Shown here: piece by piece, positions 1-64,000 of the stretch
Layout: each line of letters opens with the position of its first letter
Numbering within the stretch: the stretch's first letter is position 1
Assembly (NCBI GenBank): GCA_030272155.1
Contig: CP126191.1
Location: 2,688,501 to 2,752,500, forward strand
Direction of reading: 5' to 3'
Origin: Tetradesmus obliquus
Taxonomy: Eukaryota; Chlorophyta; Chlorophyceae; Sphaeropleales; Scenedesmaceae
DNA: 64,000 nucleotides
The notes under the pieces: generated by a model
The model's database searches: none
Told to the model about the DNA's origin: nothing
The model's input: only the letters and a program-made list of their open reading frames with translations
Translations under genes and position numbers: made by a program

Positions 1-297
1 ATGCAAGGATGGAAGAGAGGGAAGGGGGTGCAGGTGGTGAGGTTGCAGCGGCTGCTGTAGACATGGTGTTTGGAGGTGCTGCTGCTGCAGAGGCAGAGGA
101 GGAAGAGGCAGCAGCAGCAGCAGCAGCAGCAGAGGGAGAGCCAGCAGGGCTGGCGGGGGAGGCGAGGACAGTAAGTGCTGCTGCTAACGACATGATGGCT
201 GCAGCAGCAGCTGCTGATGCAGCAGCAGCAGCTGCTGATGCAGCAGCAGCAGCTGCTGATGCAGCAGCAGCAGCAACAGAGGGACCCACGGCTGACT

Positions 298-335
<38 letters not shown>

Positions 336-581
336 GCAGCAGCCAAGCCAGCAGCAGCCCTGCCTGCTGGTTCTGGCGCTGGCGTGTTCAGGTTGGACAG
401 CCATGAAGCCAACAATGCAGATGCTGCTGTAGCAGAGCAGCAGCAGCAGCAGCACGGCGATGCTGCTGCTGCAGGGGGACCTGCACTGAAGAAGCGGAGG
501 GTGGGGTCTGCGCCTGCGCTCATGGCTGCAGCTGCACGAGTGCTGCCCACTGCTGCTGCAGCTGTGCTGGGTGAGCAGTGA
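1..581 (+). CDS. 3' terminal exon of an Ala-rich protein of unknown function (5' end outside window)
   Basis: The reading frame is open to the left edge and stops at 579-581. The product is dominated by Ala with short Gln and Glu tracts encoded by CAG/GCA runs. Near the end a basic cluster (LKKRRVGSA) could act as a nuclear localisation signal. No domain is recognisable. The 3' context changes to G/T-rich non-coding sequence right after the stop, which supports a real gene end. The ATG at 9 is probably internal because upstream codons are also open. It could instead be a chance opening in a GCA repeat, since poly-Ala frames stay open easily; the basic C-terminus is the main argument for coding. 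Confidence 0.4.
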
Positions 582-774
582 TGACCTGTCACAGGTGGGG
601 TGGCGTTGAAATAGATATAGCTATAGCTATGGCTTGATGATTATGATGATGATGACAGGTGGGGTGGGTGGATGGTTAATGATTTGCAATGTGACGATGT
701 CAAAATGATGGCGATGATGTGGTGTGGGTGGACTTGGATGGTGGGATGCAAGGAAGGTCGGTCTGCAGAGGGTT

Positions 775-1005
775 GCAGCAGGGCTGGCGGCAGCGCTGCA
801 TTTCAGCGGCTAGCTTTGGGTGGTATGAGTGTCAGGGAGCAGCAGGGCTGGCGGCAACGCTGCATTTCAGCGGCTAGCGTTGGGTGGTGTGCGTGGCAGG
901 AGCAGCAGGGCTGGCGGCAGCCTGCCGCGCTGAGCGCTGCAGGTCAGCGGCTAGCGTTGGGTGGTACAAGTATCAGGGAGCAGCAGGGCGCTGCGGTGTG
1001 CCTGT
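775..1005. repeat. degenerate minisatellite, unit 63-78 bp
   Basis: Units beginning GCAGCAGGGCTGGCGGCA start at 775, 839 and 902, and a diverged unit starts at 980, giving steps of 64, 63 and 78 bp. Each unit carries a shared core (TCAGCGGCTAGC then TTGGGTGGT). The flank at about 729-773 (TTGGATGGTGGGATGCA ... GGGTTGCAGCAGGG) recurs at about 1102-1152, so a larger block was also duplicated. Confidence 0.75.
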
Positions 1006-1568
1006 GCTGCTACTGCTTGGTGTGTGCTGCTGTAGGGAGGTTGCCAGCGCCTTGAGTGCTGCTGTTGCGCGTGGGTGCCAGGAGTAGCAAGGGTGGTTGG
1101 ACTTGGATGGTGGGATGCATAGAAGAGTAGGCTGATGAGGGTTGCAGCAGGGGCGTGCAGCAGCGCTGCACATCAGTGGAAATCTTTGGGTTGAGGGAGT
1201 GTGAGGAGCAGCAGGCCCTAGGGCACTGCGGTATGCCTATGCTGCAGCTGCTGTTTGGTGTGTGCTGCTTTGGGGGGGTTTCCAGCTGGTGCTGCAGCGC
1301 ATTAAGTGGTGCTGTTGGATGTGGGTGTCAGGAGCAGCAAGGACACTGAGGTGTGTCTGTACTACGATTGTTGATGAGGCGTGTCTGTACTATGGTGTGT
1401 GTAGTGTGCAGCATGCGTTGTGCATGCAAGCGTGGCGGATTGGTAAGTTGGGTGGAGCCGATACCAGGACTGGGACTGTGACGATGCTCGACACAGAAGT
1501 GCACACCTGTTGTTGTATTGCACAGCCAGCTTGTGTGGTTGCTGCTTGTTGTTGGAGATGCGGATGCA

Positions 1569-1744
1569 GGAGCGACCTTGGCCATGCTGAGGGTTGAGGG
1601 GGCGAGACGGCTGCAAGCAGCTTGTCTGTGTTTGGATGTTTGGATGCTTGTACGCACCCTGCCATGCAGGGTCAGTGTGCGATTGTGGTGGGAGTGACCT
1701 TGGCCATGCCAAGGGTGAAGGGGCCGAGACGGCTGCAAGCAGCC
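1569..1744. repeat. two-copy tandem repeat, 122-bp step
   Basis: The segment from GGAGYGACCTTGGCCATG through GAGACGGCTGCAAGCAGC occurs at 1569 and again at 1691 with few differences. No coding role is visible. Confidence 0.7.
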
Positions 1745-1935
1745 CGTTGTGTGTAGATGCTTGCAGCCTGCCGCGCAGGGGCAGCATGCATGGTTGGGTG
1801 AACGTTGGTGCTGAGGACTGTGAAGATGTATGAAACATGGGTGTGTTGCAAAACCTGGGGTTTGATTGCAGGGCAGGTTGGTGTTGTGGAGCAAACAGGG
1901 ATGTAGTGGCGGCATGCAGCCCTCTTTGATGCTTG

Positions 1936-1998
1936 TAGGGTTTAGGGTTTAGGTTTTGTTCTAAACCTTAACCCTAAACCCACCAGACCCTAAACCCA
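1936..1998. repeat. head-to-head TTTAGGG / CCCTAAA telomere-like block
   Basis: Bases 1936-1953 read as plant-type TTTAGGG repeats. They are followed by a TTTTGTT spacer and then the complementary CCCTAAA register at 1961-1981, with one more partial unit near 1988-1996. The G-rich strand points rightward and the C-rich strand follows it, as in telomere-telomere fusions. Only about two to three units per arm remain. Confidence 0.75.
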
Positions 1999-3371
1999 CC
2001 AGAGGGTGTGCTGCAGGAGCCTTTTGGCTGCCACGATCCAGACAGCCATCCCTGTTATGTAGGAGCATTTGTGTTGTGTTTTTGCCTGTGCCTGTTCGTA
2101 TCTGCAGGCTGGTTGGGCAGTCAGAACCACCTGCAGCCGCCACTATGCCCTCCCAACTGCTGCATTTGTGTTTTGCGTGCGCAGCGCATCAATCGCTGCT
2201 GTGTCGGCCTTGTCCGTGGTGAAGCAGCGTCTATGAGTATTCGTCGAGGCCGCCCTGTAAGGGTGTGCAGCACTACCCTGTGTGTTGGCACTGCTGTGGT
2301 CTGCAAACACAGGCCAGCTAAGCCCCTGCAGTTGGCTGCTGCTGCTGATGCTTTGCATGATCATGATGAGCTGACCCTGACAGGATTTTGGGTGCATCTG
2401 CTTGCATTGGCCCCAGTCTCAGCCGCTCTCTGTGTGTTGTGTGATGTCTTGACGGAAGCATGATTGTGGGCTGCAGCAGAGTGCTTGACTCTGCTCAGGC
2501 ATATGGGGAACTGGAAAATCACAAGGGACGCCCTTGTGTGCATGTGCGTGTGTTTTGCATCGCATCTACTGTACGCTCCCACTAACTGCGTGCGGAAAAC
2601 TTCATCAGGTGAACCAGCACGTTTAGTATGGCTGCAGAGCCTCTGGTCTCCCCCAGTGTCGCAGTACCCATGCATCTGTGTGCATCTGTGTGTGGTTGCA
2701 TCTGTGTGTGGTTGCATTTTTCTGCCAGATGACTTGCGTAGTACCATGCGTCACTTGGGTTGCAGATTGATTATTAAAGGCAGCACTTTTTCTGTCCCGC
2801 AGACGTGTCGGGGAGCCCCAGAGCCCTGATACACTGCCTGACAGAGCAAATGACAGCACTCTGCAGTGCCAATATTACAAGGCTCGGGAACCTTACTCAG
2901 GGTGTTTGTGTGTGCTGACTTGTGGCAGCGCTATGTTGCGGCTGCAGTGATTATAATAACCCGTGCATTGTTTAATGAGAGAAGCGTATGGCAGGGCTGC
3001 TAGCGCACTGCAGCACTGCTTGCCTGGTGCTGCTGTGCTGTGTGCCAGTGCAGTGAGCAGCGCAGCGTGCCGCACAGAGCCTTGCGCATGTGATGAGCAG
3101 GCGTGGGTGAGTCAGGTTGGGTTGGGTTGCAGGCAGATGGCACTCCACTGCTTGACACCTGCACGTGTGCATGCTGTGATCAGCTTGTGCGTGGGTTGGG
3201 TTGGTGGCGTGAAGGCAGCTGTGTGCTTGCACTAGCACCGTTGCATCGGCTACTGCGCACGAAACAGGGAGTGGGTTGCATGGTGCACCAGAGGCCAGGA
3301 TACTGCAGTGAGCTGCAAGCCGTACGGCATTCACAAATGCTGCATTTGGACGCTGCGCCCTCTTGTGCTAC

Positions 3372-3475
3372 GCGTTTGAGCTTGCATGCCGCATGCTTGT
3401 TTGAGGTTGCGTGCGCATGCCGTGTTTGACCTTGCATGCATGCATATGTTTGACCATGCATGCATGCAGGCATAT
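3372..3475. repeat. short minisatellite, unit about 25 bp (GTTTGA-TGCATGCATG)
   Basis: Four diverged units, each beginning GTTTGA and continuing into TGCATGC-rich sequence, lie in tandem. The last two units are nearly identical (GTTTGACCWTGCATGCATGC). Confidence 0.65.
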
Positions 3476-5027
3476 GCCGCATGTCAGTTTTATTGCTTCT
3501 GAATGCCCTGCAACCAGACGTTGGGTACTGTATGCCACCTTATGGGTCATACTACTGCTAGTATGCTTGATACCACGCTAAATTTAACTCACATCTAATG
3601 TGATGCTTGTGCAAGCAGCACTGCCAGTCACCTGTTGGGGTGCTGTGCTCTCACGCATCACCCGCTTGCAGTCAGGCCCCTGGGCGCCTGCTATAGCACA
3701 CACTGCCGCGCTGCTCGCAGTGCGTCATTTATGCATGAAGGGTGCATACTTTTGAGACTCTACTTACATTTCATTACTACTCTTGGAGATTGGGGTTGGT
3801 ACTATCTATTCAGCGTGATGCGCCCACAGTATGCTTCACTGTTGTTAACGATGCATCACACTGCATCTGCACTGCAGTTTTGATGCCCCGCACCAGGGGT
3901 GCACTGCGTACATGCATTCATGCATTGCGCCAGCTTGTCTCGTGCTGTGGATGCTAGTGGGCATTATGTAGGTGCCTGCTGCCCGGGCTTGCGTTGCAAA
4001 CTTGTTGGTCCAAAGGTCTCGTATGTGCAGGGTGGTGACTGACGTGGGACTTGGCACATGTTGTCCAGCATATTGTGGCCACTATTTTCAGATGCTGCCC
4101 TGTGTGATCTGCCTCTAGATCTTGTGGTAAAGCCAACTGACATGGGACTGTGGTGCTCAGCTGCTCTTTTTTGTGACCAGCGGTTGTGCACCGTCGTGCT
4201 GCTGTGACCTTAACCATAGGCTCAGCACTGCTGCAGCTGTTGCTGCTGTTGCTGCTGCTGTGATTTGCCACATGTAGTCAGTGCTTTTGCGACTGTCGCC
4301 TGGGACTATGTCCCTGCAATCATACAATCCTGGTTGTGGCCGTCATACTCGGCTGTTGCTGCTGCTGAGGGAGCACCAGGTGCTGCTGTTATGGTGATCA
4401 ACGCATGTGCTGCACTTGCATGTGACAGCCACGTGGTGCTTGCTGCATCTACTACCTACCCTAACACCTAGCTGTGGACCGGACTGCTTGAGGAACACAT
4501 GTTTGGCATGTGATTCATGCCGGTTTTGGTTCACCAGCAATCCATGGCACGTCTTTTGAACATGCGACACTGCACTGCCAGTCAGCAGTGCCGATCAGTG
4601 TGATCACCCTGTACAATGCACCCAGGTCGCTCTGCGGTGTCGGCTGGGCTGTGGTGGTTGTGGCCTTTTGTTGTAGAGGTACTGTGTTTTGTGACGTGCG
4701 CCGCTTTGCATGACGGGACTTGCAGCAGGACGGCTGTCTGAAGCTCCTATCTAGAGTGGGTGAATGATGGTGATACTGCACGTGTGTGGCACTGCAATTT
4801 GGGCTTGCAGCAGATGTACATGCGGTGCGCAACGTGATGTCACAAGTCGAACTGTACTCCTCACTGCTGTTGGGTTGCACGCATTGCAGCTGGCTGCCAC
4901 AGCAGTGATTGCGACAGGGCTTGTGCCTCAATTGGCAGAGCATGTGCGGCAAGCGATTTGTGGTGTGTGTGCCCTGTGTGTCAGGGCGCTGCTGTGCTCT
5001 CTATCCCTAGTGTGTGCTGCGTGATTG

Positions 5028-5399
5028 ATGCTTGCAGCCAAACGCGCACAGGACCAGCATGCCGCGCTGAAAGAGCTGTTTGCTACACACGACCCAGACT
5101 GCAGAATTACAGTTGTGCCGATTCTACTAGGGGTGACTGGGGTGATATACAAGGAGACAATAGACACAATGGAACACCAACTAGGGGTAGAAGGACCACG
5201 ATTAGCAGCACTGGCAAAGAAACTGCACTTCTCAGCGGTGACCAACATGCAGAAGATGTGGAGGCAACGTAAGGCGATCATGACGGCAGCAAGGAAATGT
5301 ACAGGCGCAAGACCAGCACAGCCAAACCCGAACCCCGCAAAGAAACGAAAGCACGGCACCGGCGAGCCAGACCACCGCAAAAAGCCACGGTTTAGATGA
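5028..5399 (+). mobile_element. 5'-truncated LINE: C-terminal end of a reverse-transcriptase polyprotein
   Basis: The 123-residue frame contains ITVVPILLGVTGVIYKETID, followed by a Leu/Lys-rich helix with MWRQRKAIM and a basic Pro/Lys/Arg tail. This is the pattern seen after the reverse-transcriptase domain in many non-LTR retrotransposons (values from memory of the families, not a search). A TGA stands directly before the ATG, so only the last part of the element survives, as expected for 5' truncation during target-primed reverse transcription. The frame itself is intact. It belongs to a different LINE subgroup from the fragment at 5823-6829, which ends in a zinc-knuckle region. Confidence 0.65.
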
Positions 5400-5451
5400 G
5401 CGCACGACAGCGATACACCCCGCTTGTGCCCTAGGGCGCAAGTGGACAGGT

Positions 5452-5499
5452 AGAGGGTGTGGAGCCCAGGGGCGCTGCCCCTGGCCACACACACCCTCT
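5452..5499. other. strong GC-rich hairpin downstream of the LINE end
   Basis: Outer arms AGAGGGTGTG (5452-5461) and CACACCCTCT (5490-5499) enclose inner arms CCAGGGGC (5466-5473) and GCCCCTGG (5477-5484) with a GCT loop. It may be a structured 3' untranslated segment of the retrotransposon or an RNA-level terminator; the role is not known. Confidence 0.55.
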
Positions 5500-5822
5500 T
5501 AGCCTTATCTTACCCAGGAGCTGCAGAGCGGCCTGGGTAGTCACTCACTCACTCACTTGCAGCCTGATAGGGTTGCCTCAACGAAATGAGTCCTTCTGCC
5601 AGCAGTGGCGTGACACATGCTTGCGTGTGCACGTGCCGTATGCTGGCAGCGGCACACGCTGCAGGAGACCAACGCATGTTGCTTGGCTTGTTGGTGGTTG
5701 CTCGATCAGTGGCTCTGCCTGGCCGCACAATAAATAGTACTGCGGCCATTGATAGAGCATAGCAATGTTGGCGGCTTGACCACCGATAACCACGATTGGT
5801 ATGGAAGAGCCGTCATATCAGT

Positions 5823-6829
5823 GTTGAAGTGAAGCGTATTGTGCTGTTGACCTGCATTCGTCCAGTTGTGGAGTACGGCAGTGAAGTGTGGTTCCCGTTA
5901 ACAGCTAGGCAGCTGCAGCAGATTGATCAGGTGCAGACAGACATCATATAGTGTGCAATGCGCTGTGGCAAGGAGCGTCCGTGTTCCTTGGCTGTTTTGG
6001 CTGAATGGGGTGTGAAGCCTTTGCATATATGGTTACATCAGCGAGCTATGGAGTACTATTTCAGAATACAGCGCATGGATGGTGTTAGACTGCCAAAGCA
6101 AGTTTCCTCTGCAGAGTGGAGGCGTTCGACTGGAGCAATGGTAGTAACTCCGTGGCACAAGCATGTGCAGAGTCTATTGTGCAAGTATGGTGTGAATGTA
6201 GAGACAGCGGCAGGGCGTGCAAGTTGCTGCAAGAGTCACATTTCAGGGCAGATCAAGAAGTTGCATGCAGATAGGATAATGTGTGAATCGCTGGAGCATT
6301 CCACTTTGTTGAGTTACATCACGCATGTGCACCCTAAACATGCTGATGTTATGACGTTTAAGCGGGTCAGGCCTTTTTTGCGGTCTGGGGCGCCTACACG
6401 TGGTGTCGAGTTGATGATGCGTGTGCGTTTGGGTTGCTTGGCTGTACATGAACGCACCAGTCGTTATGGTGGCAGGCGAGCTAATGGTAATACAGCATGT
6501 CCGGCGTGTGGTGCTGGTGTGGAGTCATTGTCACATTTGTTGTTTGATTGTGCTGCGACGTCTGTGAAAGAGATGAGATGTTCAATGAGATTAGGGCTTT
6601 GTCTGGTTGCGCTGCAAAATTGCGTAACTTGTTGTCTATTACAGATGCTGAGGTGAAGGTGAAGCGGTTTGTGTCGGATGATGCTTGGGGTTCTGTTAGG
6701 TTACTGGTGTCTAGGTTCATTGCTCATTTTTATGAAAAGGCTTGGGGTGTGCGTAATGCTTGCAAACACAAGGGTGTAGTTGCCGCTCCATTGGGGCGCG
6801 GGGCCGATGGCGTTGATGCTATGGCTTGA
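5823..6829 (+). pseudogene. degenerate LINE retrotransposon, thumb and C-terminal zinc-knuckle region
   Basis: Translation from about 5823 gives RPVVEYGSEVW, the conserved segment after the catalytic core of LINE reverse transcriptases, and continues through an in-frame TAG at 5949-5951. It then follows a typical post-RT region to a zinc-binding motif (CPACGAGVESLSHLLFDC) near 6506-6560. At about 6575-6600 the frame shifts, and the remaining C-terminal sequence is read in the next frame up to the TGA ending at 6829. A short (ATG)n tract follows at 6838-6853. The element is 5'-truncated and inactive: one stop, one frameshift, no endonuclease or catalytic RT core. Confidence 0.8.
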
Positions 6830-6842
6830 TGAGTAACATGAT

Positions 6843-7618
6843 GATGATGATGAACCACGATTGCTGGCCAAGTGATCTGTCCTGCATACATAGCAGCAAT
6901 GCACGACAAGTTTGGCTGCGGCGGTGCACAGCCAGTGTATCACAGTACAGCAACTGCATATGCATATGCTGCGCAACAGCCAACTTGGTGTACCAAATCC
7001 GCCTGCCAGGTGCTGCAGCATGCAGACGGCACTGCGTGGCGGGTCTTGTGAGTGAAAACATGTACCTGAAGTTTTAAGGTTTGTATCATAACATTGTAGC
7101 ACTGTCGCAGTCAACGTGAGCGATGTGAGCGCTGTTACAGGACAGACACATCCAGCTGAAGCTCGGTGCAGCTCTGACAGCATGTTTCTTGATACGTTGT
7201 TCACACTGGAACTTCCGGCCTGCTGCAAGCCATCAGCCGCACGTCGCAAAACAGCGCTGTGTAGCGCATGGGAAGGAGGGGAGTCAGCCACCGCATTAAT
7301 CAGTTGGTTACATGTGGCTCCTGCAGGGCCAGCTGGCAACAAGATGACACGGTGCGAGTCACCACGGAAACAAACACACCTTCACATGCGCTTGGCCATC
7401 ATCTGTGGGCAAGTGTGCACTTGCACAAACATGTGCTTCTGCGGCGGTTGACAGCCTTTGCACGCCCTAGGGCGGCCTCAGCCACCAGGAGCATGGGCAT
7501 ACGCATGCTGCTGCTTCAGTGCAGCACACGGGCCGTGTAACACACATCAAGGTGCCTTGTAGTAACACACTGCAACAGCCACTTGAAGCACCACTCAGGG
7601 GCACTCGAACCGCTGTCG
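6843..7618. other. intergenic, nothing recognised
   Basis: Between the LINE 3' end and the stop codon of the minus-strand exonuclease/ATPase gene I see no exon or repeat beyond the (ATG)n tail at the left. It should contain the 3' untranslated region of the minus-strand gene. Confidence 0.5.
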
Positions 7619-9241
7619 TTAACTTGACTGGCCATACAGCAGCTCCCGCACAACACGCAGCAGCGGCAGCGGCAGCTCCCCAGCTGCTGCTGCATAGCTC
7701 GCAAATCGCGAGACAGCCACCACACCCTCAGCCAGTCCTGCTGCAGCATTGCTGCTGCTGCTGCTGTGATCACTGCTGCCGCCGCTGGCAGAAGCGCCTT
7801 CCAGCTGTATCAGCTGGACATTGCTGTCAACTGCTGCAGCAGCTGGCATGTGCACAGCACCTGCTGGCATGAACTGCCGCAGCTGCACTGGCAGCACTGC
7901 TGCATGCCCTGCTTGATTTACAGTTGCTGCTGCTGCTGCTGAGTCGGCGGCTGGCGCCTGCTGAAGCAGCTGCAGCGACCTAGCAAGCTGCTTGTGAAGT
8001 ATCCACCTGCAGGAAGGGCAGGAGCAAGCAGGGGTCAGCTGCGAAGGCCAGCATGCACGGCACTAGCATGCTGCTACGAGTTGTTGCCTCAGTACCAGCA
8101 TTCCACAGGCCTGTGCTGCGGCACCCATGGACTCTGCATCGCGCACTACAAACTGCGCGCCATGACAGCAGCTCAAGGCACGGCATATGCATGCGCGTAC
8201 TCTGCTTAGGCTCACAAATTCAGCAGCACGTACAGCACAGCAGGTACATAGCAGCAAGCCGACCCAGCTCCAGCTCACCTGTAGCCCGGCACACACTCCA
8301 CAATGCAGCAGCGCTGGCTGCTGCCGCTTTCACTGCTCTGTTTGCGCAACAGCTCCCACAGGGCTGCAGCTGCACTGACACCACTGCTGCTGCTGCTGAC
8401 AGTGCCTGCTGTCAACCCCTCGGTATGCGCACCATGCAGAGCCGCTAGATCAGCAAAGCCCTCAGCAGCCGCAACAACGCTGACGCCAGCTGCTAGCGCA
8501 GCCTGCACTGCTGGCACCGCCTCACTGCTGAGCCGGTTCAGCACGATGACTCTGCAGCTGTGCAGCTGCCAGGCTGACTGTACTGCTGCTGCTTGCGCTG
8601 CTGGGGTGTGGACTTGCAGCTGCAGTGCCCTGCCGATCATCCTGGACGATGCAAATGCACACAGAGAAGCATGACGAGCGCGGCAGCAAAACAAGTGTGT
8701 GACGCGATACACAATGCAGCAGATACGCAACGCTGAGATGAGCAGTGCTAAACAAGGCGTACAGAAGCACTGTAGGGCCGAGCCTTCGACAGTTCATTTG
8801 GCTGCAAAATGCGCGGACTATGTCTTGATTTTTTGGGATGAGCATGCGCCCGTGTAGGCTCGCACTTGCTGGCATCTACAGATGTGCAATCCTGCGCAAC
8901 CGCAAGGCAACTCACTCAGTCTTCATGCCACCAGCAGCAGCTAGACGCCCGCCCATATCCACAGCAGCGACAGCGACGCAGCCATCAGCCGCTAGAGCAG
9001 CAGCCACATCGCGCAGCATGCTGCTCTTGCCTGACTGCCTGGGCCCCAGCAGCAGCACCAGAGAGCCAGCAGGCCTGCTGCTGCTGCTTCTCACTGCTGC
9101 TGTTGCTGCTGCTAATGGTGTGCTGAATGCTGCTGGCTGCAGCCCGAGCCGCCATGAAGCTGCATCACCTGTGACAGCTGGCACCCGCTGCTGCTGCTGA
9201 TTGCCAGCAGACTTTGTCCGGCCATTACCACCGCGTGGCGA

Positions 9242-9275
<34 letters not shown>

Positions 9276-9453
9276 AAGCCTTGCGGCAGTGCCTGCTGCT
9301 GCTGCTGCAGCTGCCCCTGCTTTGAGGCGCCGCCCAGTGCATTTGCAGCTAGCGCTTGCTGCGCACTGCCAACCAGCAGGTCACCAATGACTTGGCTGAT
9401 GCCAGGCTGGGGGCGGACAGCAGAGAACAGCAGCCCTGCCAGCTCAGGTGCTG

Positions 9454-9485
<32 letters not shown>

Positions 9486-10726
9486 AGGGAAGCTGTAGCA
9501 GGTGGCGTCTGGCTGCTGCGGGCACTGCTGGTGCTGCTGCTGGTAGTATGGGCTATGCTGTGTTGCTGGCTGCTGCTGGAGGCCCATACAGGTGTCACGC
9601 AGTGCTGCAACCTAGCCCAGAACCGCTGCTGCTGCGGGCCGCCAAGCAACCCCATCTCTTCTCCTGCACCTACTGCTGCACCATCCGCCTCTGTCTGGCT
9701 GCCCTGCTGCTGCTGATGCTGCAGCTGCCGCAAAGCCTCCACACACTGCTGCAGCAGCAGCGCACTGCAGCTGCTGTCTGGTTGCAAGCCAGCTGCCGCT
9801 GCCTCATCGGTTGGCAGCTTCAGTCCAAACAGCTGCTCAGTAACCCCCATCAAGCTGCTGCTGCTGCTGGCAGCCGCAGCAAGGACGCCACTGACACCCA
9901 ACTTAAATGTAATCACACAGCCTACAGCAATGTGCAACTGCTGCAGCTGAGGTGTGAAAAGTGAGGCTGTCGCAGCTGCTGCTGCGCTTGGGTCTGCATC
10001 GGCTGCTGCATTGCGCAGGTCAGTCTGGCGCTGCATGAACGAGGCTGCTGCTGCTGCCACGCTGCCGCGCACAACTCCAGACAGCCTGCACATGGTGAGC
10101 AGTAAATACACAAGAGCGCTTCAGCAGCAACCTGATTGCCAGAGGGCCAGCCAAGATGAAAAGGATGCGTCACGGCAGCTGTCATAGTAGTAGCTTCAGA
10201 TGTCATTTTGTTGGGGCAGCAAGCAGTCAAGCGCACCACACTGCAATATTCTACTGCAGCCGTGCAGTTGTCACATAACTGTGCACCAGTCAACTGCAGG
10301 AAGCGCTGTTGCCAGCCACGCACCTGTCAGGTAGCAAGCTCAGCAGGTGCTCCGTTGCAGAGTCAGCGCGCCATTCAGTGCCTATGCCGCAGTGCCTCCT
10401 GTTGTGCTGCTGCTGCTGCTGCTGCTGCTGCTTCTGGGAGTTGCCAGCACCATTTGTGTCAACTGGTGGCGCTGCTGCTGCTGCTGCTGCTGCTGCCACA
10501 GCACGCTCTGCTGCTGCTGCTGCTGCTGCTGCCACAGCACGCTCTGCTGCACCAACAGCACCTTGCGGCACAAGCAGCTGGTAGGCTGGCTTGGCTGGAG
10601 CCAGCAGCAGCTGCTGCAGCTGGCCTGGCGAGACGACAGACAGGCTAACACTCGGCAGCATGAACACTAAATTATTAACCAGAGTATCATCCGCACTTGG
10701 CTCAGTCCAGCTGCTGTCTCTGTACG

Positions 10727-10758
<32 letters not shown>

Positions 10759-13700
10759 CCTTGTGCTGTTTCCACTGCAGGCAGCGTCCAGCTGCCGTCT
10801 GCTTGCCCCACTATGCCCATGCTGTGTTGCTGCTGCTGCTGCAGCAGCTGCTGCGCGATGCTGCGCAGCATGGAGCTGCTGTTGTTGGTGTGTGGCGGCT
10901 GCAGCCTCCGGGGCAGGCTTGGCTGCAGCTCCCGGATGAGTGCACCAGGTGACGCCTGCAGGGTAGATCAGACAGATAGTACAGTAACAACACAGCGCAA
11001 ACAACAGCAAACATTCTGTTTGCTTGCAAAGCTGGCGTTTCTGACAAGTGCTTGTGCTCACAAGCACGCTGCTGGCAGCACATGCAGGTGATGAAACGTG
11101 GCAAACGCAGCACGTCCCACACAGCAATCACAAACGCATGCTGCACATAGGCTCGGCACATCGGCTAGCCGCCAGGCATGAAAGCTTGTGTCATTTCATG
11201 CTCATCGCCGCACCTGCAGCAGGTCCCATTCCACAAGGCAACAAATGCAGCCACCCTTCCCACACTACCAACACACATATGCTGCGGCATGTGGCTGCGC
11301 ATGCTTGTTCCCAGGCACTCAGTTCATTTCCATCGCCGCACCTGCAGCAGGTCCCTCTCCATGAGCAGCACCAGTGCGGGCAGGTAGCGCACATCAGCCA
11401 CCAGGTATGACAGCAGCTCGGGGGACAGCGGCCGCGGCGCAGTCAGCCACAGCCTGAAGCCAAATGTTGAGAAGATGAAAATTGAATATGAGTAACAAAA
11501 GCACGCGGCAGAAGGCATGGATAGAGACGTGTAAGGGCATATAAACGCGGTTCAAATGCAAGTACACAGCCCAAAACAGCACTGCACAACAGCCAAATGG
11601 CAGCAGCAGCTCACATCGGGGTGCTCTTGGTCATCGCCACCACCTCCATCTTATTGGGGTGCGCCAGCCCATACGCAGCCAGCAGCACCTCAAGTCTGCG
11701 GCGCAGCTGCGGCCGCCCCCGCACGTGCAGGCCCTGCTGCTGCTGCACCGCCTCTAGCAGCATGAATGCCAGCTGGCTGTCGATCACGTTGGCGGCTGAC
11801 AAACCGAATTCAGAGCGCAGCAGCGGCAAATCCTGCAGGCAGCATGACGTGGCAGCGGGCACCCGTTTCTGCTTCAATGATTGCAAAAGGTGCAACATGA
11901 ATGCCAGCTGGCTGTCGATTACATTGGCGGCTGACAGGCCAAACTCAGCGTGCAGCAGTGGCATGTCCTGCAGGCAAGATGACGTGGCAGCGGGCACCGG
12001 TTTTGCTTATAAATGCGAAAGGTGCAGCATGAATGCCAGCTGGCTGTCAATCACATTGGCGGCTAACATGCCAAACTCCGCAGCCAGCAGCGGCATGTCC
12101 TGCGGGGCACAATGGTGGACACAAGACGATTGATGTTGTGATGGACCTGCGAACTATGGAGAGCAGCACGATGAACAGTGTAATGCAGCAGAACTCATAC
12201 AGCACCACCCGCACACTGCACACCACAATAAAATTCCTGAACATGGCAGACGCCCAAGTGTGGTGCAGCCACCCCACCTGGCTCGCGTCCTGCACCACTA
12301 AGGTACAGCCTGGGTCCTCAAACACTGCAGCCAGCCCAGCCACCAGCTCTGCTGCAGCAGACTCGCTGCTGCTGCTGCTGCTGCCGCTGCCGCTGCTGCT
12401 GCTGCCGATGTGCTGCTGCATGCCTGCTGCCACCAGGTCGATAATGTACACAGTGTCAGGCCAGCCGGCATCTGCAGCAGGGAAAGGGTGGCGAGCGGGC
12501 GCAGGCATGCACATACCGCACGGGAGGCTGACAGGCAGGGCAAGAGCAGCACAGCAGCATTGGCAGCGGCCACAACTTCATAAGGGCATGCTGCCACTTT
12601 TCAAACAGCCGCAATCGCATACAGCTCTGCACAGCTCCACACGTATCATATGCTGCCACTGCTACCCCGGCAGCTGCAGCTACAGCGCCTGCAACTGCAC
12701 CTATCGTGCCAACCTCGGCTCACCTGCGCCGCAGCCAGGCACCGCTGGCGCCATGAAGCTGAGCACCACGGTCACGCTGCCGCCATCATGATGCATGCAC
12801 TGCCACAGGCCTACACTGCTGCCGCACATGGCAACTCCCTCACCTGCGCCGCGGCCAGGCACCGCTGGCGCCATGAAGCTGAGCACCACTGTCACGCTGC
12901 TGCCCTCGCCCAGCCAGCTGCTCTCAGTGTCCATCTACAACATGGAACGCTGCTGCTGCGCATTGGCGCTGCAACGGCGGCAGCAGCTGCTGCTGCAGCA
13001 CCAGTAACAGACCACCAGCAAACACGCTTGCACCTCCAACGACCCAACATGCAAATTAAAGGTCTAATTCCCTGCCACCCACCTGTGCCGCGGCCAGGCA
13101 CAGCTGGCGCCATGAAGCTGAGCACCACCGTCACGCTAGCGCCCTCGCCCAGCCAGCTGCTCTCAGTGTCCATGCCCAGCAGCGACACAGCCGCCATGTG
13201 CTGCAGCATGGACCTATAGGCGGGGCTGGCAGCGCTGCTGATTGTCACCACCTGGGAGTGGGAATGGAGAATGTCAGGGGGCGTTGCACGCAGGAACGTT
13301 CTGGTTGATCCCTGAAATTTGGGTTCGAAGCAACACAAGATGCCACAGCATGCTCAACAAGCGAGCGGCAAGTACTATCCGTTTGTATGCAAGTGACATT
13401 GGCAAACGTCAACCATGCAACGCTGCAGCTTGCTGGAGTCGAGCGCCTGGCAGCAGCCGCACCTGCACAGGGCCGAGGCCAGGCAGCGTCTGCAAGTAAT
13501 CCAGGCTTGATGCAGGGCCGCGCTTACGCTCCTGATGCGGCCCATACAGCGCAGCCATGCGCGCACTGGCAGCAGCACGAGCACGCGCAATGTCGCCGGC
13601 TACTGCAGTGGCACCTGTAGTGTTGCTGTGGCTGGCTGTAAAGGCAGCAGCAGCGGCAGTCGCAGCAGCAGCTCTGCTGCCCAGTGCTGCAAAGCTGCGG

Positions 13701-16700
13701 CTAGCAGCAGCAGCAGCAGCAGCAGCAGCAGGCGCATTGTATGGTGCACGTGCTGCAGATGCTGCATCTGCTGCTTGTATGGCTGCTGCTGCTGCTGCTG
13801 TCTCAGCAGGCTTGGCTGCAGCAGGCTGTGCAGCATCACTTGCAGTCAGCTCAGAAGATCTAGGCTGGCGTGTTGCTGCTGCTGCTGCTGCTGCTGTTGC
13901 TGCTGCTTGTTGTTCGTTAGCTGCTGCCGCTGTACGTGCTTCTGCGGCTGCTGCTGGCGCCTTGAGTACCTGTGCCGGCAGCAAGTGACTAGCACCCAGC
14001 TGCAGCGCATCATTCTGCTTCAGCAGCAGGGGCACATTGAACAGCCAAACACTGTTCTGCGTCGCGGCGCCGCTGCTGCTGCTGCTTTTGCTTGCAGGCG
14101 GCCTGAGGTTGAGCCAGTAGGGTTCTGCTGTGGCCAGCATGCCCTCAAGAGCAGCAGCCACCTCAGCAGACATGGCCTGCACCTTTGACTTCTGCCCAAC
14201 TGGCGAGCTGTCCTGGATGAATTTCACTGCAGCCAAGACATGCGCATGCACCAGGAAACGGCGGCAAGCAATCGGCACGTTCTGCCCCAAGTATAAAAGG
14301 TGTGCTGCACTGTGTGAGGACCAACCAACATCAGGCGCTGCATGTGAGGCATATGCGTACTAGTAACATGCCAGTGTGCTTACAGCAGCCAAAAGTAGGC
14401 GGTTCAGCATGTGGCACTGCCGTTGCATCACACCCATAATATCCACAGAATCGACACCTGTAGCAGTCAAGGACCAACCCTTTCAGTGCCTGTGTATCTG
14501 ACTGCATGCAACAACAGTCCTGTTTCATGCCTGGCCTTCAACTGCATGCTGCGACTGCTCCCGCAGCTGCAACACAGCCTGCCTGCTGCAGACAGACACC
14601 GCTGTTTACATCTGACGCCTCACCCTGCCACTTACCTAGGCTCATCGCGCCAACAGGCACACCGTGCTGCAGCATGTAGCGCACACGCCCGAGCTTCGCA
14701 GGACTGACGCTGATATAATGCCGCACCGCGCTGCGTGCAGCCGCCGCCAGAATGCCCTGCCGAATCTTCCGCACATCTCTCGCACCCACAGCCTCAGCCG
14801 CAACAGCCGCCACAAGGCCAGCCGACGCAGCTGCACCCGCCTTACTCACGCCGAACGCAGCATACACAGCATCATCCAGCAGCAGCAGCAGCGCCTCAAG
14901 ACGCTCCCTGGAAGCGCAGGTGGTTACGGCAAGCAGCCGAAGCGTTACGCGGTTCTCGCGCGCGTCACTGCAGGCCTCAGAAAGCACCATCCATGGGCAG
15001 GAGAGCAGCAGCTCGCGGGTGGTGCTGGGCGCCTTGTCGCTGGGGCCGGTGCCGCTGCCGCGCTTGCCTGCGTGGCTGAACCTGCCGCGCATGGCTGACA
15101 GGAAGTCTCCTGCATAAAGAGTTACAGCGTGCATGCAGGTCAGACATTACAAGCAAGCATCATGCAGCATTATGAATACTCACATAGCCTGCAGCAGGCA
15201 GAGGGATGAGGCGGTTAGTTGAGGCAGCGGGTACGATACTCAGAGCAGCAGAGGGGTCTGGCACACGCGGCGGATGGTGTGGAGCTGAGATGCTGCTCGC
15301 TGTGAGACAAGCAGGACAGGATGTGTTTGTGTGGTGGGCGTTGCGCCACAGCTACAATGCTGCTGCTGCTGCATGCGCGCGGCATTAAACCAGACATACC
15401 ATCCGGCAATTCAGCTGAGCGACCCAGCGCAGTGCCTTGCATGCGTTGCTGCACTGCCTCCGCCAGCACCCTTCCCCCTTCCCTCCCCTGCCCTCCCAGC
15501 CCCCTTCACGCACCTGCCACAGACATCTGCATGACCACCAACCTCCTGCTGCACGTCACCGGCGGCCCCTGCTGCTGCCACTTGGTGACAGTTTCCAGTG
15601 TCTCTAAAGCCAGCTGATCCACCCCCAGCAGCCATGCAGTGAGCATGTAGCAAGTCGCCACACCCTGGCACCACTGTGCAAACACCCGAGGGTCGCACAG
15701 CAGGCAGATGTTGTTGAGGTAGATTGAATATGACAGGAAGCTGCGCGCGAAGCTGCCGCCCTGCAGCAGCCGCCGCTGCAGGAGTGGCACCAGCAGGTCA
15801 TCCAGCGAGAATCTGCAGGTTTGCAGCAAATGAATGAATGATTACAATGTTTAAGAGGCCGTGTAACTGTGCAGGCTGGCCTAAAAGAGCATGCAAGCAC
15901 AGGCTGCAACTCGCAGGAAAGCACAAGCAGAGGAGCTGAGTGACCAGTGCCAGTCACAGTGCAGCATAGCTAACAGTTTGACTGCAATGGCTGCATTCCT
16001 GCAAGCAACTGCGTCGCTGCAGATGCAGTTGCACGGCACACATCTGCTCTTCGACGATGCACACATGCGCATCCTGTCCTTGCATGTCCTGCTGCACAGA
16101 ACTGTTGACGCAACAACATCAAGTGACACGTCCTCTGCTGTCGCACACCTACCTCGCCAGAGCTGGCGCGATGCTGCTCTGTATCTGTGCCAGCATCTCT
16201 GCTGTCTCCTCATCCTCCTCCTGATCACTGGACGCATCTGCTGCACCTGCCGCTGCAGCTGCATCTTCTTTATCACTGGACGCATCTGCTGCACCTGCCG
16301 CTGCAGCTGCCTGCTCCTGCTCAATAGGCTCTCCTGCGTCAGCCTGTCCTGCCTGCGCTGCAGCAGCTGCTGCATCATCCCCAGCAGCTGAGCCAGAACT
16401 CTGCGGAGACGGAAAACCCTCAAGATCTGCATGTAGTGTATTCGCATACTCACTTATAATTTGACCATACTGATCCAGCTGCACATCCGCTGGTACCGCT
16501 GCTGCTGCATGCTCTGTCCCAGCTGTGTCTTTGCTGCCTGTGGTTGCAGTGCCTGATTCAGGCTGCTGCTGCGTGTGCACCTTAGCTGCACCTGCTGCTG
16601 CGCCACGTGCCTCTGCTACTGCAGTGCTGGCAGTAGCCCCAGTTCTTGCTGCTGCAGCTGCACTGCCCGGCCCATCACTGTCATGGTGGGGAGTGGAGCC

Positions 16701-16973
16701 CAGCGCCTCAGCGCCATCAACGCTGGGCTGCCCTGCTGCTGCTCCTTTGCTGACAGTTGCATGCCGTCTTCCTGCAAGCAGAGAACACAGCAGCCGCACA
16801 TAGTGGGGCCGGCGATGCTGTAGCACCCCAGGAGATGCTGTCGGAAACAGGCTGGCTGTTTACCTGCATGCAGCGCCCGTCACAGGCACTAGTCAGTCCT
16901 ACGACCACACCACAAGGCAGCTTCCACCTCTGCACGCACCTGGGCCATGCGCAGCGCGCTGAGCAGCAGCCAT
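7619..16973 (-). CDS. DEDDy 3'-5' exonuclease fused to a SpoIIIAA/Ycf45-type P-loop ATPase (13 exons)
   Basis: Exons on the minus strand: 16973-16940, 16771-16153, 15812-15514, 15109-14636, 14337-13463, 13251-13083, 12471-12278, 11832-11615, 11453-11342, 10955-10324, 10085-8916, 8641-8279, 8006-7619. All phases match, giving 5,547 nt and about 1,848 residues. Residues 1 to about 767 are Ala/Gln-rich and helical, not recognised. Residues about 768-998 form an EXD1/RNase D-like exonuclease: ExoI Asp-Thr-Glu (13170-13162), ExoII Asp in VVQDASQ, NVIDSQLA, WLTAPRPL and ExoIII Tyr-x3-Asp (YLVAD). Near residue 1,555 is a Walker A motif (GPRQSGKSS) in a Ycf45-like context, then GRALQLQV and VIVLNRL, where the family has a Walker B Asp-Glu. 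The start is the first ATG in phase with exon 2; an upstream leader exon (17313-17242) is possible. RNA processing, perhaps in an organelle, is inferred. Exons 1-5 could be a separate gene, though the phase-0 junction argues for one. Confidence 0.72.
11201..11356 (-). repeat. duplicated donor region of the ExoIII exon
   Basis: The exon end and donor of the ExoIII exon (GGGACCTGCTGCAG then GTGCGGCGATG on the minus strand, around 11334-11356) recurs 128 bp downstream in the intron at about 11206-11227. Confidence 0.65.
11615..12099 (-). repeat. three stacked 3' splice acceptors plus exon starts in the exonuclease domain
   Basis: The intron end and first ~80 bp of the exon encoding (D/E)FGLSAANVIDSQLAFML are repeated with acceptors before 12099, 11967 and 11832, that is steps of 132 and 135 bp (both multiples of three). 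The middle copy reads open through to the real exon. The outer copy runs into TAA at about 12008. Confidence 0.75.
12724..13251 (-). repeat. triplicated catalytic exon of the exonuclease (mutually exclusive cassette)
   Basis: Three copies of the ExoI exon lie in tandem, with donors at 13083, 12844 and 12724 (steps of 239 and 120 bp): 13251-13083 (169 nt), 12934-12844 (91 nt) and about 12799-12724 (76 nt). All start in phase 0 and end in phase 1. Each has a GT donor and an AG acceptor. The two upstream copies encode DTESSWLGEG; the third has lost the DxE segment but keeps SVTVVLSFMAPAVPG. Confidence 0.75.
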
Positions 16974-17895
16974 TGCCAGGCACACCCTGGATGCTGGCCT
17001 CTTTGCCAGCCTGGGACACCCATACAGGTTGAGTTGCTGCAGCAGCAAAGAACAACAAGGAATTGGGAGGCTGTGGATGCAACAAGCATGCAACAGCTCT
17101 GCAGCAGTCTCAAGGCAATGACATTCAGACCCAGATGATCGCAAGTTGTCATCAGCAGGTGACAGCTGCTTCAAGCAGCGCGATACTGCCTCGGCTTCTT
17201 GCTGTTATCAGATGTCGCCATGCCATCACAAAGATGCTTACCCCAGGTCCAGCTTTGCTGCAGATACATGTGGCCCTGCTGCGCATGGCAGCCAGTGGCG
17301 CAGCTGGCATCATGCGCCACAGTGCACTGCCCTAAGGCAGGTGTGGTCAGGCCGCTACAGAATACATTCCTGAAGGCGGTGCGATTTCAAACAACAAACG
17401 TGCATGTGGACAATGTACTGAAATGGAGATCCTATCCTGGCAAAGGCAACCCAGAAGCAACCTGACAGCAGATACAAGCCACAAGTGTACTACTGCTTCG
17501 CCAATTCGAATATGTATCGTCGGAGTAGAAGCGCCCACACAAGCATCTGAACAAAAGTAGGCATTTAAGAAAACGTAGAAGTTCAGCTTGCATTGCAAGA
17601 GCATGCGGCGAGAGTGACACTGCTACAAATCGTCACATGACCAGTGAGGTGTGACAGAATGCGCTGCAAATACGTATCGGTGTGTGCTTTCCACTCTGGT
17701 GGACATCCTGTGCATTCTCGGCTCCAGCTGTTCTTGGGCGGTTACAATTACGTATCAATACGTATTGATCACCGACACCTTAGAGCTGTAAATAGAGTGA
17801 GCCTTAGCATCGGGTTTGTGATACTTCACACAACACCTGATTACGTCATGCACCATGCAGACTGTTAAGGTTGAACGCGACGAGTGCCAAGCACC
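16974..17895. promoter_or_regulatory. bidirectional promoter region between the exonuclease and thioesterase genes
   Basis: The two genes are head to head, with start codons about 920 bp apart. The interval holds a perfect 16-bp palindrome, ATCAATACGTATTGAT, at 17754-17769, about 130 bp before the thioesterase ATG. TACGTATC also occurs near 17669. A possible non-coding leader exon of the minus-strand gene lies at about 17313-17242. No TATA box stands out. Confidence 0.45.
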
Positions 17896-18801
17896 ATGAC
17901 CGCTTGGACATGCAACTGCTTGTCTGCACATTCCTCAATCCACGCACCCCGAGTCACGCCAGCTCTGCGTACAACTAGACTGTCTAGACAGAATTTCCGC
18001 TCCTCCATGCCTACGTCTAGCCCATTTGAGCAGCAGCTGCAGCAACAGCGCAGTACAGTGGCGCCAGCAGCAGCTGGCATGCAGTCTGCAGCAGCAACTA
18101 ACGGCACCAAAGACAATGGCAACGCCACGCAAGGCTACATAGTAAAGGAGCTGAGCGTTACAGCAGACTTGATAGACAGCTTTGTGCAGGATGAAGCTAA
18201 GCAGGAGCCAGCAGCTTCATTGGCGCAGCAGGCTTGGATTAAGTCGCTCATAGACTCAAGCGGCGGCAAGGTGGTGTTTTCTGCTGAGGGAGATGGCCAT
18301 GCCATGGCGCAGCACCTCAGGTGTGTTTGCAGGGAATTTTTTATGGCTGTTAACTGGACTACAGGTAGCCTCCTTGGGGTGCTCATGTGCAGCTCAGTGC
18401 TGAGTAAGCGCTGCTGCTGTGCCTGCCAGCAGCGGCCCTGATATCAGTGGTCGTGCTGCTTAGTATGAGTACTGTCAATGTTGTTCGGCAGCAGCAACTG
18501 ACTGTCTCTCCTGCATGTGCTGCCGTGTGGTGCTTTGCCTCTGCAGCACTGGCCTCTCTGGCGACCACCTGGTAGGTGCACAGGCTGTGCTGTTGCGCCG
18601 GCTGAAATCAGCATGCAGTGGACAGCAGTAGATAGGAATACCAACCAGCATTGGTGATGTGAGAGCAGCAGCAGCAGCCAGCATGCGTGCACATACGGTG
18701 TTTGCACACACATACTTTGTCGGTTTTGACTTCCGTTGCTGAGCCGTTTCTGAGTCGAGCACAATGCTGCAGCAGAGCATTGCACACTTCAAATGTGTAA
18801 C

Positions 18802-18853
<52 letters not shown>

Positions 18854-20014
18854 AGTTCCTGTCGCTGCTGCAGAACGACCTGATCAGGGACATGGTGGTC
18901 ATCTACGCAGACAAGAAGATCTACACCGCACTCAGGTTTGGGGTGCCGGTGTGCGGCCACCCCACCATTGTGCATGTGAGTGCCATGGAAGAATGGGCAT
19001 GCCAGCTGTCACCAGCACCACACCAACAGCCGCTCACATGGAAGGGCAGCAGCTGTGGCGCTGGATGCAGTCGGCAGCTGCTGCAACAGACAGATGCTGT
19101 TGCTCGACACGTTGTCCCTTTTGGCGGCCCTTGCAGGCAGCTGTCTGGCTGCAGGGACCTTTCAGTCACACAGTGGCATGCAGTGCCGCTACTCAGCCTT
19201 GCAGACAAGCAGCTTACTGTATTGACTGGCTTCTGTCAACTGTCACTGCTGACATCACCTGCTGTGCTTCTGATGCGCATGCTGCTGCAATGTAACTGCA
19301 GGGTGGGCTCACGTCTGCCATTTTCGATGAGACGTTTGGCGTGCTGCTGTATGCTGCGGGGCGCTACAGCCACCTGGAGCTGGAGCACGGAGTGTTCACG
19401 GCTCGCTTAGAGGTGGACTACAAGAAGGTGCGGCTGAGCAGGGATTGCTGTTCACAGCCACTGTCACCAACATGTCCTTGTTGGTATATGGTTGCTTTGT
19501 CAGGGCCTTACTTGCCAGCAGCGCACGTGTCTGCAACCATGCAATACCAGGTTGACCAAGTTATAAGGCGCCAGCAGTGCTAGCGGCAGCGCTTCTGTGT
19601 GCACAACAGCTGCAGCCGATGCTGCTGAAAGCATTGTGCTGGCACCTTGATGATGCGCTGCTCGTCCGCGGCCACGTGCAAGACTCCTAGCAGACCGGGC
19701 ACGACAGCTCATCTTGGCAAGGCGACCTTGTTTCCTCGCTCACGCTGCATTCCTCCTTGTGTTGCTGGTGCCTGCTCGTGCCTGCTGTTGCACTGGTGCA
19801 GCCGCTGCCCGCGGAGTCCACTGTGCTGTGCACTGCGCAGGTGGACAGCCTTGAGGGGCGCAAGATCTGGGTGGCGGCTGACCTCACAGACCCGCTGCAG
19901 CAGACCGTGTACGCATCCAGCAGGGCACTCTTTGTGAAGCCCAAGGCGCCAGTGCCCACGCTGGCGCCTGCAGGAGCCGCGCCTGCAGCAGCGCCAGCTG
20001 CTGCCAACGTTTGA
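17896..20014 (+). CDS. hot-dog fold acyl-CoA thioesterase (THEM4-like), organelle-targeted
   Basis: Four exons: 17896-18320, 18804-18975, 19302-19427 and 19802-20014. Phases close, for about 311 residues. The N-terminus is rich in Arg, Ser and Thr and short of acidic residues, as in plastid or mitochondrial transit peptides. The core is a 4HBT domain: exon 2 ends and exon 3 begins across the hallmark VHGGLTSAIFDETFG, where the His-Gly-Gly and Asp are the conserved active-site elements; TARLEVDYKK and PLPAESTVLCTAQV...GRKIWVAADL complete the fold. It should hydrolyse acyl-CoA thioesters. One oddity is a run of 16 Leu codons (CTG) at the start of exon 2; the next acceptor, at the end of the CTG run, would break the frame, so the leucines appear to be translated. 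Chain-length specificity cannot be told. Confidence 0.82.
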
Positions 20015-22063
20015 ACTGTGTTAGTTGATGTGTTGGTTGCTGTTACAGCAGTGAGCCTGAGGTGGCAGTGCTCACGCTGGCTCCTGCTGAGCAGCCCAGG
20101 TAGTGTTATTGACAGAGAGATGACAGTCAGGCGCATGCAAGCAGGCTGTTGGCTGTTATGTTACCCTCGAAGAGTGAGATCATGTGTCGATGCTGGCATC
20201 TGCGAAAGCTGCGCCGGCAGCAGCAGCGCCGTTTGAATGCCGCTGTGTGGTGTTGTGCTGCGGACGTGGTACTGTGTTGGGGAGAGGGTGATCGTGTGCC
20301 TCTACCTGCATTGGCACGAGCTTTGCATTGCCTGTTGAGTTCTGGCTGGAAGTGTCACAAGTTTGCAACAGATGGTTGCGCTGCTGGCTGCTGCTGCTGC
20401 TGCAAGCACATGGCAATGCTGTTGCTAAGTGAGCTGGCAGCAACACATTGTTGCTGTACAGGTGCAGATGCATTCCAAACGGAGCTGTGCCTGCTGCAGT
20501 TCTGCTGCAGGTCAGCTGCAGCAACGCAGAACCTTGCATGCGTCTGAGCTCTGGGCTTGGGACATTGGCTGTTTGGGAAGTTGCCTGCAAAGAAGAGGGC
20601 CGCAAGCAGCTGCATGCATGCTGAATGTCATGCAGCATCAATTCAGCAGTTCTGGGGAACTCAAAACAATGTTTGAAGCTGTGTATTGTTGAGGGGTTGC
20701 AGCTGCAGTGCCACATGAGCATGGCCCATGCTTGCTGCATGCTGTGGTGTGTGTTCACACTGAGACTGCAGTTTGACCGTGTGCAAACTGGCACAGGTCT
20801 GTGTGATGTGCAAGACGCTAGGAGCGATGTTGTGATGCGGCATATCTGCGCTGCCTTGTGCCGCAAGTGGGGCACGTCACATGACGGTTATACAGATGTC
20901 ATGCCGGTGGTGGACTGTGACCTCTTATGCATGTTGCATGTTGCATTGGTGCGGCTCTGCTTTACATACTCTCTTGTAAGTACTTACGGCACGTGATTGC
21001 GGCACGTTGACAGTGCGTGGCTTGTTTGTTCGATGCCGCATCTGCCAGCAGTGGTGTGTGGCGCCATCAAGAGGTGTGGGCTTGTGCCAGGTGCAACATG
21101 GTTGGTTTGCCGACTTGTGCCAGCATTCGGAATATTCGGACACGTCAGTTGACTGTGCACATGCAGACACGAAAATTGCAAGTGTTTGTGTCAGTGCCTG
21201 AGCCACATGGTCCCACCACGGGGAAAACAGTGGACAAGCAAGGATACTGGTTGCACACGCACACCAACGGCCCCTGCTGCTTTCCTCGTCTATACCAAGC
21301 AGATAAACAAACAAGTAACAGATGTTCATTGTCAATAACTACCCGTGGGCTTCGCCAGAAACTATGGCACACTAGTGCCAGCTTGTGAGAACTGCCAGTG
21401 GCCAGCCTGCTGGCAGGTGCACAGCATCAGGGCTTGGAGCAGGCTGTTGTACAGCGCAAAAAGCACAAGTTCGCTTGGAGATGGTGAGAAGAGCTACTGT
21501 GTGACTGCAGTTCATCACCCGATCATGAGCACTACGCCCTTATGAGGCGTGCCCCCGGCCTGTCATTCGGAAGAGAAGCCTCATAAGCCCGCCACTGTCT
21601 CCGGTCCTGCTACTCATTTGTTTGCTCCAGGCTGATGTGAGTGATAAAATCAAACACTAGAACACGTTCTTGCCTACACAAGGTGCGCTTGTTGCCAGGC
21701 CGTGCCGGGATGGCGCCAGTAGAAGAGCAGCTGGAGTTATAGTTAAGGCAGAGGCATCCATCGATAGTTCTTGTTCTAAAATCACTATTTGTAGGAGAGC
21801 ATGCATGTGAAAACACCCTGCTGATGCCGTGCACGACGTGTCGGTGTTTGTGCAGGTGCGAGCATCAACGGGCTCTTACGCTGCAGCAGGGCGACCAGGA
21901 TATCCACTACGTCTCGAACAAAGTCAGGGGAGCTCGCGACATCGCAGCAGCGGCTGCAGTGGCCCAGGAGCAGGAGCAGCAGCAGCAGCACCTCCAGCAG
22001 CAGCAGAGCTAGCACTGCACAGAAGTCTCAGCAGCTGCAAGCTGCTGCCTGGTTCAGCAGCAG
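20015..22063. other. 2-kb stretch without a confirmed gene
   Basis: It holds the thioesterase 3' region and unassigned sequence. An inverted repeat CTTATGAGGC (21539-21548) / GCCTCATAAG (21578-21587) flanks a 29-bp loop. A possible exon begins at the acceptor before 21856 and encodes a Gln-rich segment that stops at 22010-22012; it may belong to the gene at 22064 or be spurious, since the opposite strand is equally open there. Confidence 0.4.
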
Positions 22064-22138
22064 ATGCATCAACCGGTGGAATGGCTACCAGTCATTCTAG
22101 AGGCGCCGGTGCCAGCTGCCATTCCAAAGCGCTGCAGC

Positions 22139-22185
<47 letters not shown>

Positions 22186-22786
22186 CATGGATACAAGCAG
22201 CATAGGCAGCGACAGCAGCGCAGGACGCAGCAGAGGGAAGCACCACCACCAGCAAAATCAGCACGACACCAAGCAGCAGCAGCAGCAGCAGCAGCCGTAC
22301 CACCCACAGCAGCAACAGCAGCAGCAGCAGGACACAAAGCAGCGGCCGGACGAGCCGCCGCAGCAGCAACCCAAGTCGCTGCGGCTCTCAGCCATCTCAA
22401 AAGAGCAGCTAGAGGCACACGCAGCAGCGTACGCGGCAGCAGCGGCAGCGCACATGAGCTTACACAGCCAAGCGCGGCACGGCTATGCCACAACATACAG
22501 CCACACGCCTTCGTCATGTGCTGCCCCAGAGGCCACCACTGCACCTATCAGCCGCATATCTAGCTGGATATCTACACTACCCGACCCTGAGTCAGCACCC
22601 TCTGTTGGGCCTGAGCCAGAGCAAGCCCCCTCAGTAAGCAGTAGCAACACAGTGCACAGCTACGAGGAGGCAGCGTGCGCGCCGTCGCTAGCGCGGCCCA
22701 GCATCTGGCAGAGCAGCGTGGATTCAGACGTAGAGCGGCAACGGCTAGGCTGCTGTGGGCGGCTGAGCTTCCTGGGAGCCATTTGA
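22064..22786 (+). CDS. low-complexity Asp/Gln/His-rich protein, function unknown
   Basis: The frame ends at 22786 and encodes about 240 residues. It has a (GAT)n poly-Asp tract at 22138-22185, several poly-Gln blocks, a Ser/Pro-rich middle and a Cys-containing C-terminus (GCCGRLSFLGAI). The mixed composition in the second half and the duplication of its last codons downstream suggest real coding sequence. The true start is uncertain; an acceptor CTGGTTCAG at about 22050 lies just before the ATG, so upstream exons are likely. No domain is recognised. The paired Cys near the C-terminus could be a lipidation site, which is speculative. Confidence 0.45.
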
Positions 22787-22957
22787 GCAGCAGCTGCAGT
22801 AGCAGCAGCAGCAGCAGCAGCAGCGGCGGCGGCGGCAGCTGCAGCTGTTTAGTTGCTGAGGGCGGCCCAGTGTAGGAAGTAGCAGCCAATTGTGCGGCAC
22901 CTGGAGCGGCAGCGGCTGGGCTGCTGCGGGCGGCTGAGCTTCCTGGGCGCTCTTTGA
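22723..22957 (+). repeat. duplicated 3' end of the preceding gene, 171-bp step
   Basis: The last 18 codons and stop (ERQRLGCCGRLSFLGA plus stop) at about 22733-22786 recur at about 22904-22955 with the stop preserved. A CAG/GGC-rich spacer separates the copies. Confidence 0.7.
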
Positions 22958-24500
22958 ATGGCGCCGGCTGCAGCAGCAGCAGCAGCACAGCAGCAGCAGG
23001 GGTAGCTGGAAGCAACTGAGAGCTGTGCACTGTGCAGGCTTGTCTGCTGCTGCTGCTGCTGCTGCCGCTGCTGTGCCTGTGGCTTGTGAGCTGGTTATCT
23101 GCCGGGCGCAGCGGCATGTGCAGAGTTGCACATCTCATGTGGTGCCACTCGCATCAGTGATGGCTTGTTATTTCCCTTGCGTGATGTTTGCTCTGTGACA
23201 TAACCAACGAAAGCAGCGTGTGCCTTGGCACCTGCAAAGTAAGAGTGACATATGCTGGTGTGCGATTGAACCTTTTGCTAGCAGTGGAGTGGTGTCAAGG
23301 AGGACTGCTGTGTTGTGTGGCGTCTTGCGGTGCTGCCCTACCGTGCTTCCCAGGGATTGGGCCACACATGTTTTGACAAGCACTGCTGGCTGCGCTGTGT
23401 AGGCACCCTCTGTACATTGCTGTGCAACAGCTGCAAGCCAGAGCAGCCTACACAGCAAAGTGAACTGCAGCACTGCCGCTCACTGCACAATGCTGCAGCA
23501 AGGTGCCAATTTCTGGACATCAATTGTGGCGATATACAGGATGACTGACTTTGAACCATTGTTGGTTTCAGTGTGCTGCTCTGTACACGTTGGCAATACC
23601 CAAAACATACCACCACACTGTTGTGGCATTGCCATCAACTTCTGCCCAATGTGTGCTGGGCAGCTTTGCATTGCACTGAGTTGGGTATTGTTGGCCATCA
23701 ACAGCAGCACTGTGACTGCTGAACAGCACACGTGGCACTGTGTGCGTGAAATTCAGTCTTTAAAATGTTTGTGTTAGGGTGTGCGCCTCCATGTCAGCGC
23801 TGGTCAACTGTGGTGGCATGGCAGCCATGGTGGCATGGCAGCACTGGCTGTTGTGTTTTGTGAATCGGCCTTGCCTTGTTGTGCACAGCCAAGAGCAACA
23901 CAAAGAGTGCCCGTTTGCCCAGATGATCTCCCACACGTCATAGGTGCCTGCTGCATCTGCTGATGTGCTGTGTATATGCGTCAAGAGGTTCTGCAACCCC
24001 TGGCAGTGGTACCATATGGGCCATGCACAGGGGCATCTTGTGTGATAGCTTGTGGCAGCTGTACATGGAGATCAGGAGGTTTTGAATGCATCCAGGGTAT
24101 CAACAGCAGCATTTTTGATGTTCTGCCTGTGATCTTGGGATATCCCTGTACACGCACAGCTTATCTTGCAACAGCAAAAAATTGAACTTAGGGTATCCCT
24201 GTACACGCACAGCTTATCTTGCATTGCATGTGCATCGTTGTGGCACTAACGGCTGGTCTGAAACAAGCTCTGCTTATGGCCAAACTCTGGCGCCAAGTTA
24301 CATGTAACCGTGTACACTGTAGGGATACTGAACAACAGATCGTAGTACGCGTCACGCTCAGCTTGCGCATGCTGTAGTGATACTATCCTCAAACCATGCA
24401 AATTGGCAAGCTTGCAACACACTACCAGGCATGGTGCTGCGCAGCATGCCTGATGCACATGCACAAGTTAACGCCCCTGCGGAGGGTGGCCGCCCTGCTG
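22958..24500. other. 1.5-kb intergenic stretch
   Basis: No exon found. A two-copy repeat (TATCCCTGTACACGCACAGC with flanks, 54-bp step) lies at 24137-24224. The right part should hold the 3' region of the minus-strand oxidoreductase. Confidence 0.5.
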
Positions 24501-24627
24501 CTACCGCTGCTCAGCCACCGCTGCGCCAGGCGCCTGGCTGCCACTCGGCTGCTGCAGCGTCACCACCACCTTGCCGACACTCCTGCCGCTGTGCATGTAG
24601 GCCAGCGCAGCAGGCAGCTCTGCAAAG
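24501..24627 (-). other. alternative duplicated terminal exon of the quinone oxidoreductase
   Basis: This is a second copy of the last half of exon 6, about 236 bp downstream. It encodes FAELPAALAYMHSGRSVGKV onward to QPSGSQAPGAAVAEQR and its own TAG. An acceptor (GGCTTTTAG) precedes it, and joining exon 5 (ending in phase 2) to it keeps frame. It lacks the first half of exon 6, so an isoform using it would be about 44 residues shorter. Confidence 0.65.
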
Positions 24628-24709
24628 CTAAAAGCCGCGCCAAATGCCCATGCGTAAAGGCAAAAGACGCCATGCACAAAACATTGATGTCCACGCAGAG
24701 AGCCTTCTC

Positions 24710-26639
24710 CTAACGCTGCTCAGCCGCCGCTGCGCCAGCCCTGGCTGCCACTCGGCTGCCTCGTGTATTCACATTTTCACTTGGCTGCATCAGCGTCACC
24801 ACCACTTTGCCGACGCTCCTGCCGCTCTGCAGGTAGGCCAGCGCAGCAGGCAGCTCTGCAAATTCAAACACCCTGCCTACCAGCGGGGGCCCCAGGCGCA
24901 AGCTGTCCAGCTTGTCGTATAGGTCTGCCAGCAAGTCCAGCCTGTCGTATAGCCAGATGAGGTTGAAGCTGTGTATGCAAAACGGGAAGACAGGCGAGAA
25001 CAGCAGCAGCAGGTATCAACAGTTGAAGACCAGAGGGAAACTGGGTCAGCATCCGGATTGCGCGCACGTATAGGCGCACTGTACACAGTGGTCAGCGCTT
25101 GCAGCGGATGTGGCCGCCAGCACAAGCTCCGCTGCTGCTACTAGCGTCCTAGTCGTGCTCCTGCCGCAAGCAGCTTTCATACTGCCAAGGACGTCCCGTG
25201 CATGTGACGCAGCACTAGCAGCAGGATGTGATGCATGCTGCTTTCACAGCAAGCGTCTGATGTTGTGCACACTAAGCATGGTCCACTACTGGAATACCGG
25301 ATGTGCTACTACTGCTGCTGTTGCTGCTGTTGCTGCTGCCATGCTGCTGCGCCTCACTCACCCAACAACGCCCTTGTTGTCGCCTGGCATGGCAATGACA
25401 TCCAGCCTCGGCCGCTACACGCAATCACAGCAATGCAGGAACAGCAGCAGCAGATACTCGTGTTGGCCACGTGCACGTTGTCAGCCTGGCTGACTGGTCA
25501 TGCGCCACACGACCACCGACCAGGAAGTGTGCATGTCACGGCTCCCACTGCTCGAAACTGCCGGACCAGGTTTTGCCCAACCCATGATGGGTCATGCTAA
25601 TGTGCAATGCCTGCCAAAGACATCATACAACACATGAGCTCCTTCACCTATTCACATCACAGCACCTGTGCTGAGCACACAGCCCCACGCCCTCACCTGC
25701 AGCCAGCCCCAGATTAGCTTTGCCAGTGCCAGCAGGGAGGCAGGTGCAGCCAGCAGCACCGCAGGGTTGAGGCTCAGCCTGGCACCAGGCTTGGGAGTGA
25801 GCGAGCCAGCCCTGCGCAAGCACAGCGGTACAGTTGTGTGGGTGTGTGGGTGTGTGGGTGCTTGATACTGTCAGCGGTGAGGTAGAGAATAGGCGTTTAC
25901 ACAGCAGCTGCAGTTGACGGAATGCTGGGGCCGCATTAATGCGTGCACACTTGAGGCAGTGCAGGTAGTGCATGCAGTACAGCACAGTAGCAGCTCACCG
26001 GAACAAACGCAGCACGCAAAGAAGAAAGTGGAGTCCTGCGGCAGCACCCAAAACACCTCACCCAAAGATGACATGGCGCCCGCAGGGGTTGAGCGCCGCA
26101 TAACTCGGCTTGAAATACTCTCCACCCAGGCTGTCCAGTGTTACGTCAAACCCTGGCCGCCCGGCCCGCTTTAGGAAGCCTGACAACTGCTCCGCTATCG
26201 CTGAAGTACCCGACACACGCATTGCAAACTCCATGTGCTGCTGCTGCTGCTGCTGCTGGGATGGGGGTGCAGCCCCTGCAGCGGCTGCTTGCTGTGCTTG
26301 CCCATCACTGCTGCTGCTGTTGTACAGGGAGTCCAGCAGCTGCACTTTGTCTGCACTGCCGACAAGCCCCAGCACACTGGCTTGCTGCCTTGCCAGAATC
26401 TGCAGCGCCTGCAGCCCCACCCCGCCAGCTGCTGAATGCACCAGCACACACTGCCCCGGCCTAAAACCACCGCACTCATAAAGCCCAAATGCAGCCGTCA
26501 GGGTTTGAACTGGGTAGCTGGCTGCCTGCTGGAAGCTCCAGTCTGCTGGGATGGGCCGCAGGTATGCCGCAGGAATTGCCACGTGGCTTGCAAAGGCGCC
26601 GAAACGAAGCACTCCAACAACCCTATCACCTGGCTTGTA

Positions 26640-26691
<52 letters not shown>

Positions 26692-27649
26692 GGTTCAGGC
26701 TGTCCCTGTTCTGCTGCTGCAGCGATAACTACACCGCTGAACTCCAGTCCAGGAACAAAGTCGCCCTTGGGCGCTGCTTTGTACAGCCCTGCAGTACAAT
26801 GCATGCACTGGCAGCAGCTGAGTGCATCAGCCAATTACGTGTTCGTGGTACAGCGCAGCACATGCCAGGTGCCATGATGGGTCTTTGCAGGCTAGCAGGG
26901 TGCAGCCGGCAAGCTTCATGTAACGCAGGCTACTTGATTATTCCGTGCTTTACGCCTAAACCTAGAGCAGCTGGGTGGCAGCGCTCATCAGCTACAAGGT
27001 AGCATCAAAAAGGTCAAAAATCCCAATTAAAGTGACATGTTATATGTTACTTTTGGCGCTGGTCTCAGCAGCCTCCCACCTAGGCAGCAGAAGACGTCAG
27101 CCAGGTTCAGGCCCAGCGCTTGAACCTCCACCAGCACCTGGCCTGGGGAGTTCAGCTGCGGCATGGCCTCTTCCACAAGCCGCAGGCTGCCCATGTCACC
27201 CTGTAACAAAGTGTTATTTGTTTTAAATGTGAAGAGGAGGGCAAGACAGGTGCAGCACAGAGGCTGCAGCTTTGGGAGCGGTGGGAGCAGGGGGGTGTCC
27301 AGAAAAGATTGATGCGCATGTTTCAAACGTTGGCTTGTATTCACACCCGCAATACCAGGCTGGCATAGCTGCATAAAGTAATAGATTGTTCAAATGTCTA
27401 CCCTCTTACCTGGTTTGTGATGTGCCATGCTCTGCGAGTAGCGGGTACTGCCCCAGACATAACTGCTGCTGGTGCTGCTGGTGCTACAGCTGGCTGCTCT
27501 GTTGTTTGTGCTGCTGCTTGTGGTGGTTTCGTACGACGCAGTGTTGACCTCAGGCTACTTCGTGCACCAATGTGACGGTTTGTAATGCCACAACAACGGG
27601 CGTGTGGGGGAGCAGCATTGCTGCCGCTTCGGAAAAGAGCATGCCGCAT
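24710..27649 (-). CDS. zinc-less MDR quinone oxidoreductase (VAT1/QOR-like), organelle-targeted
   Basis: Exons 27649-27410, 27200-27080, 26788-26062, 25811-25697, 25414-25362 and 24968-24710 close in phase for about 504 residues. After an Arg/Ala-rich transit-like leader comes the MDR fold: LVEVQALGLNLADVF, GLYKAAPKGDFVPGLEFSGV (which crosses the exon 2/3 junction), the NADPH-binding AAGGVGLQALQ, and the C-terminal GRSVGKVVVTL. The structural and catalytic zinc ligands of alcohol dehydrogenases are absent, as in quinone oxidoreductases. A poly-Gln insert of about 16 residues sits after the GROES-like strand and a second one later. The start could instead be an in-frame ATG at 27745. It is divergent from the methyltransferase gene, sharing under 300 bp. 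Confidence 0.85.
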
Positions 27650-27941
27650 AGCTGCTCTCCGGCAACTTAAACAGCAAACATTGAACTCGTTGCAAAGGTT
27701 TGGGCGCACGTAGACATCGGAAATCAAAGTGACGAACCCTAGCACTGACCTGCTGTTGCCTGTTCATCTTCTTTGTTGTAAACGTTGCTTTGTTAGCTGC
27801 TGCTGGCAGCACGCATATTCAAGTCAACCCCTGCAGTTTTATTAGGAAACTCAATCGCCTTTCTTTAGTGGAGTCAGGCTCAAACCTACATCGACTGCCT
27901 TATAAAGTGGTGGCACAGCAGTACCTTGCAAACGCACCACC
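27650..27941. promoter_or_regulatory. short divergent promoter between oxidoreductase and methyltransferase
   Basis: The start codons of two head-to-head genes lie 292 bp apart, so their promoters must share this interval. I see no classical TATA or other named box. Confidence 0.4.
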
Positions 27942-28425
27942 ATGTTGGCACACCACACAATGCTGCCTCACACAGCAACACCATCAAGCAGTGCATCACG
28001 TAAGGCATCAGTATCAGCTTGCTCAGCACTCACAACTGTGCCGCGCCATGCAGCAGGCGTTGCAGTGCCGCGCCATGCAGTAGCAGCAGCACTCGCGCCA
28101 TGCAGCAGAGTCAGTAGGGCGGTTGCTGCCTCTGTCAGCAGGCGGGAGCTGCTGGGGGGCTTGGCTCCCTGCTGCTGCTGCAACAGCTGTGTCAGCAACC
28201 GCCGTGACTGGTATGACAAGATATTCGCCCTCAGCATGGTGAGCTTGCAGGATCCTTGCACACAGCTGCAGCAAATCAGCAATTTCTGATTGCATCTGCC
28301 CTCTCTCTGCTATGGTGGACAATGGAGCTGTTCCACCATCCTGATTCCGATCGCCTGCAAAAGAGTGCGCATGAGTCCATGCATCATTGGCAGGCGCTGT
28401 GTCATTTTTTAGTACGCTAACTGGC

Positions 28426-28462
<37 letters not shown>

Positions 28463-28662
28463 AGGCCACTGGCATGCAGGAGTATGAAGCAGCCATAGCG
28501 CCCCTGAAGCAGGCTCTCTTTGACCAGCTCTTCAGTCCACTGACAGCAGCGGCTGACACAGCAATTGCCAACAGCAGCAGCAGCAGCACGTTTAACGTGC
28601 TGGAAGTAGGCATAGGAACAGGCCCCAACTTTCAGTTCTACCCTGCAACAAGCAGCAGCAGC

Positions 28663-28714
<52 letters not shown>

Positions 28715-29526
28715 AGCAGCTGCTCAGTGTCACTGGCATAGAGCCCAACCCAGCCATGTGGCAGTATACGCAGCAGGCAGCTGAAGCGGCAGGCCTGGGC
28801 CAGCAGCAGCTGCAGCTGGTGGCTGCGGATGCGCAGCAGATGCCTTTTGAGCGCGACAGCTTTGATGCTGCTGTTGTAACACTGGTGGGTGTTGTGGCAG
28901 TGCTGCCCTGCACGAACAGTGTTGCTGTGGCTGCAGCGTTGCTTGATTTGTGTCAGCAGTGCAGTGGAAGCCCCTCTCCTATTACGAGCACAGCTTCTTT
29001 CACGTGTGATGGCTCTTTCCTGCGTATAACTGTCCAACAGCATATAGTACTTGAACGATGACTGCGCTGTGGATCATATTGCGCGTGCAATGAATCATAC
29101 ACTGCTGTGCTGCTGTGGAACATGCCCCTGCAGGTGCTGTGCTCAGTGCCTGAACCGCAGCAGGCACTGTCGGAGCTGCTGAGAGTACTCAAGCCAGGCG
29201 GCAGCCTACTGCTAATAGAGCACGTCATTGCACCCCGCTTTGGTCTGCTGCAGCTGCAGCAGCGCGTGCTGGACCCACTGCAGCAGCTGCTGGCAGACAA
29301 CTGCCACCTCACTAGGAACACTGCAGCTGTCCTGCAAGCCAGCGGATTTGAATGCGGAAATAACAATAGTGACAGCTGGGTGCAGCCGCTGGCTGTGCAG
29401 AGCGTGGAGGCAGCAGCAGCGAGAGTAGCAGCTGGCAGCAGTGAGCTGATGAGTTTTGAGGTGCCTGGCATGAGTTTGATTGCTCCGCACATTGCAGGCA
29501 TTCTGAAGAAGCCAGTGTCAGTGTAG
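27942..29526 (+). CDS. METTL7-like SAM-dependent methyltransferase, plastid-targeted
   Basis: Three exons: 27942-28238, 28465-28884 and 29134-29526, all phase 0, about 369 residues. The leader is Ser/Ala/Arg-rich and contains SRRELLGGLA, a motif typical of chloroplast (often lumenal) transit peptides. The mature part has YDKIFALSM-ATGMQEYEAAI, motif I VLEVGIGTGPNF, the SAM-binding acidic motif GIEPNPAMW, motif II AADAQQMPF, and motif III LKPGGSLLLIEHV, the order found in METTL7/UbiE-like class I methyltransferases. A poly-Ser run of about 20 residues interrupts the loop after motif I. The substrate is unknown. Intron 1 ends in a long (CTG)n run before the AG. Confidence 0.82.
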
Positions 29527-30017
29527 TGCAGTGATGGTATAAGATCGAATTTGGACACCTACCGAGTCCTGTGTGTACATGTGGACTACGTTCTTTCACT
29601 ACGGTTAGCAGGCAGCTTGTGGGTCAGCGCGTTTGATGGCGGTTTCGTTGATACGTTGCCGTTCCTGCCTCCTAGGGCGGCTTGTACAGGCTGGTGTTGT
29701 GACGCTGAACCTTCTGACAGGCCCTTGCAGGCGAACAGAAGGGCATCAATGTCAACACAGAAGCCGTGTGATGCGTTGCAGGAACTTCCTGCTGTTGAAC
29801 AGCACGCTTGTAAAACGCTTCCTTACATGTCAGCCCATGTCAGCCCCACAAACATGCCAGCGGTAGTGTACGATGCAATGTATGGCTCAGGTACACATTG
29901 CCCAGGGGCCCAGCATATGACTCTGTTGTGGTGCTGTTGTGCTGTTGTGCCCAACACAAGTCCAGGAGCTGCTGAACTCGTCCTCTTACATAAGCTAGCC
30001 AAGCGTGCAGCAGCCAT
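29527..30017. other. convergent intergenic interval
   Basis: It lies between the 3' ends of the methyltransferase (plus) and ARMC6 (minus). TGTAA, the usual chlorophyte polyadenylation signal, occurs near 29808 on the plus strand. Nothing else seen. Confidence 0.45.
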
Positions 30018-30957
30018 CTAGTTGTAGTTGTCCAGCCCCAGGTCCCTCAGTGCTGCACTTGCCACATCCTTGCAGGCAGCAGGGAACAGCACCTTCACAG
30101 CCCTCAACAGCTCCTCAGCCCCAGCAGCCAAAAACCCAGGCCTCAGCTCAGGGTTGCGCACCACCATGTTGCGCAGCGCCATGCACGCCTGGCGCTGCAC
30201 CGCCGCGCCGCTGCTGCTGCCGTTGCTGCTGCCGCCGACGCCAAACACCTTGCTCGCAACCTCCTGATCGTCATCTCCCTCTGCACTGCCGGTTGCTGAA
30301 GCAGCGCTCTTGTCTGCCGAACCATTTGCTGCGCCGTTAGCTGCTGCAGCAGAGGCCTTGGCTGCTGCTGCCATAGCTGGTGCTGCTGACAGGACCTCAG
30401 TGAGCACGTCTACGCCGCCAGCCTCTGCTGCTGCCGCTGCGATGTCAGGCATGCGCAGTACCAGCGCCACCAGCAGGCCTAGCAGCTGCTCCTGCACAGC
30501 TGGGTGGCTGCCATACCCACGCACAGCCCTGCAGCAGCAAGCAATCAAGCACACACAAGTTACAACCATTACAACCTGCTGTAAGTCTCCAACGGTGCAA
30601 CTCCAAGCATTTCAAACAGGCAGGCATCATCAACATGTGATGCTGTTAACATTGACCACCACAACAGCAAGTAACAGTTCATCCCTGCGGTCATCTCAGT
30701 TCAAGTCAACAGCACTTATCAGCACCTGTAACACCCAAGCACTTGTCACACCCACCTCATGAGCGTGCCGAGCGCTCCCGCCTCCGCCAGCTGTGCCTTG
30801 ACTGCGTCGCTGTTGGCCAGCTGCCGCAGCGCTGCTGCTGACCCCCGCAGCAGCTCAGGCGGGCCCTCCAGCGTGGCTGCAGCCAGCAGCGTCTGCAGCG
30901 AGGCCACTCCGCCTGCCTCTGCAAAGGACTTGCAGATCTCGTCATTTGCTGCGATCT

Positions 30958-31033
<76 letters not shown>

Positions 31034-33333
31034 ACATTGCATTGAGTACGAGGTATGTGTGCATGGGTGTGGTTTTAGTACTCACATCACATGCTTGCCT
31101 TTGCTGCCTCTCCCCGGCCGCAATCTTGATACTATGCAACCTCAAAACACTAGCCCACTCATCCTTGCGCTCACCTGACGAATCGCTGCCAGCACTGACA
31201 CCAGGGGCCCGACCTGCCTGTCAGGGCCCTGCTGCAGCTGCTGCAGCACCGGCAGCAGCACTGTCAGCGCATGGTTGGGCTTGCCAGCCAGCAGCCTTGC
31301 ATGCATGAAGGCCTTAGCAGCAGGTGGGCGGTCATCATCTGCTGTTGCGAATGCGCGCAGCGCGCCCGCTGCTGCTCCGGCTGCTGCTGCTGCCTGCGGT
31401 GCTGCGGCTAGGCCGGCTGGGGTGGCTGCCAGCAGCTGCAGCAGCTGCAGCAGGTCTGCTGCAAGGCCCATGTCAACAAACCTGCAGGGGGCGGAAGGTG
31501 CACGCAAAGTACATCAGCACGCGCAAGCACCCAGAACCAAGGCAACGCCAGACACGCACACACAACATAGTGAGCATCAACATGTGGCTGTTGCATGTAT
31601 GTGACCAGCAGATGTGCGCATTGTCACAGCAAAACATGGGTTTCAGCAGCTCAAAGCTGCCCAGCACAAAGTGTTTAAAGTGTGACACATTACACCGCAC
31701 CCACCTGCACTTGCCCTCCTCATCTTGCCATGCAGCCGCCTCTGTGAGCGCTGCTGCCGCTGCTGCCAGCTGCTGCTGCTGCTCCTGCTGCTCAGCGCCG
31801 CCACTCTGCAGCGCGGAACAGCAGCCCTGCAGCAGCTGCTGCAGCAGATCATCGCCACCCAGTGACAAGAAGCTGCTCCTGCAAGCAGCCGACTGCATCA
31901 GCAGCCGAAGCGTGCGCAGGCATGGCAGCAGTGCTGCATTGCGGCTGGAGGGACTGGAGGGGCCGGCAGGCAGCAGCTGCTGCACTGCCTTAGCTGCTGA
32001 CAGCAGTGCTGCAATGCTGCCCTCCTTTGCTGCCACTGCAAGCAGGTGGCGGCAGCAGCAGTAGGGCGCGTAGTTGTGGGTGTTACAAGATTTTTGTGAG
32101 TTGGATGCAGACAGGGGGTGCGCAGGCCACAGGCAGGACCAAGCACTTCATCCGCAAGTGAAAGCCAGCAGCAAACCAACGCACTATTCCTGTAGAACAG
32201 CAAGAGCAACAGCAAACATTGCCTGACACAGTAGGTTGCGAGCTGTCATGCTGTGCTGTGATTTGTCTAAGCACAGCTGGTCAAACCACATATGGTGAAT
32301 TTACTGCTCATTCCCCAGTGCTCCCTGCCCACCTGCCAGCGCCTGCTGCAGCTCCTCCCCAGCCAGGCCCTTGAACTGCTGCTGCAGGGCTGCTGCACGC
32401 AGCTGCAGGTTCTGCAGCTGCACATCTGCTGCTGCGCTGCTGTTGCTTGCTGCGCTGCTGGCCAGCTCTGACAGAGCTCGCGTAGCTACAGCTACTGGGT
32501 GGCTGCAGCAGCAACAGAACAGCAGCAGCAGCGACAGCGAGCACAGCAGATGTTGCAGAACTGCTGCAAAGTGGCGCTTGCATGATGCTCATCTGGGAAG
32601 CACATCAGCAGAAGACAGGAGTATGGCTGCATGCATAAAAAGGGGTTTAAGGCATGCTGCATGGGGCATGGGGCCTGCTTCCATTACACCGCGCCTGTAA
32701 CGTGTGCAGGGATCTGCTTCCGCACCACCAAGTACATGAACCATACGTAATCTGGGCTTGCCACGTCCAGGCAGGCCAGCTGCATCATAACACTTGCAGT
32801 TGCACAGCGGCAGGGCACGGTTGGTGCGCATGCTTTCCACACCTGTCTGTGTTGCCTCCACTGCTGCTTTTGATGATGCCCTCCAGGCTGTACCCCTGCA
32901 AACGCAACAGCAATCAACTTATAAACCCAGCCAGATAAATTCAGCACTGACCATGCAGCATCATGCTTGCTGTCATCGCATGTGCTACAGGTCCTGTATG
33001 GGCCAAGGCCTGCCAGCGACTGCTGTCAAACTGCTGTCACACGCACCTGTAGCTCAAACTCCTCGACTGCACTCGAGACGGCCTCTTCCGCCTGCAAGTA
33101 TACAAAAACACCTTGAAGCAGCCTGCAGGTCGAGATCTACTGCGGTTCTTGATAAAGGAATGAGCAGTAAAGCTGCAGCCCACCTCCATGCCAAAGTCTT
33201 CCATGTTCGTCTTCACCGCCTCATCAAACTCCTCCTACGGCAAAACAAGATGTCATTAAGCTATGATCCACTTGTGATGAGTTGAACGGTTGGTCATGGG
33301 CTTCACCTGCTTCAAGACTGGTTTGGGCGCCAT
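30018..33333 (-). CDS. ARMC6: armadillo repeat-containing protein 6 (ARMC6) orthologue
   Basis: Nine exons: 33333-33307, 33234-33184, 33091-33047, 32895-32843, 32502-32333, 32035-31705, 31481-31175, 30955-30756 and 30528-30018. Phases close for 564 residues, a little longer than animal ARMC6. The N-terminus (MAPKPVLKQEEFDEAVKTNM, then EEAVSSAVEEFELQGYSLE) matches the conserved ARMC6 head. The middle exons give armadillo-type helices such as FAEAGGVASLQTLLAAA. The C-terminus VASAALRDLGLDNYN is diagnostic. The function is poorly known; it is probably a scaffold. Ala/Gln expansions lengthen loops. Intron 7 ends (on the minus strand) in about 25 CTG units before the acceptor at 30955. Confidence 0.88.
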
Positions 33334-33595
33334 CTGCACGTTCGTATCTTGCTCGAGGGATGCAGACGTACTAGCAAGCACAACACCCAGATAGAGCTGT
33401 TAAGGAGTCGAGGATGCACATCAGTTCATCCAGTACGCACTAAAATCATCAAGAAAGGCAGTTCAGGTTGTAACACACTGTCACTTCGCTGCTGCGTGCA
33501 TCAAAGTGGACGAGAGCTCCGGCTATCAACTGTAGCGTTTTGTGTTCTGTCTATGTCAAGTATCTAGTATGCGGTTCGTGTGAAACTTGACAGCC
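33334..33595. promoter_or_regulatory. 262-bp divergent promoter between ARMC6 and UTP13
   Basis: Two head-to-head genes have start codons 262 bp apart. No obvious named element; less repeat-rich than its surroundings. Confidence 0.4.
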
Positions 33596-34471
33596 ATGAG
33601 TTCGGAACAGCTACAGCCGAAGGCTGTGTATGAGCCTGTAACGAAGTTAGAACCTTTTTACACAGGAGGTGCTGTTCGCGTCACTCGGGACCACAAACAC
33701 CTTGCCTGTGCCTGTGGGGACGAGGTCAAGGTGGGGTTCTTTACTTTCTTGGCGGCCTTTGTGCTGCAGCGGCTGCTATAATACGTATCTCAGCATCGTT
33801 TGGACATGAATCGTTTTAGCAGCGTTGCTTGATGCTGCATGGCTGCCAGTGCACCACTGCTGCCAGTGCTGCTGCTGCCGCTGCTGCTGCCACTGCCACT
33901 GCCAGCTTCTCTGTGTTTCAGCCTGCCTGTAAGTCATGACTTATGCTGTTCTTATTGCTGTGCAGGTCCTTGATGTAGCAACAGGCACTGTCACCAAGAC
34001 GCTGCCTGGGGTGAGCGGATGATTGGATGTGGACAGGCCAGCCTGGCTTCCACAACTTGCAGCCAGCAGCACCCTGCAGTGGCTCTGCAGCTGGTTACCA
34101 ATTGTAAGCAGTTGCAAGCAGGGGCAGGGCAGTGCCAAGCACGTGAATCAGACAGAACAGCCGAGGTCGCAGCAGATGCATCCTGCATGTGCGGACAGCA
34201 TCTGCCTGCGGCACGCCTCCTCTCTCGCCTGGCTGGTTTTCTGAATGAATGGCCTCACTGCCACAACTATGTAGATCGCTTCAGCAGCCGAGTGAACAGC
34301 TGCTCTTGCTGCTCATGCTGCTGCTGTTGCTGCTGCTGCAGGACTCTGAGCCCATCACTGCACTTGCGATCAGCCCCGACTGCCGCAGCCTCATTGCAGC
34401 CAGCCGCAGCCTGTCTGTCAAGCACTGGGACTGGGCCAGTGGGGAGTGCAAACGGACATGGAAGGTGGGGC

Positions 34472-34513
<42 letters not shown>

Positions 34514-34861
34514 GCGGCAGCAGCGGCGCCGGCGGTGGCAACACCAGCAGCAGCACTTGCCGTGCTGGTGCTATGCCTGAGCTCTGCAGAAAGGCAGGGC
34601 GGGCAGCAGCACTGCAGCTGGCCCCCTGCCACAACGGCAGTCAGCCGCATTCAGCAGTCAGCAGCAAAGGTGCTCTAGCACCCTTCATGATGCAGCAGCA
34701 GGGCATTTGCGGCAGCAGCGAAACAGCAGCACCTGCGCCCTGCCAGGCGCCATAGCCACACCACAGGCCCTGCTTGTCTGCAGCACTGCTAGTGCTCTCC
34801 AGCTGATCCCCACAGTCTGTGAACCCTGAACCAGCACTGCCACCTGCTGCTTCCCCCACCC

Positions 34862-34914
<53 letters not shown>

Positions 34915-35054
34915 AGCCGCACCGTGCGCCAGTTGCTGACATGGCAATTGATGCCTCTGGCGGCTACCTGGCCACCGGCAGTGCTGACAGGGCCATCAAG
35001 GTCACTGACTTGGCTGGGGGCTTTGTCACACACCACTTCACAGGGCACGGGTGA

Positions 35055-35120
<66 letters not shown>

Positions 35121-36699
35121 CTTTGAAGTGGTGCCTGCCACCTGGGAATGTTATCTGTGGTGTGCCTTACAGTACTACAGCTACTTGTTGGTGGCAGATG
35201 CAGTCAAAGTCGCTGGGACAAACATGTCACTGTCGTACACTCCGTGCCTTTTATAAACTTGCACTGATTACCAGGTCCTCCTGCCTGCTCCCTTGTTCCT
35301 GCCTAATGCATTGTGCAGCGGCATCGTGCTGCGCGTGCTGTTCCACCCCAAGCAGCTGCTGCTGTTCAGCTCCTGCGACAGCGGCGAAGTGCGCGTGTGG
35401 GACCTGGTCACAAAGAGCTGCATGCACAGCCTCAAGGGCGGCCACATCAGTGCCGTTCCTGCGCTGTGCTTGAGCCCTGACGGCTGGCACGTGCTGAGTG
35501 GCGGGCGGGACAAGGTGGCGTGCGTGTGGGACATACGCAATGGGGCACGGGTGTCTACTGTGCCTGTGTTTGAGGGGCTAGAAGGTGAGAGCAGCAACAG
35601 CAGCAGGCTCTGTTTGCATCGGAGGGTGTAACATGTAGCGTCGTGGCAGCACACAAGGCATCAGTGCCGCAGCCATTGGCGCAAGATGGCAAGAAGCTGC
35701 CGATTGCTCCCAGCAGTTCTGGCTTTGGTATGTGCTGTTCCTGTGGCCCAGAAAGAGTGGCAAAGGACAGCAGCAGGGGTGTGCTCTGCAGTGTGGCATG
35801 CAGCTGCACGCTGGCCACACTTTCACGGCAGACCCACAGCTCATCCACCGGCTGCATGCCCGCCTGCAGTGCTGCAACACACTGCAGGCGAATACAGCCA
35901 GTGGGCACATTGCATGCCTTGATCACATACACTCAACCACAATAAGCTTGAACCTGCAGCAGGTGTAGACGACACATTTGGTCAAGCCACATAATACGAT
36001 ATCGCTAGCTGCCTTTCAGCGCCGTTGTGCTGTGCATTTCTGCGTGATGTTTTGCAGGCCTGGCAGTGCTGCCGCTGGGCTCAGCATTCCCTGGAGTTGC
36101 AGCAGCAGATGCCATCACCAGCAGCAGCAGCAGCAGTAAAGCCGGCGCTAAGCGTCCGTTATTCTTTGCAACAGCGGGCGAGAAGGGGGTGATACGCATC
36201 TGGCGCTCAGACACAGGCACGTGTGTTTACACGCACCAGGGCAGCAGCAGCAGCGTGCTACAGCAGGGGCCTGGCAAGGGTGGCAGGAAGGTGGCAGCAG
36301 CAGCTGCTGCTGCTGGTGATGCTGCTGCTGCTGCTGGCAGTGAGTTTGTGGAGCTGGTGCTGCTGCCTGGTGGCAAGGGCCTCATGGCTGCCACTGGTGA
36401 CGCACGGCTGCTGTTCTTCCACCCAGAGGTGCGTCACACGAGAGTTACATTGGCTCTTACAATTTGATCTGTTGCCCCATTGGCACAGAGCGTGTCGCTG
36501 GTGTTACGGTATGTGTTGTGCTGGACTGTAGCTGACAGCTCTGCCAAAGCTGCTGTGCTCGGCTGTCAACACCTCCAGCCATCACAGCAGATTGACTACA
36601 TGCAGCCCAACCCGCAAAGGCGCTCATACACCGCATGCCCTGAGCATGCCTGCAGCTGTCGAGTCCCTGCCTGACACCAGGTCTGTATGGTTTGTTGTG

Positions 36700-36731
<32 letters not shown>

Positions 36732-36842
36732 CGTCTGCTGTGCTTCAGGCTGGCGCTGCCGGCGCAGCCGCCGGCAGCCTGCGCCTCACTCGGCAGCTCA
36801 TCGGCAACCACGATGAGATCACTGACCTCACTTTCCTCTACT

Positions 36843-36877
<35 letters not shown>

Positions 36878-39800
36878 GCACAACTTTCTGAAACAGCAGC
36901 AGCAGCGGATGGCAGCAACGCCGAGGGCTTGTCCGCATCAGCAGGCCTCACTCTGCAGCCTGGGGAGCCAAGGCGGCTGGCTGTTGCCACCAACAGCCAT
37001 GAGATTCGGCTGTTTGACCTGGCTGATGCGAGCTGTGTGGGCAGCTGTGTGGGCCACAGGGACATCGTGCTGTGCCTGGATGCTGTGCGGCCTGCTGCAG
37101 GTGGGCGGCTTGATGAAACTGTTGCTTTGCAGTGCATTGCATTGCAGTGCATTGCATGCTGGCTGGTTGGTTGGACCTTCACACTATGTGGTGTGTAAGA
37201 CTGGGGAGCATTTGTGCAGCAGGGCATGCCATTGGCGGCTGGCCTGCAGGGCGGGGCTCTGACGGCGGCTGCTGGTGCTGTGCTGCCTGCCGCATATTTG
37301 CTACATGGATCTGGCTTGCTGTCACCACACAAACATATTGCCTGCTGGTGTCACTCCTGCTGTCATGTTCCTGTGCTGCCACACCCTCAGGTGTTGAGCT
37401 GCTTGCATCAGGGGCAAAAGACTGTGAGGTGCGTGTGTGGGATCCATCAAGCGGCGCCTGCCTGGCGGTTGCAGCAGGCCACGTGGCGGCAGTTACAGCT
37501 GTTGCCTGGTCAAAGGCCAAGTCAAAGGGCGGACGCTACCTGGCCTCTGGTGGTGCTGACAAGCTGCTGAAGCTGTGGGACACGAGCAAGCTGGTGGCAG
37601 CAGCAGCAGCAACAACTGGCGATGATGGTGAGTTGGAGCAGTGGCAGCGTAACCAGAGCCACCTGGCCTGCCTGTTGGCGCACATCAACAACAGACGTGT
37701 TGATAGCTCTTGCTGTACTGATTGGTAATGTTGGATTTGCTACGCTGCCCTGTGCACTCTATGTCTCCGTGTTTTGCAATAAATGTTAATAGCTCTTGCT
37801 GTACTGATTGGTAATGAACATTTAAAATTATGTATTCATTCATGTGTTTTGCTTCTGCTGCTGCTGCGCTGCAATCACCAGGCGCCGCGCCGCAGCAGCA
37901 GGTAGCGCTATCCACGCTCGCCGCAGTAGCAGCGCATGACAAGGATGTTAATGCACTCGCCTTCAGCCCCAACGATGCCCTGCTGGCCACAGGCAGCCAG
38001 GACAAAACGATCAAGCTGTGGCGGCTGCCTAGCTTGGTGCTGGCTGCTACGCTGCGGGGACACAAGCGCGGCGTGTGGGACCTGGCCTTCAGCCCTGTTG
38101 ATCAGGTTGGTACATAATGTGCAACATCGACATGATAGCTTGACGGATGATCACAATATGTACTATACAGTCACTTTAGTCACTTTCCAAGTATGACATG
38201 ACGATGTTTCAATGTGGGTTGTCTTCACAGGGTGCTTTGTCAATTGCACAGTCATGGGTAACCAAGCAATATCACCCGAACAGAATGCATTACATGCTGG
38301 ATTGTGTTTTGCGTGCCAGGTGCTGCTGAGCTGCTCGGGTGACCGGCTGGTGAAGATGTGGAGCGTGAGCCAGGGCAGCTGCCTGCGTACCTTTGAGGGA
38401 CACACCGCGGGCGTGCTGCGCTGCTGCTTCCTCACAGCAGGCACGCAGGTGCTGTCAGCAGGTGAGCGGGAATGGCTGGTGCGGCAAGCTAACTGTGCGT
38501 GAGGCAGGTGTTTGATTTGGTCTGATGCGGAAAGCGCTGCAGCTGCAAGGGGCAAGAGGTCCTGCTGCTTCCTGCTGCAGCTGTGGTCAGGGATACGTGC
38601 TAAGCGAGTGTCAGCTGCACTGCCTCTGCCAACAACAATGCGTAACCACTGCATTGACGAGCAAACACGCCATACATCATGCTCCTTGTGCCCTGCTTCA
38701 ACCGGCCTCTCTGAACAAACAACCAAAAAACATAATCTGCAGGTGCTGATGGCCTGTTGAAGCTGTGGGACAGCCGCACTGGTGCAGACAGCGCCACATT
38801 CGAAGGTCATGAGGACAGGCTGTGGGGGCTTTCTGCATCAGCAGCGCCCGGCGAGTCACTCGTTGCCACAGGCGGTGGCGATGCCCGCGTGGTGATCTGG
38901 CGTGACGCCACTGCTGCTAAAGTTGCGGAGGCTGAGGCGGCTGAGGAGAGCCTGGTGCTGCGGCAGCAGGAGCTGTCTAATGCACTCGCGGTGAGCAAGG
39001 CATTGCATTTTGATGTGCATTGTGTAGTAATTCTGCTAGGGGCACATCAACTTTTGTGCTGAGGAGAGCCTGGTGCTGCGGCAGCAGGGGCTGCCTGATG
39101 CACTCGCGGTGAGCCTTGGGGTGATTTGTTTGGTATATCTGCTGCAGCAGCATGTTGGCTTGTGTGCATAGCACGCTTGCGGCTGCTGCAGCTGCCACAT
39201 GTTACTATGCTCTTTCTCTAGCTACATTGAAGCATGAGGCACCACCTGGTGGGTTCAGCTGCACATCAAGACACTGCTGCTGCTGCTGCTGCTGCTGCCG
39301 ATCTTGCAGGATGGCGACTACGCGGCAGCCGCGCGCCTGGCCTTCCAGCTGCGCCACCCCGGGCGGCTGCTGGAGGTGCTGCGGCGGCAGCCCGGGGGGC
39401 CTGGTGCTGCGCTGGCTGCGCTGCAGGGCCTGGTGGGCCAGCTGGCGCCTGATGAGCTGGCAACAGCACTCAGCTACTGCAGGTGCGGCGGAAGAGCCGC
39501 ATAGCGGCTGAGAGGCAGTGTTTCATATGAGTTGACTTTGATCATATTTTACTGTTGTGCAGCAGGCAATGCCTCTGTTCTGCGGTGATAGAAGAAGTTG
39601 AGGGGTTGCAAGTGGGAGGGCTGGATGGAGCACCTGCAGGAAGTTGTGTGCATGTGCCCAGATCCAATGTTTGCTCTCTGGTGACGTTGCTGTTGTGTGT
39701 GCTGCAGGGAGTGGAACACCAACACGCGCAACGCGCACCTGGCGCAGGTGCTGCTGCAGGCTGTGCTGAAGAGCCACAGCCCGGAGCAGATCCTGGAGGT

Positions 39801-40216
39801 ACCAGGTGGGTGACAAATGCCTCAGGAAGTTTGCGTGTCAGAAGCCTCGTGTGCATGTTGTCCGCTTGTGCTGGTAGGGTGTGCTTGAAATTGTGTGCTG
39901 CGGTGACTGAGTCGGCTGACCGGCGCAGCGCGGTGCATGGTGCACAAGCATGTTGATGTTTTGAGTTGCGCATTTTGGCAACAGTGCTGCTTGGCTTTGC
40001 TCCATCTGGGTGCCGTCTCCCAGCAGTACAACAGCCTGTGCTCTCTTGCACTCCCTGCCACTGCTGCTGCTGCTGCTGCAGGCTCGCGCGAGCTGCTGGA
40101 CGGCCTGCTCGCGTACAGTCAGCGCCACGCAGCGCGGCTTGACCGGCTGATGCGGTCAACCTTCCTGCTGGATTACACCCTGGCAGCAAGCCAGGTGCTG
40201 CTGCCAGCGCACGAGC

Positions 40217-40250
<34 letters not shown>

Positions 40251-41091
40251 TGGACAGCAGCAGCCAGACAGAGCCCTGCAGCGGCAGCAGCAGCAGCAGT
40301 ACGGCACAGGGCCGCTGAAGATGAACGGCGTGCATGATGACAATGCATTCGATTCCTCTGAGGACTTAGCCGGCTGGGGTGAGCAGCAGCAGCAGCAAGA
40401 CGGTGACGGCAGCAGCAGCAGCGATGTGGCAGATGAAGAGAGTGAAGATCAGGATGAGGATGAGGATGAGGATGCAGATGCCGCAGCTGCAGGTGCAGCA
40501 GCGGCTGGTACAGCTTCCCGCATCAGAGGTGCAGCTGGCAGCAGTGCCAAGGCAGCAGCAGCAGCAGGGGCAGGGGACGATGCATTTGTGGATGATGGTG
40601 TGCAGCTGCCTGGCTGGGGTGGGGGTGATGGCATGGAAGATGACTGGGTGCTGGATGAGGATGCTGCTGATGATGATGATGACGATGCTGATGATGATGA
40701 TGAGAAGGAAAGTGAAGGGACAGAGGAGGAAGCAGCAGCAGCAGCAGCAGCAGGTAGTGACAGTGAGGGCAGCCAAGGCAGTGACGGTGGGCCTTCTGAG
40801 GAGGAAGAGGAAGGGGAGCAGCAGCAGGTGCTGGTGCGTGTGAAGCCAGCAGCTGCTGCTAAGAAAGCAGCAGCAGCAGCAGGCAAGCAGCAACCCAGCA
40901 GAAAGCAGCAGCAACCAAAGCAGACACCGCAGCGGCAGTTGCGCTCCAAGCAGGGAGCAGCAGCAGCAGCGCCAGCAGCAGCAGCAGCTTCAGGCAAGAA
41001 GCGGAAAGCAGGAGGCAGCAGCACACCAGCAGCAGCGCCGCAGACCAAGTCACCCAAGCAGCAACGGCGTGTCAGCAGCAGACGAGCATGA
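33596..41091 (+). CDS. UTP13: U3 snoRNP / SSU processome WD40 protein UTP13 (TBL3)
   Basis: Fourteen exons: 33596-33730, 33966-34010, 34342-34464, 34917-35050, 35319-35584, 36058-36428, 36749-37100, 37391-37627, 37882-38105, 38320-38461, 38743-38990, 39310-39482, 39708-39805 and 40082-41091. Phases close for 1,185 residues. It carries two seven-bladed WD40 propellers (for example SGGRDKVACVWD, ATGSQDKTIKLW, SCSGDRLVKMW, GADGLLKLWD) and the Utp13-specific C-terminal helical domain with EWNTNTRNAHL and LLAYSQRH. This matches human TBL3 and yeast Utp13 in blade order. It acts in the nucleolus in 18S rRNA maturation. After the conserved domain comes an algal extension of about 250 residues with Gln runs, long Asp/Glu tracts and a Lys/Arg-rich end, typical of nucleolar proteins. 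Confidence 0.93.
38930..39116 (+). repeat. duplicated exon 11 donor region in UTP13, 118-bp step
   Basis: The last ~55 bp of exon 11 and its donor (GAGGAGAGCCTGGTGCTGCG ... CACTCGCG then GTGAGC) recurs within intron 11, giving donors after 38990 and 39108. Using the second donor would add 118 nt and shift the frame. Confidence 0.75.
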
Positions 41092-41483
41092 GTTGTGGTG
41101 TAATGGTCTGGTTGCAGCAGCAGTTGGGGTGGTGGTGAGCGCAGCTGGGGCGTCATGTCACAGGCTAGGAATATATTAGACTCAGCCAGGTCAGTCGTGG
41201 TCACAGATGCCAAGTATTGTAGTTTAGCAGGCTGACGGACTGCAGGCACGTACAGCAAGTCTGCTATTAGAGCCAATGTTGACATCTGTGCTTGTTGCAG
41301 CTGCACAGGCTACCTTTTGCTGGTGGTAACTTTTCCACCGTGTTGTGGTTTGGCAATTCAGGGGCTGGCTGGCTCTTACAGACATGAGGGCACCATTGAA
41401 ACGCATCACACAGTCAACGCTAATGAGGTTGAGAGTAGGCTTGAGAGCTAATGCTGCACCCTGTGCCTCGGGCAAGTACCAAC

Positions 41484-41855
41484 CAGGGGTGTTCCATTTC
41501 AGGTTTTTGGCTCCTCGTGAAAGAAATTTCATGAAATCTGAAATGAAATGAAAAGTGAAACGCGGAACGTGTAATAGTGAAAGATGGCTGAGCAGCAGCA
41601 ACAACCAGCGGGCGGGCAAGTTCAAACTGCAAGCTAGGAGTGGCTGGACAGCATCATAGAAGACGAGCAGCAGCAGCAGCAGCAGCAGGGAGAGGGGGAG
41701 GAGCAGCAGCAGGGGTAGCGCAGCATGCTAGCTGGATCATGACACAAGATGAGCAGCAGCAGAGTGGCACTGAGCTGGGAATGTGGCTTTGTTTTGCATA
41801 TGTCCATGCTTGCTTGTGCTAACCGGTGATGTGTACAGTGATTGTTGGCATAAGT

Positions 41856-41930
<75 letters not shown>

Positions 41931-42251
41931 GTTGGTCTTGACAGGAGCGCCCTCCTGCCCCCCACGTGGCAGCAAGCTGCAGGGAGCGCCTTGCAGTTCA
42001 CTGCAGTAGGTTGCTTTGCATGGGTTCCAGGGGCCTCTGCTATGCTGTAACCCCTAAAAGATATATTGCAATGCTAATCGACTATTTCTGATATATCCTT
42101 GCGTGAGCCAACGCGTTCCTCGCTCTCCAAAAGCCCATTTCGCTGTCATTTCACTTCGCGCAGTGGAGCCCAGATCGATTGAAATTTGAAATGAAATTTC
42201 AGTGAAATTACTGAAACAACTAAAAGTGAAATCTGTAACGGCACACCCCTG
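41484..42251. mobile_element. non-autonomous hAT-type DNA transposon with 8-bp target duplication
   Basis: Terminal inverted repeats CAGGGGTGTTCCATTTCAG (left, from 41484) and CAGGGGTGTGCCGTTACAG (right, ending 42251, read on the minus strand) match at 16 of 19 positions. Both ends are flanked by the identical 8-bp target duplication GTACCAAC (41476-41483 and 42252-42259). CAG-start repeats and 8-bp duplications define the hAT superfamily. TTTCA/TGAAA motifs are clustered just inside both ends, as is usual for subterminal transposase sites. The 768-bp interior has no transposase, only a short ATG frame at 41584, CAG runs and a (TGA)n microsatellite (41856-41931). The perfect target duplication suggests fairly recent insertion. 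Confidence 0.9.
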
Positions 42252-42432
42252 GTACCAACCTGAAACACTGTGTTATTAAAGTTATTCTTGCCGAACGTGA
42301 CTGTGAACTCTGCCAGCTGCCACCGGCGATGTTGGAAGCTGTTGGGTCAGCTTCAAGCAGACAGATTGAACGTGCAGGAAAGCTGCTGGCACCATCTTCT
42401 TCTCGGTGCGCTGCACGTTGAACGACGCACAG

Positions 42433-42549
42433 ATGTCAAGTCTACGGCCCACTGCAACGGCGTTTGTGCCATCCTTTTCTAGTACTGCTGCTTCAAGAGC
42501 AATTGAAACTCTTTCAGGCAATGCAAACGGCGCTGCTGCAGATCAGGAG

Positions 42550-42585
<36 letters not shown>

Positions 42586-42943
42586 GCAGAGCAAGCACAG
42601 CTGTTTGAACAGCAGGAAGAATACGAAGACGAAGAGGAGGGCTACGACGGTAGTTACTACGATGAAGATGGCTACTGGGTGCAGTACGACGCAACTGATT
42701 ACTGGACAGAAGACTGGCAGCAACACAACAGCAGCGGACCCTGGGACGAGCAACAGCTGGCTAGACAGCAGCAGGAGCAAGATGAGTCAGCCTGGCAGGA
42801 CTCATACGACCCCGCTGAGCAAGCAGCGCAGCTGCTGCACAGCTGGTTCCCTAGCCAGCCGCTGCCGCTGCCGCTGCTGCGGCAGCTGCTGGAAGCCTGC
42901 GACGGCCGCTTGCAAGAAGCATTGCAGATTGTGTCAGAAATGG

Positions 42944-42974
<31 letters not shown>

Positions 42975-44168
42975 GGTGAAGTCACATGCACAGTCATATA
43001 GCAGCGCCAAGGCACCCCTGCAGCAAAGGAGGAACCAGCAGCAGCTCAGCTTGCAGGATGATGCGGCATTCCCTGCACTGTCAGCAGCAGACCAGCAGCA
43101 GAAAACAGGAACAGCAGCAACAGCCAGGCCTGCAGCTGACAGTGCAAGCTCCCTGTGGGATGGCAAAGCAGCAACACATGCCAGAACTGGCAGCAGCAGC
43201 AGCTGGTCTGCGCTGGCCAAAGCAGCTGCTGCAGCTGCTCCCAGTGGCATTCCTGCAAGCAATCCTGCAAGCAATCCTGCAGTCGCAGGCGAAGCAGCAG
43301 CATACAAGAGCCACACCAAAACAGCTAGCAGTGGCGCAGCCAGCAGAGGAGCGGCAGCAGAGCAGCATGCAGTGCCGTGGGTGCAGACAGGGGAGGCGGT
43401 GGCTCAGGAGTATGCTGCTGCTAGGGCTGAGACCAGCGACTATGCGCGCATCCGGAATGCTTGCTTTCAGCAGGCCACACAAGCCTACCTGGCAGGTGAG
43501 TGTTCAAGCAAACAGGACAGATGTTTTGTGCATGTGCAGCACGGCGTGCTAAGTTGACCCTGCACACGCATGTTGTGTTCAATGCTGCTCTGTGGGCGCT
43601 GTGGAGGTGTGTACATAACGTGCAACAGCTCTGATGCAGCAGGGTTGTTGCCGGCTGCTACATAACGACATTGCATCATGGCACGCTGGTCATCAGCTGC
43701 AAAACATGCCGCTGCTGCATGCCACTGCTGCTGCTGCTGCTGCTGCTGTCACTGCTGCTGCTGGTGTTAGGCAACAAGGGCCTCGCAAAGGAGCTGTCAG
43801 CCAAAGGCAAAGCAGCAGCACAACAGATGTTTGCAGCACACGAACGCGCCAGCCAGCAGATATACACGCAGCGCAACACTCAGCTGGCTGCATCAGCAGC
43901 CGCAGCAGCAAAGCGTGGCAGCAGCGCTGCAGCAGTGATTGACCTTCATGGCTTGCATGTGCGGGAAGTTCAGTCGCTGCTGCCGCAGCAGCTTGCGGCT
44001 TTCAAACAGCAGCAGCAGCAGTTTGTGAACATCATTGTTGGCACTGGGCACCACACAAAGGGCCCACCGTCTGCTCGGGTTGGCCCGGCAGTTGAAACCC
44101 TGCTGCAGGGGCTGGGGTTTGGCTACAAACAGCCGCAGCCAGGGCTGCTGCGCGTGCAGCTATCATGA
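42433..44168 (+). CDS. CID7-like protein: PAM2 motif, CUE-like, DUF1771 and Smr domains
   Basis: Two exons, 42433-43495 and 43771-44168, phase 1 junction, 486 residues. The start is the ATG at 42433, directly before a PAM2 motif (SSLRPTATAFVPSF) that binds the MLLE domain of poly(A)-binding protein. A Gln/Glu/Tyr-rich region follows, then a CUE-like helix bundle (LLHSWFPSQPLPLPLLRQLL). The DUF1771 segment spans the intron (YARIRNACFQQATQAYLAGN, then KGLAKELSAKG). The Smr domain closes the protein (VIDLHGLHVREVQ, IIVGTGHHTKG). The order PAM2-CUE-DUF1771-Smr equals plant CID5/6/7. A role in mRNA quality control with possible nicking activity of the Smr domain follows from the family; here it is inferred. 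Confidence 0.88.
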
Positions 44169-45293
44169 TAATAGCACAGTATACATCTAATTTGGTGCCC
44201 TGCCCTGTTCAAGTTGACCTGTGCCCATGAATTGCAAATGGTGCGGACCAGCAGCAGGGACAGCAGCTGCAGGGCTTGCAGGATCACCACAGCAGGCCGT
44301 GGAGCGCCCTGCATTGACGGCGCATTGACAGCGCACTGTGCTCTGCACCAGGCGGCCCGGGTTAGCAGCACCTGGACGGCACACCCTGGGATGCAATGCA
44401 GTGGTAGGCTCTGTTGCACCAAAGAACTGCAGCTCAATGGATGTTCTAGTGTTGTGCTTCAGCCTGGCTGTTACTAACAGCCCTAGTGCCTAGTAGGTAG
44501 CCAGGCAGTGGCAACCTTGATGCCGCAGCCTAGCGCCAAAAATCAGCTTGAAACACAGGCTGCGCAACAGTGCTCAGCTGCATGTGATTGACTTGTGTGT
44601 GCAGTTGTTGTCGACCACGTCAGCTGTGGGACAGCCAGTATGTGCATACGCTGCGCACATGCTTGCCCATGTGCTGCCCAGCCTGCAGGTGCTAGGCTGC
44701 TCAGCACTGATGTGTTTGCCCCACACGATATGCAAGCATTTGATGAAACTCGTGTGCATGTCTGTCTGCTGCTCTCAGGGATCCCGGTTGTTGTGCTTCC
44801 CTGGGAGGCGGCTGAGCAGTGCCTGCATAGGGGCCAGTGGCAGCAGTGGCAGCTGCTACTACAGTGAGGCGACCCTGCAGCCTCACTTGCAGTTGGCAGT
44901 GCAGCAGGCATGCTTGCCAGAATTGTATGTGCGTTGTGTCACCTTACAGTATGCAGACTCCGACAAATGCAGGCTGCAATGCTGGATGGACCCTTCTGTC
45001 CGATGCTGCACACTCTGTCACAGGGGCTTCCCTGGTCAGAACTGCACAAGTTGTCAACTGTTGTGTCCCTCACACACATGATCATCGCATGGCCACCCCA
45101 AGGGCCTTGTGCCTGTGGGTTGCAGAAGCTGTCACAGCTACCCAGCAAGCTCTATGCGTGTGTTGCTCCTCCTATTGTTGCTGCTGTTTAGGGCTAACAA
45201 ACTGAGGTTGTCGTGGAAGCAGTGCAACACTGTGATATATTTCATGGTGTCCGCAACTTATGTGGTTGTAGTTACCACATGCATGTGTTGCAG
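44169..45293. other. intergenic plus probable upstream exons of the next gene
   Basis: Segments near 44548-44700 and 44950-45130 read as helical protein in one frame (for example LPWSELHKLSTVVSLTHM after the acceptor CACCTTACAG at about 44949) and may be upstream exons of the gene at 45294. I could not place the donors with confidence. Confidence 0.35.
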
Positions 45294-46709
45294 AGTATTG
45301 ATGTGCCCACATTGATCAAGCTGGGGTTCAACAGCAGCAACGCAGCAACAGTAGCAGCAGCAGCAAGCATGCTGCAGCAGCTGCCAGGCCTTGCAACTGC
45401 TGAGATAGCGGAGCTACTTTACACAGCAGTAGTTCGGCACGAAGCCAACCATGCGCTATACTTCCTGCGGGAAGCAATAACGTACCGCTGGCGCCCACTG
45501 CAGCTGTCAGCAGAAGAGCTGCTTCCAGTGATGCAGCAGGCTGTGTCGGTGGGCCTGCAAACGTCAGAATCTGCAGAGTCTATGTTCAGGAGCCTGGCCA
45601 GCTTGCACAGAGTACTGCCAGCCGGCAGGGTTCCAGCAGGCGCTGTAGCTAGCCTGTTCCAGATTGTATTGGAAGTTGGCAGCCACAGCAGATGCTTTGA
45701 TTGGCTGGAATCCTTCCCAGCTTTTTCAAATACCAGCGCACAGCAGCTGATGGACCTGCTTAAAGCTGTGTTACTGGCTTCAGATAGTAACTATAGGGCG
45801 CTGCACGCGCTCAGCCATATTCAGGCTTTCAGAAACTTAGATGCAGCAGCAGCGACAGCATTATTTACCAGCACGTTTACAAAAGAGGCAGCAGCAGCAC
45901 AAGCAGAACAGAAGTGGCCCCACCTGTGTTTGCTGCGCAAGAGCATCCTCCACCCAGGTGTGGCTGCAGCAAGGGACAGCGAGGAAATCATGCGGTGGCT
46001 GCTGCCGGCGCTGGCAGCAGCTGTACAAGCAGGCATGAGAGATGAGGCGCGGCCATTGGTGTGGGGGGTAAAAAACTTTTTTAGCACAGACAAAGTCACG
46101 GTGCTGCTGCAGGCAGCACTGCAGTTGGACGAGACTGGCGCAATCCTGGATATAGCACTAGGCCCCCTTTCAGGTTATGCCAGCCTTGAAGTGGGGCAAA
46201 TACTGCAGCTGCTGTGTTGTGCCACCCCATTGCTTGAACATGATGTGAGGCGTACCTTGGTGTACAGCAAGGGTTGGAGCTGCATCAGTGCAGAGGACAA
46301 GCTAGTTCATGTCCTGCCACTACTGCTGCCGCGGCTCGACGCAGACGAGTGCAAGCAGCGCCTGCAAGCAGCCAGCCTGACAGCTGATACAGCAGCCACC
46401 CTGGCAGACACTGCTAGCCGCCTCTGGTCAGCAGAGCCGGACAGCTGCCTGGCAGGCTGCAGCTGCATGGCAAAGCTGCAGGCAGGCAGCCAGGTGTGGC
46501 GTTGCGCAAAATCATACTTTCTGACCTGTGAGGCAACGCAGTTCAGTGAGGTGCTGCTGCCCTTGTCTGGTTTTGCAAAGCTGAGGATTCGCACGCTGCG
46601 GGTGCTAATTAGCATTATAATTTCAGTTGAGTTCCTGGCACTGGTAGCACTGATATATGGGGTTGTACGTGTAGTGCTGGTGTTTATCGCTAGTGCTTCA
46701 GTTGCATGA
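45294..46709 (+). CDS. unknown helical protein with C-terminal transmembrane anchor (last exon)
   Basis: A long exon follows the acceptor GTGTTGCAG at 45293 and stops at 46709, giving about 471 residues of mixed, clearly protein-like composition. It is all-helical by eye, with repeated Leu/Ala-rich amphipathic segments (LLYTAVVRHEANHALYFLRE, LLQAALQLDETGAIL). It ends in about 30 hydrophobic residues (VLISIIISVEFLALVALIYG and beyond), compatible with a tail anchor. I do not recognise the family. Upstream exons are likely because the exon opens without a start codon in a convincing context. Unlike its neighbours it has almost no poly-Gln or poly-Ala, which argues for structural constraint. Confidence 0.65.
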   Translation, partial: SIDVPTLIKLGFNSSNAATVAAAASMLQQLPGLATAEIAELLYTAVVRHEANHALYFLREAITYRWRPLQLSAEELLPVMQQAVSVGLQTSESAESMFRSLASLHRVLPAGRVPAGAVASLFQIVLEVGSHSRCFDWLESFPAFSNTSAQQLMDLLKAVLLASDSNYRALHALSHIQAFRNLDAAAATALFTSTFTKEAAAAQAEQKWPHLCLLRKSILHPGVAAARDSEEIMRWLLPALAAAVQAGMRDEARPLVWGVKNFFSTDKVTVLLQAALQLDETGAILDIALGPLSGYASLEVGQILQLLCCATPLLEHDVRRTLVYSKGWSCISAEDKLVHVLPLLLPRLDADECKQRLQAASLTADTAATLADTASRLWSAEPDSCLAGCSCMAKLQAGSQVWRCAKSYFLTCEATQFSEVLLPLSGFAKLRIRTLRVLISIIISVEFLALVALIYGVVRVVLVFIASASVA

Positions 46710-47884
46710 TGCTAGGCTGAGAGCACATGTTGTGCCTGATGAAAGCAAGAGAACAGGTGCAGCACTTGTTGGCAGCAGGCTGATGTGTGTCGCCGCTGTC
46801 ACAGTGATGGTTGGTCGTCAGAATGGTTACCCCTCTTCCAGATTAGAGGGAGAAGGGGGAAGGGCACAATATGATGTTGATGATGCTGATGGAGAATATG
46901 ATGATTGTACAGCAGCACGCAGTTCATGCTAATCCGGAGTCAACATGTATCACATGCAGTATTTGCCGATGCCCATACATTGTGCACAACGCTCGGAATG
47001 CCCGGCTCATAATCTGTCAGTTAACAACAGGGTTCTCCGCCAAAGACTGCAAGCAGTGCACGCCTTGTTGCACAGCACTTGGGTGCTGTGCAGTGGATGC
47101 CATGCATTGCCCTCTTGACATCAGCAGCAGGCCCTTCCATCACTGGCACGCATCAGCACACATAAGGCAAGCTCTAACAATAGCCTTGTGGCCTGCGCCA
47201 AGCCTTGCTGCATATTACGCACCAAACATCTGGGGCTGTATTGGAAGCTGAGGGGTGGACATGGGTTCGAGCATGTCAACCGAGGGCGGCGCCATCGCTC
47301 TCTGTTCCAAATTGGTGTGTGTGGGCGCCGCATCAAGTATTTTGAACGAAGCAATCCAGTACATTGCTGCCAGTGCGTGTTGCAGCTGCACAGTCAGCAG
47401 TCGCCACACTGAGCAGCAGCATGTTGACAATATGAGGCATGCAAAAGGCTGTACCACAAGTATCTTTGCCTGTTGCCAAAATATCACATTCGCTTAATGG
47501 AATGGTGCTGCACATGTGCGTCCTGGCACCATCTGAAACTGCATGCCGTCCGCTGGAGATGTGGGTCCTGGCGCCATCTTAGCGTTCAACATTTGGAGTG
47601 TTACACCACTGGGGCACTGCTTATTTCTCGAGCCAATAGGCTCAATGGGCAATGGCCGAATCCAGCCACACGCAGGGTAGGCAAGCTCTTACAACTGCTC
47701 CAGGTGCTCGGGGGCCAACGGCCCCAGGTGTCTGGCTCATGAAAGTCATATGGTCCAGAACGCAGACACAGGCCTGCCCTAGGGCCTTTGACTACACTTG
47801 ACACACTGGTCGCCTAAACAAGATCTTAGGACAGACAAGAACACGTGACACGCGCCTTGTGAGAAGACCAGACCACGTGTTTGA
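46710..47884. other. 1.2-kb intergenic stretch
   Basis: It separates the unknown gene (plus) from the phosphoesterase (minus); both 3' ends point here. A short degenerate GAT-rich tract lies at 46870-46912, and a two-copy motif (GTCCTGGCRCCATCT, 44-bp step) at 47515-47580. A small open frame at 47261-47497 starts with ATG but has no recognisable feature. Confidence 0.45.
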
Positions 47885-49967
47885 CTACGCTGCTAAGCGC
47901 GGCGGGCCTTTCTGTGGCAGCTGTACAAAGCCGACATGCAACTGCCCCAGCCATGCATCGCTGGTAATGTTGTCTTTGCTGCTGCCAGCAAATGCTGCTT
48001 CAGCAGCTGGCGCTGCTGCTTCACCACCACCGTTTCCTATCTCTGTGCATGTGCAGGCATCTTTGAGCCGCTCAGCTACTGTTTTTGTGGCCGCCTCAAC
48101 TCTGCGCCTTGAAGTACGCTTGGACTCCGCATTAGTACTGCTATCGCTTCTGTCCTTGGCAGCCTCAATGTGCGTCCCAGGCGTGCACATGGCTGCTGTA
48201 GGCCGTATACTGCAGGACGCTTCATTGTCTCTGCGCACGCCTTTGCCGCCGTTCGGTTGGCCGCTGTCACCTGCTGCTACTGCTGCTGCTGCTGCTGTCC
48301 TGAAGGGTAGCTGCAGCAGGGCCACAGTCCTAGGCAGCTTGAAGCGTGCAGGGCCTGCAGGTGGCAGCAGCAGCATGCTCATCCAGCTGCCATCAGCCAA
48401 GTGTTGTGCACGTGCTGATGCAAATGCAGCAAACACTTTGCATGGCCATCAGCGCAGCAGGCACTGGTCACGTACATGCGCGCCACACACCACAGTTCCA
48501 ATGCGTTGGCCCATCACGAATACCCATGTTACACATAACAGCTGTTGCCAAATGCAGGGCTGCCAGCAGCAGCGACCCACCCGCGGAGCCTGGGTTGATG
48601 TAGGACACACCGTCTGCCTGCCAGCAGCAGGCCTTGTGGCTGTGCCCGCACACCACAATGTCAGGCTGCAGCTGATGGATCAACGCTGCAGCAGCAGCGT
48701 CAACTGCAGGCACAGGACGTCCAGAACAGCACCAGTGTTGGTTGCAGGAAAGTTGGTGGATGCCATTGAGCTTGGAATCCATGCATACAGAACATGCATG
48801 CCGCTAGCTAGCAGTATTAAATAAAGTGGAGCAGGGTCGAAGTGTGCCTTGCCCTGCAGTATCGGCAGGTCCAGAACTCTGGACACTAAACAACCCTGTT
48901 GCTAGCTCTCGTACCTTTTGCTGTCGGGCCCGGTGCAACGATGTGGCACACCAGCAGCTTCCAGCCTGCAGCCTGCACCAGCCTGTGCTGTGGCAGCAGC
49001 TGCCTGTCTGCTGCGTCAAGCTTGCCGTCTACATTGCCTGCTATGGCCAGCAGCGGCACGCCAGTTGCTTCTGCATACAGCTGCAGCACCTCTGCGCAGC
49101 AACGGCGCACAATGCAGGGGCAACAGCAGAGGGCACAATGCCGCGTCGGCGGGTGTGTTGATGCAGGCAACGAAGCAGCACACAACTATACATAACATAC
49201 GCTGAAGTTATGGCAGACGGTTTCAGCACCGTGGCAGGTCTGCAATGCCATGTGTGTGCACCACCATTCAATGGGAAGTTGTCAGGCAATTTGAGATTAG
49301 CGGCCAAGCTGCTGCCGGGACAAACTGGATGGAGGTCCATTAAATGCAATCAAAGGCACGGCAAGTGGATGATAGTACTAGACTATGAAGCCCAGTGGTT
49401 GATGGTGAGTATGTCATGTTCCTTCTAGATAGCGCACTGCACCGGGTGCAGCAGATGTATGGACTTTGCAAAGGATGATTGCAGGGCATGTGCTCGCCTC
49501 TGTGCCTTCCATGATGTCCAACGTCGCCAGCATGAATGATGAGGTTGGTGTGCTTGAAGGCTTCTGCAGCTGCCTGCAGCAGGAAAGACCACGCCAGCAT
49601 GTTATTTGTTGCAGCAGACAGCACACAGCGCAGCATGTGCATGCATGCCCTTGCCGCTGCATTGGTTCAGGGCTTGCCGCAGGCGAGATTATGTGCTGCG
49701 GCTTGGCACTGAGATGAGGTGTATCTGGTTTTGCTGCAAGCTGCAGGCTGCAGGGGCCGGTGATCGGATTGCACACTGTGTCAGACTCACTTTGTCAAAC
49801 ACGGCATGTGAATCGCTGATCAGCCCTACGGTGTACTGCATTGTCTGGGTAGGTGCAGTTACGTCGATTCCACCGTACAGATCAGCACGGCAGCCAGGCA
49901 GTAGGCCACACAAGTGTGGTGCAGCTTCGCGGTTCCGCGTCATTGTACTGCTGCTCGAGACCTGCAT
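47885..49967 (-). CDS. YfcE/MJ0936-family metallophosphoesterase with basic C-terminal extension
   Basis: Exons 49967-49791, 49573-49498, 49091-48915, 48703-48581 and 48354-47885 close in phase for 340 residues. Metal-binding motifs appear in order: VGLISDSH (DxH), LIIHAGDVG (GD), IAGNVDG (GNxD), a lone His in VCHIVAPG, and DIVVCGHSH followed by INPGSAG-PARFKLPRT. This is the VPS29/YfcE/MJ0936 calcineurin-like fold, whose small members hydrolyse phosphodiesters. The conserved ligands suggest an active enzyme rather than the dead VPS29 type. A Lys/Arg/Ala-rich extension of about 130 residues follows the domain. Intron 2 appears to use a GC donor (ACAGAG then GCGAGC), needed to keep frame. The first ATG choice (49967) is tentative. 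Confidence 0.85.
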
Positions 49968-50566
49968 CCAGCGTCGATCCGGGTGGCTGCATCAAGTGGC
50001 ATGCTGTGATTTGAATGTTTGTAAACGTTTGCATCGTGGCTGCAAGCAAATGCGCAACAGTGCCCATTGGTCATCACCGTTTCGCATGTGTGCCCGCTGA
50101 CAGGCTTGGTTGCATAAAACATGACAGATTATCCTCAACAGTACGTGTCAAAGTTGTAGTAGCATAGCAGTCTGAGCAGCTGTGTGAAAGGCGCCTTGGA
50201 CTGTCCAATACCCAGGAACCTTAGTGCAGCGTGGGCCTGCAGGGGGGCTAGGTGCGTTCAGTCTCTTTACATAGTAAGTATACGTAACAGCACATCAGCG
50301 CAGCAGCATGCACCAAGAGCAACGGCAGGAGTTCATGCTGATGCCGCCGCTGCTGCTGCCCCTGCTGCCATGCTGTCTACCTGGATTTGCCACTCACACA
50401 CTAGCATCTACGCTCTTGTGCTAAGCACACTGCTCGCACGTGCCGTGCCATGCACAGCGCAGGCGGTTCCGCATCAGCTGCTGTGCCACCACAGCAGGTG
50501 GCCTGCAGCTGGCAGTGGCAGCAGTTCTCCTGTGATCAGGGCCCTGCCTTGGCAAAGGCCTGAGCC
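49968..50566. promoter_or_regulatory. divergent promoter region, phosphoesterase / ankyrin-RING gene
   Basis: A 599-bp interval between two head-to-head start codons. I see nothing specific in it beyond a few GCAGCA runs near 50300. Confidence 0.35.
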
Positions 50567-53500
50567 ATGGGCAACACCAGCAGCGTGCCTGAGCGCATAT
50601 ACAAAGCAGCAAGGGCTAACGATGTCAGCGAGCTGCAGGTGCGAGCAGCAGCGCATGCAGCGGCACCTTTGGAGGCTCTGCAGCAGCGGCTAGTCCTGCA
50701 AGTCGTGTACTACGTACTTTACCTCAGCTGGTGCTGCAGCAGCACATACCATTGACAGCAAGCGATGCTGCTGGGGGGCACTGCCTCAGTGAGCCGCCAC
50801 ACTGCAGTAGATTGAGGCTAGCAGCGAGCCTTCAAACATAGCACCTGTGCTGCTGCTGCTGCATGTATTCATGCTCCCTGCAGGGCCTGTGCAGAGACAT
50901 GCGGCTGAATGGGGCACTAGATGTGGCCACCAAGCGCAAGTGGCTCAATTGGACAGATGCAGAGGGCCGCACAGCGCTGCACCATGCATGCCAGCGCAAC
51001 TACCTGCAAGTGGCGCAGATGGTGAGCAGTTGACTGTTGTGAATGGCCAGTTCATGCTTGCAGGATAGCCGTCTGTGGGGCTGTGTTGGCAGCAATTGTT
51101 GTGGGCGTTCCCCAGCAGCGTCAGTTGTTTGTCTGCAGTTATGCAAGCATGTGGTGCCTTTATTGGAAGCAGCGCACCACTGCATATGCTGCGTACGCCA
51201 GGGTTCAGCATAGCATCGCAGGCATGTAGACGGCTGCTGGACGTATTGACAGCTGCAGGTCGTGGCGGCAGTAGTTGTGAGTAGCGCAAGCTGTTGCTGT
51301 TGTGTGTCAGTCAGGCAGTGCACTGTGCTCAGGCTGGGGGCAGGCTATGAGATACGACGCAGAGCTGTCTCCTGGAGGCCAATGTCTCACACCTTCCCCT
51401 GCTGGCTGCTGCTTGCGACTGGCCAACTTTAACTATGTTCCTGCAACCAACAAACAACAAATAACTTTGGCAGCTGCTGGACGAGGGCGCTGACGTGCAC
51501 CTCATCGCCCCCAAGCGCGCCGGCGGCGGCTCCCCGCTTGCAGAAGCAGTAGCCGGCAAGCACGAGGGGCTTGTGGAGCTGCTGCTGCGATACGGGGCAG
51601 ACCCCTTCACCGAAAACAAGGCGGGAAAGGCCCCGCTGGACCTGGTGCTTGAGCTGAAGGCGGCAAACATCCTGCGGAGCTTTGAGCGGCACGCGCTGTT
51701 TGCAGGATACGTGAACATGAAGGTGCGCCTTCCTTGGTAGCAGCGCTGGGCCCTTGGCTGCTGGCTTGGCTTGGTATGTTGGTGCATATCGGTCAGTGTG
51801 CTGACAGTTGGTCAAGGACCTATTGTCTGTGGCTGCACTCAGCTGTTTGCAGCTGACCATCCGCGCTGCTGCTGCGCGACTCGCTGTCCTGCAGGTGCTG
51901 CAGCTCAAGGGCTTCAGCCACGCTGCCAAGGACCGCTGGGTGGTGGTGGCGCCGCGCTTCTCGCCGCCATCCGAGGGCAGCGGAGGAGTGGGCATCGTGC
52001 GCATCATGATGCTGGTGTACAGGTGCGGCGCATCACTTTGTTATGTGATGCTGGTGCGTTGTGCTGCCGTGTACTTCCCTGTGCTGCATTGTACTGCACT
52101 GTGCTGCGCCTACTCCTGCTGGTGTACAGGTGCAGCACTGTGCTTTTTTACATGATGCTGATGCACAGTGCTGTCATGTACTTCACCGCGCTGTACTTCA
52201 CTTGTGTATGTACAGTATTGCACTGCACTGCGCATCATGACCCTGAAGCATGCTTCTGCTGTGGCTGGTGCTGGCAGGAATGCTGCTGAGGCTGAGCCGC
52301 GCACCAAGTGCTGGCTGGACGGCGCAAGCATCTTCAGGGCGGGGCAGGAGGCAGTGCTGGTGAGTGTGCAGGCTTTGTGTTAAGCAGCGATTACGCAGAC
52401 AGCATGCAAGAAAATCAACCATGCAAAGTGCACATCCATGCATCAGCTTGCCACCAGATGCCCTGCTGTAGGCATGGCAAACTGTGTTGAAGCACCCCGT
52501 CAGCCCAGCACAAGTTGCTGCAGACGCTAACTCTTACGTGCTTTGTGCCGCTGTCGTCCTGCTGTCGGATATGCCGTGCAGCGCCTGCACGCCAACCACG
52601 AGCAGCCACGCAACGCTTTCACAAAGTACGACAACGGCTGGATGCTCTTCTTCAAGCAGGCCACCACCAGCTACAGCACACCTTCAGCAGCAGCTGCAGG
52701 GCCGACAGGTGGCACCAACCCAGCCGGCGTTGCAGCAGGAGCAGCAGCCACGTATGCAGCATTCATGGCAGTGTGCTATCGGCCGCTTGACCACCTGCAG
52801 GCGCAGCAGCAGATGCGCGCAGCAGGTGCAGCTCCAGCTGCTGGAGCCAACCCCTTTGGCAACTCTGCGCCGTACAGCAGCAGCAGCGGCAGCGGCAATG
52901 CAGCAGCGCAAGGGACGTTCAACCCCTGGTGGCAGCAGCAGCAGCAGAGGCCCGCAGCACTCCCATCTGTAAATCCAGGGCCAAGCAGTGTGCCTACCAG
53001 CCCTACTGGATTCCCCACTAGTCCCATGTCACCATTCACGCAGCAGCAGCAGTACCAGCACCATGCAGGGCTGAGCTTGCAGCCTGCGGGTGCACCGCCG
53101 CAGGCAGCGCAGCAGCGGCCGCCAGCTTTGCAACAGCAGCAGCAGCCGTGGCCTGAAGAAGTGCTGCATGCACAGCCAGGCGAGACAGACGAGCAGTTTG
53201 CGCGGCGGCTGGCGTCTCTGGTGGGTGGTGTAGGCAGCGGCAGCAACAGCGGCGGCAGCAGCCCGAGCGCGAGCGGCAGGCTGTCTTCAGCAGCAGCAAC
53301 AATGCCTAACAGCAGGCTGGGCAGCAGCGCATCACAGCAGCTGCTGCAGCCGCAGCCGCAGCAGCAGCCAGGGCTGTACCCAAGTCTGTCTGCCCCTGCT
53401 GCGGGTGTGACGGGAGGGTCCGCTGATGCTGATGCTCCCTCAGCACCACCTGCTGCTGATCTGCCGCTGACTTCAGCCAATCCATTCAGGCCGGCAGCAG

Positions 53501-53862
53501 CTGCTGCAGCAAGCAGCGCAGCACCACAGGCTGCCCTGGCGCCAGGTGTAGCAGCAGTGGCAGCAGCAGCAGCAGCAGCAGCTGGTGCGCCGCTGCAGCC
53601 TGGCAGTGTTGCCGGTGCGCAGCAGATGCCAGCAGCAGGCAGCAGCGCTTCGCTTGCAGCTGCTGGTCCTACTGGCGGCAGTGCATCGTCTGGTGATCAG
53701 GACCTGTGTGTGATTTGCTTGGTGGAAGCGCGGGAGGTTGGGTTCCTGCATGGTGCTTCCGTGCACAAGTGTGTGTGCAGGGACTGTGCGTCGCTGATAC
53801 AGCCCAACAGCCCGTGCCCCATGTGCAGGCAGCCCATCGAGCGCATCATAGGCGTGTATTGA
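50567..53862 (+). CDS. XBAT34/35-like ankyrin-RING E3 ubiquitin ligase
   Basis: Six exons: 50567-50638, 50884-51021, 51474-51722, 51895-52022, 52278-52359 and 52582-53862, phases closed, 649 residues. The N-terminus MGNTSS fits N-myristoylation. Exons 2-3 form two to three ankyrin repeats (DAEGRTALHHACQRNYLQVA; HEGLVELLLRYGADPFTENK). Exons 4-5 encode a plant-specific middle domain (DRWVVVAPRF ... IMMLVYRNA) as in Arabidopsis XBAT35. A long Gln/Ser/Pro/Ala linker leads to a C-terminal RING-HC finger: CVIC, HKCVCRDC, CPMC, then IERIIGVY at the very end, again as in XBAT35. It should ubiquitinate membrane-proximal targets; targets are unknown. Confidence 0.9.
52000..52145 (+). repeat. duplicated exon 4 donor in the ankyrin-RING gene, 107-bp step
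   Basis: The exon end and donor GCTGGTGTACAG then GTGC at 52011-52026 recurs at 52118-52133 inside intron 4. A further diverged copy of the surrounding CATGATGCTG motif is near 52153. Confidence 0.65.
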
Positions 53863-55207
53863 GCGGCTTGGGCGCATGAGGTGCTAGGTGTAAAGTGATG
53901 TTGGGTGTTGGCAGCTGTGTGTGTATGTTATGCGGCGTGGCAGGTACTGCAGAGGAAGCGTGGGAAGTGGCGGGGTGTATGTTTTGGGTGTTGTGAGGGA
54001 TACATGCAACAGGGTGCGGCCCCTGCTGCGCCGTGCTTGATGATTTCTGCAGGGTGATTCAGGATGAATGAGGGCTTTGCAGCAACTCCATATAATTTGT
54101 TGTGCTGCTTGCATGCCCACTTGACTCAATTGTATTTGTGCCAGCGATGGCTGTTTTTTTAGGAGCATTGGCAGGTGTCAGGGGCGTGCACGCGCTAGTG
54201 CCGTTACACGCAGCATTCAGTGTTTTTCTGCTTCCAAACATTATCTCGCATGACTTGACCTGATTGGACTGCACGCAGGCCATGCATCGTACGCATGGGC
54301 AGAATGCATTGTACATTTGATAACCGGCTGGCCATCAGTTGGTGTGTTGGCATGTTGAATAGGAGGGTCAGGCATGCCTTTCCAGGTGGTGTGTTGCGTT
54401 CAGCATTTTATGTGTGCATGGTCCACCCCAAAAGGAGTGGGAACCTTGATCAGCAGCCAAGTTACAAGGCTCGGCACGGTGCTGCAAATATGCTCAGCAA
54501 GGGCTGGCATCAGCACCTGTGTGCATCTGTTCTAGCAGCAATTCAAGCTGCAGCTGTAGTGCGCACAGTGCGCAGCATGCTGCTAAAGATGGAGCCTGGT
54601 TGTTTTTAGGAGGCAGAGTGTGCTTTGGGTAGTTGCGCAGCATGCTGCGTTGTCAGTCGTGTCGATGTACACGCCGGTACTAGCCTACTGAGTGTGACAG
54701 TTGTGTCTGTTACAAGCGTGGCAGGTTGTGTGCGCCTGCAGGAGACAAACAAAGCATACTTGTGCAACGGTGTCAAGCCCTGCTACCAAACTTGTTGCGG
54801 TCGTCACAACGTTGTGCAGGTAACTGCAGTCACGATTTGTGTGTTACACAGTCACAATGCAACAGCTGTTGGCTGCATTGGTGCTGCAGCCTGTCTGAGG
54901 GCCATAGATGTGCAGGCTGGCACTGCTGCTGCAAACAAACACAACCGAGTCACTGCTGCAGAGCCACAAGGGATGGTGCGGGCTGCTGATGCATGCAACG
55001 CAATGTGATGCTCTGCCAGGCAATACCACGTCAGGCACCACCAAGCAATCAGCAATGCTTGAAAACACGAGGCGGCATGTTGCAAGGTGTGACCTATCCA
55101 CAACCCAAAGGGGACCATGGGGCGGACGCCACAGATGCTGCGGCTCAATTGCTGAGGTGAGGATACACCTTCGTTCTTGCCAAGCTCAGCCTATCAGCGC
55201 AAAGTGT
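53863..55207. other. 1.3-kb intergenic stretch
   Basis: No exon found on either strand. A TGTAA lies at about 53890, shortly after the RING gene stop, and could be its polyadenylation signal. Confidence 0.5.
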
Positions 55208-55292
55208 TGGCGCGGTCGGGTGTGTGCAGCATGCAATTGAGCTGTAGCACACCAAGGGGGTGTGGGGGTTCAACTCCCCCGCTTATTTTTTT
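55208..55292 (+). other. tRNA-like pol III element (A box, B box, T run), probable tRNA pseudogene or SINE head
   Basis: An A-box-like TGGCGCGGTCGG (55208-55219) is followed 48 bp later by a canonical B box GGTTCAACTCC (55267-55277) inside a perfect five-pair T-arm (GGGGG / CCCCC). A seven-T run at 55286-55292 would terminate pol III. A D-stem GCGC/GTGC can form. The anticodon loop is about 10 nt instead of 7 and the acceptor stem pairs badly, so it is not an intact tRNA gene. Confidence 0.4.
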
Positions 55293-55367
55293 GGTCCGGG
55301 CGCTGGGCACCTCCTGTATAGGGTGTTGTGACGTGTTCTGCTGGTGAGGCACTGCCTCCCGCTCCCG

Positions 55368-55389
55368 ACAATTGGGCTTGCCCAATTGT
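55368..55389. other. perfect 10+10 inverted repeat with 2-nt loop
   Basis: ACAATTGGGC TT GCCCAATTGT. It lies just beyond the likely 3' part of the MYND gene. A terminator- or binding-site-like hairpin; role unknown. Confidence 0.6.
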
Positions 55390-55523
55390 GCTGTGGTAGC
55401 GAGCCAGTAGGATTCCGTCCCCCCTGGTGTGATGCTCTCCTCCTCACAGCAACATTGTTGGGCAGATGGACCAAGGCATGCCATTTGCTGTGCAGGCACG
55501 CTAACAAGCACACATGTCCGCAC

Positions 55524-56220
55524 CTGGCAGTCTTGCAGCCTGAACACGTGCAGGCCTTGCCTCCCACAACCTCCAGCTCACTGAAATTGGCCAGGTTGGT
55601 GCACCCAGGCGCATTGCAGCACAGCTTGGAGGGAAAGCAGCGGCTCAGGGCAGCTGCAAAGTGCATCAGCTGCTGAGCAAGCTCGGCACTGACCACCCCC
55701 TTGATTGCCAGTAGCCACTGCAGGCGCATTCCTGCGCTACCTTGCAAACTGCTGCTGCTGCTGCTGTCGGCAGTTGTCAGGAAACGCCCGCACATCTCAC
55801 TCACGCACTCCTGCTGCTGCAGGAGACTCAGCACTCGATCATTTCCCTGTTCAGAACCCAGCGGCAATGCTGCTGCTGCTGCTGCTGCTTGCTGCTGCAT
55901 AGTGCTGAGCACTGTGCCAGTCCACGCCACTGCCGTGGCAAGGGACTGCACGACAGGCAGGAGCTCTGCTGGCAGCTCCTGCTGCACAGCCACTGGCAGC
56001 AAGCCGTCAGCATGCGCAGCCAGCAGTATGCTGCCAAAAGTATACAAGCTGTGAGCCGACAGTAACAGCCAAGCCGGCCGCAGCTGACTGACATCGCTGC
56101 TGCTGCTGCTGCTGCTGCCGCTGCTGCCAGCGAGGCTGCTGCAAGCTGCCATGGCCACATCCGCTGTCATTGCGGCCTGCAGTAACGCATACACAATGCG
56201 CCTGCAATCCATGCTGCTGC

Positions 56221-56255
<35 letters not shown>

Positions 56256-59200
56256 CTGGAGTGTGGCGCATTGCTTGCTGCTGTGCGAAGCTCCCGCAGC
56301 GCCTGGCCAGCTGCAACCACGCCAGCTTTCAAACTAGTGGCGCAAAAAGCAAAGCACTCCGAGCCCGCACACTGGCCTACCCCTGCTGCTGCTGGGTGTG
56401 ACAGTGCTGCTTGTAGAGGCGCAGTCAGCGCAAATGTCATTCTCTGGCTGTGCACCAGATCTTTGTGAGGATCCGCCAGATAGGCTGGTGTCCAGACTCC
56501 TGATGGATCAGAATACAGCTGCACCCAGCAGCGTATGCAAGCCTCCAGGGCCCGCACAGTGGTGGGCTGCTGCATCACACTCAGCAGCTGCTGGGGCTCG
56601 CAATTCGGGCCTGCATGCAAAGCATGGGCGGGTTACTGCGCCGCAGCTTGCAGGAACCAGGTGGTGATCCTACGCATGCATGCTCCATGCAGTCAGTGAC
56701 AGGAAGACCTCGCCTTGCTCAAGCATCGCTGCATATGCTCGCCGCACCACAAACCAGCCGGCGCTGTGCAGCGCAAGTCATCACGCATCCACGCGCCTCA
56801 AGAGCAAAGGCTGCACTGCAGATAGGAATCAGCATCCCAGGCAGGCTCAAGCACCCACCTGGCACAACGCTTGCAAGCAAGATGCCCAGCTCCGCGGCTG
56901 CTTCAATGTGGCCGGTCTGCACTGGACTAGCCGCCTGCAGCACACGCGCCAGCACTGGCAGCAGCTGCTGCAGCAGCGTCGGCAGGATGCCGCTCGCTAC
57001 TGCTGCATCCACCCTGGCCCCTGCCGCGACAGCGCTGCCACATTCCGGCTGCAGGAGATTCTGCATGCACTTCATCTCTCGCCTGATGCACGGCAGAGAC
57101 AGCAGCAGCACGTGCAGGTCAAGGGACAGCAAGCACAGCTCCAGCAGTACTGCTGCACGGCGCAAGTGTACTGTTGCTGTGAGCAGCGGCAGAGAGGGGC
57201 TGCCCCTCTCTGCCGCTGCCGCTGCCGTTGATGCCGCTGCTGCTGCTGCTTTCGTCTTGCAGGTGATGGTACGGCAGCTCTGCGTCAAAGACAGCGCACG
57301 CAAGCACTGCATAGTACGCAGCAAGCTCCTGCCCTACATGCGTGTCATTGGTGTCCCCGTGATTAACCTCAAAGTGCCCCCAGCCAACAAGCTCTGGCAG
57401 GTGCAGTGCCTCAAGCAAACGCTTGTGCACGGGTGCTAGCTTGGGTGGCTGCTGCTGCTGCTGCTGCTGCTGCTGCCGCTGCTGCTGCTGCTGCTGCGAT
57501 GTAGTGTCAGCCGACAACGAGGCCGGCTGCCTACCCTGCAGCTGCCGGTGCAGCTGCTGTGCTGTCATTGCAGCGTAGCAGCACAGCAGCCACTGCACAT
57601 CGGGAGAGTCGCCGATGTTGCTGCCTGCAGCAGCTGTAGCGATGGTCACTAAGGTGCGGCTGGTGCGCTGCTGCATGCTGCCTGAGATGTCTGCGGCTGC
57701 GCTTGCCAAAATCAGTGGCACCTCCAGGGCTGCGTGAAGGGCACTGCTGATGGGTGGCTTGTACTCAAGGCCTGCTGCTGTGGGCCCTGCCCAGCATCGC
57801 AACGCTGCAGTAGAAAGCAGCAGTACAAGTGAGCAGCTCCAGTTGATGCCTTATTGCTATCGGCGCAGCCTGACCGATGTAGCAGGAAATTTGGCTGCCA
57901 GAAAGACTAGTTGCCATGAGTGCCGGATTCCCAAAGAGCTGGACAGCCAACAAATGTTCTACATCCAGGGGCTGCTGCTGCTTATAGAGGCTGCCACCTG
58001 CAGCCTTTCTGTGCAGATGTAGCGGTGCGTATTGCCCTCATTTCCGATTATGCTGCTATATGCCGCTTGCAGTCTGCATCATCCTGATTCACCCTGCTGC
58101 TCTGCCAACAGCAGCAGAACCGCCCACATGCAACTATCCTCTCTCAAAACCCACCTGCACCAGCCAGCTGCACAGAAGGCAGCAGCAGCGGTTTTATTTT
58201 GGGGTCTGCAAAGCCACTGCTGCCGTCTTCATACATCTTTAGCGCTCCACTATAAGTCCCCAGCAGGAAAGCTGTCAGTTCTGCCAGGTGCAGCGCGGCA
58301 CCTCAGCAGCGCTGGCTCTGTCCAGAGCTGCTGCGAGCGCCTGGCAGGCAACAGTGTAGGCTGACAGGAAGCCTGCAGCAGCGCAGCAAGCAGAGCCATG
58401 GGCTGTCTGTGATGGCAGGTGCAGGAACATGAGCAGGGGCAAGAGCAGCAGCCTCGGCTGATAGGAAGCCTGCAGCGATGCAACAAGCGTTGCTAAAGAC
58501 TGTGTGTCGTGCAGGGTGCAGCCGGAGCAGCTGCTGCAATGACCAACTGACGCAGCAAACGCCGCTGGCTACTGCAGCACTTGCAGAGTGGTGGCATGGC
58601 ATCATAAGCACACAAGCGCTGCAGCAGGGCTAGTCGACCAGGCAGGCTGAGCAGGCAGGCAGGCAGCCAAGCAGGCAGGCAGGCTGCTATATTGCTCACC
58701 AGGCTGGAGGATCTGCCGCCTGGCTGTTGCCAGTGAGGCCTCCTGCCACTCCAGCCCCACATACAGCAGCAGCACGGAGGTCAGCTCCCTTGCTGCTGAT
58801 GAGGATCCTTGCAGGACACTCGGCTTGCTGGCCCACAGCTGCAGCAGGTGGCTGGTGGTGCTGACACAGGTTGTGAAGAGCTGCTGCACATCAGGCGCGA
58901 TGCTCTGCCAGACACAGAGGAGGATAAGGTAAGGGGCAGTACAACAAAGAGATTTGCGGTACACGCTGTGATAAGGGCATGGCGGGCAGTGCTGACACAT
59001 GTCTTGAAGAGCTGCTGCACATCAGGCGCGATGCTCTGCAAGACGCAGAGGAGGATTAGGTAAGAGGAAGTACAACAAGGACTTGCATTGTTATTTTTTG
59101 GCAATGATGAGTCAGTCCAAGGGCCATCCGATGCACATCAGCAGGGGAGCCCTGCAGGACAGATGGGGGGGTTGGAGTGCAGGAGGGGTGGTAGTTGTGA

Positions 59201-59643
59201 CTGGTTTGCACTGCAGAGAAAGGCAGCACACCGGCCAGCACAGCTGATGGCTGGGGTGCAGCTATGAGTGAAGAGCTGATTGAGCGCGGCAATACGATGT
59301 AGGGGAGGCACAACAACTCTGAATACAAGCGTCGCTGAGCAGTGCTGCATGCACAGCCCCACACATGCTCCTGCAGCTCTGCTGACTGCACTGCACATTC
59401 ACTGAGCACAGCCGTGCTGTAACTGCCACGACTTACCCCGTAGATCAACCTCTTGCCAGCTGAACATGCAATTGAGTTTGAATACTCTTGCGCCATCCAA
59501 AACTTCATGCCTTCCAGCTCCCACTGAAGTCGCTCATCATCATCCTCTGCGCTGCTGCTTGCAGCCCGCAGCTCTGCCAGCAGCGTTGTGTATCGGCTAA
59601 AACGCGCTGACCGTGTTGCGTATTGTGGATATGCGGCAAGCAT
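55524..59643 (-). CDS. MYND-type zinc-finger protein, long, apparently frameshifted and with an incomplete finger
   Basis: The gene starts near 59643. Exons I can place are 59643-59437, one from 59151, 58904-58700, 58372-58302, a segment near 57795-57220, one ending at 56859, and 56610-55524. The product is mostly helical with Gln and Ser runs. The last placed exon gives CCNAPGCTNLANFSELEVVG then CTCSGCKTAR, the first half of a MYND finger in the form common in green algae. The second half (Tyr-Cys...His-x3-Cys) is not found: past the donor at 55524 the frame reads on to a stop at 55283 with only a degenerate Cys/His pattern. The reading frame also changes at the 37-nt palindrome at 57183-57219 with no splice sites that fit. 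It may be a pseudogene or contain an assembly fold-back. MYND proteins usually bind proline-rich partners. Confidence 0.62.
57183..57219. repeat. 18+18 perfect inverted repeat with 1-nt spacer inside MYND gene coding sequence
   Basis: GCAGCGGCAGAGAGGGGC (57183-57200), T, then GCCCCTCTCTGCCGCTGC (57202-57219). The good reading frame on the minus strand is different on the two sides. Confidence 0.85.
58359..58491 (-). repeat. duplicated acceptor plus exon start, 97-bp step (MYND gene)
   Basis: GCTGCAG then GCTTCCTRTCAGCC (minus strand) occurs at the exon start 58372 and about 97 bp upstream. Both copies would splice in phase 1. Confidence 0.6.
58875..59060 (-). repeat. duplicated acceptor plus exon start, 131-bp step (MYND gene)
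   Basis: The acceptor and first ~40 bp of the exon encoding SIAPDVQQLFTTCVST occur at 58904 and again at 59035 (SIAPDVQQLFKTCVST). Both are preceded by a similar CTCCTCTGYGTCT tract. Confidence 0.75.
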
Positions 59644-60699
59644 GGCTGCTGGCTGCCCGGAGATGCGCCAGCGGCAGCAGCAGCAGCAGCAACAAGTGTC
59701 TGCACTAGCTAGTACACCAGCCAGCAGGATCGGCCCTTCCTAGCAGCCAGCTAGAACGTGATGACTTATCGATGTCGCACATTTCTATCTGTAAGAGATC
59801 TGCTGCCGCACGGAGTTCGCCAGACTCTAGAAGAGCGGTGAATAGGACGACTTCCAATGTAAGGAGTTGCTTCCCGAGTTAGCTGCACAAATTATACGGC
59901 AAAAACTAAAAGTGGTGGTCCTTGAACAGGCTGGAAGTCCTTGAAAGGCGGTCGAGCCAATGGCTCCAGCCTCTTCACCAAACCCTACTGAGTAAACACT
60001 GTTACAGGCCTGACAGTGACCAGTTTGCACAGCAACCAAAGGCCATTGCCACGCAAAGGACAGGACGGCGCATCTCATTTGCATTTTTACAGCCCAGGCC
60101 TGCAAAGCTGACCTGTCAAGGCACTGCAGTGTCAGGCCTGCATCATGACGCGCACAGGCCTGCACTTGTGGTGCAGACCTGGCGCATGGTATAGAGAATT
60201 GCAGGGAAGACAATACATACTGCAATAGCCGCATGCAACATCTTGCTCACTCAAATATCCAGAAGGGCCCCCTGCATGGTGCATGCACGCATGTAGTCAG
60301 CACAAGTAGGCCTACCACCGACAAGATGATTATGCAGGAAAATAATCAACAGGACAGGCAGGGCTGCACCACCTTGGCACCATGCAAGGCACCAACCGTA
60401 GCAGTGCAATCCAGCCAGCAACACAAGTGTGCAGCTGCTTGTCATGATAAGCGCCCACTATGAAACAGCACGTGCTGTTGACAATAACCCAGCGGTTGCC
60501 TGCAAAACTTGCAGTGATGCAGCCAAAGCGATGCTGCATCATGCCCTCTCCAGCTGCTCCACGCAGCACAGCTTGGCGTGGCACCATGCTGCTGCTGCTG
60601 CTGCTGCTGCTGCATCAAGAGCCCTGTTGTTGGTACGGCAGGACCCATATCTAACTATCATTCCTCCTCTCTCAAATTCCTCAACATCCCATCCTTCCT
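59644..60699. other. intergenic, about 1 kb
   Basis: No exon found on either strand. A (CTG)n run lies at 60586-60612. It holds the promoter of the MYND gene and the 3' flank of the S1 gene. Confidence 0.5.
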
Positions 60700-60960
60700 C
60701 ACATCAACTGCCGATACATCTCCTCCATGTCTGACACCTCAAGACAAAAAGAGCACTGTGATGATGCAGATCCACAGGAATTCGCGCAGCAAACAGTTCC
60801 TGTCCTCACATCGACTGCCGGTATATCTCACTCATGCCTGCCACCTCAAGACAAAAAGAGCACTGTGAATGATGCAGATCCACAGGAATTCGCGCAGAAA
60901 ACAGTTCCTGCCCTCACATCGACTGCCGGTACATCTCCTCCATGTCCGCCACCTCGCGCC
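60700..60960 (-). repeat. triplicated 3' end of the S1-domain gene, 107-108-bp step
   Basis: The last codons and stop of the S1 gene (DMEEMYRQSM plus TGA, at 60914-60943) recur at about 60806 (GMSEIYRQSM) and 60699 (DMEEMYRQLM). The stop is kept in each copy, and the spacer contains CAAGACAAAAAGAGCACTGT. Confidence 0.8.
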
Positions 60961-62128
60961 GCACCCCGCTTAGCTTAATCAGCTTGCGCGGCTTGTCCAT
61001 GCTCGCCACATAAAACGGCTGCAGCGTGCCGATCTGTGCGGCCGTCTCAGGCAGCGCGTGGTTGCTCTCAAGCAGCGCCACATACCCGGCTACACCCACC
61101 GCATATCCCTTTGTCGTCACATTCAGGATCCGGCCAGTCACCATTTTGCCAGATCGCATGCGCGTCTCCAGCTCATCCCACACAAGCTTTGCCCGCACAT
61201 CACCCGGAATGCCAACTGGCTCCAGCTGTGTGTCGCCGTAGGGTGTGGCGCAGGCGGCGAGGCGGAGCTTCACGTAGTCACCTGGCAGTAGCTCGGGGCT
61301 GCTTCGCTGGATGGGCTGGCCGGATGCGGAGTATGGTGTGGCGGCTGCGAGCTCCTGCAGGGGGGTGCAATTGAGTGGATGTGATGTGTGACTAATTGCC
61401 GATGATGGTGTTGCTGTCAGTCAGCTGGAGATGTGATGATGGCGTCGCTGATGGCTACGGCTTATCTCAACTGCTGCTGGTGTGCAGCGTTGGCGGTGAC
61501 GCTGCCCTGGAGTCGCCAGCAGGAGTTGCTCTACTCGCCAACCCAACCCCCAACAAGCTGCCTGCTGCTGCTGGCGTGGGCTGCCATTGCCGCTACGGCT
61601 GCAACGGCGCTCTTGTGCACACACTAGCCGCACAGTCCAGCACAACATGACGTCTTGCTGCACCTGATGCGTTTGTGGCTGCGCATCGCTGTCCCAAGGC
61701 CGCACCTGCTTTGACACCCAGTTCAGGCCGTAGTACCCCGGGTCAACCAGCACCTGCTGCCGCGTGCTGCGCAGCACCTTGGCCAGAATGACCTGGCCCT
61801 GCAGCTGCGGCTGCGAGATATTAAAGCGCCGGAATATCGCGAGGCTCTCCCGCTGCGTACTGCTGAGGAGCCTGTCACTACTGACTGTGGACTGCGGCAC
61901 CGCCTGGAGTTCGGCTTGAGTGATGATTTCAGCTGCTTGGCTAGCGAGAGGCGTGCTGCTGCTGCTGTGGAAGGATGCGTGAAGGGTTGATAGTAGGAGT
62001 CTGCAGAAGGCGGGGCAGGGCTGCTGTACGCTGCCGCATGCTGCTGCTTGGGCCGCTGCTGCTACTGCTGCTGCTGCATGTAAGCTGGTTGGACTGTGCC
62101 GTCCAGATAACAGCAGAGCGCCCAGCAT
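60914..62128 (-). CDS. S1-domain RNA-binding protein, candidate mitochondrial ribosomal protein bS1m
   Basis: Two exons, 62128-61706 and 61354-60914, phase 0 junction, 287 residues. The N-terminus (MLGALLLSGRHSPTSLHAAA) is hydrophobic then Arg/Ser/His-containing, compatible with a mitochondrial presequence. Exon 1 ends in a first beta-barrel-like segment (LQGQVILAKVLRSTRQQVLV). Exon 2 has VWDELETRMRSGKMVTGRIL followed by TTKGYAVGVAGYVALLESNH, the strand pattern of an S1 domain (VxGxI..., GyaVgv.G). Its short length, pairing of two S1-like units and likely targeting resemble organellar bS1 proteins; a translation-factor or RNA-processing role is the alternative. The 3' end has been tandemly copied twice downstream. 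Confidence 0.62.
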
Positions 62129-62539
62129 TGCGATGTGTCTTCGATACAAGAAAAGCTTGGCTGGCAGGCAGAGTATTTGAAGGAAGTGCTGGGCTTGTGG
62201 GTGACTTGTACAGCAGACGAGTGCGACAGGTGTGTCGGCAAACGGCAAGGCGATGATAGTTTATCTCGTTATGAACATAGGCGTCTGGCAATTGATCGGG
62301 GACGGCCTTGCGAGAATGAACCGAAGCTCAGGTGTGTGCGGGCTCAAGCAGAATGACAAGTACAACGAAGCTGTACTACACTATGGGCTTATGATAAGCA
62401 AGATCTACTCAAGCTATTGCATGGTATGACATTTCAAGCTGGTGATCTGGTGTGCAGCGTCTGCTAACTCCTTGGTGTCGCAACATCTGCCGAGACAGCA
62501 TGCATTGTACACACAGGCCTGCTGGCCCTGTTTTCAGCA

Positions 62540-63998
62540 GAAGAACATGCGTGTTTCACTGCTCCAAGGGGTTTGGAGCTGCTGCACCCAAGCAGAAAGC
62601 CGGCAAGGCCAGCAAAGGGACTGCCAAAACACCACAGCAGGTGCGCACCAGGCCACCCATGGTCTTGCACAACATGCGCATGCCAAGACTGTCGCTTGAG
62701 ACATGAAAACACTTTGCAGCTGCTATCTTTGCATGCTGGTGCAGCTGTATAGTAGCCAACCCCACCTGTATCACTGGGCTGCAGCAGCAGACACTTGCTG
62801 CACAGCAGCATGCCACAGACATGCACAGCAGCAGCAGCACTTGCCAGCAAGTGCACACCAGTTGCAGCTAAACTCAGCAGCCTCAACTACTACCTTCTGC
62901 TCCACCACTGCAACTTCAGTTCTGCTGCTACCATGCGGACAGCACCCCCCTGCAGCTGCTGTCAAAAAACTCACTCGGCTGGGGCTCTTGCCGCTGCCCC
63001 ACACCAGCAACAACACACAAATCCTGGCAAAAACGTGTTTAACCATGTCTCATTTATGGTTTCTATCATGCTGACTGGCTGCCTGTTCATGCATGCCACT
63101 GCTGTGTGGCCACATCAGGCTGCTGATCAGGCCCTGGCAGAGGCAGCCAAGTCCCTGAGCATGTCTCATGTATGCTTGTCAGTAAGCTGACTGGCTGCCT
63201 CATTCACATTGGCTGCTGCTGTGTGGCCACACCAGGCTGCTGATCAGGCCCTGGCAGAGGCAGCCAAGTCTCGGCCCAATGTGCGGCCCATCAACCCAAA
63301 AGAGGCAGCCAGGGGCAAGGTGGACTACGTGCAGGTGGGCTGACGCAGTACGTTATGCACAACAGGGTGTTGCTTATGTATGTGAGTGTGTGTACTCAAA
63401 CCAGCAGGTATTTAAGTTCACGTGCTTTGTCTCACACTCGGCGTCAGAACTGCCAGACAAGGGTTGGCCTGGTGTGGCCGGTGCTGAGGTGCCACAGCAG
63501 CAGTCCACACCAGCAGCCGCTCAGCAACACGGCCTCAATGCATCTGCTTGCTGCCTTGTCAGCTTGCCAGCCCACCCTTGCTGCCTGTTTCATATACCAA
63601 TTGTGTTATTGGAAATGGCTGTCACTGCATTGTGCACCGCCCGCCTGGCAGGTCAAGGACTGGGCTGATGGCAATGCAGCAGACCTAGGGGAGCTGCAGG
63701 TGCTGCCCGACAGCTACGCCACAGCATACACAGCAGCAGGCAGCAGCGGCAGCAGCAGCAGCACGGCGGGCGGCAGCAATGCGGCGACAGCAGCAGCAGC
63801 GGAAGGGCCTTTCTACCAGCAGCTGGCGCGGCATGCGCAATACCTTGAGGTATGCAAGGCCCGCCAAGAAGTGTTTGATCTGTGCTGCTGCTGCTGCTGC
63901 TGATTCAGCTCTCAGAGCACCTCAGAGCTTGCTTGCACCATTTGCTAAATGTCAGCTGCTGGATCGCCATGTGTGCCGCACACTGTACTCATTCTTGC
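62540..63998 (+). CDS. unknown protein, 5' part of a gene running off the right edge
   Basis: Recognisable exons: about 62540-62640 (Lys-rich: PKQKAGKASKGTAKTPQQ), 63236-63334 (AADQALAEAAKSRPNVRPIN to DYVQ), 63652-63849 (VKDWADGNAADLGELQVLPD then Ser/Ala-rich to FYQQLARHAQYLE). A further acceptor follows a (CTG)n tract at about 63907. Splice sites are good (GTGCGC, GTGGGC, GTATGC donors). The start lies upstream, perhaps at 62253 or nearby, in the promoter region shared with the S1 gene. I do not recognise the family; the first exon's basic Lys/Ala composition suggests an unstructured head. Confidence 0.55.
63063..63300 (+). repeat. duplicated acceptor plus exon start, 117-bp step
   Basis: GTGTGGCCACAYCAG then GCTGCTGATCAGGCCCTGGC occurs with exon starts at about 63119 and 63236. 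The first copy reads SLSMSH then reaches a GTATGC donor-like site; the second continues into the likely real exon. Confidence 0.7.
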
Positions 63999-64000
63999 GC

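Follow-up and report, generated by a model that had tools for sequence, protein, structure and literature searches.

Short tandem duplications crowd predicted exon borders in the green alga Tetradesmus obliquus, probably through frequent local duplication within genes followed by selection

Short tandem duplications occur in the sampled genome of Tetradesmus obliquus at a density of approximately one detectable case per 2.6 kb, with a preferred step, with selection against cases lying within exons and with more cases at exon borders than random placement would give. In our judgment, the best explanation, and a probable one, is that local tandem duplication with a unit of 100–140 bp is frequent, mostly within genes, and that selection then determines which copies persist.

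We analyzed a 64-kb window (the whole stretch of DNA presented here, to which coordinates refer unless a locus name is given) together with 250 kb from the same genome (15 contigs; 16 places), i.e., 314 kb of an assembly of 104.7 Mb in 17 contigs. Gene structures were predicted with a self-written hidden Markov gene model, which was trained on the sampled sequences using the codon usage of one exon as seed and which learned the splice signals GTGAG[T/C] for donors and TGCAG for acceptors; the predicted medians were 119 bp for exons and 224 bp for introns. Compared by eye with the UTP13 protein match P0004 in one gene, the model placed roughly 7/8 of exon ends correctly. Since only about half of the UTP13 acceptors agreed with it, results for acceptors are weaker than those for donors. 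Duplications were detected by self-BLAST with microsatellites hard-masked, which gave 270 chained matches across the 314 kb, corresponding to 119 tandem-duplication loci.

The preference for a step of around 100–140 bp, as proposed in the initial annotation, was borne out by the step-size histogram, which peaks there across 16 places on 15 contigs. Thus, 67 of the 119 loci had a base step of 100–149 bp, and the mode lay at 110–139 bp (18, 18, and 15 loci in the bins starting at 110, 120, and 130). Masked self-matches scoring at least 28, which are not independent events, numbered 72 at lags of 100–140, 27 at 1,000–4,000, and none at 4,000–8,000. Nucleosome spacing would not fit this mode. The median base step was 110.5 bp for intron-only loci and 133.5 bp for border loci; being of the same order in both, the step appears to originate in the process of mutation and not in splicing. 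Of the 119 loci, 50 showed two or more repeat events and 69 a single event.

We then compared the positions of the loci with shuffled positions. Enrichment at exon borders was confirmed, with 82/119 loci on a border against 49.4 ± 5.4 expected (300 trials, highest value 69; 314 kb). When the window is set aside, the other 250 kb had 73 border loci among 104, where the yardstick is the whole-set expectation of 42%. The remaining loci were exon-only (10 observed, 19.1 expected), intron-only (16 and 18.4), intergenic (7 and 25.9), or other (4 and 6.2). While this placement test used all 119 loci, a stricter test used spaced pairs drawn from loci with at most three events and steps of 60–300 (94 of 101, 7 being lost after extension), and here a copy touched a border in 64 pairs against 18.3 ± 3.6 expected.

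Selection accounts for part of this excess. The suggestion that selection removes exonic duplications held up, as exon-only loci were about half as frequent as expected and the period was divisible by 3 in 8 of the 10 survivors; given this scarcity and this bias to the reading frame, the border excess in part reflects selection against frameshifts. Visibility accounts for another part, because simulated border duplications were detected more often: of 220, at two indel rates, 94 and 85 were recovered at borders, 74 and 59 in introns, and 73 and 43 in intergenic sequence. At steps of 90–160, borders held 48 loci (24.5 expected) and intron interiors 10 (11.8 expected), an excess of borders over intron interiors of 2.3-fold, which fell to 1.6- to 1.8-fold after correction for detectability (rough interval 0.8–3.6, which includes 1). 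The alternative proposal of a mechanism aimed at splice sites thus gained no clear support, the corrected excess not being significant, and such a mechanism is mostly unnecessary to account for the pattern.

The shortage of loci between genes is the stronger positional signal. At steps of 90–160, a single intergenic locus was observed against 14.6 expected, with gene limits predicted by the self-trained model. Selection does not explain this shortage, which depends on that model and points to a bias toward predicted gene bodies. The scarcity of loci between predicted genes makes a link of duplication with transcription possible.

Within the window, all the steps listed in the initial annotation were found in the sequence, some of them weakly (the 128- and 97-bp cases among these). 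Its statement that each duplication spans an exon boundary was too broad: of the 15 window loci, the gene model puts 9 at borders, 5 within introns, and 1 in intergenic sequence. Its remark that coding interiors contain none is true of the window but not elsewhere, given the 10/119 exon-only loci across the 314 kb. On the minus strand, a 3'-5' exonuclease gene (Pfam PF01612) carries an exon piece three times at 12719–13173, with steps of 120, 239, and 359 (120 at 12719–12907; 239 at 12841–13173), 2.6 copies at 11757–12106 detected as self-matches with steps of 135, 132, and 267, and a weak exon-end pair at 11191–11361 (step 128; 43 bp, 86%). A zinc-binding dehydrogenase gene, also on the minus strand (Pfam PF08240 and PF13602), has its predicted last exon twice at 24494–24877 (steps 209 and 236), and an ankyrin-repeat gene on the plus strand (Pfam PF12796) has a pair at 51998–52202 (step 107, 72%) that the gene model places inside an intron. 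The weak pair at 58348–58521 (minus strand; step 97, 71%) is likewise intronic by the model, although both of these cases had been assigned to splice sites. Pairs extend over a predicted acceptor at 22613–23026 (plus strand; step 163–171, partly CAG repeat) and at 58849–59081 (minus strand; step 131, 88% identity), and a pair at 63044–63270 (plus strand; step 116–117) lies near one, with 54/55 identical bases in its best part and clearly lower identity in its upstream part. At 60692–60955 on the minus strand, an exon end with its donor is present three times (steps 107 and 108), the outermost copy stopping at donor +6; this site at 60.7 kb, originally described as the 3' end of an S1 gene, is an internal donor by the gene model. 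Four loci had been missed: a multi-copy repeat at 724–1342 (plus strand; 64, 141, 229, and 369) and a pair at 1569–1763 (plus strand; step 122), both off borders, a pair between predicted genes at 24130–24223 (step 53; no strand assigned), and a pair inside an intron at 37698–37816 (plus strand; step 86). As for gene names, exonuclease, dehydrogenase, and ankyrin matched Pfam, while MYND, RING, and S1 found no confirmation there; a piece of the gene at 55.7–62.1 kb had no Pfam match, nor did most single exons used as queries.

The clearest single case is in UTP13. The exon end at 38940–38996 (plus strand) is joined to the next exon (DGDYAA/DGDFAT) in both orthologous proteins, P0004 and P0005, and the donor with its GT at 38991 is therefore real. 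A second copy of this exon end and donor, at 39058–39114 on the plus strand (step 118), lies inside the intron at 38991–39303. The two copies are 95% identical with a right edge at donor +6, and past GTGAGC no intron similarity was recognizable (z −0.5; the pair is also absent from the matches of the indel-tolerant spacer test described below). Single cases such as this pair may have gained filler sequence in the course of the duplication itself. The gene model called a false mini-exon at 39085–39108, inside the intronic copy, and such copies can mislead gene predictors in this way, which calls for caution.

We next consider how the copies relate to the splice sites. At donor hits, the exonic copy was the 5' one in 41/52, the extra copy lying downstream in the intron; at acceptor hits, the exonic copy was the 3' one in 22/31, with the extra copy upstream. 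Similarity stopped at +4 to +8 in 15 of the 52 donor hits (14 pairs; 0.69 expected) and ran at least 13 bases into the intron in 31. In the sharp donor hits, the last 30 exon bases were approximately 92% identical, and the intron could not be aligned in register. Over 62 pairs, median identity was 0.90 in the exon part and 0.61 in the intron part, compared with 0.55 for shuffled sequence, and the intron part had z > 3 in 13 and z > 2 in 29. A neutral simulation yielded 8 sharp against 71 intron-extending edges, or 1 against 57 (observed, 15 against 31), while simulations in which the intronic copy of the exon changed at 0.35 of the neutral rate gave 16 against 36 and 15 against 21, with a median identity of 0.82–0.84 compared with approximately 0.90 observed. 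Within the limits of this simple simulation, copied exon ends thus seem to stay alike for longer than neutral sequence would.

A first account of the sharp edges is that copying is bounded by the splice site from birth, a process linked to splicing or R-loops placing the exon end and its signal into the intron with breakpoints at +6 to +8 or −3 to −5. This account was favored at first, as right edges fell at donor +6 in 8 cases (0.14 expected) and at donor +7/+8 in 5 (0.28 expected), edges fell at acceptor −4/−5 in 6 (0.25 expected), and mismatch rose from 0.07–0.08 in the exon to 0.71 past +6 (15/19 donor-edge pairs, ungapped segments). A donor motif test, for which the gene model supplied the strand alone, gave 16 sense against 3 antisense occurrences, and 14/14 spacers had no distant copy. 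However, the corresponding acceptor motif test gave a weak contrast (13 sense and 10 antisense occurrences of CAG; 7 and 2 of GCAG), the simulations with a slowly changing copy yielded an edge peak with no special breakpoints, and diverged intron homology was found beyond the edges. It is this homology that led us to demote splice-bounded copying, which we now regard as unlikely.

Evidence for homology beyond the edges came from the spacers. In short-window tests of spacer against flank, scores were slightly above permuted controls, and p < 0.05 against shuffles was reached on the expected side by 3/19 donor-edge, 4/9 acceptor-edge, and 11/35 other border pairs; these mixed results were superseded by a wider-window test. 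When indels were tolerated, p < 0.02 was obtained for 4/17 donor-edge pairs (2 convincing, 2 short and CAG-like) and 4/7 acceptor-edge pairs, with wrong-side rates of 2/17 and 2/8, respectively; other border pairs scored in 10/20 on the donor side and 3/20 on the other side, and pairs off borders in 5/18 and 7/18. Given the wrong-side and off-border matches, the test also detects other local repeats. Spacers matching the intron past the other copy were found at L008_L009 17496 (73%, 55 bp), L016_L017 1337, and L022 5475. Some sharp-edged pairs, at least those with diverged intron homology, are therefore old tandem duplications. Adjacent direct copies with the whole unit homologous were found in the contiguous arrays and, through residual spacer homology, in such pairs; in others, e.g., 38940, no residual spacer homology was detectable. 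Hypervariable introns were also considered. In the inverted kinase gene pair L027/L028, exons matched at 87–96%, two introns could not be aligned, and the others could be aligned in one half; as support for that idea, the pair is confounded by likely gene conversion between the arms.

A second account holds that the intronic copies are functional, selection keeping them as alternative exon ends or splice decoys. The gap in identity between exon and intron parts speaks for it, and synonymous differences were in excess of the 27.8% expected from random mutation, at 59/118 in 23 edge-class pairs, 52/106 in 22 other border pairs, 31/52 (counted by hand) in edge-class pairs with an identity of 90% or more, and 3/3 at L008_L009 17496. 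Heterogeneity between loci had p = 0.051, and the gene model reads both copies of the dehydrogenase last exon as coding. However, constraint on the exonic copy alone would give approximately 44% synonymous differences, near the observed 50%, and steps were not biased toward multiples of 3 (6/23 edge-class pairs, 9/22 others). Not every locus is compatible with coding constraint acting on the two copies together, as far more synonymous changes would be expected. In UTP13, the intronic copy has 3 differences per 51 exon bases, all three changing an amino acid, and both orthologous proteins carry the exon end once. In the second copies, the acceptor dinucleotide was intact in 7/9 and 10/13 cases and the donor dinucleotide in 12/15 and 11/15; a splice function is not favored because the donor dinucleotide was lost in the other 3/15 and 4/15. 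Overall, we think it improbable that function maintains the copies.

An origin from introners (mobile introns) or from some other dispersed element would suit loci that are intronic, widespread, and near-fixed in spacing, and yet this idea was dropped as highly improbable, since units from three places and 14 spacers did not recur elsewhere in searches that followed the best candidates and skipped very common words. Units from 38900–39200 and 60400–61200 matched their own place alone, and the unit from 11100–13300 matched its own place and a CTG microsatellite. One spacer had a second match nearby; when an origin of the spacers elsewhere within 4 kb was sought, there was little indication of one, the mean best score being 13.4 against 11.3 for shuffled sequence (21 pairs, one pair being the main contributor to the rise).

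Intronic minisatellites form head-to-tail arrays whose copies exchange sequence, to which the 50/119 loci with more than one event are similar. The alga differs in that 69/119 loci are single-event, each tested unit is confined to its own locus, and the majority of loci reach an exon end. With duplicated or mutually exclusive exons, a gene carries an exon sequence twice, as occurs in the algal genes, but the 28 edge-class pairs of the alga usually hold a partial exon whose inner side lacks a consistent splice motif by eye. Vaughn and Bennetzen (2014) and Schiml (2016) reportedly dealt with short duplications. In a literature search of incomplete coverage, mostly titles and the openings of abstracts, no account of such a pattern was found. 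Break repair through Pol alpha-primase/CST is described as leaving short local duplications, some with extra mutation (PMC8355091), and this repair and Pol theta end joining, as far as that account was available, share with the alga the small local tandem duplications; neither a preferred 100–140-bp unit nor a bias to gene bodies came up in the text consulted, and no break-inducing event is known for the alga. The algal pattern may resemble the short duplications left by break repair, with selection acting afterwards. In the portion of the sources available, a potato RdRp gene offers a short within-gene tandem duplication crossing an intron-exon border (PMC4974935; review PMC3443670), as in most loci here, except that the copy in the alga normally adds length to an intron already present. 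Matching contexts at donor and acceptor were found in 1/289 predicted introns (L022 5912–6240; 0.0 expected at that score), which rules out the classical intron-gain route as a class. The idea that the duplications feed intron growth thus stands insofar as each copy lengthens its intron, whereas new introns by this route seem to be rare, with this one candidate.

Together, these observations favor frequent local duplication plus selection. Tandem duplications, their unit typically measuring 100–140 bp, would arise often and mostly within genes, the unit length probably being set by a repair process and the bias to gene bodies by a link of births with transcription. Within exons, chiefly in-frame duplications would persist; at a border, the exon-side splice site would still be usable, so that the extra copy would just lengthen the intron. 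Given the shortness of the predicted exons and introns (medians of approximately 120 and 220 bp), most survivors would touch a border. Arrays may then enlarge through exchange between copies, and the array at L002_L003 19320–19859 (approximately 4.6 copies, 98% identity, last copy stopping at +6) has the form expected from this. Conversion or exchange, or else weak constraint, may keep the intronic copies of exon ends alike after their intron flanks have diverged, and homogenization by conversion or exchange is the most economical account of the well-kept copies. A bolder reading, which we offer tentatively as rather doubtful, is that exon ends act as conserved templates that repeatedly rewrite their intronic copies, or that the copies are selected, leaving long-lived ghosts of exon ends in the introns, and that the seeding births occur almost only in transcribed DNA, at a set length of approximately 120 bp. 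The density of duplications in the sampled sequence, with their set length and their concentration in predicted genes, would make the alga a direct test bed for the lengthening of introns and the seeding of new splice sites.

Tandem duplication is a candidate origin for one predicted intron of 329 bp (L022 5912-6240, minus strand; L-handles denote pieces of a further 250 kb of the same genome, each with its own coordinates). Both the donor and the acceptor of this intron lie within duplicated CAG|GTGRGC contexts, and the repeats at this locus have steps of 163, 166 and 329 bp. At window 24494-24877, a zinc-binding dehydrogenase gene carries two copies of its predicted last exon, each with a different C-terminal tail; these are possible alternative last exons.

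Two kinase genes form an inverted pair in L027 and L028 (C11:4522001-4536000). The arms are 95-99% identical along one long stretch, while in the remainder the exons are alike and some introns are unalignable, a mixture that suggests patchy gene conversion between the arms.

Window 5334-5540, L023 1764-1962 and L004_L005 13965-14152 and 11713-11800 share a dispersed repeat roughly 200 bp long, perhaps a small mobile element, with an identity of 93-98% from place to place. Other repeats were a satellite-like array at L008_L009 1-1146 (191-bp unit, ~6 copies, 91% identity) and, at L006_L007 16096-16372, in a region with few predicted exons, two identical copies of a 71-bp stretch 206 bp apart. 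The TAGGGTT repeats at window 1936-2003, adjoining ACCCTAAACCC, are an interstitial telomere-like patch. CAG/CTG tracts were very frequent in exons and introns alike; the one at window 12349-12439, among many, has dozens of matching sites across the genome.
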